Below, in pieces: positions 1 to 35,746 of a stretch of 35,746 bases of DNA (the first letter of the stretch is position 1; the number at the start of each line of letters is the position of its first letter). Origin of the DNA: a virus; IMG/VR virus record IMGVR_UViG_3300022744_000072, positions 1 through 35,746 of that record; one strand, written 5' to 3'. The translations under genes were made by a program, and so were the position numbers. A model generated the notes under the pieces. It was not told where the DNA came from and did not search any database. It was given only the letters and a program-made list of their open reading frames with translations.

Positions 1-8
1 GTAGCAGA

Positions 9-269
9 GTGACTGTGCGGACGAATCTCAGAGAGGCAGACCGAGAGCGCTGGACGGCTTACGCGCGCGCAATCGTGCAGAGCCCGGCGCTAATCGTGCT
101 CGTGCAAGCGCGCGCAAAAGAGTCGCCAGACGGCATCGCAGACCTCTCTGGCGCAGTCGCGTCATGGGCAGACGATCTTGTTTTCGAAGAGCGCGTAAGG
201 TTCGAGAGTCCAGCGATTCCGACGCGGATCAGTGTGCCAGACGACGGGGCGGATAGTGGCGAAGGGTGA
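9..269 (+). CDS. Hypothetical protein, possibly 5'-truncated
   Basis: This is an 86-residue reading frame starting with GTG very close to the window edge. The same frame stays open to the edge, so the true start may lie upstream. The product is acidic, with an Arg/Glu-rich N-terminal helix region and no domain I recognise. Its end overlaps the start of the small terminase gene, as expected for a packed phage operon, and it occupies the place where phages often have a small protein ahead of TerS. No function can be given. Confidence 0.5.
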   Translation: MTVRTNLREADRERWTAYARAIVQSPALIVLVQARAKESPDGIADLSGAVASWADDLVFEERVRFESPAIPTRISVPDDGADSGEG

Positions 270-870
270 CACGCTATCGGCGAAGCAGCTTGCTTTCGTG
301 GCCGCCTACATCGGGCGAGCGAAGGGCAACGCTACCCTAGCCGCGCGCATCGCAGGCTACAGCGGAACGGATATGGCACTCGGTCAAGCGGGACACGAGT
401 TGCTGAAAAATCCGAAAATAAAGCGCGAAATCGATCGCGCTAACGCGAAAGTCGCATCTGCTGCAATCGCGACGACTAGCGAGATCCAGCGGATGCTGAC
501 ACGCATCGCACGAGACGATCCGGAGGAATCCGAGCACGAGCTTGAGTTTTCCGTGCAGTCCGGCCAGGCAATGATCGACCCGCGAAAACTGACGCCTGAG
601 ATCTTGCAACACATGGCCGAAGGCGGAATGCCTCCGCCTGGATCGGACGTCTGGTTCCGGCGTCGAGCGCCGAAGGCAGTCCGACTGCAAGCAATGAACA
701 CGCTGTTGAAGATGCGCGGAGCGTTGATCGACAACCTAAATGTGAGGGTAGAAGGCGGACTAAAAGCGCTCCTCCCGCGGTTGCAGCGTCACATGGATCC
801 GACTGCGTTTGAAGCGTTGATCGGTGCGATGGCCAAGGTTAGCGAGGAGCTCGCAGGGGATGACGCGTGA
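256..870 (+). CDS. terS: Terminase small subunit (Terminase_2 type)
   Basis: The product would recognise phage DNA and load it on the large terminase for headful packaging. The N-terminal part (residues about 6-70) has the typical terminase_2 pattern: LSAKQLAFVAAYI, then a small-residue helix-turn-helix (NATLAARIAGYSG) and a conserved LLKNPKIKREID segment. The C-terminal half is likely the oligomerisation part. I chose GTG at 256 because ggggcgg lies just upstream and the family motif begins soon after; an in-frame GTG at 232 would add eight residues. The length of 204 residues is normal. The large subunit lies 3.6 kb downstream instead of next door, separated by accessory genes. Confidence 0.85.
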   Translation: MAKGDTLSAKQLAFVAAYIGRAKGNATLAARIAGYSGTDMALGQAGHELLKNPKIKREIDRANAKVASAAIATTSEIQRMLTRIARDDPEESEHELEFSVQSGQAMIDPRKLTPEILQHMAEGGMPPPGSDVWFRRRAPKAVRLQAMNTLLKMRGALIDNLNVRVEGGLKALLPRLQRHMDPTAFEALIGAMAKVSEELAGDDA

Positions 871-1115
871 GCTTCGATCGCCTGGCCGCAGAGCTACTCG
901 GAGGATCGCGCGACGTCTTCGCGGCGCTGGCGCTGCTGATCGGTGTCGACGATCCAACCGTCGTGATCTCGCGTCGCAGCGATGGCATTGTCTCGTGCGA
1001 GACCCGCGCGGCTGGCCGCTGGTACCGCGGGCACGGGCGGACTGAGGACGAGGCCGCATGGTCCCTGCTAGCCGTGCTGGCGAGGCGCCAGGCGGAGATC
1101 CGGAGCGCGCTCTGA
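867..1115 (+). CDS. Hypothetical small protein
   Basis: This 82-residue product starts at a GTG that overlaps the TerS stop codon (GTGA), which indicates coupled translation. It begins with a hydrophobic helical stretch (VFAALALLIGV) followed by a short mixed sequence with an RWYRGHGRTEDEAAWSLL segment, which resembles the small beta-alpha substrate or nucleic-acid-facing proteins seen in phage accessory regions. I do not recognise the family. Codon use matches its neighbours. Confidence 0.55.
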   Translation: MSFDRLAAELLGGSRDVFAALALLIGVDDPTVVISRRSDGIVSCETRAAGRWYRGHGRTEDEAAWSLLAVLARRQAEIRSAL

Positions 1116-1291
1116 TGGACTCGGAACCCGATTTTGACGTGGTTGCGATCCGCTGCGTCGTGGCTGCGCTGGCGATCCTCGTGGCCGCGGACGCGATCAA
1201 GACCTGCGCTCGCCACATGGAGCGGCGGAAGGCCTACGCGGCATGCGTCGAGCATCACGCGGTGGACCTTTGCGCGGACGTGCTGCCGTGA
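1115..1291 (+). CDS. Small single-span membrane protein, unknown
   Basis: The ATG overlaps the previous stop codon (TGATG), so the product is 58 residues. Residues about 9-27 form one predicted membrane helix (VAIRCVVAALAILVAADAI), preceded by an acidic N-terminus and followed by a basic, Cys/His-containing tail. Holins and spanin parts have this size and layout, but no endolysin is visible nearby, so a lysis role is only a possibility. Confidence 0.5.
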   Translation: MDSEPDFDVVAIRCVVAALAILVAADAIKTCARHMERRKAYAACVEHHAVDLCADVLP

Positions 1292-1539
1292 CAGCGCAGC
1301 TCGTGTGCAGAGAGTGCGGTGAGCTCGAGCCGCTGGCCGGTGCGAGTTCGCGCCGCACGCGCACGGGCGTCTGCCTGCCGTGCTGGATCAGCTCCACGGC
1401 GCACGTAGCGGTCTGGTCGCTGGCCGGCGCTGCCGCATTCGCCCACCTGGCGCTGAGTCCGGCTACGGGGCTGGCTGCGAGCGTTGTGGCGTGGTGGGGG
1501 GCGCTGGGGGCCTGGGGAGAGCCCTCCCCGGACGGATGA
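1288..1539 (+). CDS. Zinc-ribbon membrane protein, unknown
   Basis: Start GTG overlaps the previous stop (GTGA). The 83-residue product has an N-terminal zinc ribbon, two CxxC pairs (CREC near residue 7 and CLPC near residue 28), followed by two predicted membrane helices (around AVWSLAGAAAFAHLAL and LAASVVAWWGALGAW). The arrangement suggests a small metal-binding membrane protein. It forms a coupled set with the two genes before it. I do not recognise a named family. Confidence 0.5.
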   Translation: MTAQLVCRECGELEPLAGASSRRTRTGVCLPCWISSTAHVAVWSLAGAAAFAHLALSPATGLAASVVAWWGALGAWGEPSPDG

Positions 1540-1602
1540 CCGAATTCGCAGAAGGTATCTTATGTAAACTAAGGTGCGATAGTGTGGGACGAGGGGTGAA
1601 CG
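1540..1602 (+). promoter_or_regulatory. Candidate promoter and leader of the ParB-like gene
   Basis: This 63-base gap breaks an otherwise overlapping gene series and is AT-rich (tatcttatgtaaactaa) in a GC-rich phage. It could hold a promoter, with GATAGT near 1578 as a weak -10 candidate, but no good -35 box is visible. A clear ribosome binding site (gaggggtg, 1591-1598) precedes the GTG at 1603. Confidence 0.3.
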
Positions 1603-2586
1603 GTGCGGGGACTAAGTTCTGCAATGATTCCGGAGTTTGATGGGGTGTCCTGGGGGGATCCGGTGGACCTCCCGATCGAGGCTGCGACTCTCCCGTGCTG
1701 GGCGAGTGCGCGCCCGGATCGGCATGGGGAGCTGGTTTCCAGCCTGGCGGAGCACGGTCAGCGCGAGCCCGTCTACGTGCGCGAGCGCGTGGCCTTCCCG
1801 GACTCGGCGGCGACCGTCTACGAGCTCGTGGACGGGGAGCGGCGCGTTGCGGGCGCTCGCGAGCTCGGGTGGCCGACGATTCGCGCGCGCATCGTCCAGG
1901 CGCCTGCCGGCGACCGTGGTTACGCGCTGGCGGTCGCGTCCGTCATGCACGCGCGCGGGGACCGGATCCTGGCCTCGGAGGCTTCTCGCGCGCTCGTGCG
2001 CGTCGCATCGATGCCCGAGCACCGGGATCAGAATCTGGCGCAGGTCGCGCTCAGTCTGGGCCGGATCTTCGGAAGATCTCCCACGTGGGTCAAAGACCTG
2101 CTCGCGATGGAGCGCGCAGCACCCGCTGTGCGGTCGATGCTCGACCGAAAGGCGTTTCCGCGCGCGCTGGTAACGTACCTCGCGCGGATTGCCGATCACG
2201 ATCTGCAGGTCAGCTACGCGAAGCGGATCGTGTCCACCGGAATGAACATTCACGCGGCGCGAAACTTTGTCTGCGCGCGCGTTGACGCTCTCAAGATCGA
2301 CGGCGTGGCGCCGGACGTTGCGCGCAACCCTGCCAAGCCACGCGCAAAGCGCCCGAAGAAGGTCGACCTAACGGAAGCTCGCCCCGCGAACGTGCTCGAC
2401 GTGATCAGACATATCAGCGACTACGCGGACAGCGTGCTCGACATGCCGCAGGCCACCCTTACCGCGGCATTCGCTGACGATCCCGGATCCGCTCGCCTCG
2501 CCTGCACGCGCATCGGCGAATCGATCGAGGCACTCGGGATGCTCCGGCAGGCGCTACAGCGACGAGCAGATAAGGCCGCGCAGTGA
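1603..2586 (+). CDS. ParB/Spo0J-like DNA-binding protein
   Basis: The N-terminal part (about residues 20-100) is a ParB nucleotide-binding domain, with the key box DGERRVAGARELGW at residues 77-90, the region that binds CTP in ParB clamps. The middle part (about 110-230) is helical and fits the ParB DNA-binding domain, with the helix-turn-helix likely around SLGRIFGRSPTWVKDLLAMERA. A basic linker (KPRAKRPKKVD) and a helical C-terminal part follow. In plasmids such proteins spread from parS sites in DNA segregation; in phages they may instead regulate transcription or genome maintenance. No ParA gene and no obvious parS palindrome are present in the window. I chose GTG 1603 because of gaggggtg upstream; ATG 1624 is an alternative. 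Confidence 0.8.
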   Translation: MRGLSSAMIPEFDGVSWGDPVDLPIEAATLPCWASARPDRHGELVSSLAEHGQREPVYVRERVAFPDSAATVYELVDGERRVAGARELGWPTIRARIVQAPAGDRGYALAVASVMHARGDRILASEASRALVRVASMPEHRDQNLAQVALSLGRIFGRSPTWVKDLLAMERAAPAVRSMLDRKAFPRALVTYLARIADHDLQVSYAKRIVSTGMNIHAARNFVCARVDALKIDGVAPDVARNPAKPRAKRPKKVDLTEARPANVLDVIRHISDYADSVLDMPQATLTAAFADDPGSARLACTRIGESIEALGMLRQALQRRADKAAQ

Positions 2587-3401
2587 GCGACGTGGGTAGC
2601 CTGTGGACCCTCGCCTGGGTCGTGCTGGGGATCTTCGGCCTGATGGTCGTGGAGGTCGTGTTACTCGTCCGCGCGAGCCACCAGGAGCGCCTTATGCGCT
2701 CTGCTCGCCTGACGATTCCGCCGCCCGAGGATCCGGAGAAAAAGCGCAGATCGACGCAGAAAACATGGAAGTTTCAGGGCTTCTCAGCATGCGCAATATT
2801 GCAGAAGGTGATAAACCACTGCCTATGGCATTCGACGTCAACGCGCTTCCCGTCTACGCGTGCCACAAGCGCGTGCGGGCGGCGAAGATCACGGACTGGC
2901 GCTTTCTGCTGCCGGAAAAGGTCGTGCTGGAGCTCGAAGGAGGATCCGAGGCGACCGTTTGCGCGCAGTGGTTTGACGCAAAAAGGCCGCGAATCGGCGG
3001 CTATTTCGTCGTCTACGCGGACGGTTACGAGTCTTACTCGCCCGCTGGGGCGTTTGAGCTGGGGTACTCGAAAATCGAAGAAGGAGGAAGCGGTGGACAT
3101 GGTTGACGTGACGGCACCGGAAGAGAAGAAAAAGCGCAAGCCGCGTGGTCCGCGCAAGACGGCGAATGATCGCCTTCGCGAGCTCGTGGAGGTCAAGCGG
3201 TGCGAGCTTGAGAAGCTGAGTGCGAAGCACAAAGCGGTATGCGACGAGCAAACCAAGCTGTGGGCTGCGGTGGGGGCATCTCGCGCGGAGCTCGAATCGC
3301 TGGAGCGCGCGTGCGTCTCCCCTGCCCCGGCGAGCACGGTAGAGCAGGCGATTCAGGACGAAGGTCTGGACGATGACGGCTACGTCGTGGAGGCGACATG
3401 A
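2583..3401 (+). CDS. Membrane-anchored N-terminal segment whose frame stays open through two further genes
   Basis: The gene starts with GTG overlapping the ParB-like stop (GTGA). The first 60 residues look genuine: a membrane helix (LAWVVLGIFGLMVVEVVLLV) followed by a basic cytoplasmic stretch to about position 2765. From there to about 3090 the same frame gives a low-quality Arg/Ser/Thr-rich sequence, because another gene is clearly coded there in the frame one base back. The frame then rejoins the true sequence of the coiled-coil protein at 3093-3401. There is no stop in between, so a 272-residue fusion could be made. Either the first gene has lost its own stop, or the whole is translated with an overprinted middle. 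Confidence 0.45.
   Translation: MSDVGSLWTLAWVVLGIFGLMVVEVVLLVRASHQERLMRSARLTIPPPEDPEKKRRSTQKTWKFQGFSACAILQKVINHCLWHSTSTRFPSTRATSACGRRRSRTGAFCCRKRSCWSSKEDPRRPFARSGLTQKGRESAAISSSTRTVTSLTRPLGRLSWGTRKSKKEEAVDMVDVTAPEEKKKRKPRGPRKTANDRLRELVEVKRCELEKLSAKHKAVCDEQTKLWAAVGASRAELESLERACVSPAPASTVEQAIQDEGLDDDGYVVEAT
2765..3106 (+). CDS. Conserved phage protein with YFVVYADGYESYSP motif
   Basis: This product of about 113 residues is coded in a different frame from its flanks. It resembles a widespread family of small phage proteins: an N-terminal YACHKRVRAAKI segment (the CHK..V.A.KI pattern) and a C-terminal YFVVYADGYESYSPAGAF segment. In other phages the family often sits near anti-defence and accessory genes, as here, but its function is unknown. 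ATGs at 2765, 2789 and 2825 are all possible; none has a strong ribosome binding site, and the family core begins just after 2825. Its end overlaps the next start. Confidence 0.65.
   Translation: MEVSGLLSMRNIAEGDKPLPMAFDVNALPVYACHKRVRAAKITDWRFLLPEKVVLELEGGSEATVCAQWFDAKRPRIGGYFVVYADGYESYSPAGAFELGYSKIEEGGSGGHG
3093..3401 (+). CDS. Lys-rich coiled-coil protein, unknown
   Basis: The likely start is GTG 3093, five bases after a strong ribosome binding site (aaggagg, 3081-3087); ATG 3099 is an in-frame alternative. The 102-residue product has a basic N-terminus (EEKKKRKPRGPRKT), a heptad-like helix of about 45 residues (RLRELVEVKRCELEKLSAKH onward), and an acidic C-terminus. This fits a small dimeric DNA- or protein-binding factor, but no family is recognised. 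The frame is continuous with the membrane segment starting at 2583. Confidence 0.6.
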   Translation: MDMVDVTAPEEKKKRKPRGPRKTANDRLRELVEVKRCELEKLSAKHKAVCDEQTKLWAAVGASRAELESLERACVSPAPASTVEQAIQDEGLDDDGYVVEAT

Positions 3402-3613
3402 CGATCGCGGAAGACCTGGAGAACTGGTTTAGCTATCACGCCCCGAAGCGTGGGCAGCCCGCGATCTACGAGGAGATCCGCTTGGCCGGCGCAGCGCTCG
3501 CGGCGCGCGTGGTGTATCGGTGCCCAGACTCACCGGAGCGGAACGAAGCGCTGAAGAAGATCCGAGAGGCTGTCATGTGGGCGAACTCTGCGATCGCTTG
3601 CGAGGTCGGCTGA
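3398..3613 (+). CDS. acb2: Acb2-family cyclic oligonucleotide sponge (anti-CBASS)
   Basis: Acb2 proteins bind and hold the cyclic di- and trinucleotides made by CBASS cyclases, which blocks the suicide response of the infected cell. The 71-residue product has the full pattern of the family (also called Acb2/Tad1 hairpin domain): WFSYHAPKRGQPAIYEEIR at the N-terminus, a spacer with CPDSPERNEAL, and the closing helix IREAVMWANSAIAC. The length is typical for a helical hairpin that assembles as a hexamer. The ATG overlaps the previous stop, and a ggagg lies at the right distance. The next gene is a Tad2-family protein, so this is an anti-defence pair. The identification is by motif memory, not by search. 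Confidence 0.85.
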   Translation: MTIAEDLENWFSYHAPKRGQPAIYEEIRLAGAALAARVVYRCPDSPERNEALKKIREAVMWANSAIACEVG

Positions 3614-3840
3614 TGGGTAACCGCATGCCATGGGCGCTCGAACAGCTCGCCGCAGGCGCGCGCATCTATCGCGATGGTTGGCCGGATGGCGTGCGTGTGT
3701 GGATGTACGCGCCGTGCAAGTGCTCGAAGGTAACCGCTCCTTTCGCGGTGATCAGCGGCGCGGACAGTCTCACGATCCCATGGACGGCCAACCAAGCGGA
3801 TCTCACCGCTGGCGACTGGGCAGCGGAGCCGAAGGCGTGA
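3613..3840 (+). CDS. tad2: Tad2-family Thoeris anti-defence protein (DUF2829)
   Basis: Tad2 proteins trap the cyclic ADP-ribose isomer made by the Thoeris TIR enzyme, and some also bind cyclic dinucleotides, so the host effector is never activated. The 75-residue product has the DUF2829 layout: WALEQLAAGARIYRDGWPDG near the N-terminus (the aLe.lk.G..v.R.gW pattern), a WMYAPC strand, a Cys-Lys-Cys loop, and the C-terminal WTANQADLTAGDW signature. The ATG at 3613 overlaps the stop of the Acb2-like gene (TGATG). Length and motifs agree well with the family. Confidence 0.85.
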   Translation: MGNRMPWALEQLAAGARIYRDGWPDGVRVWMYAPCKCSKVTAPFAVISGADSLTIPWTANQADLTAGDWAAEPKA

Positions 3841-4022
3841 CGCGAGTACGGGATGCGGTCGCATTCGAGCGCAAAGCAGCTGAAGAGGCGCTTTCGCGCG
3901 CCGAAGACCTGGACGATGCCGCGTGCGCGCTGAGACTCGACACGAGCGCCCTACGCGCTTCTGCGCGTCGTCTGCGGCATGCGCTCGAAGCGCTGGGGCA
4001 CTCGTGGATCGGCAGTGAGTGA
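3837..4022 (+). CDS. Small helical protein, unknown
   Basis: GTG overlaps the stop of the Tad2-like gene (GTGA). The 61-residue product is almost entirely charged and alanine-rich and would form two or three helices (VAFERKAAEEALSRAEDLDD; SALRASARRLRHALEALG). Its place directly after two anti-defence genes makes a related role possible, but this is only guilt by association. Confidence 0.5.
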   Translation: MTRVRDAVAFERKAAEEALSRAEDLDDAACALRLDTSALRASARRLRHALEALGHSWIGSE

Positions 4023-4266
4023 CCACGAGCTGATCTTGCTGATCGTGTCTGGGCTGGGCGGTGCGGAGCTTGCCCACCTTATGCTCAACTGGTCGAACTT
4101 GAACGCGCTGGACAAGCGGATCAGAGCGATCGAACGTGATCTAGGAATCGGCATCGAAAGCTCAATCAGGCGAGTCCCGAACGTTCACAAGATGGTGTGG
4201 AGACGGCGGCTAGTTGGGCGCCTGGAAAGGCTCAGGAGATGGCTGCGGAAGAAGACGAGAAGGTAA
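4015..4266 (+). CDS. Small protein with N-terminal hydrophobic helix, unknown
   Basis: The GTG at 4015 overlaps the previous gene by eight bases. The 83-residue product begins with a hydrophobic stretch (ELILLIVSGLGGAELAHLML), continues with a helix in which charged residues recur (LDKRIRAIERDLG), and ends with a strongly basic tail (RRLVGRLERLRRWLRKKTRR) that could bind nucleic acid or the inner membrane surface. I do not recognise a family. Confidence 0.5.
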   Translation: MSDHELILLIVSGLGGAELAHLMLNWSNLNALDKRIRAIERDLGIGIESSIRRVPNVHKMVWRRRLVGRLERLRRWLRKKTRR

Positions 4267-4484
4267 GCGAGCGGATCGAAGATCCCGAGCTCGCGCACGA
4301 AATGGCGCTGATCGAAAACGAGGAGTGGGAGCGCGCGCGAATCGCGGAAAAGCTCGGGACGCGGATCGCGGGGCACAGGATCGAAAACGTCTGCTTAGAC
4401 GAGGCGAGCACGTTCCCCCTCTTCGACAAAATCTTCGCGCACGTCCTGAGCCGGCGAGACGGCAAGCGCGAGCCGAGTAAGTAG
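4239..4484 (+). CDS. Small acidic protein, unknown
   Basis: The start at ATG 4239 lies just after ggaaagg and overlaps the previous gene by 28 bases. The 81-residue product is acidic in its first half (AAEEDEKVSERIEDPELAHE) and helical, with a more compact second half (TFPLFDKIFAHVL). It immediately precedes the large terminase gene, separated by 12 bases. No known family is evident. Confidence 0.5.
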   Translation: MAAEEDEKVSERIEDPELAHEMALIENEEWERARIAEKLGTRIAGHRIENVCLDEASTFPLFDKIFAHVLSRRDGKREPSK

Positions 4485-4496
4485 CCCTGCCCGAAG

Positions 4497-7202
4497 ATGT
4501 ACGATCGCGCCGAATACGATAGCGAGGAGCTCGCGCTAATCGCGGATGCAGCGGCGAAGATCGGCAGGCAGCTACTAGACACGGGAAAGAAGGCGAAGGA
4601 GCACGAGGATCGGTGGGCGAAGTACCACGACGATCCCGTCGGCTTTTTCGTTGACGTGCTCGGCGTGACTCCGTGGGAAGCCGAAGGCGCGGAGACACAG
4701 AGCCAAGCCGATCTCATTCGCGCCATCGGGATTGGCGATCGCGTGGCCTGCAAGAGCGGGCACAAGATCGGGAAGATGCTTCACGATGACACACCGGTTC
4801 CAACGCCTTCCGGGTGGAGGCGACATGGCGACCTCAAGATCGGAGACCAGGTCTTCGACGAGAGCGGACGACCATGCAACGTCGTGAACGTCATCCCGTG
4901 GTCTAACAGGCCGCTCATGCGCGTCACATTCGAGGATGGGACGTCCATAGACGCCGACGAAAGGCACGAGTGGGTTGTCCATTCCAGGGAGAGCCGGAAG
5001 CGCACCTACAAGCCTGCTCAGACGCTGGAGACGAGGCAGCTAGCGCAAGCCTTGACCGTGCCCAATGGGAGTAACCCCGACGGCTCTCCGCGCAGAGTCG
5101 CTAACTGGACTGTCGATCTTCCGGGAGCAATCGAGCTCCCGACCGCGGACTTGCCGCTTGATCCGTACCTACTCGGCGTTTGGCTTGGAGACGGAAACTC
5201 GCGCGGCGCAGCGATGACGACAGCGGATGCGGAGATTCAGGGCGCGTTTGAACGTGCGGGGTTTGACACACAGCGGAAGGAGTCAAAGGGGGCTGCCTGG
5301 GCGTTCGGAATCACGTCCCGTGGCAGAGGCGAGCAAAACAGGTTCTCCCAGATTCTCAGAAGCCTCGGAGTCCACTCAAACAAGCACGTCCCGCGCGAGT
5401 ACCTTTGGGCATCGGCGGATCAGCGGCTGGCGCTGCTGCAAGGGCTGATGGACACCGACGGGACGTGCAGCGAAAAAGGGATCGCGTGCTTCACGAACAC
5501 CAACGAGCAAATCGCGAGGTCGGTGCAGTTCCTGGCCCGATCGCTGGGGATCAAGGCGCGCATTTCGGAGGGTCGTGCGAAGCTGAACGGCAGAGACTGC
5601 GGACCTGTGTGGGACGTGATTTGGTGCTCTCCGCACCGCGTGTTTAGGCTCGCGCGCAAGGCTTGCAGGCTGCGAACGGCGTGGAAGCACAAGGCCAACG
5701 CGCATAAGCGCATGGCGATCGTAAGCGTCGAGCCGCTTGCGGAACGAGTCAGCGCGCAGTGCATCACGGTGGACTCTCCGTCCCACCTGTACCTCGCCGG
5801 AGAGGCGATGCTGCCCACGCACAACAGCATTACAGCAGTAGGCTGTGCGCTCTGGTTCGTCTGCACACGCAAAAAAGCACGCGTTTTGCTCACTGCGCCA
5901 ACGTTCGCGCAGGTCAAGAACATCCTGTGGAAAGAGCTGGCGAACGTCTATCGCGATCGCCGCTTAGAGGCGAAACTAGGCGCGCCGCTCGCGCTTGATC
6001 CGTCGACTGGTCTCAGGCTTCCAAACGGGAACGAAATCATCGGGATCAGCACGAAGACCACCGAGAACCTCGCGGGCATCTCGGCGCCGGAGATGCTGTT
6101 CATCGTCGACGAAGCGTCAGGTTTCCCCGACGATCTTTGGGAGGTACTCAGCAAGGGAAACGCGGCCGGTGGCGTCAAGATCTTTTGCATCTCGAACCCA
6201 ACCCGCACAAGCGGCTGGTTTTTCCGCATCTTTCGCGAGCGCGCGAAGTTCTCTCGCTGGCAGTGCTTCACGATTTCCAGCGAAAACACGCCGAACGCAC
6301 GCAGCGGAAAGCGCCTAGTTCCTGGTCTCGCAACGCGGGATTTCATCGAGGAAATCAGGACAGAGTGCGGCGCTGAGTGGCGAGACGATCCCGTTTACAT
6401 GGTTCGAATCCGTGGCGAGTTCCCGCCGCAAGGATCGGACGCAGTGATCTCGCTGCACGCAGTGGAGCGCGCTACGTCGCGGTGGGAGACCACGTCACCG
6501 CCCGATCCTGAGCTCTACGAGCTGACGATCGGGGTCGACGTGGGACGCTACGGAACAGATCCAAGCGTGGCGCAGCCTGTACGCGGCTCCTACGCGTACG
6601 AACCTCGCGAGGTCTATCGAGCGGACGGGCCGACCGTCGCAAACATGGCGCTCGCGATGGCGCGAGAGCTGCGGCAAGGCGATGAAGTGATCCGCATGGT
6701 CGTGGACGGGATCGGCGTCGGCGCCTCCGTAGTCGACGCGCTCAAGTACAGCGAAGACGTCCAGGAAGGTCGCGTGTATTTGGTCGATCTGAACGTGGGC
6801 GAAGCTGCCGACGAACAGGCGATGAAAAAGACGCCTGACGGCAAGGCAAAGAAGCCAGTGCACAGCTACGAGCGACTGCGCGATCAGCTTTGGTTTGGTG
6901 TCGCGGAGTGGCTCAAGTCTCCGCAGGCCGCGCTGCCGAATCAAGAGCGGCTCGGCGCAGAGTTGCTCGTGGCCACGTACGCATTTACCGCGAACGGGAA
7001 GATCAAGGTGCTGTCCAAGGATCTAATGCGCGCCTTGCTCGATGGCCGATCGCCGGACTACGCGGACGCGCTAGCAATGGCCGTCTACCGCGGAAAGCGC
7101 GGCAAGCGTATCGAGTACAGTTACGATGGTGCGCTTGACCTCCGGCACAATCCAGCACCGGAGGATGGCGCGTGGGATGACAGCGGCTGGGGGCCGGGAT
7201 GA
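4497..7202 (+). CDS. terL: Terminase large subunit, interrupted by an intein
   Basis: TerL is the ATP-driven motor and nuclease that packs DNA into the prohead. The 901-residue precursor contains a 350-residue intein (residues 94-443), leaving a 551-residue mature enzyme. The Walker A loop SGHKIGK ends at residue 93 and its Ser resumes at 444, so the intein splits the ATP-binding loop and must leave for activity. Walker B is MLFIVDEAS with Asp538 and catalytic Glu539; the coupling motif is SNPT at 566-569. The RNase H-type nuclease shows GVDVGRYGTD (Asp681), VVDGIGVG (Asp737) and YADALAMA (Asp857). The sequence belongs to the Mu gp28-like/terminase_6 type. The next gene starts within its stop codon. 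Confidence 0.93.
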   Translation: MYDRAEYDSEELALIADAAAKIGRQLLDTGKKAKEHEDRWAKYHDDPVGFFVDVLGVTPWEAEGAETQSQADLIRAIGIGDRVACKSGHKIGKMLHDDTPVPTPSGWRRHGDLKIGDQVFDESGRPCNVVNVIPWSNRPLMRVTFEDGTSIDADERHEWVVHSRESRKRTYKPAQTLETRQLAQALTVPNGSNPDGSPRRVANWTVDLPGAIELPTADLPLDPYLLGVWLGDGNSRGAAMTTADAEIQGAFERAGFDTQRKESKGAAWAFGITSRGRGEQNRFSQILRSLGVHSNKHVPREYLWASADQRLALLQGLMDTDGTCSEKGIACFTNTNEQIARSVQFLARSLGIKARISEGRAKLNGRDCGPVWDVIWCSPHRVFRLARKACRLRTAWKHKANAHKRMAIVSVEPLAERVSAQCITVDSPSHLYLAGEAMLPTHNSITAVGCALWFVCTRKKARVLLTAPTFAQVKNILWKELANVYRDRRLEAKLGAPLALDPSTGLRLPNGNEIIGISTKTTENLAGISAPEMLFIVDEASGFPDDLWEVLSKGNAAGGVKIFCISNPTRTSGWFFRIFRERAKFSRWQCFTISSENTPNARSGKRLVPGLATRDFIEEIRTECGAEWRDDPVYMVRIRGEFPPQGSDAVISLHAVERATSRWETTSPPDPELYELTIGVDVGRYGTDPSVAQPVRGSYAYEPREVYRADGPTVANMALAMARELRQGDEVIRMVVDGIGVGASVVDALKYSEDVQEGRVYLVDLNVGEAADEQAMKKTPDGKAKKPVHSYERLRDQLWFGVAEWLKSPQAALPNQERLGAELLVATYAFTANGKIKVLSKDLMRALLDGRSPDYADALAMAVYRGKRGKRIEYSYDGALDLRHNPAPEDGAWDDSGWGPG
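4776..5825 (+). other. Class 3 intein with LAGLIDADG endonuclease, in the TerL Walker A loop
   Basis: The intein begins with Met (not Cys or Ser) right after the Walker A Lys and ends with PTHN before Ser+1. Block A is MLHDDTPVPTPSGW. Block B is GTSIDADERHEW, with His64 and Trp66 (intein numbering). Block F is AQCITV with Cys329, and block G is PTHN with Thr348. Trp in B, Cys in F and Thr before the penultimate His form the WCT triad that defines class 3 inteins, in which the block F Cys is the first nucleophile. The middle part has two LAGLIDADG motifs, LLGVWLGDG near precursor residue 224 and LLQGLMDTDG near 313, both keeping the acidic residue, so homing activity looks intact. Confidence 0.9.
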
Positions 7203-7420
7203 CACTGTGGGAGTGCACGAAGTGCCAGGCCAAAAGCAGCGAACGACGTCCGATAGGCTGGGCTTCCGTGTTGCACGATGAGAGCGGATCGATCCCGCTC
7301 GTGCTCTGCCCGAAGTGCGCCGATCGCTACGAATCAGGCCTAGTCGCAGAGACCGACCCTGACACCGGCGAGCGCCGCACGGTGCGCAAACAGCACCGAT
7401 CCACGGTGTGGAGGCTGTGA
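7199..7420 (+). CDS. Small zinc-ribbon protein, unknown
   Basis: The ATG overlaps the TerL stop (ATGA). The 73-residue product has one zinc ribbon made from CTKC (near residue 6) and CPKC (near residue 37), separated by a short sheet-forming part, followed by a charged tail. Small ribbons like this can bind nucleic acid or act as protein adaptors. Its coupling to TerL suggests it is made with the packaging motor, but no named family is recognised. Confidence 0.6.
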   Translation: MTLWECTKCQAKSSERRPIGWASVLHDESGSIPLVLCPKCADRYESGLVAETDPDTGERRTVRKQHRSTVWRL

Positions 7421-7421
7421 C

Positions 7422-7874
7422 GTGGCTGAGGTGTACCGCTTCGGCGCGTGCGAGCTCGACGCAACCAACGCACGCCTGACGCGCTGCGGGCAGCTCGTGC
7501 GCGTCCGCCCTCTCCCGCTAGACGTGCTCGTGACGCTGGCGCGTTCCGCGCGCCTGGTGACCACTGGGGAGCTGCTGGATCTGCACTGGCCGCAATCTGC
7601 CGGCGCCGAGGCGACGCTACACGCGACGGTCAACGCGGCGAGGCGCGCGATAGGCCAGCTACCAGGCCAGCCGGGGCCGCTAGAGTCGGTGCATGGTCGC
7701 GGGTACCAGCTCATCGGCGTGGCCCGCACAGAGTCGACTGTGAGCGCTGCCAGGCGTGCCCGCTGGCGTGCCTACGCGGAGCGCGCGGCATCGTCCGGGA
7801 TGGACCCGCGCCACTGCCTTGAGGTGGCGGACGCGCTACTCGCGGGCGAGGTCTCGCGGTACGGCGAGCCGTAG
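7422..7874 (+). CDS. OmpR/PhoB-type winged-helix DNA-binding protein
   Basis: Residues about 4-100 match a complete Trans_reg_C winged helix: YRFGACELDATNARLTRCGQ as the N-terminal sheet, LPLDVLVTLARSARLVTTGE as the first helices, ATLHATVNAARRAIGQLPG as the recognition region, and VHGRGYQLIG as the wing. There is no receiver domain, so it is not part of a two-component pair. The C-terminal 50 residues are Arg/Ala-rich and helical. In its place between the packaging genes and the portal gene it could act as a phage late-gene regulator. Two bases after its stop begins the first copy of the 20-base repeat, a possible target site. Both points are inference. Confidence 0.8.
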   Translation: MAEVYRFGACELDATNARLTRCGQLVRVRPLPLDVLVTLARSARLVTTGELLDLHWPQSAGAEATLHATVNAARRAIGQLPGQPGPLESVHGRGYQLIGVARTESTVSAARRARWRAYAERAASSGMDPRHCLEVADALLAGEVSRYGEP

Positions 7875-7876
7875 AC

Positions 7877-7898
7877 CTGTGGCCTAGCTCGTCCAGTG
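7877..7898 (+). repeat. Intergenic 20-base repeat, copy 1
   Basis: This is the first of three copies of ctgtggcctagctcgtccag. It starts two bases after the stop codon of the winged-helix gene, and 25 bases separate its 20-base core from the portal GTG. Copies 1 and 2 agree over 22 bases. The spacer to the start codon has no Shine-Dalgarno sequence. The constant position points to a promoter, operator or RNA-level signal. Confidence 0.85.
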
Positions 7899-7921
7899 TC
7901 ATCGCGGCCAGACTGCCGCAC

Positions 7922-9589
7922 GTGTGGAAGCCGCTCGATGCTGTCGCGTCGCTATTTCGCTCCGGGCCTGACCGGCAGCCGAAGGCGTCCGAGATGCTGG
8001 GCGAGGTCGCGCGGCCTGGAATAACAGACCTGCGCAGCCCGTATCGCGAGAGCGTAAGCGACTGGCTCAAGCCTGCTGACCTTGCGCGGATCATGCGAGA
8101 CGCGATCAACGGAGACGCAGAGTCTTACCTCACGCTCGCTGAGGAAATGGAGGAGCGCGAGCCGCACTATCGGAGTGTTCTTGGCACGCGAAAGCTTGCT
8201 GTTTCTGGGCTTGAGATCAACGTCGAAGCGCCTACGGACAGCGCGCACGACAAAGCGATCGCCGACGACGTAGAAAAGCTGCTGCGCAGACCCGATGCCG
8301 AGGGGCTCGTTACCGACCTGATGGACGGCGTTTCGAAGGGGTTCGCGAACGTAGAGATCCTGTGGGAGCGCGATCTAAAGCGGTGGGAGCCTAGGTGCTA
8401 CGAGTGGCGCAGCCCGCGTCACTTCGTGTGGGACAAGCAGACGATCTCGGAGTGTCGGCTGCGCACGATGCGCGAGCCGATGAACGGCGAGGAACTCGCT
8501 CCGTACAAGTGGCTACAGCACCGCCCAAAGCTCGCCAGCGGCGTTCCGCTGCGCACTGGACTCGCGATGCCCGCGGCGGTCGCGTACATGGCCAAGCGCT
8601 ACACCGTGGCCGACTGGCTGACGTTTCTGGACGTCTATGGGATGCCGATCCGAGTCGGGAAGTTCCCCGCGTCGATGGCCAAGCAGAAAAAAGACCTTCT
8701 GCGCGCCGTCCAATCGCTCGGCACAGACGCAGCGGCGGTCATTCCAGAAGAGATGACGATCGAGCTTCTCGAGAGCTCGGGGCGCTCAGGCGGTCCGCTG
8801 TTCTGCGAGTCTGCAGAGTATTGGGACAAGCAGATAAGTAAGATCGTGCTCGGTCAGACGATGTCGAGCGACGATGGCGCATCGCTTGCGCAGAGTAAGA
8901 CGCACGAGCGCGTTCGATTCGATATTCGCGCCGCTGACGGGCGCCATGTGATGGCAACGATCACGCGTGATTTGATCGTACCATTCGTAATCCTCAACTA
9001 CGGGCCACAGGATCAGTATCCACGCGCTCTAGTAGACACTAAAGAACCCGAAGATGTTACGGCGCTACTGGCGAACGTAAAAATCTTCGTAGATCTTGGC
9101 GGCAAGGTGCAAATGTCAGAGGTGCGCGATCGCATGGGCCTGTCCGAGCCCGAGGAAGGCGCGGAGCTGCTCCAACCGAGCGCGAAGATCGTGGCGGACG
9201 CAGCGCCTGAGCCCGATCCGGCCACGAATGTGCCCAAGCCTGACACAGGCGCCGCCCGAGGAAAGGTGAGCGCGCGTACACAGTTAGCGAGGGTCCTGGA
9301 CGCGCTTAGCGCGTTTGGGCCACGGCCTGCACAGGTCGTTTCGGATGTGCTGGACGAGCTCACGGACGAAGACCTCGCGGACTGGCAGCCGCTGCTGGAC
9401 GGCACGGTGGGCGAGCTACTCGCTAGGATCCAAGCCGCGGAGAGCTTCTCGGAAGCAGCCGATATCGTCGAGCGCCTAGCGAACGACAAGGGCGTGGTCC
9501 TCGATTTGAGCTCGTTCACAGCTGCGCTTTCGCGCTCAACGTTCCGGGCTCGGGGAATCGGAGACGCGACGGACGAGGTGAGCCTGTGA
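7922..9589 (+). CDS. Portal protein (Mu gp29-like, DUF935)
   Basis: The portal is the twelve-part ring at the head vertex through which DNA enters and leaves. The 555-residue product follows the DUF935 family: SDWLKPADLARIMRDAINGD near the N-terminus, EEREPHYRSVLGTRKLAVSG, then WRSPRHFVWD, then a conserved DWLTFLDVYGMPIRVGKF segment, and QISKIVLGQTMSSDDGASLA. The last 110 residues are an Ala/Glu-rich extension. The length is normal for the family. The start is GTG without a visible Shine-Dalgarno sequence, preceded by the 20-base repeat. Its 3' end overlaps the next gene (GTGA). Confidence 0.92.
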   Translation: MWKPLDAVASLFRSGPDRQPKASEMLGEVARPGITDLRSPYRESVSDWLKPADLARIMRDAINGDAESYLTLAEEMEEREPHYRSVLGTRKLAVSGLEINVEAPTDSAHDKAIADDVEKLLRRPDAEGLVTDLMDGVSKGFANVEILWERDLKRWEPRCYEWRSPRHFVWDKQTISECRLRTMREPMNGEELAPYKWLQHRPKLASGVPLRTGLAMPAAVAYMAKRYTVADWLTFLDVYGMPIRVGKFPASMAKQKKDLLRAVQSLGTDAAAVIPEEMTIELLESSGRSGGPLFCESAEYWDKQISKIVLGQTMSSDDGASLAQSKTHERVRFDIRAADGRHVMATITRDLIVPFVILNYGPQDQYPRALVDTKEPEDVTALLANVKIFVDLGGKVQMSEVRDRMGLSEPEEGAELLQPSAKIVADAAPEPDPATNVPKPDTGAARGKVSARTQLARVLDALSAFGPRPAQVVSDVLDELTDEDLADWQPLLDGTVGELLARIQAAESFSEAADIVERLANDKGVVLDLSSFTAALSRSTFRARGIGDATDEVSL

Positions 9590-9960
9590 GAGTCGGGACC
9601 GCCGGAAAGCGTGTCGACCTACTGATCCGTCAGGGTGCGACGTTCGCGATCGAACTCCGCGCCGTCACTCCTGCAGGTGAGCCGAAGCCGATCGCCGGGT
9701 ACACCGTAAGGTCACAGATTCGAAAGATGCCGAGCTCGCCGGTTAGTGTCGCGAGCCTTTCGGCAATAGTAACGAATGCCCCAGGCGGGGTATTTACGCT
9801 GTACATGACGGCTGCGCAGACTGCCGCGTTAGTGGCGGGGGAGACTGCGGACAGCGCGGCATCTCGCTACGCGTGGGACGTGGAGATCGAGAGCCCCTCC
9901 GGGTTCGTCTCTCCTGTCGCATGGGGGACCGTGCAGGTGCATCCGGAAGTAACTCGCTAG
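9586..9960 (+). CDS. Phage beta-sandwich structural protein, unknown role
   Basis: The 124-residue product looks all-beta: LLIRQGATFAIELRAV, then GYTVRSQIRKMP, then GVFTLYMTAAQTAAL, YAWDVEIESPSG, and GTVQVHPEVTR at the end. This layout, RQG.tf ... G.tv..qiR ... f.l.m....t.al ... Y.w.vei....g, is common in small virion proteins found next to fibre genes and resembles the N-terminal domain of baseplate upper proteins. It overlaps the portal stop and precedes the fibre genes, so a fibre or decoration role is likely. Confidence 0.55.
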   Translation: MRVGTAGKRVDLLIRQGATFAIELRAVTPAGEPKPIAGYTVRSQIRKMPSSPVSVASLSAIVTNAPGGVFTLYMTAAQTAALVAGETADSAASRYAWDVEIESPSGFVSPVAWGTVQVHPEVTR

Positions 9961-10011
9961 CGACTAGCTATGCGTTGGTTGTGTGAAATGAATGGTGGGG
10001 AGTATTAGAAG

Positions 10012-10470
10012 ATGGCCGGCAAGTCGAACGTTCTCGAAAATGACATTCTCGCGTTCCTTCTGAATGGGACCGCCCTTCCCGCGATTTCAGGCGCGGTCGG
10101 CTATCCCGCGGGCGGTGGCAACTTCTACGTCGCTCTGCACACCGCGGATCCCTTCGCGGCGAATGAGGACGCTGGCGCGACTACGAGCGAGGCGAACTAC
10201 ACCGGCTATGCTCGGCAGCCTGTGGCGCGCAGCTCGGGCGGCTTCACGGTCTCCGCTTCGGGCGGTGTGACCAGCGCAAAGAACACTGCGGCGATCAACT
10301 TTCCCGCGTGCACTGCGGGCAGCAACACGATCACGCACTTCAGCGTGGTCAATACCGCCTCCGGCGCTGGCGCGATCCTCTACTCCGGCGCGCTTTCTGC
10401 GTCGCTCGCAGTGTCGAGCGGCATCACGCCGCAGTTCGCTGCTCAGGCTCTCGTGATCACCGAGGACTGA
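10012..10470 (+). CDS. Putative tail fibre protein
   Basis: The 152-residue product matches a frequent phage family annotated as tail fibre protein: SNVLENDILAFLLNGTA at the N-terminus, FYVALHTADPF, YTGYARQPVARS, then ITHFSVVNTASGAGAILYSG and a terminal QALVITED. It is all-beta and probably trimeric. A 51-base gap with a purine-rich site (ggtgggga) precedes the ATG. It is the first of three consecutive adhesion genes placed between the portal and the head-morphogenesis gene. Confidence 0.7.
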   Translation: MAGKSNVLENDILAFLLNGTALPAISGAVGYPAGGGNFYVALHTADPFAANEDAGATTSEANYTGYARQPVARSSGGFTVSASGGVTSAKNTAAINFPACTAGSNTITHFSVVNTASGAGAILYSGALSASLAVSSGITPQFAAQALVITED

Positions 10471-10520
10471 GCTCCGGTCTCGCAAGCGCAGTAGTCAGAG
10501 CGAAGCACTGAGGGGGACCT

Positions 10521-11297
10521 GTGGCGATTACGACCGTGGACGGCTGGCTCGCGTCCGCAAAGCAGTATTACGCAGTTTCTAAGTCGTCTTTCACGACGGT
10601 CGCAGCGCTGCAATATTCGCTCTGGCAGGCTGCTGGCGTTCCGGCTGCCGGCGCTGCCCCCGGAGCGGCTGCCATTCCGACAAAGGCCACGCAGGGGGCG
10701 GTGCTGTTCAACAACCCGACCGCCCCAGCGCTGTCTTACCTTGGCCGTGTAGACGCAATGAGCAGCGCGGCCGGTCTGCTGATCCTTTACGATCGCGTCG
10801 CGCATATGGGCGGGCTCAACGGCACGCTTACGACGGCGCAAGCGGTCAACACGCCGACTCCAGACCGCGGCAACGTGAGCGGCCTGGGGACAGAGGCGTT
10901 TCTGGAGTGGTACACGACAACCGGAACCACCGCGACCACTGCGACAGTCGCCTGGACTGACGACACGGGTACGGCGAGATCGTCTGCGATCTCTATAGCC
11001 GCGTCCATGGCTGCGAACCGCATGGTGCAGATCCCCATGGTAGCGACAGCCGCAGGCGTAAGGTCCGTGCAGACGGTCACCCTTAGCGCGAGCACGCTTA
11101 CCGCGGGAAACTTCGGTGTCACGATCTGCAATCGACTGGCATCCGTGCCGATCCTCGCGAACACGCCCATTTCGCTAGACCCTTTTGCGCTGGGTCTGAG
11201 CAGGGTTCCGGACAACGCGTGCCTTTTCTTTGCTGTGATTCCGAACGCCACAGCAAGCGGCGCGCTCTCCACGTCCATCATGATCGGCCAGGGCTGA
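10521..11297 (+). CDS. Putative virion structural (fibre-associated) protein
   Basis: The 258-residue product starts at GTG with a good site (gaggggga) upstream. It begins MAITTVDGWLASAKQYYAVS, then has YLGRVDAMSSAAGLLILYDR, which matches a family of phage structural proteins usually placed near fibre or capsid genes. The middle is rich in Thr/Ala and beta strands (FLEWYTTTGTTATTATVAW). It ends with FFAVIPNATASGALSTSIMI. No enzymatic motif is visible. The exact role is unknown; a minor capsid or fibre-associated protein is most likely. Confidence 0.6.
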   Translation: MAITTVDGWLASAKQYYAVSKSSFTTVAALQYSLWQAAGVPAAGAAPGAAAIPTKATQGAVLFNNPTAPALSYLGRVDAMSSAAGLLILYDRVAHMGGLNGTLTTAQAVNTPTPDRGNVSGLGTEAFLEWYTTTGTTATTATVAWTDDTGTARSSAISIAASMAANRMVQIPMVATAAGVRSVQTVTLSASTLTAGNFGVTICNRLASVPILANTPISLDPFALGLSRVPDNACLFFAVIPNATASGALSTSIMIGQG

Positions 11298-11301
11298 TCC
11301 A

Positions 11302-14300
11302 GTGCGCCGCGGCATAGCTGTACAGCTCGCGTACGGCTCAGGCCGCGGGCTTCTCGTGTCTGACTCCGGATCGCTGGCGCTTACCAACGATTTGATCGCA
11401 GACACGAACACGTCCGCGATCTCGTCTGCAGTGGGCGGCGCTGTGCTGGTCGACATGATCAGCAACCCAAGCCCGCGCAACATCGGCGCGGCTCCGCCAG
11501 CGATGCTAACGGGCGCGTTCGCGTTTACTTGGACGCCTTCCGTTGCGGACTCGGCGCTCGCAGATAACGACTACGTGCTCGTGAACTGGGGCCGGTCAAC
11601 GACCAGCCTCTATGTGCAGCGCGCAGGCGTGACCAACCTGGTCATTTACGACGACACGACTGGAGCCATCGCGTTTGCCTATGGCGTTTCGTTTGCTGCT
11701 GGTGTCACGGTCTCGATCTCGGTAGACCTCGCTGCGCTCACGATTTCGCTATCTGGGTTCACGGCTGGAAACGGAACGTATGCGATAGCCGCAGGTTTCA
11801 GCCCTGCCGATGGCGATGGGACGATCGACGTAGGACGCTACTTTGACGGTGCGTATCAGTCGGGCGGAACTTACGGAAACTTCACGGCAGGCGGAAGCAC
11901 AGGCGTCGGAGGAACGTCGAGCGCAGCGGGCACGCTGTCCAGTGCTGCGGCGGCCTCGACGATCGATGGATCCGCGTCCGGCCTCGCGTCCGGCAGTGCG
12001 TCTCTCTCCGCGCTTGGCACCCTCTCCGGCTCCGTAGCAGGCACGAGCTCTCCGTCCGGCGCTGCAGGCGCTCTCGCCTCTGCCAGCGGCTCCACGGGCG
12101 GCGTAGGTGCTGCAGCGGGCACGCTCGCTGCGTCTGCCCTGCTCTCTGCGACGTCACGAGGTAGAGCGCTCGGGCGCGAGCCGCGTTCTGCGTTCATTTA
12201 CTCTTACCCGCTCCCCGGCGGAATGCGGGACGCGTACGATCGGATCATCGTCGAGCCAGGCCACCCGCACACGGTCGCGGGAACCGGCGCGGAGCTGGTC
12301 GCCTACCTGTCTGTCGGCGAGGTCTCGGACACGAGCCCGGACGTCGGCAACATGCTTCCGGCGTGGATAATCGGCCGAAATGAAGGCTGGGGCTCGTCCA
12401 TCATGGACTTGTCCAGCGCTGCGTATCGTGCAGATCTCGTGGGACGCAGAGCCGCGGCGCTGTACGCGCTCGGCTATCGCTCTCTGTTCCTTGACGTCCT
12501 CGATTCGTTCCAGCTCGTGATCCTTGATGAGCCTGGACGCGCATTGCAGCGCGCTGGGCTCGTGGCTGTGATCCAGGCGCTTCGCGCGACGTTTCCCACG
12601 ATCCTAATCAATCGCGGGTTTGACGTCGTTGCGTACGTTGCTCCGTACGTTCAGGGAATGGTCGCGGAATCGTTGTTCCGCACGTACACGAGCGGCGCCT
12701 ACGCAGCGAGCACGCAGAACGACAAAGATTGGTTACTGCCGAAGCTGCTGAGTGCGCGCGACACGTACGGATTGCCCGTCACGGTGATCGACTACGTTGC
12801 GCCAGGTGATACGGCCACCGCGCAAGGCGCGATCGATTCGATCACGGCGCTCGGGTTCACCGCGTACGTGTCAGACGTCGCGCTTTCGACTGCCGGACTG
12901 GGCGGGATCGGCGCGCTCAGTATTCCGGGCACTGGCACAACGGCTTCGGCATCCGGTGCGCTGTCCGGCTCGAGCTCTGCGGCATCGTCGGCGAGCTCGA
13001 CAGCATCGGCTGCTGGGGCTCTTTCCGCGAGCGCGCTAGGCACGAGCTCTGCGACTGCTTCCACTTCCTCCGCAGGCTCGCTCGCTGCGACGTCTGCGGG
13101 CACGTCTGCGGCGTCTTCCGTGGCAACCGGGCGCGGCTCGCTCAGTGGGTCGGCGGCTGGCTCTGCGGCGCCTTCGGCAGCGGTCACAGCGCGTGGCGAC
13201 CTTGCCGGATCCGTGGCCGCGACGGGCGCGGCAAGCGCCGCGGTGTTCGCGCGCGCAGCGCTGGCCGGCGCGATCGCCGGTGCGGCTTCGGCTTCGGCAG
13301 CGGTCACAGCGCGTGGCGCGCTGTCAGGATCGTCTGGCGCTGTTGCCTCTGCGTCCGCATCACTGCTCGCACCCGGAACGCTCGCCGGACAAGCGCAAGG
13401 CGCCTCGCTGCTCACTGTGAGCGCGCTTGAATCTGGGATCCCGTTTCCTCCGCCGCACGCGCTTTCCGCCGAATATCGCAGCGTATGGCGCCAAGACTTC
13501 ACCACGCTGTCTGCGCTGTCTGTGTCCGCGAACGGACCTTGCGGAAACGGCGCTGGACTGACGACGTGGATGGCCCATAAGCCAGGCTACGGCGAATGGT
13601 TCCTTTTCAACGATCCATCGGAAAACCTCCACCCGTTCTCTCTTGATGGCCACGAGCTCACGATCCGCGTCCAGAAAGACGGCGCGCTTGCGGCGTACGG
13701 CGGATACACCGGCGGTCTGCTTTCGTCTGCAGATCATCATGGCGACGGTTTCACGCAGAAATACGGCTACTTCGAAGCCTGTATGCGCGTTCCAGGGGGG
13801 GCGAATACGTGGCCGTCCTTCTGGCTTCTCGGCGTCGAAAACATGGCCGTTCCAGGAACGCCTATTGCGGAGCTCGACGTCACAGAGCTCTACGGAAACG
13901 CCGGAGCTGGGCCAGGTTTCTCGCCTCCGGGAAACCCGAGCATTTCGATCAGCACGTGGCACAAGTGGTCAACTCCGCACGAGTTCGATCAGCACATTGT
14001 CGACGCGTCGCTTCCACCGTTTTCCACGGATCTATCGGCCGGATTCCACACTTTCGGCGTCGACGTTGGACCCACGGAAATCAAGTGGTACCTGGACCGT
14101 CAACTCTACTGGACGACGCCGGCATATCCCGAGTCGCGGCGTCCGCTTGCGGTGTTGCTCAATCTCGCGCTTGGAGGTGGCAATTACACCAACGCAACGA
14201 ATGACGGTTACGACTGGTCTCTCACTCCAGACCCGACCGATCTCAAAGTAAAGTACGTCGCCGTTTGGGCGAGTCCTGACAGCCCGAACTACACAGACGT

Positions 14301-17118
14301 TCGCACGGCTGGCGCGACTGGCGTAGGCCGCGCTACGGCATCGCTGTTTGCTGACGCATCGGTGTCTGGCTCGTCTGGCGCTTCATCTCTCGCGCGCCTG
14401 TACGTCACCGATGCTTCGTACGTCTACGATGACGGCGGCGCGCTGGTCTACGATGACAACGGCGAGCCTGTCACGATCGGTGTGACCACGGGTGCGCTGG
14501 CGTCGTCGTCCGCCGGAACGTCGCTCGCGCTCGCATCTGCGAGCGGGTCCGCTTCCCTTTCAGGTGCGTCGGGAGGCGTTGCGCTGGCGCTCGCCGTGGT
14601 CTCCGCCCGCGGAGACTTGGCCGCAACATCCGTGGCGACGGGCGCGGCATCCTCCCAGATGGCCGCATCTGGGGCGCTTTCCGCGGCCAGCGGCGCAGCG
14701 TCCACGGCTACCGCTGTGGCGACTGGGCGCGGCGCGCTCGCTGCGACACTCGGAGCGGCCGGAGCTGCGTCGGCTCTGCTGTCCGCGGTCGGTGCGCTCG
14801 CAGTGTCTGCGCTTGCCGGAACCGCGTCTGCGTCTGGCTCGCTGGTCGCGCGTGGCGCACTCGCGGGCACTTCCGGCGCGACGTCAGGCGCGTCCGCTGT
14901 CGGGTTTGCGCAGGCCACGGGCGGCGCCCTGGCCTCCGGCACGAGCGCTGCGTCCGCCACGATCTTCGCGCTATCCGCCGGCACGTGCTCTGCGTCCGGC
15001 ATCGCATCGGCAGCGGCCACGCTCGTAGGTCTGCGTGCGGCGTCGGGCTCGTCTGCCGGAGCGGCTAGTAGCAGCGGCGCTTCGCTCGCGGGCGCAGGCT
15101 TGCTCGGCGGTAGCGCGCTTGCGCTCGCCGGTTCGAGCGCAAGCCTTGGCGCTTCGGGCGCGTTGGCCGCATCTGCCGCAGGATCCGCGTCCGCATCTGC
15201 GTCTGCAGGGTTGTCTGGTGCGCTAGCGTGTGTCTCTGCCGGCATTGCATCTGCGTCCGCGAGCATGACGGCGCGCGGCGCACTGCTCGGGTCTGTCAGT
15301 GGTTCGAGTTCTGCACAGGTCGCTTCCGGATCTTCGATCGGAACGCTTGCGACGGGCGCAGGTTCCACGATCCTGCTCGACCTCGCCACGAATCCCGCGC
15401 CGCATCACTTCGCGGTGTGTCCTCCCGCGATTCTCTCGGGGCGCTGGTCGTTCACGTGGACGCCTGCAGTTGCGGATACAGCGCTCGCGCCAAACGATTA
15501 CGTGCTCGTCTCGTGGGGACCGTCAGACACGAGTCTCTACGTCCAGCGCAGCGCGGTCACGAACCTCGGCCTGTACGATCAGACGACGGGCACATGGGCA
15601 TGGGTTACTGGCGTAAGCTTCTCCGCTGGACAGCCCGTCACGATCGCGACGGACACGCAGGCGCAGCAGGTCACGCTATCTGGCTTCGCGTCGGGGAATG
15701 GCACGTACGCAACGACCGCGTTTTCACCTGCCGATGGCGATGGATCGGTCGACGTCGGCCAGTATTTCGACGGCAACTACGCGAGCGGCGGAACGTTCTC
15801 GAACTTCACTGCGCCGGGCTACGGCGTCGGTGGGACGAGCGCGGTCACTGGTACGCTCACGGTTGGCGCTCAGGTCGTACTGATTGCCGGCAACGCGTCC
15901 GGCATGGGTTACGCGACTGCGGCGCCAGCGCTCACGATGGCCGGCTATCTGGTCGGCACGTCGAGCGCATATGGCCGCGGTGAAGAGTCTGTAACCCTGA
16001 GTGGGCTCGGGGCGCTGGCTGCTGCTGCGTCTGGCACGGGCACGGCGCAGGCAACCGGGATCGCACTGCAGACCGGAGGCGCTCTCGCGGTAGGCACGTC
16101 GAGCGCTTTCGCGGCCATCGGCGCGCGCGTGGAGATTTCGGCTGCTGCGTCTGGCACGAGCGCTGCGTCCGCGCTGATTCTCGCTCAGATCGCGGTATAC
16201 GGCGCAGCTGCCGGAAGCGCGGCCGTGCCTGCTAGCCTGTACGGTCTGGGCTCGCTAGCGGGCGTTCTCGCGTCGCAGTCTGGCGCCACTGCGTCCCCGA
16301 GCGCGCGCGGGCAGCTCGCCGGCACGTCCGCTGGCGGAGGCCTCGCTATCGCGGCCACTGGTGGGTCTGTGCCTGGCGTGGGCACGGTTGCCGGCATGAG
16401 CTCCGCCGCTGCCGCGCTGGTCGGCTCCGGCGATCTCGTGTCGGTGGTCGCAGGCTCGAGCTCTGCGTCTGTCGCCGGTAGCGGCGCTGTGCCGGCGCAG
16501 GGGGCCGTCTCGGGCACGGGCGCGGCCTCTGCGTCGGTCTCTGGCCGCGGGGCGCTCCTGGCCAGCGTGGGAGGCGCTGGCGACGCATCGCTCGCCGGCA
16601 CGGTTGGAGTCGTGGTCTCTGGCGCCGCTGGCGCGAGCTCCGCTGCGTCCGGCGTGATCGTCGGTGTGGGCGCTGTCGCCGGAGCCGCACGAGGCAAGGC
16701 GCTGGCACTGGCCGCGACGCTGGGGGGTGTCGCCGGAGCTGTCGAGATCGCGGGATCCGCCGGCGCATCTGGCGAGCTCTCGGCACTGGCCGATCTCTCG
16801 GGTGAGATCTCGGGCGCCTCCGTGGCGCATGCGTCCGGCGCTTCCGCGGCACTGGCGACGTCGACGGCTTCGGGCAGCGCGTCAGCGATCGCTGAGTTGA
16901 TCGCGCTCGGTGGCGTCGCTGCCGCGGCGCACGGCACAGGGGCTGCGGCTGCCACCGCGCAAGGATCGTTCGAAGCGTCCGGTTTGTCGTCCGCTCACGC
17001 AGTGGCGTGGCTCGAGACACCGCCCGGTGAGCTCTCGTGGGTTCCTGTGTCGATCGAGATCTCGCCAGAGACGATACAGGCAGGCGATTTTGTGATCGCA
17101 GATGAGTTTGCGATCTGA
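11302..17118 (+). CDS. Giant fibre protein with GH114-like and GH16 polysaccharide hydrolase domains
   Basis: This 1938-residue protein is built from alternating modules. Residues about 46-197 and 1354-1505 are two copies of one beta-rich module (each with DYVLV.WG...TSLYVQR and FSPADGDG). Residues about 297-535 resemble GH114, with VAYLSVGEVSD and FLDVLDSFQ. Residues about 720-996 are a GH16 domain with the catalytic ELDVTE at 857-862 (Glu857, Asp859, Glu862). The linkers are Ala/Ser/Gly-rich; one is an exact series of 20-residue repeats (552-709). The whole suggests a tail spike or fibre that cuts host exopolysaccharide. The start GTG has only a weak ribosome site. No frameshift is visible, and the final 30 residues form a non-repetitive tail. 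Confidence 0.8.
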   Translation: MRRGIAVQLAYGSGRGLLVSDSGSLALTNDLIADTNTSAISSAVGGAVLVDMISNPSPRNIGAAPPAMLTGAFAFTWTPSVADSALADNDYVLVNWGRSTTSLYVQRAGVTNLVIYDDTTGAIAFAYGVSFAAGVTVSISVDLAALTISLSGFTAGNGTYAIAAGFSPADGDGTIDVGRYFDGAYQSGGTYGNFTAGGSTGVGGTSSAAGTLSSAAAASTIDGSASGLASGSASLSALGTLSGSVAGTSSPSGAAGALASASGSTGGVGAAAGTLAASALLSATSRGRALGREPRSAFIYSYPLPGGMRDAYDRIIVEPGHPHTVAGTGAELVAYLSVGEVSDTSPDVGNMLPAWIIGRNEGWGSSIMDLSSAAYRADLVGRRAAALYALGYRSLFLDVLDSFQLVILDEPGRALQRAGLVAVIQALRATFPTILINRGFDVVAYVAPYVQGMVAESLFRTYTSGAYAASTQNDKDWLLPKLLSARDTYGLPVTVIDYVAPGDTATAQGAIDSITALGFTAYVSDVALSTAGLGGIGALSIPGTGTTASASGALSGSSSAASSASSTASAAGALSASALGTSSATASTSSAGSLAATSAGTSAASSVATGRGSLSGSAAGSAAPSAAVTARGDLAGSVAATGAASAAVFARAALAGAIAGAASASAAVTARGALSGSSGAVASASASLLAPGTLAGQAQGASLLTVSALESGIPFPPPHALSAEYRSVWRQDFTTLSALSVSANGPCGNGAGLTTWMAHKPGYGEWFLFNDPSENLHPFSLDGHELTIRVQKDGALAAYGGYTGGLLSSADHHGDGFTQKYGYFEACMRVPGGANTWPSFWLLGVENMAVPGTPIAELDVTELYGNAGAGPGFSPPGNPSISISTWHKWSTPHEFDQHIVDASLPPFSTDLSAGFHTFGVDVGPTEIKWYLDRQLYWTTPAYPESRRPLAVLLNLALGGGNYTNATNDGYDWSLTPDPTDLKVKYVAVWASPDSPNYTDVRTAGATGVGRATASLFADASVSGSSGASSLARLYVTDASYVYDDGGALVYDDNGEPVTIGVTTGALASSSAGTSLALASASGSASLSGASGGVALALAVVSARGDLAATSVATGAASSQMAASGALSAASGAASTATAVATGRGALAATLGAAGAASALLSAVGALAVSALAGTASASGSLVARGALAGTSGATSGASAVGFAQATGGALASGTSAASATIFALSAGTCSASGIASAAATLVGLRAASGSSAGAASSSGASLAGAGLLGGSALALAGSSASLGASGALAASAAGSASASASAGLSGALACVSAGIASASASMTARGALLGSVSGSSSAQVASGSSIGTLATGAGSTILLDLATNPAPHHFAVCPPAILSGRWSFTWTPAVADTALAPNDYVLVSWGPSDTSLYVQRSAVTNLGLYDQTTGTWAWVTGVSFSAGQPVTIATDTQAQQVTLSGFASGNGTYATTAFSPADGDGSVDVGQYFDGNYASGGTFSNFTAPGYGVGGTSAVTGTLTVGAQVVLIAGNASGMGYATAAPALTMAGYLVGTSSAYGRGEESVTLSGLGALAAAASGTGTAQATGIALQTGGALAVGTSSAFAAIGARVEISAAASGTSAASALILAQIAVYGAAAGSAAVPASLYGLGSLAGVLASQSGATASPSARGQLAGTSAGGGLAIAATGGSVPGVGTVAGMSSAAAALVGSGDLVSVVAGSSSASVAGSGAVPAQGAVSGTGAASASVSGRGALLASVGGAGDASLAGTVGVVVSGAAGASSAASGVIVGVGAVAGAARGKALALAATLGGVAGAVEIAGSAGASGELSALADLSGEISGASVAHASGASAALATSTASGSASAIAELIALGGVAAAAHGTGAAAATAQGSFEASGLSSAHAVAWLETPPGELSWVPVSIEISPETIQAGDFVIADEFAI
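11437..11892 (+). repeat. Duplicated fibre module, N-terminal copy
   Basis: This codes about 152 residues that are repeated at 15361-15819. Shared landmarks include TWTP followed by ADSALADNDYVLVNWG, TSLYVQRAGVTNL, and FSPADGDGTIDVGRYFDG. The two copies differ at many positions, so the duplication is old. The fold is probably a lectin-like beta sandwich. Confidence 0.8.
12955..13428 (+). repeat. Tandem 20-residue (60-base) Ala/Ser/Gly repeats in the fibre
   Basis: Seven consecutive units of exactly 20 residues (60 bases) begin at 12955, each starting with G-x-L-[SA] (one unit starts with A), such as GALSGSSSAASSASSTASAA and GSLSGSAAGSAAPSAAVTAR. A partial eighth unit ends at 13428. A 27-base stretch at 13172-13198 recurs exactly at 13292-13318, two units later, which indicates recent unit exchange. 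Looser units of similar length follow in 14491-15335. Confidence 0.85.
15361..15819 (+). repeat. Duplicated fibre module, C-terminal copy
   Basis: This is the second copy of the module seen at 11437-11892, with TWTP, ADTALAPNDYVLVSWG, TSLYVQRSAVTNL and FSPADGDGSVDVGQYFDG. It is followed by the last Ala/Gly-rich stretch of the protein. The copy closes the span that contains both glycosidase domains. Confidence 0.8.
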
Positions 17119-17142
17119 AGGTTCAGACGTGGAGTTTTTCGG

Positions 17143-17991
17143 ATGCCAGCACACAGCACGCTAGACCAGGATCATGCGTGGAGCGCCACGGCTTACGCGT
17201 CCGCGCTCAAGTTCGACAAACGAAGCCGCGTGCTTCCTGAGCAGCGAATCGAGGGGCCGGTGTCGATCACGGTTGACGCCACGAACGCGCGCGCAGGCGG
17301 AGAGATACACGCGAGGTTTGTGGGTAACGGCGTGGACACACCGTCGTTCGCTGGCTTGTTCGAGCACAGCAGTAGCAGCGGATACGACGTCAGAAACGGG
17401 ATCGTGAACACGCTCCGCGCTTGGTATGACGGCGTTTCCTACTGGTATGCGTGGGGTAAGAGGGTTGGAGCGGCTCCTGTCGCGCTGGTCCTCTCGTCTC
17501 TTAGCAACGTCACGAACACATCGGGGACGTACTCGCGCAACGCTGGCGGATGGGACCTTACGAACTGCTTCGCTGGCGCGTCGAACCTGTCGCTATCAAT
17601 AAGCGGATTCTTCGAGGCACGATACGGTTCGTTCTCTGCGTCAAGCGTGCCGTGCTTCTACACCTCTCCATCTTCCGGAGCAGTGACTTTCGACAGCGCG
17701 AACACGTATGGCGTGTACGCGGAAAACGGAACCGCTGCGTACAAGATCGTTCTGGGAGGCGGAGGCAATGCGCCGAACCTCAACACGAGTAAGGTAGCCG
17801 CTGCTGGTGACCGCCTGAGAATCGGACGAACCGGAACAACCTCGTGGGTTGACGTGTCTCAGGATGGCGGCGCGACGTGGACGCGCATCGATTCGCGAGC
17901 CACGGTTTCCACCGTGCAGAGGTGGGCAAACGTTGCGTTCTACGGACCCGGCACGACGTTTTTGGGGCTCGACGGGTCTGGCATCGCGTAA
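17143..17991 (+). CDS. Putative tail fibre or receptor-binding protein
   Basis: The 282-residue product is rich in beta strands, Gly, Ser and Asn, with no enzymatic motif. Its central part (WYDGVSYWYAWGKRVGAAP, then GVYAENGTAAYKIVLGGGG) and the last third (GDRLRIGRTGTTSWVDVSQDGGATWTRI) look like a carbohydrate-binding sandwich. It follows the giant fibre after 24 bases and precedes the gpF-type gene, so it is probably the last gene of the adhesion block. The ATG has gtggag about 12 bases upstream. Confidence 0.55.
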   Translation: MPAHSTLDQDHAWSATAYASALKFDKRSRVLPEQRIEGPVSITVDATNARAGGEIHARFVGNGVDTPSFAGLFEHSSSSGYDVRNGIVNTLRAWYDGVSYWYAWGKRVGAAPVALVLSSLSNVTNTSGTYSRNAGGWDLTNCFAGASNLSLSISGFFEARYGSFSASSVPCFYTSPSSGAVTFDSANTYGVYAENGTAAYKIVLGGGGNAPNLNTSKVAAAGDRLRIGRTGTTSWVDVSQDGGATWTRIDSRATVSTVQRWANVAFYGPGTTFLGLDGSGIA

Positions 17992-18000
17992 TGGGGAATC

Positions 18001-19650
18001 GTGGTGGCTGACAAAGACGTAAGACCCGGACCCGTTCCCGCTGACGTGCTCGCGTATTGGCGCGCGAAGAAGCTGTCTCCGCGCTTCGACTGGCGCGACG
18101 TGTGGCTAGAGGAGCACGATCTAGAGTTCACCGCGGCAAAGATCATGCGCCGCGACGTTCTTGCAGCGATGAAAAACGAGCTAGATCGGGCGATCGCCGA
18201 TGGCGTTCCGTTCGATCGCTGGGCGAAGCAGGTAGAGCCGCGATTCCGTGAGATGGGATGGTGGGCGGAGCACGAGGTGATTGACCCTGAGACCGGCGCG
18301 CGCGCCACGGTAGACCCACCCTCTCGGCTTCGGCGGATCTACGATACAAACATCCGAATGGCGCGCGCTGTTGGCCAGTACGACCGCGCGCAGAAGAACA
18401 AGCGCTTTCGGCCCTACGTGCTGTATCAGGTCGGACCGTCTCACCGACATCGGCCGGAGCACTTGGCGCTGCACGGCGTAATGGTACACATTGACGATCC
18501 GTTTTGGTCGCATGCATGGCCGCCAAATGGATGGGGCTGCTTCTTGCCTGGAACGGTAGTCACGGGCGACTTTGTAGGCGGATCAAAAGCCTGGTATTCT
18601 GGGGAGGCCATCGAGATCAAGACTGATGGCGGCGCCTCGCTCTCCGTTACGCCCAATCACCCCATACTTACCTCGCGCGGATGGGTTGCGGCGGGGTCTC
18701 TCAAGGTAGGCGACGACTGCGTTAGCAACAGCGGCGAAGTCGTACTCGTACGCGCATCCGGTTCCCCACAGTCTCCCGGAGGGGCAGTACGCAATCAGGA
18801 TGTCCCAGCCTGCGTGGAGGATGTATTCAAGGCGCTCTCTGCGCATCGACGTGGAACGGCACAGATCTCCCCTTTGGACTTCCACGGCGAGGCGTCTCGG
18901 TTCGTGGGCCAAGTCGACGTTGTGGGGACCTATGTTGAGCTGGCTGACCAGCGCGAATCCACTCGTCTTCAGTTCTCGGGAGAGAGCTCGTTCCCGGCTC
19001 CGTATTCCAGTCTGCAGCTCGTAGACGCGAGCGGCTTGGTAGTGCCGCTCCTCCACCCCAGCAGTGCGGCCCGTAGCCGCAGAAAAGGCTGGCCTGGCGA
19101 CTTCTATCCGCTGGTCTCGCGTGAGCTTCCCGAATCTGTTGTATGCGGCTTCGGATCTGCCGCGCAAAGGAATGTTGTGTCTGTGGAGAAGGCGGGCAAC
19201 GGCAGTTCTGGACACTCCAAGTTCCTTGGAGAGCTCCAAGATAGAGGATCCGGCAACGTATCTCTTGATAAGGTGGTCAGTGTTAGGCGGTTCCCATATC
19301 GCGGACATGTGTACGACCTCGAAACTAGATCTGGATGGCTTTTGGCCAACGGAATTGCGGCTAGCAACTGCAAGTGCTTCGTTCAGGTTCTCAGCGCGCG
19401 CGAAGCGGACCGCATCGAGTCGGAAGGCATCCAGGCGCCCGATCCCGAGCCGATCCTAGACGACGAGGGTAACCCCACCGGGCACGTGGTGGATCGGCGC
19501 GTGCAGGTTCGCCGGTCTGCTCCTGTGCTGCCCCTCGTTCCGTGGGAAAACAAGCGCGCGGGAACAATCGAGCTCGTGCCGCAGGGCATTGATCCAGGAT
19601 TCCACTACACCCCTGGTGAGGGTCGCGCGCGCGCGCTCAAGTACCCGTGA
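18001..19650 (+). CDS. Mu gpF-like head morphogenesis protein, interrupted by an intein
   Basis: gpF-type proteins are minor head proteins bound to the portal that take part in head assembly. The 549-residue precursor contains a 277-residue intein (residues 180-456), leaving a 272-residue product. The N-extein has the family landmarks DWRDVWLEEHDLEFTAAKIM and a conserved HRHRPEHLALHGVMVHIDD then WPPNGWG. After splicing, NGWG joins CKCFVQVLSAREADRIE, restoring the NGWGC.C motif of the family. The intein therefore sits at the most conserved point of the protein. The start is GTG with gggga upstream. The gene ends by overlapping the start of the free-standing Hint gene. Confidence 0.9.
   Translation: MVADKDVRPGPVPADVLAYWRAKKLSPRFDWRDVWLEEHDLEFTAAKIMRRDVLAAMKNELDRAIADGVPFDRWAKQVEPRFREMGWWAEHEVIDPETGARATVDPPSRLRRIYDTNIRMARAVGQYDRAQKNKRFRPYVLYQVGPSHRHRPEHLALHGVMVHIDDPFWSHAWPPNGWGCFLPGTVVTGDFVGGSKAWYSGEAIEIKTDGGASLSVTPNHPILTSRGWVAAGSLKVGDDCVSNSGEVVLVRASGSPQSPGGAVRNQDVPACVEDVFKALSAHRRGTAQISPLDFHGEASRFVGQVDVVGTYVELADQRESTRLQFSGESSFPAPYSSLQLVDASGLVVPLLHPSSAARSRRKGWPGDFYPLVSRELPESVVCGFGSAAQRNVVSVEKAGNGSSGHSKFLGELQDRGSGNVSLDKVVSVRRFPYRGHVYDLETRSGWLLANGIAASNCKCFVQVLSAREADRIESEGIQAPDPEPILDDEGNPTGHVVDRRVQVRRSAPVLPLVPWENKRAGTIELVPQGIDPGFHYTPGEGRARALKYP
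18538..19368 (+). other. Intein in the gpF-like protein, with antisense nuclease gene inside it
   Basis: The intein starts with Cys180 (CFLPGTVVTG, block A) and ends with Asn456 before Cys+1 (AASN, block G). Block B is SLSVTPNHPILT with Thr217 and His220; block F is HVYDLETRSGW. It fits a canonical Cys1 intein, except that the penultimate residue is Ser instead of His. No LAGLIDADG or HNH motif is coded on the sense strand. Instead bases 18583-19308 also code an endonuclease on the opposite strand. The middle part contains a DFHGEASRFVGQVDVVG segment that is shared with the next gene. Confidence 0.88.
18583..19308 (-). CDS. Antisense HTH/Vsr-like homing endonuclease inside the intein
   Basis: Read on the minus strand from ATG 19308 to the stop at 18583, this gives 241 residues. 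The N-terminus is a helix-turn-helix, DHLIKRYVAGSSILELSKEL then GVSRTAVARLLHRHNIPLRG and RSEA, as in phage homing endonucleases. The C-terminal half has the Vsr-like (EDxHD) pattern: NVDLA, LAVEV, then RLEYILHAGWDILIAY and VVAYLERPRRNPSA. The usual GGNWH.yGRH stretch after VEV is here RGDLCRSTSM, so the catalytic His residues may be lost. A gagg lies eight bases before the ATG on the minus strand. Its codons are in exact register with the sense intein codons. The gene lies wholly inside the intein, suggesting it drove intein homing. Confidence 0.78.
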   Translation of the reverse strand: MSAIWEPPNTDHLIKRYVAGSSILELSKELGVSRTAVARLLHRHNIPLRGRSEAAYNRFGKLTRDQRIEVARPAFSAATGRTAGVEERHYQAARVYELQTGIRSRERALSRELKTSGFALVSQLNIGPHNVDLAHEPRRLAVEVQRGDLCRSTSMRRERLEYILHAGWDILIAYCPSGRLWGTGCAYEYDFAAVANAVVAYLERPRRNPSARGKYGVIGRNGERGAAISLDLDGLPRIPGF

Positions 19651-20303
19651 GCGTAGCTCCGGAAACGACCTTCACGGGCTGCCTGCGAGGCGCAGCGCGC
19701 GGCATCTACACCGGCCCGGTGCGTACCCTGGTCACCGCTTCGGGCGGCTTGCTGCGGCTCTCTCTGCGCCACCCGATTGCGACGCGTCGCGGATGGGTTG
19801 CCGCGGGCGATCTGAGCACTTCGGACGCTGCGCTCGTGCACGTGGGAGAGCTCGGGCTACCACGCGACCAGCTTCCGCCGTCCGGCGATGAGCTGTGGCG
19901 GACGTGGTCTCTCAGGCACGGCGGATCGTGGCGCTTGTTGGCGCCTAGGCGCGCCTTTCACGGCGAGGGGCGGCGCTTCTACGGGTCAATCGAAGTGGTC
20001 GGCTCCTATCGCCTGCTAGGCACCGCGCGCGTGCGGCACGAGGCGAGGAACTCGGGGGCTCCCGCCGTGGTCTGCTACTCGCGTGCTGTGGGGATGGCGC
20101 ACGTGGCATCGACTGCGATCCTCGCTGTGGGCGACGAGGGTTGGCCGGAGCTCGCGCCAACGCTAATGCGCGGGTCGGATGGGCGCTTCGCGCTGGATCC
20201 GATCGTAGCGATCTACGAGTCGCCTTACGTGGGTACGGTGTACGACGTCGAGGGTGACAGCGGTTGGTGTTGGGCATCTGGCTTCGCGCTGCGTGATTCC
20301 TGA
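19647..20303 (+). CDS. Free-standing Hint (intein-like) protein with almost no extein
   Basis: This 218-residue product aligns over its whole length with the intein of the preceding gene: SVAPETTFTG against CFLPGTVVTG, RHPIATRRGWVAAGDL against NHPILTSRGWVAAGSL, FHGEGRRFYGSIEVVGSY against FHGEASRFVGQVDVVGTY, and VYDVEGDSGW against VYDLETRSGW. It starts Met-Ser, so Ser2 stands at the Cys1 position, and it ends Asp-Ser, standing for Asn and Cys+1. The block B His is kept (His42). It is thus a complete Hint domain with one residue at each end outside it. Its antisense frame has stops (sense CTA at 19857, TCA at 19986, CTA at 20016, CTA at 20163), so no nuclease remains. GTG overlaps the previous stop. 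Confidence 0.8.
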   Translation: MSVAPETTFTGCLRGAARGIYTGPVRTLVTASGGLLRLSLRHPIATRRGWVAAGDLSTSDAALVHVGELGLPRDQLPPSGDELWRTWSLRHGGSWRLLAPRRAFHGEGRRFYGSIEVVGSYRLLGTARVRHEARNSGAPAVVCYSRAVGMAHVASTAILAVGDEGWPELAPTLMRGSDGRFALDPIVAIYESPYVGTVYDVEGDSGWCWASGFALRDS

Positions 20304-20306
20304 GAG

Positions 20307-20328
20307 CTGTGGCCTAGCTCGTCCAGTG
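20307..20328 (+). repeat. Intergenic 20-base repeat, copy 2
   Basis: This copy of ctgtggcctagctcgtccag starts three bases after the stop of the free-standing Hint gene. The protease/scaffold gene may start at ATG 20330, directly after the repeat, or at ATG 20354, which would give the same 24-27 base spacing as the other copies. No Shine-Dalgarno sequence is visible before either ATG. Confidence 0.85.
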
Positions 20329-20353
20329 CATGCCGGCGCAGGCTCTGCCCTGC

Positions 20354-21475
20354 ATGCCAGGAAAAGCCGAGCTGGTTGGAGTGTCAGGCGACGGGCGGGA
20401 TGTTGTCCGGCTGCTCTGCTCGCTTGGTTCCGGTGCCGATGGGACACCGCAGGAGTGGATCCATATCCTCCCTGGCGGTCCGATCGTGGTCGCGCGCGAC
20501 GAGCGCGTGTTCCAGGTCACTGACGCGGAGAGCGTACTCGCGGCTAGTGAGCTCCCGATGCTCGTGGATTGGGAGCACGAGTCCGAGAACCCTTGGGGTG
20601 GTTCCACACGTGCGGCTGGTTGGATTGAGGAGCTCTCCGCGTCAGACGGATCAGAGCGCGCGGCAGGTCTATGGGGGCGCGTTCGTTGGACCGGAAAAGG
20701 CGGGGAAGACGTCGCGCAGGGCGCGTATCGCTTCCTCTCTCCGGTCGTGGTGATCGATTCCGAGACGCGAGACGCACAGCAGATCGTGAGCGTCGCGCTT
20801 ACGAATCGCCCGGCTCTGCGCATGCAGGAAATCGGCAGGTTTCGCGAGCAAATGTCAGCTCGCATTGGCGTGGCGCTCGACGGTGAGCGCGCGCAAGCGC
20901 ACTCGAAAAGTGGTGAGGCAATGACCCCAGCTCAGAGAAAGGCGCTTTGCGCCGCGTTCTCGCTCGCGGAGACCGTGAGCGATGACGAGATCGTGGAAGC
21001 AGCCAAGAAGCACAGCGCCGCGCGCGTGTTGCTTGAGCAGACCACCGAGCAGTTTTCGTCAGCGAGCGCTTCGCTTGCGCAGGTAAACGCTCGCGTTGTG
21101 GAGCTCGAGACGCAGCTTTCCGAGGCTCGCAAGGCTGGCGAGGCTGCTCGGCTCGAGGCGGAGATCGCGGAGCTGTTCCAGGCGAACAAGAACCGGATCA
21201 CGCCTGCGATGGCCGAGGGCTTCCGCAAGATGTTCGCGAAGTCGCCCGAGACGCTTGAGGCGTTCAAGGAGTTCACGCTCCCGAACCTTCCCGAGATCGG
21301 CGCACCCGCTCCGGCTTCGATTCCTGCGACTGCCCCGAGTTCGGCGAGTTCGGTTGCCGAGCGCGATCGCCTCGCTCTGCGTCAGCGCGGGATGACCGAC
21401 GCGCAGATCGAAGCGGCAGAGAAATACCAGGCTGAGGTCCGCGCTCGTCGCGCTCTCGGCGGAGAGGTGGACTGA
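20354..21475 (+). CDS. Mu gpI-like head protease/scaffold
   Basis: gpI-type proteins mature the prohead and carry the scaffold in the C-terminal half. The product has the family landmarks EWIHILPGGPI, then LPMLVDWEHESENPWGGSTR and AAGWIEEL, then YRFLSPVVVIDSETR and VSVALTNRPALRM. After a linker the C-terminal part (from about MTPAQRKALC, 20921) is a coiled coil (LAQVNARVVELETQLSEARK), as in scaffold Z, and an internal start there could give a separate scaffold protein. I prefer ATG 20354 (373 residues) because it places the repeat at its usual distance; ATG 20330 adds eight residues. Confidence 0.88.
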   Translation: MPGKAELVGVSGDGRDVVRLLCSLGSGADGTPQEWIHILPGGPIVVARDERVFQVTDAESVLAASELPMLVDWEHESENPWGGSTRAAGWIEELSASDGSERAAGLWGRVRWTGKGGEDVAQGAYRFLSPVVVIDSETRDAQQIVSVALTNRPALRMQEIGRFREQMSARIGVALDGERAQAHSKSGEAMTPAQRKALCAAFSLAETVSDDEIVEAAKKHSAARVLLEQTTEQFSSASASLAQVNARVVELETQLSEARKAGEAARLEAEIAELFQANKNRITPAMAEGFRKMFAKSPETLEAFKEFTLPNLPEIGAPAPASIPATAPSSASSVAERDRLALRQRGMTDAQIEAAEKYQAEVRARRALGGEVD

Positions 21476-21477
21476 CC

Positions 21478-21891
21478 ATGGCTGCACTGACCAAGGATCG
21501 AAAGACTGTCACCGCGTTTCGCGGCGTCCGCGCGTTTCCCGTGCTCGCGAGCACGGTGATCTACGAGGGATCGATCGTCGCTGTTGACGCGTCTGGCTGG
21601 GCTCGCCCCGCTCGCTCGGTCGCGAGCAACACGGATCGAATCGTCGGACGCGCGGAGCTTCGCGCGGACAACAGCGTCGGAGCGAACGGCGCGGTTTACG
21701 TCAGCGTCCGGTGCGATGACGTCTGCTTCTACGTCAACGGCGACTCCATCACGAGCGCGGACGTCGGCAAGGACTGCTACGCGTCCGACGATCAGACGAT
21801 CGTCAAGACCAGTGCCGCGACGGTCGCGCGCGCTGGCAAGGTCTACACGGTCGACGCCACTTACGGCGTTGGCGTGGTCTTCGACGCCTGA
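21478..21891 (+). CDS. Putative capsid decoration protein (DUF2190-like)
   Basis: The 137-residue product lies between protease/scaffold and major capsid genes, the usual place of head decoration proteins. It is beta-rich with repeated short strands (VIYEGSIVAVDASGWARPA; GRAELRADNSVGANGAVYVS; GKVYTVDATYGVGVVF), in keeping with cement proteins of Mu-like phages. No Cys-rich or catalytic motif is seen. The ATG follows the protease stop after two bases, with ggagagg upstream. The family assignment rests mainly on position and general pattern. Confidence 0.65.
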   Translation: MAALTKDRKTVTAFRGVRAFPVLASTVIYEGSIVAVDASGWARPARSVASNTDRIVGRAELRADNSVGANGAVYVSVRCDDVCFYVNGDSITSADVGKDCYASDDQTIVKTSAATVARAGKVYTVDATYGVGVVFDA

Positions 21892-21936
21892 CCGGCAAGC
21901 AACATCTAACCCCTGTTTTTCAAGGACAAGTAAGCT

Positions 21937-22908
21937 ATGCCAGTCAAAGGCACGATCACCAGTGGTGACTTGCGTCAGCTCGAAATCGAGAGCACGAACG
22001 CATTCCTGACGGGTCTGCAGTCGATGACCGCTCCGATGTTCGAGCGACTCTCCACCACGATCAGCATGAACACGAAGACCGTGGAGGCCCCGATCCTTTC
22101 GCAGATCGGCGCGCTTCGTGAGTGGGTTGGTCCGCGTCTCGTGGAGCGCTTCGCGCGCGATGCGTACAGCATCACCGCGAAGGAGTTCGAGAAGACGATC
22201 GGGATCCCGCGCACCGCGATCGAAGACGACAACGTGGGCCTCTGGATGCCTCAGATCGGCACCCTCGGCCAGCAGGCTGCCGCGTGGCCTGACCAGCAGG
22301 TTTTCGCGAAGCTAGGCAAGGGTTTTGCGGATCTCTGCGTGGATGGGAAGCCCTTCTTCTCGACGCAGCACCCTGACGGTAAGGGTGGCACCTACTCAAA
22401 CACTGACAGCGCGAACGGCACTGCCGGCACCGCGCCGACCTGGTACCTCTTCGATCTTTCGAAGATGCTCAAGCCGTTGATCTGGGCGCTGCGCAAGGCG
22501 CCTGAGTTCACCGCGTTCTGGGATCTGAAAGATCCGAACGTGTTTTGGCACAAGGAATATATCTCGGGCGTTTACGCGCGCGGCGTTGCCGATTACGGCT
22601 TCCCGATGCACGCGTATGCGGTCCGCGGTGGTCTGACTGCGACCACGTTCGAGAATGCCGTGAAGGCCATGCAGAAGCTTACCAACGCTGTCGGCGAAAA
22701 CATGAACGTATCGCCCACGCTCGCGGTGATTCCTTCCGATCTCAAGCCGGACGCGGATCGACTCTGGGGCGCTGAGCTGACGATCATGCAGGGAAGCGGC
22801 GCGGCAAACGTGGCAGTCGGCACCGTCACGAACACCAAGTTCAAGGCAATCGAGTACGTGGTTGCGCAGCGTCTCAGCAACTCCAACGATGCAACGTTGG
22901 CGGTCTGA
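21937..22908 (+). CDS. Major capsid protein (Mu gpT-like)
   Basis: The 323-residue product has the gpT landmarks: LERFA-type region VERFARDAYSITAKEFEKTI followed by PRTAIEDDNVG, then FFSTQHPDGKGG, then WYLFDLSKMLKPLIW and PEFTAFWDLKDPNVF, and the capsid-core segment GVYARGVADYGFPMHAYA. This forms the HK97-fold shell. The length is normal for the family. A 45-base gap and the weak site aagga precede the ATG. It is likely the most abundant product of the window. Confidence 0.93.
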   Translation: MPVKGTITSGDLRQLEIESTNAFLTGLQSMTAPMFERLSTTISMNTKTVEAPILSQIGALREWVGPRLVERFARDAYSITAKEFEKTIGIPRTAIEDDNVGLWMPQIGTLGQQAAAWPDQQVFAKLGKGFADLCVDGKPFFSTQHPDGKGGTYSNTDSANGTAGTAPTWYLFDLSKMLKPLIWALRKAPEFTAFWDLKDPNVFWHKEYISGVYARGVADYGFPMHAYAVRGGLTATTFENAVKAMQKLTNAVGENMNVSPTLAVIPSDLKPDADRLWGAELTIMQGSGAANVAVGTVTNTKFKAIEYVVAQRLSNSNDATLAV

Positions 22909-22910
22909 TC

Positions 22911-23192
22911 GTGGCGAAGCCTGACAAGCCCGCTGAGGCTTCGCCGGAGCCCGCTCCGGAGTCTCAGCCGTCCGAGCCTACTCGGCCAACCCTCGCGGAG
23001 CTCTTGCGCGCCGCGGAGGAAGGTCGAGAGGTCGAGATTTCGCCTGCTGTCTCGTGGTGCCCGGAGTACGTCGCTGGGCTCTACGTGGACGCTGCATGGC
23101 GTCGCTACTTCGTGGGCACGGTGAAGAACCTTGGCGAATCCGCCCTGGATGAGCTCGCCAGCGATCCGCGCATTCTGGTTCGCTTCGTCTGA
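22911..23192 (+). CDS. Hypothetical protein, Mu gp35 position
   Basis: This 93-residue product begins with a Pro/Glu-rich disordered segment (KPAEASPEPAPESQPSEPTR) and continues with a small folded part (WCPEYVAGLYVDAAWRRYFVG). It occupies the place of Mu gp35 between major capsid and gp36, where small variable proteins are usual. I do not recognise the sequence beyond that. GTG start, two bases after the capsid stop. Confidence 0.6.
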   Translation: MAKPDKPAEASPEPAPESQPSEPTRPTLAELLRAAEEGREVEISPAVSWCPEYVAGLYVDAAWRRYFVGTVKNLGESALDELASDPRILVRFV

Positions 23193-23205
23193 GGGGGATT
23201 GTCAG

Positions 23206-23631
23206 GTGGCTGTCTACGCGACGAGGGCGCAGTTAGAGCTTGCGGTTGGCACGAGGTCTCTCGTGGCGATCGCAGACCGCGACAATGACGGGGAGCCAGA
23301 CTCTGAGGTTGTTGACGCGGCTCTTGCGCAGGCTTCGTCCGTCGTGGACAGCTACCTGACGGCTTATCTCCCCAACGTTACGATCGTTGCGCCGCTCACG
23401 CAGGCAACGATCGCGATCGGCTTCGAGCTTCTCCACTCGGCGGATCAGAGCACGGAGGACTCGCGGCTCGGCTATGACCGCGCGATCTCGTGGCTCAAGG
23501 ACATCGCCAAAGGCATTGCGACGCTTCCCGGTCAGGTCGCTGTCGAGACCAGCGAGGACGCGCCTAGCGAGCCTCTGGTTTCGTCCGGTGACCGCATGTG
23601 GTCGCGAGACGTCGCCCGGCTGGTATTCTGA
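23206..23631 (+). CDS. Mu gp36-like head-tail connector protein (DUF1320)
   Basis: The product of 141 residues shows the DUF1320 pattern: YATRAQLELAVG, IADRDNDGEPD, AALAQASSVVDSYLTAYLP, then a long helix ISWLKDIAKGIATLPG. These proteins sit at the head-tail connection. I chose GTG 23206 because gaggggga lies just upstream (23191-23198) and the family motif begins at once. The end overlaps the next ATG (TGATG). Confidence 0.88.
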   Translation: MAVYATRAQLELAVGTRSLVAIADRDNDGEPDSEVVDAALAQASSVVDSYLTAYLPNVTIVAPLTQATIAIGFELLHSADQSTEDSRLGYDRAISWLKDIAKGIATLPGQVAVETSEDAPSEPLVSSGDRMWSRDVARLVF

Positions 23632-24089
23632 TGGCGGCGCTGATCGAGATCACGGCACCACAGCTAGACGCACTCGTGCGTCGCGTAGAGCGCGCTGCGC
23701 ATGCCGACCTTGGGCAGCTCCTAGAGCTCGTGGGTGAGCAGCAAGTGAGCGCGGCGCAAACGCGCATCTCGCGCACGAAGAAGTCCCCCAGCGGCGCGCG
23801 CTGGGCGCCATGGTCGCCTCGCTACGCGCAGACCCGAGGGACGCAGCACTCTCTACTCGTGGGCGAAGGAAGCCTGCGAGACAGCCTCACGCAGCAGCGC
23901 GACGGGCGCGCGGCTGTGCTCGTTGGATCGACGATGGAGTACGCCGCGGCTCACCTGTACGGCTACCCTCAGCGCGGCTTACGCGCGCGTCCGTTCCTCG
24001 ACACGGATGGCGGCTTCGCCGATCCCGAAGATCGCGCGGAGCTGCGCGGACTGGTCGAAGACTGGATCTCGGAGGAGCTCGGCGGATGA
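23631..24089 (+). CDS. Mu gpG-like virion morphogenesis protein
   Basis: gpG/phage_tail_S proteins take part in tail completion and joining. The 152-residue product has RVERAAHADLGQLLELVGEQ, then ISRTKKSPSGARWAPWSPRY, then LLVGEGSLRDSLTQ, and YAAAHLYGYPQRGLRARPFL, all typical. The ATG overlaps the previous stop. In Mu itself gene G lies directly after gene F; here it is between gp36 and gp37, an order found in other Mu-like phages. Confidence 0.88.
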   Translation: MAALIEITAPQLDALVRRVERAAHADLGQLLELVGEQQVSAAQTRISRTKKSPSGARWAPWSPRYAQTRGTQHSLLVGEGSLRDSLTQQRDGRAAVLVGSTMEYAAAHLYGYPQRGLRARPFLDTDGGFADPEDRAELRGLVEDWISEELGG

Positions 24090-24652
24090 CGCTCGCTAGC
24101 ACGCTACTCCGCACGATGGAGTCCACACTTCGCGCGCGGCTCGGAGAAGCTGCCGCGGAAGTGCGGATCCACGACGGCGATCCCGGCGTGGATCCGAAGA
24201 ACGTGGTTCGCGGCAAGGATCCGCTTGTCCTCGTGACCTGCCTCGGCGCGAACGTCGAGCCTGACGGTTACTCGGTCGCGGATGGCGTGTTCGCTGCGTT
24301 CGTATTCACGCGCGCGAACACGCGCGAAGAAGGCGAGCCGCTCTCGCGCGGAATCACCGCCGCGAACCTCGCTTTCCTCGTGGCCGCGATCGTCGAGCAA
24401 GAGCGCTGGGGCGGACTTTCCGTGCGTCGTGCGAGCCGGATTCGCCTGCGCAACGAGCACGCGGAGCGCAACACGAAGGACCTCGGGTGGGCGATTTGGT
24501 CCGTGCTTTGGACGCAGCCCTTCGAGGTCGAGATTTCAGACGTGAACAGCTTCGGGCGTCTGGGGTCCATTCACTACACGTTCGCGATGGGCGACGAGTT
24601 GACGCCTGACGCATACGCAACGGTCGAGTTTCCACCCGTGGGGGGACAATGA
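24086..24652 (+). CDS. Mu gp37-like tail completion protein (DUF1834)
   Basis: The 188-residue product has the gp37 pattern: a helical N-terminus, LVLVTCLGANVEP, then LAFLVAAIVEQERWGGL, RIRLRNEHAERNTKDLG then WAIWSVLWTQPF, and a beta-rich end. It is coupled to gpG by an ATGA overlap and to the gp38-like gene by four bases. The role is in the neck or tail end. Confidence 0.8.
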   Translation: MTLASTLLRTMESTLRARLGEAAAEVRIHDGDPGVDPKNVVRGKDPLVLVTCLGANVEPDGYSVADGVFAAFVFTRANTREEGEPLSRGITAANLAFLVAAIVEQERWGGLSVRRASRIRLRNEHAERNTKDLGWAIWSVLWTQPFEVEISDVNSFGRLGSIHYTFAMGDELTPDAYATVEFPPVGGQ

Positions 24653-24840
24653 GTCAGGCTAACAGAATGTATGTGAAGCCGCGCGATGGGCTCGTGATTC
24701 GAGACCCGTTCAGCAAGGCAGTGATTCCACCCGAGGGAATGGAATGCGTGGCCTACGGGTCGCACCTTACCGTGTTGCGCAAGCACATTGCGGTGGGTGA
24801 CCTGATCGAGATCCCCCAGCTCGCTCACGTGGAGGACTGA
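24649..24840 (+). CDS. Mu gp38-like small protein (DUF2635)
   Basis: This 63-residue product matches the DUF2635 pattern: MYVKPRDGLVIRDPFSKAVI then PPEGMEC, and a C-terminal HIAVGDLIE. It is always found just before the tail sheath gene in Mu-like phages, as here. Its function is unknown. ATG overlaps the gp37 stop. Confidence 0.88.
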   Translation: MSQANRMYVKPRDGLVIRDPFSKAVIPPEGMECVAYGSHLTVLRKHIAVGDLIEIPQLAHVED

Positions 24841-24843
24841 GAA

Positions 24844-26298
24844 ATGGCTGTCTCGTTCAACGAAATGCCGAGCGCGTACCGCGTGCCCGGTACGTACGTC
24901 GAGGTCGACGGATCGAACGCGCTTGGCGCGCAGGTTCCTGAGCCTCAGCGCATCCTGATCATCGGCTACCGCTCGACGACTGGCACTGCGACGCAGGGCG
25001 TGATCTTCCCCGTGGTCGGCCCGAGTGGTGGCGATGGCCCTGCGGGCGCAGATTCGCAGCTTGCGGAGATGCTCCGCAAGTTCAAGCGGCTCAACAACTC
25101 CGCGCGTGTCTATGGCATGGGCCTGGACGAAGCCGGCGGCTCTGCGGCTGCGTCCGGCTCGTTCACGTTCACGGGCACGGTCACGCGCGAGACCTCGCTT
25201 ACCGTGCGAATCGCTGATGTCCGCGTGTCCACGCTGGTCGCGGTCAATACCGCTGCCGCGGCTGTCGCGGCCCAGCTTCAGACGGCGATTGCCGGCGCTT
25301 CTCGCCTGCCGATGACCTCGAGTGTCACCACGAACGTGGTCACTCTCACCGCACGCCACAAGGGAACTGCGGGGAACGAGCTCACGATCGCTGTCGAGGC
25401 GCTTCCGCCCGGTCTGACGGTCGCGACCGTGCAGCCGAGCGGCGGAGCCACTGACCCTGACATGAACCTCGCGGTTACGGCGCTCGACGAAGACACGTAC
25501 GACACGATCGTCACTGGCATCGCCAGCGCTTCCGCAATGCTGATTCTCGAGGCGGAGATCGCGCGCCGCTGGGGGCCACTCGTGAAGCAGCCCGGCATGG
25601 TGCTCGCTGGCAAGGCGGGAACCCATGGCCAGCTCACCACGTACGGAGACACGCGAAACTCGCAGTTCTCCACCGTGATCGGCTCGGGCAAGTCGCCAAC
25701 CCCTCCGTGGGTGTGGGCCGCTCAGGCTGCCGCGCGAGACGCGCAGCGCAACGACACGATGAACCCGAACCGCCCGCGCCATGGCCTTACGCTGCCTGAT
25801 TGCGAGGCGCCGGCAAAGGTCGACATGTTCGACGCTGCGCAGCGCAACTTGCTGCTGTTCGACGGAATCTCGACCTTCAAGACTGACAAGTCTGGTCGCG
25901 TGACGATCGAGCGGCTGATCACGACGTACCAGCTCAACGCAGCGGGCCAGCCAGACGCTACGTATCTCGCGATCGAGACGCAGCGCAACTTGTCGCGCCT
26001 CTACCACGAAGTCCTCACGCTCGGCAGCAAGTACGCGGACTATCTCCTCGCTCCTGATGGCAAGGATCCGCCTGACCAGGGTGTTCCGATGGTCACCCCG
26101 AAGCTGTTCCGTGGCGAGCTGATCGCGCTGAACGATTCGTGGATCCGTCGCGGTCTGACGAAGGACGCTACCGGGTTCGCGAACGCGCTGATCGTCGAGA
26201 TCAACGAACTGGATCCGGAGCGCCTTGACGTCAACATGGCCCCGCGCCTCGTGGGTGGTCTCGTGACCTTGCCCGTCAAGATCTCCTTCCAGCTCTGA
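24844..26298 (+). CDS. Tail sheath protein (Mu gpL-like)
   Basis: gpL forms the contractile sheath. The 484-residue product has the family N-terminus (VSFNEMPSAYRVPGTYVEVD), a duplicated-looking insert domain in the middle, and the conserved C-terminal part (YLAIETQRNLSRLYHEVL; KLFRGELIALNDSWIRRGL; NMAPRLVGGLVTLPVKISF) that builds the interlocking sheath handshake. The length is normal. The ATG lies three bases after the gp38 stop. Confidence 0.93.
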   Translation: MAVSFNEMPSAYRVPGTYVEVDGSNALGAQVPEPQRILIIGYRSTTGTATQGVIFPVVGPSGGDGPAGADSQLAEMLRKFKRLNNSARVYGMGLDEAGGSAAASGSFTFTGTVTRETSLTVRIADVRVSTLVAVNTAAAAVAAQLQTAIAGASRLPMTSSVTTNVVTLTARHKGTAGNELTIAVEALPPGLTVATVQPSGGATDPDMNLAVTALDEDTYDTIVTGIASASAMLILEAEIARRWGPLVKQPGMVLAGKAGTHGQLTTYGDTRNSQFSTVIGSGKSPTPPWVWAAQAAARDAQRNDTMNPNRPRHGLTLPDCEAPAKVDMFDAAQRNLLLFDGISTFKTDKSGRVTIERLITTYQLNAAGQPDATYLAIETQRNLSRLYHEVLTLGSKYADYLLAPDGKDPPDQGVPMVTPKLFRGELIALNDSWIRRGLTKDATGFANALIVEINELDPERLDVNMAPRLVGGLVTLPVKISFQL

Positions 26299-26311
26299 GG
26301 GGTAAGGTTCA

Positions 26312-26662
26312 ATGCAACAGACTGGCAAAGTAACGGTCAAGGTCAACGGTAGCTCGCTGCGTAGCAAGACTGGCTCGGGATCGATGATTCCGGGTGGACT
26401 CACGCGCGAAGACAACTCAATGACTGATCAAGGCGTGTTCATGTACAAGGAAAAGTACGAACCCGGCGAGATCAAGTGCGTCGTCATGCACTGCGCAGAC
26501 ACTGACGTGCGCGGCATGCAGGACAGTAAGGAAGTGACGGTCTCGTTCGAGGCTGACACCGGCGCTGTCTACACCATGGCGAACGCCGTCTGCACGAAGG
26601 TCGGTGAGACGAAGGATGGCGAGGTCGAGGTCACGTTCCGCGGCGATCCGATCAAGTCGTGA
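26312..26662 (+). CDS. Tail tube protein (Mu gpM-like)
   Basis: The 116-residue product matches the phage tail tube family: VTVKVNGSSLRSKTGSGSM, a loop with DNSMTDQGVFMYKEKYEPGE, then strands EIKCVVMHCADTD and KEVTVSFEADTGAVYTMANA, and a final GEVEVTFRGDP. This makes the inner tube inside the sheath. The ATG follows the sheath gene after 13 bases with a gaggggtaagg site. Confidence 0.92.
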   Translation: MQQTGKVTVKVNGSSLRSKTGSGSMIPGGLTREDNSMTDQGVFMYKEKYEPGEIKCVVMHCADTDVRGMQDSKEVTVSFEADTGAVYTMANAVCTKVGETKDGEVEVTFRGDPIKS

Positions 26663-26773
26663 TGACCCCTGGGGCGCGCTTGCCCGTCCCTGTGCGCGGG
26701 TTTCTACTCCTTTCCCTGCGTGCAAAAGCTTCGTCTCGTGCTGTTGCGCGGGGTGATACAGGCAGCACTTTTT

Positions 26774-26789
26774 GCACCTTGGGGGGTGC
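26774..26789 (+). promoter_or_regulatory. Hairpin covering the chaperone gene's ribosome binding site
   Basis: The 133-base gap 26663-26795 is the longest gene-free stretch of the window. At its end GCACC (26774-26778) can pair with GGTGC (26785-26789), which would hide the ggggggtg ribosome binding site of the chaperone gene. AGCAC at 26764-26768 could pair with the same partner instead. This looks like a translational control point. The rest of the gap shows only a weak G/C hairpin near 26685-26702 and no promoter I can support. Confidence 0.35.
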
Positions 26790-26795
26790 TTCGAA

Positions 26796-27122
26796 ATGGA
26801 CAAGACAAAGACTGAGTTCCTTCCTCCGTCGTCTGCTGACGGCGCAACGATCGTGGTTCTCCGCTCGCCGGTGAAGTGGCGCGGAGAGGAGACCGAGCGT
26901 GTGACGATCCCGGCACTCAAGGGCCGGCATCTCGCGCGGATCCCGTTCACAGTGGGCGACGTCCCGACGCTTGGCGCGCTGGTCGAGTGGGCGAGCGCGA
27001 TCGTGCTTCCCGCTGGGATCGTGGACGAGCTCCACCCTTCCGACGCGATCGCGATCGCGAACGAGGTGTACGCAGCGCTGGGAAAATCCCTGGCGATTGG
27101 GGAGACGCAATCGCAATCCTAG
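26796..27122 (+). CDS. Tail assembly chaperone (Mu gp41-like), short form
   Basis: The short product of 108 residues matches the gp41 tail assembly family: VVLRSPVKWRGEETERVTIP, then LKGRHLARIP and FTVGDVPTLGALVEW. It helps wrap the tape measure before the tube forms. ATG 26796 has ggggggtg seven bases upstream. The gene is read to 27122, but ribosomes that slip at 27080-27086 make a longer form. Two products in fixed ratio are usual for this step in tailed phages. Confidence 0.88.
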   Translation: MDKTKTEFLPPSSADGATIVVLRSPVKWRGEETERVTIPALKGRHLARIPFTVGDVPTLGALVEWASAIVLPAGIVDELHPSDAIAIANEVYAALGKSLAIGETQSQS

Positions 27123-27223
27123 GCGGGCATTTCGGTTGGAGTTACTCCGACCTGATGGACTTGCCGATCATGGATCTGCGGTGGTGGATGGAGCGCGTTG
27201 CTAACGCTCGGGGTGCACGGTGA
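26796..27223 (+). CDS. Tail assembly chaperone, -1 frameshifted long form
   Basis: After 97 codons in the first frame, a -1 slip continues at 27086 and reads 45 more codons to the stop at 27221-27223, for a product of about 142 residues. The added part (AIAILGGHFGWSYSDLMDLP then IMDLRWWMERVANA) is a proper protein sequence resembling the T part of lambda G-T and the E' part of P2, and it has no start codon of its own. The stop overlaps the GTG of the tape measure gene (GTGA). Confidence 0.82.
27080..27086 (+). other. Programmed -1 frameshift site, G GGA AAA
   Basis: The heptamer g-gga-aaa lies in the chaperone frame as CTG GGA AAA, the X XXY YYZ form; lambda G-T uses G GGA AAG. It is followed within 36 bases by the zero-frame stop, and the -1 frame is a real coding sequence. 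No strong downstream pseudoknot is obvious to the eye. Confidence 0.85.
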
Positions 27224-30057
27224 GCGATCTCAAGGCTTCGATCCGGATTGCGATTCTCGACAGCTTCACCGGCCCTCTGAAAGCGCTCGGGAAGGCGCTC
27301 GGAGACGCGCAGGGGAAGCTACGCGGGATCAAGGCACCGCCCGAGGCCGCGGCGTCGGTCGAGAAGACCACGAAGGCGCTGGACCAGCTCGGGCAGCATG
27401 CGCGGCCAGCGCTGGATCAGACCGCGCGGGCGCTGCGTGAGACCGGTTCCGCTGCATCGGCGCTTGGCGGAGCGAATCGAGCGCTCGGGGCGACTGGCGC
27501 AGCTGCGGACGATCTCAGCGAGCGCATGCGAGCTTTCGAGAAGGTAGCGGAGCTGCAAGGCGCGGTCGGAGGAGCTCGCAGGCTTGAGAGAGAGCTTCGC
27601 GTTGCCATGCGCGCATCGGGCGGAGACGCGGACGCAGCGCGGAAGCACATGGAGGCTTTCGGTCGCCTTGATGCGCTTCGGCGACAGCTCGAGGAAGCGC
27701 GGCGCTTTGAGCGCGGTCTCCGCTCTGCTGCTGCTGGCGCGAGAACATCGCTCAAGAGCGTGGAGGGAGAGACCGGCCATGTAGGAGCCTCGTTCGCTGC
27801 GCTCTCGCGCAAGGCGATCGCAGAGCTCGGGCGAGCCGATCAGGCCGTGCTTAGCTCGGGCGCACACCTGCGTGCGTTCGAGAAGCTGGCGGAGCTCAGG
27901 CGAGCGGAGGAGGGATTCCGACGCGTGCAGCGCGCAGCGCAAGGTCTGGGCGGGCCGATCGGAGATGCTGCAAGCAAGACGGCCAAGCTTCGCGACAACC
28001 TCCGAACGCTTGCGGACTCGACGATCGCGCTGACCGGCCTGAAGAGCGCCATGCAGGGGATCGTGAGCGTTGCGAACGCTCCGATCTCCCGCTTCGTCAA
28101 CTTTGACGAGGCGCTTGGCGAGCTGCAAAGCAAGATGCCGCGCGGGACCGCGAAGGATGATGCGGGGCTTCAGTCTCTCGCGACGCAGGCGAAGGACGTA
28201 GGCGCAAAAACCAAGTTCACGCCGCAAGACATCCTGCTTGCGCAGGCAGAGCTTGCGGCAACTGGCCTTCCTGTCGCGGATGTCGCGGCCGTTACCCCGG
28301 TGACGGCGAATCTCGCGACGGCTGCGGGAAAGCCCGGCGCACCGATGCTTCCCGACGAGGCCGCAGGCGTTCTTACGAGCGCGATGGCGCAGTTCGGAAT
28401 GGCTGCGGACGAAGCCTCTACGCTCGCGGATCAGTTCGTGGCCGGCGCGGATGCGTCGCGGAGCTCCGTCGCGGAGCTGAGCGCACAGCTAAAGTATGCG
28501 GGAGACGTGGCGCAGCGGTTCGGCATGAGGTCGGACAAGGCGATCACAATGCTTACCCTGCTGAGCGATCAGGGTCAGGACAAGACGACCGCGGGAACCA
28601 ACTTCCGCGAGATGATGTCAAAGTTCGCGGCCCCGACGAAGGAGGCTCGCGAAGCGCTGGCTAGCGTCGGAGTTGGCGGCAAGACGCTAGAGCGCATGCG
28701 CCACAGCGCGGCAACCGGAGACGTGGAGAGCGTCCTGACGGAGCTGCAAAAGAAGCTTTCGAAGGTCGAGCCGGAAAAGCGGCTGCTTGTTCTCCAGCGT
28801 GCATTTGGAGACACGGGCGGCGCTTCGGCCAGCGCGCTGATGAAGCGCGCGGTTGTTGGCAGCGACGGAAAGACCGACATTCAGCGCAGATTCGAAGAAG
28901 TTTCGCAGACGGGGCTAACCGCTGAAAAGGCGGCGATCAAAGAGTCCACTGCGAAGGGACAGATCGATCAGGCCGAGGGCGCATGGGAGGCCATGCTTAC
29001 CAACCTCGGATCGAAGTTCGCACCCGAGATCGAGTACGCGACGAAGGCGGTTTCAGGCTTCGCGGATTGGCTTTCCAAGTTCATCGACGCGAACCCGAAT
29101 ACTTCGAAGGCGGTTGCGATCGGCGGATCTGCGCTTGCTGGCGGAGCTGCCCTGTGGGGCGCGGTCAAGGGCGCTGGGGCGATCGCAAAGACGCTGGGGG
29201 GCGGCGCGATCGGCTCGATAGGTTCGATGCTGGGCTTTGGTGGTTCCGCTGCCGCCGCTGGCACCGCTGCGGAAGGCGCTGCGCTGGCCTCTGCGGCTGC
29301 CGAGGTGGCGACCGCGAGCGCTGCTGCGACCGAAGCCGTGGGCGCCATGGGCGCGGCCGGAGCAGCCTCCGGCGCGGGCGCTGCCGCGGCTGCCGGCGGC
29401 GCTGGCGTCCTGGGTCCGCTGGCGCTCGCTGCGCTGCCGATCGCGGGCGGAGTCATGGCGCACCGGACCGGGGCGGACGAAGCGGCGCTTGACTACGTCT
29501 GGAACGGCGGGCCGGGAAAGGCGATTGCGGAGCGGCTCAAGGGCGCCGGGCTGCACGAGGGCGCGTCAGACGTGATCGGGACGCACGTTGGCCGCGTGGC
29601 ATCTCTCGCGCTCGCGCCTGCCGCTACCCTGCCGGCCATCGGTTCGGGTCTCTCGCGTGCGTGGGACTGGGCCTTCGGCGGAGGCGCCCAGCAGCCCGCA
29701 GGCAGGCCGGCGAAGCCGGCCACGCATGATGCGCTGGCCTCACGCGTTCCCGCCGCCCTGGCGCGCACTGAGCCCACTGGCGCAGCACTTCTCGCAGCTC
29801 CTGTGCAGCCTGCCGCACCCGTCGTGAACGTCGCACCCTCGCCGGTGCAGGTCGCGGCAGCTCCTGTGCAGCACGCGACGGGCGTAGCCCCGTCTGTGCG
29901 CGTGGATACGCGGACGCTCGAAGACCTCGCGAAGCAACAGCTCGAAGCGATCCGGAGTCAGACCAAAGAACTGCAGAAGGCGCAGCGCGAAGCGCGCGAA
30001 GCGCAGCGTAGGCGAGGCGGCGGACCGCAAGCGGGCGGCGTTTTGGGGACGTTCTAA
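27220..30057 (+). CDS. Tail tape measure protein
   Basis: The 945-residue product spans the tail lumen and sets its length. The first 250 residues are charged helices (coiled-coil type). The core (about 300-470) is the TP901-type tape measure domain: KTKFTPQDILLAQAELAATG, then LTSAMAQFGMAADEASTLAD, then LKYAGDVAQRFGMRSDKAI and TAGTNFREMM. Ala/Gly-rich hydrophobic stretches (about 640-760) could form the membrane-inserting part. The C-terminus is Pro/Ala-rich and ends in a basic, Gln-rich helix. The start overlaps the stop of the chaperone long form. Confidence 0.92.
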   Translation: MSDLKASIRIAILDSFTGPLKALGKALGDAQGKLRGIKAPPEAAASVEKTTKALDQLGQHARPALDQTARALRETGSAASALGGANRALGATGAAADDLSERMRAFEKVAELQGAVGGARRLERELRVAMRASGGDADAARKHMEAFGRLDALRRQLEEARRFERGLRSAAAGARTSLKSVEGETGHVGASFAALSRKAIAELGRADQAVLSSGAHLRAFEKLAELRRAEEGFRRVQRAAQGLGGPIGDAASKTAKLRDNLRTLADSTIALTGLKSAMQGIVSVANAPISRFVNFDEALGELQSKMPRGTAKDDAGLQSLATQAKDVGAKTKFTPQDILLAQAELAATGLPVADVAAVTPVTANLATAAGKPGAPMLPDEAAGVLTSAMAQFGMAADEASTLADQFVAGADASRSSVAELSAQLKYAGDVAQRFGMRSDKAITMLTLLSDQGQDKTTAGTNFREMMSKFAAPTKEAREALASVGVGGKTLERMRHSAATGDVESVLTELQKKLSKVEPEKRLLVLQRAFGDTGGASASALMKRAVVGSDGKTDIQRRFEEVSQTGLTAEKAAIKESTAKGQIDQAEGAWEAMLTNLGSKFAPEIEYATKAVSGFADWLSKFIDANPNTSKAVAIGGSALAGGAALWGAVKGAGAIAKTLGGGAIGSIGSMLGFGGSAAAAGTAAEGAALASAAAEVATASAAATEAVGAMGAAGAASGAGAAAAAGGAGVLGPLALAALPIAGGVMAHRTGADEAALDYVWNGGPGKAIAERLKGAGLHEGASDVIGTHVGRVASLALAPAATLPAIGSGLSRAWDWAFGGGAQQPAGRPAKPATHDALASRVPAALARTEPTGAALLAAPVQPAAPVVNVAPSPVQVAAAPVQHATGVAPSVRVDTRTLEDLAKQQLEAIRSQTKELQKAQREAREAQRRRGGGPQAGGVLGTF

Positions 30058-31691
30058 TGAGCTGGCATGAGCGACTGTCAAAGGCCTCATTCAAGGGCGT
30101 CACGCTGTATGTGGATGCGACGCAGTACGCCAAGGGGCGACGCGTTCCAGTCCGAAAACTCGCCGGGCAAGACGATTTCATTCCGCAGGATCTTGGTCGC
30201 GATCCAGACGAAGTGGAGATCACCTGCTTCTATTGGGGCAAGGCGTTCGACCAAGAGCGCGATGCGCTTGAGGCGAAGCTAGTCGAAGAAGGCGCGGGGC
30301 CGCTCGTTCTGCCTACACGCGGAGAGCTGCAAGCGCGCGTGGTTTCCGGGCCCCGCACTACGGAATCGCGCGATGGGCTCGGCTTCTGTTCGATCCGCTT
30401 TTCGGTTGTGATCGAGCCGCGCAAGGGCGCTGGCGCGAGCGCTGCGCCTGGGCTCACTGCTGCAAAAAACACGAGCTCCGCGCTAAAAAAGAGCGCGGCC
30501 AAAGCACAGAGTGTTGCGGCTGCGTCGACTGCGGCGCGCGCGAAAGTAGCGAAGCTGCCGAACAAGCAGACGGTCTCAGTCCTGGCGAGCATACAAGGCG
30601 TCGTGAGCAAGGCGCGCAGCGTTCAGCGCGCGATCCAGTCACAGCTAAATGCGGTCGAAGACGTGAGTGCGGCGATCAACGAACTCGACAGTACCGCAAA
30701 CACGATCCTGGCGACGCCGAGCGCGATCGCGACCAAGATCGCCGCGGTGGTGCTCGGCGTGGTCGGCATCGCTGACACGGTAGAGCGCGCGATTGATCGC
30801 ACCACCGGGCTTGTCCTCGGAGACGAGAACGCGACCCCATTCGAAAGTGCATCGCCAGCGCGCGCGACGATCGCGGCCGTGAAGTCGTTCGCACTGCTCG
30901 GCACCGGCGAAACCACGTCTGCGGGCCGCAGTGTTGGCCCTACTTCTTCGGCGTCCGGAGCTTCTACGCGCGTTGACTCGGCCAGTGTGCGGACCGTTGC
31001 GACGCAGGCTAGCGCGAGCTCAGCTGCGTCTAGTGGTGGCGCCCCGGCATCTTCGGCCGCTTCGTCGGTTGCGCCTTCGACCGACGCGGACGTGTCCGCG
31101 GACGCGTCCACGGAGCTCGCCACAGACGATCGCGAGGAGCTCGTTATCCGCGCGATCTACGAAGGAGCGCGCGCGTTGGCCGTCTCGCGCGCGTGCGAGA
31201 CCTTCGCCACGTGTACGTTTGACTCTTCCGCGTTGGCGCTGTCTGCGCTCGAGGTAGCCGGACACGCGATTGACGACCTGATCGTGTTCGGCGGATCCGA
31301 TGCGCTCGCCGATGCGCTGGCTGACGTGCGTGCAGCTCTCGCGGATCATCTCCTTTACGTAGCTACGCAGCTTCCCGCGACCACGGTACGCGAGCCTATC
31401 GGGATCGTGACCGGCGTGGACGAGAGGCGCGCGGCTGCCTCCGCAAAGGCATCTGCGGCCGTTCTCGGGGAGTCGGCCGACCCGATCGACACGCAGACCA
31501 GCCGCAAGGCGAAGGCGCGCACAAAAGGCCTTCCGCGCGTGCTGTCGTACACGCCAGCGGCTGAGGTCCCGGCGCTCCTGATCGCACAAGAGATCTACGG
31601 AGACGCAGACCTCGAACGCGATCTCATCGCGCGCAACCGAATCAGGCACCCGCTGTTCGTTTCTCAGCCGATCGAGATCATCGAACCGTGA
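30057..31691 (+). CDS. Mu gpN-like protein (DNA circularisation N-terminal domain)
   Basis: The N-terminal 125 residues match the DNA_circ_N family: SWHERLSKASFKGVTLYVDA, then GRDPDEVEITCFYWG, and LPTRGELQARVVSGPR. In Mu this protein is part of the tail/baseplate hub and travels with the DNA. An Ala/Ser/Thr-rich disordered linker (about 285-355) and a helical part follow. The end has a LysM-like segment (AQEIYGDADLERDLIARNRI). ATG overlaps the tape measure stop (TAATG), so it is translationally coupled. Confidence 0.88.
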   Translation: MSWHERLSKASFKGVTLYVDATQYAKGRRVPVRKLAGQDDFIPQDLGRDPDEVEITCFYWGKAFDQERDALEAKLVEEGAGPLVLPTRGELQARVVSGPRTTESRDGLGFCSIRFSVVIEPRKGAGASAAPGLTAAKNTSSALKKSAAKAQSVAAASTAARAKVAKLPNKQTVSVLASIQGVVSKARSVQRAIQSQLNAVEDVSAAINELDSTANTILATPSAIATKIAAVVLGVVGIADTVERAIDRTTGLVLGDENATPFESASPARATIAAVKSFALLGTGETTSAGRSVGPTSSASGASTRVDSASVRTVATQASASSAASSGGAPASSAASSVAPSTDADVSADASTELATDDREELVIRAIYEGARALAVSRACETFATCTFDSSALALSALEVAGHAIDDLIVFGGSDALADALADVRAALADHLLYVATQLPATTVREPIGIVTGVDERRAAASAKASAAVLGESADPIDTQTSRKAKARTKGLPRVLSYTPAAEVPALLIAQEIYGDADLERDLIARNRIRHPLFVSQPIEIIEP

Positions 31692-32752
31692 GCGACATTC
31701 CCGAGCCAAAGATCAAGCTCACGGTGAACGGGAAGGACTTCACCGGGTTTGAGGGCGGATCCGTTCTCCTGACCATGGAGGACGCGACGAACAGCTTCGA
31801 TCTCGAATACGTGGCAGACGGCAAGCGGCCAGGTGCGCGCGGCATCTTCTGCGGAGACGAGTGTGAGCTTTCGATCGACGCCGGAAAGGGCTTTGAGTCG
31901 CTGATCAAGGGATTTGTCGATACGACCGACGACGAAGACGACGCGAGCGCGATCAGGCTTCGCTGCGCCGGCCGATCGAAGACGGCGGATCTTGTGGATT
32001 GCAGCGCGATCACGAAGCCTGGAAGCTGGAAAAAGGCCGGCCTCGCGAAGATCGCGAACGACATTGCCAAGCCCTTTGGCGTGCGCGTGACCATCGACGG
32101 GAGCGCTGGCGGACCCTTCGAAAACTTCAGCGTCACGAAGGGGGAGACTCCCTACGAGGCGATCCAGCGCGCGGCCACGAAGCGCGGACTTTACGTCTTC
32201 TCGGTGGGCGATGGACTCGTGATCGCGAAGGCAGGATCCAAGAGCTCGGGCGCTGTCTTGGAGCGCGGAAAAAACATCCTCGTGCGATCCTCGCGCACTG
32301 ATTCGTGGTACTCGCGTTTCAGCGAATACATCTACCGCGGCCAGGTGCGAGGCACCGATTCTGCGCCTGGAAAAAAGGCATCGCAGAACAAGGCGAGCGT
32401 GAAGGATGCCACGATCAACCGATATCGCCCGCTTCTTCTGCAGTCGTACGGATCTGCCGATGAGCTCAAGCTTCGCGCTGAGGTGGAGAGAAACCAGCGA
32501 GCTGGGAGAGGCGAGGTTGTGACGGCGCTTGTTGATGGTTGGGGAACTCCTTCTGGAAAGCTGTGGAGGCCAAACACAACCGTGCACTTTGCAAACTCGG
32601 TGCTCGGGGTAGACGGTGAGCTCCTGATCGTCACTGCAAACTTCAGATTCGGGCCTGACGTATCGCGAGAGACTGAGCTGCGTCTGATGAAGAAAGAGGC
32701 GTTCGACGTCGCGGTTTTCCCGAAGCGCAAGCGAGGAGCCAAGATCACATGA
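31688..32752 (+). CDS. Baseplate hub protein (Mu gpP/gp44-like)
   Basis: The 354-residue product matches Mu gp44: KIKLTVNGKDFTGFEGGSVL, then FDLEYVADG and GDECELSIDAGKGFESLIKG, then the conserved LRCAGRSKTADLVDCSAI, the region ETPYEAIQRAATKRGLYVFS, and SWYSRFSEYIYRGQVRG. It forms the trimeric hub of the baseplate, like gene D of P2 and gp27 of T4. GTG overlaps the gpN stop. Confidence 0.9.
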   Translation: MSDIPEPKIKLTVNGKDFTGFEGGSVLLTMEDATNSFDLEYVADGKRPGARGIFCGDECELSIDAGKGFESLIKGFVDTTDDEDDASAIRLRCAGRSKTADLVDCSAITKPGSWKKAGLAKIANDIAKPFGVRVTIDGSAGGPFENFSVTKGETPYEAIQRAATKRGLYVFSVGDGLVIAKAGSKSSGAVLERGKNILVRSSRTDSWYSRFSEYIYRGQVRGTDSAPGKKASQNKASVKDATINRYRPLLLQSYGSADELKLRAEVERNQRAGRGEVVTALVDGWGTPSGKLWRPNTTVHFANSVLGVDGELLIVTANFRFGPDVSRETELRLMKKEAFDVAVFPKRKRGAKIT

Positions 32753-33369
32753 TCGGCCTGGACGCACTCCACAAGCTCATCACGCGAACGCAGCAGCGCG
32801 TGCAATCGCTCGTTACGCGCGCCGTGCTGACGCGCGTGGACGATTCGAAGAAGATTCAGCGAGTTCAGATCCAGCTACTGGCGGACGAAGAAGAGGACGA
32901 CGTGGAGCACTTCCAGCCTTCTGGCTGGTCTTTCGTGCCCGAGTCCGGCGCTGAGTGCCTCGCGTTTGCGGTGGGCGGAGACCGCGCGCACACCGTTGTT
33001 TTGGGCGTCAACGATGGCTCGAAGCGCCCGAAAGGAACCGCTCCGGGAACGGGTGGGTGCTACCAAAAAGGCGAGTGGCGGATCTACGTCGACAGCTCCG
33101 GAGTGGTGCACGTTGGCGCGAAATCGGGCGCGCAACCTGTGGCCCTTGCGGATGACGTCAAAGAGCAGTTCGACAAGATTCGAAAGCAGATCGATCAACT
33201 CTCGAACGTCTTTCAGACCTTTGCGAGCACGCACCAACACCAGGTTGCCACTGCCGGATCTCCCGCTGCACAGACGGGAATGGCATTCCCAGCGACACCG
33301 CCACCCCAGCCACTGACGCCGCTTGGCCCCGCTACTCCCGTCGCAGCGAAGAAGGCGAAGGCTACGTAA
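32749..33369 (+). CDS. Baseplate spike protein (Mu gp45-like)
   Basis: The 206-residue product has the gp45 pattern: a short helix, VLTRVDDSKKIQRVQIQLLA then VEHFQPSGWSFVPESGAECL (the OB-fold), then RAHTVVLGVNDGSKRPKG and a beta-helix-like part. It forms the membrane-piercing needle. The C-terminus is Pro/Thr-rich (ATPPPQPLTPLGPATPV). It ends just before the third 20-base repeat. Confidence 0.9.
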   Translation: MIGLDALHKLITRTQQRVQSLVTRAVLTRVDDSKKIQRVQIQLLADEEEDDVEHFQPSGWSFVPESGAECLAFAVGGDRAHTVVLGVNDGSKRPKGTAPGTGGCYQKGEWRIYVDSSGVVHVGAKSGAQPVALADDVKEQFDKIRKQIDQLSNVFQTFASTHQHQVATAGSPAAQTGMAFPATPPPQPLTPLGPATPVAAKKAKAT

Positions 33370-33374
33370 AGCGG

Positions 33375-33396
33375 CTGTGGCCTAGCTCGTCCAGCG
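33375..33396 (+). repeat. Intergenic 20-base repeat, copy 3
   Basis: This is the third exact copy of ctgtggcctagctcgtccag, starting five bases after the gp45-like stop, with 24 bases between it and the GTG of the gp46-like gene. After the core, copies 1 and 3 also share tcgcggc and the ccgcacGTG that includes the start codon. There is no Shine-Dalgarno sequence in the spacer. Confidence 0.85.
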
Positions 33397-33418
33397 AGTT
33401 TCGCGGCATGGTCCGCAC

Positions 33419-33853
33419 GTGCTCGCGATCCGCTACGACAACGCACGCCAGGCGGGGGATCTAGTCTACTCGCGAGGGGTGCTGCTCGACAGCGGCGAGG
33501 ATCTCGAAACCGCCACGCTGATCTCGCTGTTCACGGACGCGCGCGCGCAGCCGTCTGACGTGCTGCCTGTAGGATCGCCTCGGCGCGGATACTGGGCCGA
33601 TTCGCTGAGCGACGACAGCGACACGTTCGGTTCGCGCCTCTGGCTTCTGTCCGACGCGCTAGCGACCGCGGAAAACGCGCGCCTAGCGGAGCAATACGCG
33701 CTTGAGGCGCTGCGCTGGCTGGCAGACGAAGGGCACGTGCACGAGACGATCACGGAGACCAGTCTTACCCACGACTCGATTTCGCTGTCTGTCTCGCACA
33801 CGCTAATCGACGGCACGCGGGTCACGATCGATCCGATCAAGGTGGTTGGCTGA
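33419..33853 (+). CDS. Baseplate wedge protein (Mu gp46-like)
   Basis: The 144-residue product has the GP46 pattern: ETATLISLFTDARAQPSDVL, then RRGYWADSLSDDSDTFGSRL then WLLSD, a helical middle, and a beta-rich end (DGTRVTIDPIKVV). It belongs to the gp25-like lysozyme-fold wedge group. The start is GTG 33419 by family length, without a clear ribosome site. Confidence 0.9.
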   Translation: MLAIRYDNARQAGDLVYSRGVLLDSGEDLETATLISLFTDARAQPSDVLPVGSPRRGYWADSLSDDSDTFGSRLWLLSDALATAENARLAEQYALEALRWLADEGHVHETITETSLTHDSISLSVSHTLIDGTRVTIDPIKVVG

Positions 33854-34906
33854 GTGCCCTACGCAAGACCGTCGCTCTCACAGCTTGTGCGTCGCGCAGT
33901 CGGCGACATTTCGGGCCGAACGAAGGGCTCTGCGTTCGTGCGTCGCTCCGTGGAGCGCGTGCTAGCCAACACGGTCGCAGCGCTCACAAACGGGCTTCAC
34001 GGACATTTTGAGTGGCTCGCGCGTCAGTCGCTCCCGACCACCGCAGAGATCGAAAGTCTGCTCGGCTGGGGCGAGTGGCTCAAGACTTCGCGCAAGGGCG
34101 CTGTGCGCTCCGCTGGACGTGCGACGTTCGCCGGTACGCCTGGGACCGTCGTTCCGATTTACACGTCACTGCAGACGACGGACGGTCTCCAGTTTTTTAC
34201 GATCGACGATGCCACCACGCAGACAACGGGGTTTGTTGAGCTCGTGATCCAGTCGGAGGCTGGCGGAGCAGACTCGAACCTCGAGGCCGATACCCCGATC
34301 TCTCTCGTGAGCCCGATCGCTGGCGTAGACAGCTCCGGCGTAGTCACGCAGGCACTCACAGGAGGCCAGGACACCGAAGACGTCGAAGACTACCGCGCGC
34401 GCGTGCTGGACGACCTCCGTCAGCCACCTGCGGGCGGCGGTCCTGGAGACTATCGCCGGTGGGCACTCGAGGTCGAGGGAGTAACGAGAGCGTGGGAGGT
34501 CGGTAACCGGATGGGGTATGGCACGGTTTCCGTCGCGTTCGTGATCGACGGGCGGACTGACATCACTCCGGCGGCGGCGGACATCGCAAAGGTTGCTGAC
34601 CGAATCGAGTCGCGCCGACCGATCGACGTTCGGCAGGTCTACGTTTCTGCGCCGATCGTGCAGGTGGTGCATGTTGACGTCACGATCTCGCCTGACACTG
34701 CAGACGTAAGAGCCGCAATCGTAAGCTCGCTGCGCACCCTGTTTCGCAACTCGGAGCTAGAGACTCCGATCCAAGAGTCTCAGGTGCGCGAAGCGATATC
34801 TACGGCTGCCGGCGAGGTGTCGCACCAGCTCCTTTCTGTGTCTGCTCCCGGTCTCGACCCTGTGCGCTGGGGCGTTCTGGCGCTCGGCACAGTCACCTTT
34901 CGCTGA
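33854..34906 (+). CDS. Baseplate J-like wedge protein (Mu gp47-like)
   Basis: The 350-residue product matches baseplate_J: an N-terminal helical part (ANTVAALTNGLHGHFEWLAR), AGRATFAGTPGTVVPIYTSL, DTEDVEDYRARVLDDLRQPP then AGGGPGDYRRWALEVEGVTR, and IVQVVHVDVTISPDTADVRA. The GTG begins directly after the gp46-like stop. In Mu the next gene is gp48; here a fibre gene follows directly. Confidence 0.92.
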   Translation: MPYARPSLSQLVRRAVGDISGRTKGSAFVRRSVERVLANTVAALTNGLHGHFEWLARQSLPTTAEIESLLGWGEWLKTSRKGAVRSAGRATFAGTPGTVVPIYTSLQTTDGLQFFTIDDATTQTTGFVELVIQSEAGGADSNLEADTPISLVSPIAGVDSSGVVTQALTGGQDTEDVEDYRARVLDDLRQPPAGGGPGDYRRWALEVEGVTRAWEVGNRMGYGTVSVAFVIDGRTDITPAAADIAKVADRIESRRPIDVRQVYVSAPIVQVVHVDVTISPDTADVRAAIVSSLRTLFRNSELETPIQESQVREAISTAAGEVSHQLLSVSAPGLDPVRWGVLALGTVTFR

Positions 34907-34915
34907 GTAGGTGCC

Positions 34916-35746
34916 GTGAAAAGAATTGCAGACGCGACCAGGGCAATAGGCATCAACGGGCCAGGGAAAGACGGTTTTTCCGAGGGCGCTTACGGCCAGG
35001 GAATCCTGCCTACGAAGATCACGGCAGACTTCCTGAACGACATTCAGGAGGAGATTTGTGCCGCAATCGAACTCGCCGGCATCACGCTAAACGGATCGGA
35101 CAACACGCAGCTAGCGCAAGCGCTAGCAATCCTGTCCACCGGCGGGACAAACGCGAACGCAGTCTCGATTCGAGGTGTCAGCGTAGCGAACGTCGCGGCA
35201 GCGTCCGCTGACGTGCTCGCCTATTCTGGAGCGGCGTGGATGCCGTCAAAGCTGGCAAATGCAAACTTTGCCACGAACGCTGGCATCGAGGTAAGTAAGC
35301 TTTCCGCGTCTGGCATTCCAGACGGATACGTGCTCGGCGCGACCGGCGGATCTCCTGCGTGGCAAAACGGGGCAAACGCCATTCGCGGCGTGCCTGTGTC
35401 GACTGCAACGCCTGCAAATGGCGACGTGCTGATCAGCAACGGCGCAAGCTGGGGACCCGAGAAGATCACAGACGCGCACATTGCGTCGAATGCTGCGATT
35501 TCGCCGTCGAAACTCGCGCAGCCGTCATTTGGGCAATACCTCGCACGCAACCCTTCGGGGGGCGGCGCTGCGTGGGCCGCGCGCACGGTCTTGGTTGTGC
35601 CAAACGCTGGATCCTACGCAACGATCGCAGTCGACGGAATCGACAACGCTACAACCGTAGTGATGAACGTGACAAACGGCGCAACATCGCTCGGCGGGAT
35701 TTCGCAAGCGTCTTCTGGCAATCCAGCGGTGAACGCCAAGATTCTG
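34916..35746 (+). CDS. Tail fibre protein, cut by window end
   Basis: A GTG nine bases after the gp47-like stop opens a frame that runs without a stop to the last base (277 codons). The N-terminus has the tail-fibre landmark TADFLNDIQEEICAAIELAG followed by DNTQLAQALAIL, which normally marks the baseplate-attaching end. Then come repeated beta-strand units with Gly/Asn/Ser (VLGATGGSPAWQNGANAIRG; GDVLISNGASWGPEKITDAH). It has more GCA, ACA and AAA codons than its neighbours, a sign of recent exchange. The C-terminal receptor-binding part is outside the window. Confidence 0.85.
   Translation, partial: MKRIADATRAIGINGPGKDGFSEGAYGQGILPTKITADFLNDIQEEICAAIELAGITLNGSDNTQLAQALAILSTGGTNANAVSIRGVSVANVAAASADVLAYSGAAWMPSKLANANFATNAGIEVSKLSASGIPDGYVLGATGGSPAWQNGANAIRGVPVSTATPANGDVLISNGASWGPEKITDAHIASNAAISPSKLAQPSFGQYLARNPSGGGAAWAARTVLVVPNAGSYATIAVDGIDNATTVVMNVTNGATSLGGISQASSGNPAVNAKIL

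Follow-up and report, generated by a model that had tools for sequence, protein, structure and literature searches.

A putative class 3 intein in the terminase P-loop of an IMG/VR virus and a candidate nuclease gene antisense to a second intein

The virus DNA deposited in IMG/VR as IMGVR_UViG_3300022744_000072 (35,746 bases, analyzed over its whole length and referred to here as the window) carries a terminase large subunit (TerL) gene whose ATP-binding loop is split by a long in-frame insert. TerL is encoded at 4497-7202 on the plus strand as a single open frame of 901 amino acids, and the insert spans codons 94-443 (4776-5825, 350 codons, zero stops). Taken as a whole, it is very probably a class 3 intein with an in-frame LAGLIDADG homing endonuclease, lodged in the P-loop of TerL with the invariant Lys on one side and Ser on the other.

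Insertion site and intein class

Both flanks of the insert match the terminase large subunit in PHROGs (phrog_36964, 3.6e-40; phrog_2, 3.4e-35). The N-extein (4497-4775, plus strand, 93 amino acids) ends in VACKSGHKIGK, the last seven residues of which (S-G-H-K-I-G-K, 4755-4775, plus strand) are the 5' part of the Walker A motif or P-loop, and the C-extein (5826-7199, plus strand, 458 amino acids) starts with Ser+1 at 5826; these limits are drawn from the reading frame, the PHROGs matches and an alignment with intein-free TerLs. When five intein-free TerLs are aligned, the intein falls between the K and the S or T of the P-loop, the column reading SGHKIGK/S in the window (the slash marks the insertion point), SCHGVGKS in vir525, SGQGVGKT in phiEf11 and SSNGVGKS in Amigo, and the host TerL is otherwise intact. 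This bears out the placement given by an earlier sequence-only reading, which had also proposed a comparison with intein-free alleles. The comparison fixed the site against these five proteins but brought no close allele: a single-sequence scan returned two distant loci only (25-27% identical), intein-free TerLs in phage records reached at most 31.6% identity among the listed matches spanning most of the query, and the nearest ones in the alignment are about 26-32% identical. Downstream of the intein, the C-extein carries a Walker B-like FIVDEAS and nuclease motifs.

Around terL, a terminase small subunit gene (232-870) lies near an ORF for a ParB_N-like protein (1603-2586, plus strand; 7e-5, just under the cut-off). 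A small ORF between terL and the portal gene (7422-7874, plus strand) encodes an OmpR-type winged-helix domain (Trans_reg_C, 2.2e-6), its sole Pfam match.

The insert opens with the non-nucleophilic Met1 (4776-4778, plus strand), in keeping with the lack of Cys or Ser at position 1 in class 3. The solved class 3 DnaB intein 6bs8 aligns directly with residues 4-68 (to just past His-Glu-Trp) and 324-350 (from the Cys to Thr-His-Asn), and Trp66, Cys329 and Thr348-His-Asn350 fall on equivalent residues of that protein. Trp66 thereby occupies B:12, two residues past the catalytic block B His64 (His64-Glu65-Trp66, 4965-4973, plus strand), and is the W of the WCT signature. Cys329 (5760-5762, plus strand), the block F nucleophile and the C of WCT, shares its alignment column with the block F Cys in 6bs8 and in 14 relatives, that is, F:4, the placement on which the sequence-only reading had staked its class 3 assignment. 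Thr348-His349-Asn350 (5817-5825, plus strand) provide the G:5 Thr (the T of WCT), the penultimate His and the cyclising Asn ahead of Ser+1. In an alignment of 15 inteins (the window, two viral contigs and 12 of 13 phage records), the block B His, Cys329, His349 and Asn350 are present in all 15, Trp66 in 14 (Asn in JA-1) and Thr348 in 14 (Ser in Gmala1). One sequence, L015, was left out of it: its start is of the Cys1 type, it lacks the block F Cys, and it is not class 3.

The same alignment identifies two LAGLIDADG motifs with their catalytic residues, Asp139 in LLGVWLGDGN (5190-5192, plus strand) and Asp228 in LLQGLMDTDGT (5457-5459, plus strand); the first column holds D in 13 of 15 inteins (N in the viral contig L002 and in Gmala1) and the second in 15 of 15. 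Together with a Pfam LAGLIDADG_3 match above the curated cut-off (3.6e-11), this agrees with the earlier impression of an apparently complete endonuclease part. NCBIfam gave weak matches to intein-containing host models only.

The same layout recurs among 82 viral loci, namely the best 80 of at least 585 relatives of the TerL intein retrieved by an alignment query of IMG/VR, plus L002 and L003. A block F Cys followed by Thr-His-Asn terminates the insert in 82/82, and the +1 residue is Ser in 42 and Thr in 40. Insertion occurs at [GA]K/[ST] in 71 of the 82; many of these sites are P-loop-like, the host gene having been checked by annotation or alignment for the 15 aligned inteins, one of which (CharlieB) sits in a gene annotated as an HNH endonuclease and not in TerL. 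Among the 15 aligned inteins, the residue found at position 1 may be M, D, A, L, E, Q, G or S; it is A in 47, L in 10, G in 5, Q and R in 4 each, and M, D, C and P in 3 each of the 82 loci, a naive count with starts extrapolated from tblastn and a few off by one or two residues. Met does occupy position 1, as first noted, but it is unremarkable there, because this residue varies across class 3 inteins. In this regard, the position 1 residue taken alone would permit class 2; it is nevertheless highly improbable that the insert belongs to class 1 or 2 and simply has an odd first residue, given that it contains the block F Cys, Trp66 and Thr348, each in register with solved class 3 proteins.

An AlphaFold2 model of the intein (pLDDT 92.5, pTM 0.91) superposes on the class 3 structure 6bs8_C with Z 20.8 and an rmsd of 1.3 A over 124 residues, and scores about Z 21 against class 3 mini-inteins generally; the predicted protein thus has a Hint fold like that of the solved class 3 inteins. 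The model also matches PI-SceI (1ef0_A) with Z 27.5 and 3.3 A over 321 residues at 20% identity, in line with a common two-domain intein-LAGLIDADG architecture, although PI-SceI differs in its class 1 splicing from Cys1. In the available text of PMC7664689, the MchDnaB1 intein uses a Cys124-His65-Thr143 triad together with Trp67, which correspond to Cys329, His64, Thr348 and Trp66 of the TerL intein. MchDnaB1 (6rix) and the M. smegmatis DnaB intein (6bs8) have in common with it the Hint fold, the Cys-His-Thr triad and the Trp; unlike it, they are mini-inteins without an endonuclease, hosted by DnaB (PMC7664689, in part).

Proposed splicing route and its alternatives

Work on relatives, applied to these residues, allows us to propose a splicing route. 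After folding of the TerL precursor, His64 would activate Cys329, itself held with Trp66 and Thr348, for attack on the Lys(-1)-Met1 peptide bond, and a branched thioester would form; the acyl moiety would then move from Cys329 to Ser+1, cyclisation of Asn350 would free the intein, and an O-to-N shift would leave SGHKIGKS with the P-loop intact. The intein endonuclease would, in turn, cut an intein-less terL at the uninterrupted P-loop, and repair would copy the intein in. Because the P-loop is split, we infer that the precursor would be unable to bind ATP, and packaging would then depend on prior splicing; the same argument has been made for related TerLs in section 9 of PMC5050341.

A decayed element, in which the motifs are kept while splicing is poor or absent or the endonuclease is dead, would look similar at first sight. 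Endonuclease decay is met among relatives, as in L002, where the first LAGLIDADG Asp is replaced by Asn, and an intein described as a pseudogene appears in the class 3 literature (PMC3196547, in the part available). The TerL intein, in contrast, retains all splicing residues and both Asp, contains no stop or frameshift, diverges from its relative L111 with a third-position bias and sits in an otherwise intact TerL, which makes decay a distinctly unlikely explanation.

We also consider it unlikely, if slightly less so, that splicing is conditional and regulates packaging, TerL staying inactive for as long as phage timing, redox or metal state keeps Cys329 from acting. A single Cys would initiate the reaction within the P-loop of the packaging ATPase, and effects of oxidants, chlorine species and zinc on mycobacterial DnaB splicing are described in those parts of the literature available to us. 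However, nothing in the TerL intein sequence points to such control, the TerL inteins tested in PMC5050341 spliced readily according to its accessible text, and parasitism accounts equally well for the P-loop position.

Relatives and mobility of the terminase intein

A tblastn search with the TerL intein matched 755 of 50,697 phage records at E<=1e-5. This number is not a count of class 3 TerL inteins, as it takes in partial matches and inteins from other genes; in 539 of the 755 the match spans 80% or more of the query. Sixty rows sampled down the ranking include helicase inteins and partial matches, and the matching phages infect Mycobacterium, Salmonella, Vibrio, Klebsiella, Pseudomonas, Aeromonas, Escherichia, Gordonia, Bacteroides and other hosts. 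With this many matching records, the intein reading is not a chance one.

The best phage-record match is the intein of Eureka gp8 (NC_041850), 40.1% identical over the whole intein. Like the window intein, it is inserted in a P-loop after K (K/T in Eureka) and has WCT and an in-frame LAGLIDADG domain; unlike it, it has Thr at +1 and Ala at position 1. The host TerLs of the two are about 13% identical over aligned columns. Eureka is a cluster E mycobacteriophage, and its intein is a TerL1-a intein.

The insertion point, between the invariant P-loop Lys and Ser or Thr, is that of TerL1-a, which the available text of PMC5050341 places between the Lys and Thr of the P-loop and describes as having WCT class 3 members. 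According to the same text, mycobacteriophage inteins are found mainly in TerL, and several TerL inteins have splicing and endonuclease activity (PMC5050341), and the Rak2 and K64-1 TerL inteins are noted in a portion of PMC5259590. The unusualness implied by the sequence-only reading is therefore not upheld, as inteins of this class, with this type of endonuclease and at this insertion point, are common and already in print (PMC5050341, in part). The TerL intein is an unexceptional new example of a known minority type, at a site known as a hotspot. It adds one more host lineage to the class 3 inteins with LAGLIDADG domains found at K/S or K/T of divergent terminase P-loops, useful for cataloguing and for choosing new splicing tools, and opens no new question.

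The intein is better conserved than its host, as the two inteins nearest to it, those of L111 and L002, show. Between the window and L111 (IMG/VR contig 3300045391_002406), the inteins are 62.6% identical and the C-exteins 32.2%; between the window and L002 the values are 55.7% and 30.1%, and between L111 and L002 the gap is smaller (54.4% vs 41.2%). L111 has the same GHKIGK/S site and both LAGLIDADG Asp, but Leu at position 1, and its flanking DNA matches the window at 22/30 bases upstream and 19/30 downstream of the intein. The window and L111 inteins differ at 107, 80 and 198 first, second and third codon positions over 338 codons which, judged by this distribution, is a purifying pattern. 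That the inteins resemble each other more than their hosts do is expected of a mobile element and agrees with lateral transfer among diverged terL genes, though the intein may instead simply evolve more slowly than TerL. The composition of the intein carries no sign of recent arrival, since its GC and GC3 equal those of the exteins.

The exchange of the first LAGLIDADG Asp for Asn in the L002 copy (1474-2484) suggests decay of the endonuclease. A hidden out-of-frame gene within the TerL intein was considered as well and rejected, each of the five other frames containing 4-13 stops.

A second intein with a probable antisense nuclease gene

The window holds a second intein, in a MuF-like minor head protein gene (18001-19650; Phage_Mu_F, 2.1e-15), and the reading frame opposite to it makes this arrangement more unusual than the TerL intein. 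The intein (18538-19368, plus strand, 277 amino acids) has the class 1 layout of Cys1 and Asn/Cys+1, with boundaries NGWG/Cys1 and HVYDLE...Asn/CKC; its profile matches are weak, both under the cut-off (Intein_splicing, 1.1e-7; intein_Nterm, 2.2e-4). Wholly within it, on the minus strand, lies an ORF of 241 amino acids (18583-19308) for a predicted helix-turn-helix (HTH) protein with a Vsr/I-Bth0305I-like nuclease domain. The ORF begins with an ATG (19308) that is complementary to the CAT codon for the His preceding VYDL; a GAGG lies eight bases upstream of this ATG, and the frame extends from there back across intein block B.

The model of the antisense protein (pLDDT 92.2) combines an HTH with a Vsr-like nuclease, and its VIA Z-scores range from 8.8 to 10.1 (Vsr 1cw0, 10.1; 3hrl, 9.2; 3r3p, 8.9). 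Profile searches matched 3hrl (4e-6) and I-Bth0305I 3r3p (0.014), and a Foldseek search of the model returned no match at E<=0.001, with weak E-values of 0.04-0.23 for Vsr/I-Bth0305I. Pfam MTES_1575 is found in 42 and DUF559 in 18 of 50 antisense relatives; the window copy, at 0.035 for MTES_1575, misses the 0.01 threshold. D132 and E143 are invariant across 50 antisense nuclease sequences. On this modeled fold with its conserved D...E pair, the product would be I-Bth0305I/Vsr-like (DUF559-type), and we read the ORF as a putative homing endonuclease gene nested in the intein.

Relatives of the antisense nuclease occur in 101 phage records, including Salmonella, Pseudomonas and Gordonia phages, and in each of the eight records examined, a long gene that is MuF-like or belongs to the head region runs on the strand opposite the relative. 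Relatives are also encoded in 423 stretches of viral DNA and in 2 contigs from prokaryotes. Scanning with the MuF intein in its sense translation recovered no relatives; they were recovered with the antisense translation and with its alignment.

Across 83 loci (80 viral ones kept, the 2 prokaryote ones, and L019, whose contig is also that of L034), no stop interrupts the codon-on-codon sense frame in 83/83, the other two sense phases carrying 2-28 stops, and the antisense frame is free of stops in 82. A block F/G-like end, [VI][YF][DN]L...N/[CST], closes 74 of the 83 sense frames. The complement of the codon before the block F motif is ATG in 27, GTG in 8 and TTG in 1 of the 48 non-redundant loci (of 66) where that motif could be placed.

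The antisense frame could be a mere shadow of the sense frame, an interpretation that we consider unlikely in view of the confident HTH and Vsr-like model and of features of the DNA. In 15 of 16 close pairs, variation inside the overlap is greater at first than at third codon positions of the sense frame (sense first being antisense third), the exception being L057-L064 with 6 differences in the overlap; outside it, the third position varies most in 16/16. These are the 16 of 48 prefiltered pairs that passed the 70-99.5% identity and length filters, and they are not independent, six having L107 in common. Sense Leu/Ser codons that would be antisense stops number 0/2748 inside the overlap vs 554/4722 outside (66 non-redundant loci), a count that is partly circular because the overlap is defined by an open antisense frame. 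Stretches of equal length outside the overlap are antisense-open in 113/647 cases, and in 2/177 in loci below 55% GC. The substitution patterns of the close pairs support a coding antisense frame. Taken together, we consider it likely that one stretch of DNA specifies a splicing domain on one strand and an HTH-Vsr/I-Bth0305I-like nuclease on the other, and that it represents a widespread family and not a single-genome oddity.

A literature search over titles and the beginnings of abstracts returned no antisense endonuclease within an intein, from which we claim no absence from print, and none is described in passages of PMC3229294, PMC2988022 and PMC8966425. A preprint on actinobacteriophage inteins with non-canonical architecture may bear on the arrangement. 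The closest published case, to judge from part of PMC11855218, is the out-of-frame HNH of ShiLan, which differs from the MuF antisense gene in lying on the same strand and not within an intein. If expressed, the antisense nuclease and the MuF intein would form a mobile element of two overlapping antiparallel genes, whose dual-strand coding and homing would be directly testable in the cultured Salmonella, Pseudomonas and Gordonia phages with relatives.

Directly after the MuF gene lies a stand-alone Hint-like ORF (19647-20303, plus strand) that resembles the MuF intein, with RGWVAAG and FHGE..RF.G stretches in both. Its antisense frame has 4 stops, one perhaps from the sense stop region, and it therefore lacks an intact nuclease; it is perhaps a decayed duplicate of the MuF intein that lost the nuclease. 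Also in the structural region, an Ala/Ser/Gly-rich protein of 1938 amino acids (11302-17118, plus strand) carries GH114 (5.5e-14) and GH16 (2.1e-7) glycoside hydrolase domains.

Follow-up and report, generated by a model that had tools for sequence, protein, structure and literature searches.

Three exact copies of a 20-bp element in a Mu-like phage fragment are very probably the operator parts of three activator-dependent late promoters, with transcripts predicted to start 0–3 nt upstream of the start codon of the following gene. This reading is supported by the phasing of the element with a -10-like hexamer, by its position and by the different elements found in related phages at the same junctions. 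The sequence analyzed (the window), 35,746 bases long, is a linear fragment from IMG/VR. Its gene set is that of a Mu-like head and tail, and comprises TerS, a ParB-like protein, TerL, portal, gpF, protease, major capsid, sheath, tube, tape measure, N, P, gp45, gp46, gp47 and fibre.

The Repeated Element of the Window

The 20-mer CTGTGGCCTAGCTCGTCCAG occurs at 7877–7896, 20307–20326 and 33375–33394, always on the + strand and with 0 mismatches over the whole window, exactly as the first-pass annotation had described it. Allowing up to 3 mismatches revealed no fourth copy in the window (0 in 100 shuffles), where the next-best match reaches 14 of 20 positions. Copies 1, 2 and 3 begin 2, 3 and 5 nt past the stop codons at 7874, 20303 and 33369, and end 25, 27 and 24 nt upstream of the following start, provided that the gene after copy 2 starts at ATG 20354. 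The spacing reported earlier (2–5 bases after a stop, 24–27 before a start) thus holds with this start. By our gene calls, intergenic sequence amounts to about 455 of the 35,746 nt, and the copies occupy 3 of the 7 window gaps of at least 45 nt, these three measuring 47–50 nt.

The exact 20-mer was absent from all other IMG/VR contigs and from the GTDB genomes, and its 15-mer core gave 16 single, chance-like matches in IMG/VR. The sequence of the element is therefore private to the window phage; its arrangement is common to other Mu-like phages. The element can be read as a dyad with half-sites TGGcCtAG and CTcGtCCA, in which 6 of 8 positions pair, a score equalled by 7% of random 20-mers of the window. 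This weak dyad gains weight because the relatives described below show dyads with an equal architecture.

Each copy is followed by a predicted -10 hexamer whose first base lies 21.5 nt past the dyad centre. For copy 1 (centre 7887.5), the hexamer CAGACT (7909–7914, + strand) begins at -13 relative to the GTG start of the portal gene (7922–9589, phrog_113, E 7e-127). For copy 2 (centre 20317.5), CAGGCT (20339–20344) begins at -15 relative to ATG 20354 of the head maturation protease/scaffold gene, the Mu gene I homologue (20354–21475, phrog_328, E 2e-43); this start was reassigned by phasing and is the better one because it is in register with copies 1 and 3. For copy 3 (centre 33385.5), CATGGT (33407–33412) begins at -12 relative to the GTG start of the gp46 baseplate wedge gene (33419–33853, phrog_180, E 8e-31). 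All three hexamers carry C, not T, at position 1. A scan for sigma-70 promoters and terminators around copy 1 found nothing.

Also, an inverted repeat of 4–5 bp with a 6-nt loop lies just upstream of each of the three start codons. It surrounds the hexamer at copy 1 (GCGGC-CAGACT-GCCGC, 7904–7919) and at copy 3 (GCGG-CATGGT-CCGC, 33403–33416), in both cases 2 nt upstream of the start codon. At copy 2 (GCAGG-CTCTGC-CCTGC, 20338–20353) it abuts ATG 20354 and the hexamer overlaps its left arm. A comparable repeat, with any loop of 5–9 nt, was present at 4 of the 37 other starts of the window. The three genes had been said to lack Shine-Dalgarno sites, and this was borne out by weak anti-SD pairing (-1.7, -3.4 and -3.9 kcal/mol, against -5 to -11 for most other genes), an equally weak pairing being shared by a few further genes of the window. 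Thus the window combines a YANNNT hexamer about 12 nt upstream of the start with the lack of a Shine-Dalgarno sequence, as leaderless promoters do.

From this geometry we infer promoter function and leaderless starts. A dimeric activator, coded by the phage or by its host, would bind the near-palindrome of roughly 16–20 bp and would replace the -35 element (centre about -33.5). The host RNA polymerase would then use the weak, GC-rich -10 hexamer CANNNT located 21.5 nt downstream, with a transcript that would begin at most 3 nt before the start codon. Portal, protease and gp46 would then be the first genes of leaderless or near-leaderless late mRNAs, which would better explain their missing Shine-Dalgarno sites. 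The three promoters would split the head-tail region into blocks, each boosted separately, like PI and PP in Mu.

Elements of Closely Related Phages

Since a search with the single protease sequence gave no relatives, a protease alignment was used, and this search retrieved the closer relatives L137, L138 and L140. In L138, the 22-mer CGCCACGTTGCTCGCGTGGCGG occurs exactly twice, upstream of the protease and upstream of gp46, where it begins 2 nt past the gp45 stop. These junctions are those of window copies 2 and 3. L137 holds exactly two copies of the 24-mer GATACACGTGGCCTACGTGTATCG, one upstream of TerL and the other upstream of the protease, and close variants of the L138 element precede the protease in L006 and L140. 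Within the closest portal relatives (L004–L006), no repeat was found, each fragment holding only one candidate site. The search for further copies suggested in the first-pass annotation thus gave no exact copy in the two databases and revealed instead the own elements of relatives at equivalent junctions. The division of the late genes into blocks proposed there appears reasonable, with the element of L138 at 2 of the 3 same junctions and that of L137 at 1 of 3.

When the window copies are included, the dyad centre lies 33–36.5 nt upstream of the start codon in 10 of 10 sites of this clade. A YANNNT hexamer begins 21.0–21.5 nt past the centre in 7 of the 10 (the three window copies, both L138 sites, the L137 protease and L006), for 0.29 expected and with 0 of 5000 shuffles reaching 7. 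The centres were set by eye, which favours agreement, and the hexamer distance was measured afterwards; these counts, as well as those of the wider set below, come from related phages that are not independent. The hexamer is imperfect at the three other sites (L137 TerL, L140 and L004), and the inverted repeat at the start codon is less regular in the rest of the clade than in the window. The start codon floats 12–15 nt past the beginning of the hexamer, and a hexamer phased to the dyad with a floating start codon is what a promoter with a 0–3 nt leader is expected to show, and a translation signal is not.

This phasing also bears on the alternative explanations. The elements could be repressor or "stoperator"-like sites, with a phage repressor bound at several gaps and silencing late transcription in the lysogen. 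Asymmetric sites in a single orientation within short gaps would fit such a role, and an operator placed over the -35 region might just as well repress transcription. However, the fixed distance of 21 nt to the -10-like hexamer, the fixed distance to the start codon and the presence of the element at the heads of blocks only make repression very unlikely. The precedent of Mu, whose late promoters lys, I and P are activated through C, is likewise one of activation (PMC4461284).

An RNA-level signal was also proposed in the first-pass annotation, next to a late promoter or activator site. The element would act as a processing site, a translational enhancer or a ribosome-recruiting leader replacing the Shine-Dalgarno sequence, in line with the three genes without such a sequence, the constant distance from element to start and the small inverted repeat directly upstream of the start codon. 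Against this, the hexamer keeps its phase with the dyad while the start codon shifts by 3–4 nt, and the element sequences found at one junction are wholly different between phages. The three window sites were also examined for an unusually stable or conserved RNA fold and fold in an ordinary way (z -0.23, -0.61 and -0.95). We thus retain the late promoter or activator site from the earlier interpretation and consider RNA processing or Shine-Dalgarno replacement as highly improbable.

Least likely of all is a boundary sequence for module exchange or a scar of recently copied gene cassettes: the copies do stand at block borders, and copy 1 follows two genes (7199–7420 and 7422–7874) that are missing between TerL and portal in L004–L006, but identity among the copies ends sharply at about 20 nt, and relatives keep the junctions and the phasing with different sequences, a phasing that recombination sites would not need.

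The Protease Junction in Other Mu-Like Phages

A wider set of loci, about 80 Mu-like loci fetched by portal, 21 from bacterial genomes and 48 by protease alignment, was examined for what precedes the head protease, the gene after window copy 2. Many of these phages possess their own repeat of 14–25 bp upstream of the protease (Mu gene I) and of another late block. A clear repeat between gaps (score of at least 12) was detected in 25 of 70 testable loci, and the protease gap belonged to the top pair in 19 of these 25, for 6.1 expected. L012 also has a protease-gap repeat once its start is placed correctly. The repeats of L081, L128 and L130, which may be terminator hairpins, were left aside. 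The partner copy is located 6.6–9.4 kb upstream. In L078 it lies directly after a gene for a Mor/C-type late activator and upstream of a lysis-type gene, and three related contigs (G005, G015 and G017) have one more copy, their third, shortly before gene P.

The best dyad centre falls exactly 44.5 nt upstream of the protease ATG in 21 of 49 unique phages, and 18 dyads at this distance have a score of at least 6, vs. 0.34 expected from shuffles. The site of the window clade is about one helical turn (~10 nt) nearer the start than this class. In 28 of 50 other Mu-like phages, a YANNNT hexamer precedes the protease start at exactly -12 (0.75 expected; maximum of 5 in 2000 shuffles). None of the 158 control starts from these loci, which belong to portal, gpF, major capsid and further late genes, has it there. 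A Shine-Dalgarno-like sequence accompanies most of the control starts, gpF being the exception. A short inverted repeat ending 0–3 nt upstream of the protease ATG was present in 21 of 48 cases, for 5.1 expected. If the Mor-like geometry is valid, transcription would start at the ATG or 1 nt from it, and these late mRNAs would have no leader.

The cultured phage D3112 (L136, NC_005178) belongs to the same pattern, with two copies of CGTTGAACCCCTTCC and the late-promoter signature at 10697–10749 and 19741–19793. The hexamers CAGGAT and CACCAT stand at -12 of ATG 10749 and ATG 19793, respectively, and both ATGs lie 44.5 nt from the centre. The starts predicted in this way, 10749 and 19793, both precede the annotated ones, which are 11041 for orf20 and 19918 for the protease gene orf33. 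Read from 19793, the frame stops after 57 aa, which suggests a frameshift in the record.

Comparison with Known Systems

The closest precedent is phage Mu. In the Mu promoter Pm, the site of the Mor dimer, an inverted repeat of 16 bp with its centre at -43.5, takes the place of the -35 element (PMC4390567). Like the window sites, Pm and the Mu promoters Plys, PI and PP combine a dyad site in place of the -35 element with a weak -10, and there are several copies per late region. One C-dependent promoter of Mu lies exactly upstream of gene I, as copy 2 does, and the window shares with Mu the trait of sites that head late blocks including this gene (copy 2, rank test). Also, the places of the repeats in the wider set (lysis-type gene, protease, upstream of P) are those of Mu lys, I and P (PMC4461284). 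In contrast, window copies 1 and 3 precede portal and gp46, whereas the other Mu promoters precede lys and P. The window is predicted to be leaderless, and the annotated lys and I starts of Mu are without the arrangement of a -12 hexamer and a hairpin. Thus, the element would function in the manner of a Mu late promoter, while differing in two of the traits that we tested. Its dyad centre lies about 10 nt nearer the start codon than the -43.5 of the Mor site would place it, and the Mor/C gene of the Mu family was not found in the window clade.

Promoters in which the -10 region is adjacent to the ORF, with Deinococcus-Thermus as an example (PMC12340547), resemble the window sites by a TANNNT-type hexamer about 12 nt upstream of the start codon and by the lack of a Shine-Dalgarno sequence. 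Unlike in these, the hexamer of the window goes with a dyad operator specific to the phage and occurs at the heads of late blocks only. Mycobacteriophages have short oriented repeats in the gaps upstream of genes, known as start-associated sequences and stoperators. The window element differs from these in lying ~25 nt from the start codon, in not being Shine-Dalgarno-like and in being phased to a -10 hexamer.

A Candidate Activator

No Mor/C-family activator gene (PF08765) was detected in the window, which is a fragment, nor in six clade records (L137–L140, L004 and L006), most of which are fragments, while L138 looks complete; in the wider set, 18 of 26 records possess a member of this family. 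L138 is a contig of 46,141 bases with homologues of the orf23810/gp37 region at both ends. The two ends seem to join inside the gp37 region, which implies a circular or permuted genome, and L138 may be a phage with a Mu-like virion that is not transposable. The helix-turn-helix candidates of L138 are a Cro/cI-type protein and a weak RHH protein, with no obvious late activator among them.

A reasonable candidate reader of the window element is the OmpR/PhoB-type winged-helix protein encoded at 7422–7874 (+ strand), 150 aa long and without receiver domain, whose gene ends 2 nt upstream of copy 1. It matches Trans_reg_C (PF00486) with an E of 2.2e-6 and 28.0 bits (cut-off 26.2), and MtrA (2gwr) with an E of 2.7e-5. 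Its single-sequence structure prediction had a pLDDT of 49 and was not used. No homologue was found in IMG/VR, and the phage collection gave one weak match.

In class II promoters of the PhoB/OmpR type, the activator site overlaps the -35 region close to the -10. The position of the window element over the -35 region, together with a receiver-less protein of this type coded beside copy 1, resembles this arrangement, and the winged-helix gene takes the place that the activator gene has by the first late site in L078. OmpR-type proteins prefer 11-bp direct repeats, and another Mu-like phage, L067, possesses both an OmpR-type winged-helix gene (PF00486; 2006–2413) and the repeat TGCCGGTCGCGGAGCGGTCGG at 2806 and 10521, in which an 11-bp direct repeat CGGTCG-N5-CGGTCG is found. 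The symmetry of the window element, however, is dyad-like and not that of direct-repeat sites. It showed no tandem direct half-sites with a 10–11 bp period (3 of 10 and 3 of 9 matches, 61% of random 20-mers being as good), and L137 and L138 share the promoter architecture and have no PF00486 protein. PhoB-like binding of the winged-helix protein to the element over the -35 region is thus possible but doubtful.

Implications for Mu-Like Phages

Taken jointly, these data outline a clade with Mu-like heads and tails whose phages would drive their structural blocks from leaderless late promoters, with a dyad operator at -33.5, one helical turn nearer than in Mor/C phages, and with an activator outside the Mor/C family. 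On a wider scale, a usual design in Mu-like phages, Mu itself excepted, would be the leaderless late operon whose -10 hexamer lies within an inverted repeat abutting the start codon. We regard this joint proposal as about equally likely to hold or to fail. Our searches of the open-licence literature gave no account of late promoters of the leaderless type in Mu-like phages.

The sites offer testable late transcription starts, at the level of the base, for a large and mostly unstudied phage group. They suggest that translation of the capsid protease, the lysis operon and further block heads proceeds from leaderless mRNAs, and late virion production may then depend on leaderless initiation. The signature also allows gene starts to be corrected, as for the window protease (ATG 20354) and the annotated starts of D3112 orf20 and orf33. 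Finally, a private operator with its own activator in each phage would constitute a set of orthogonal switches.

Other Genes of the Window

Together with copy 1, the segment 7199–7874, which holds the two genes between TerL and portal, resembles an inserted cassette that would bring a promoter of its own to the portal operon. A protein of 71 aa encoded at 3398–3613 contains an Acb2/Tad1 hairpin domain (PF24729, E 1e-12) and is a possible anti-CBASS/anti-Thoeris sponge in the packaging region. The large terminase (4497–7202, 901 aa) matches terminase families, with additional matches of its N-terminal part to families of DNA primase (phrog_510) and helicase loader (phrog_50). Between the head genes, a fibre-like gene (11302–17118) encodes 1938 aa, of which the first 766 are without PHROG match, and contains many degenerate GC-rich repeats.
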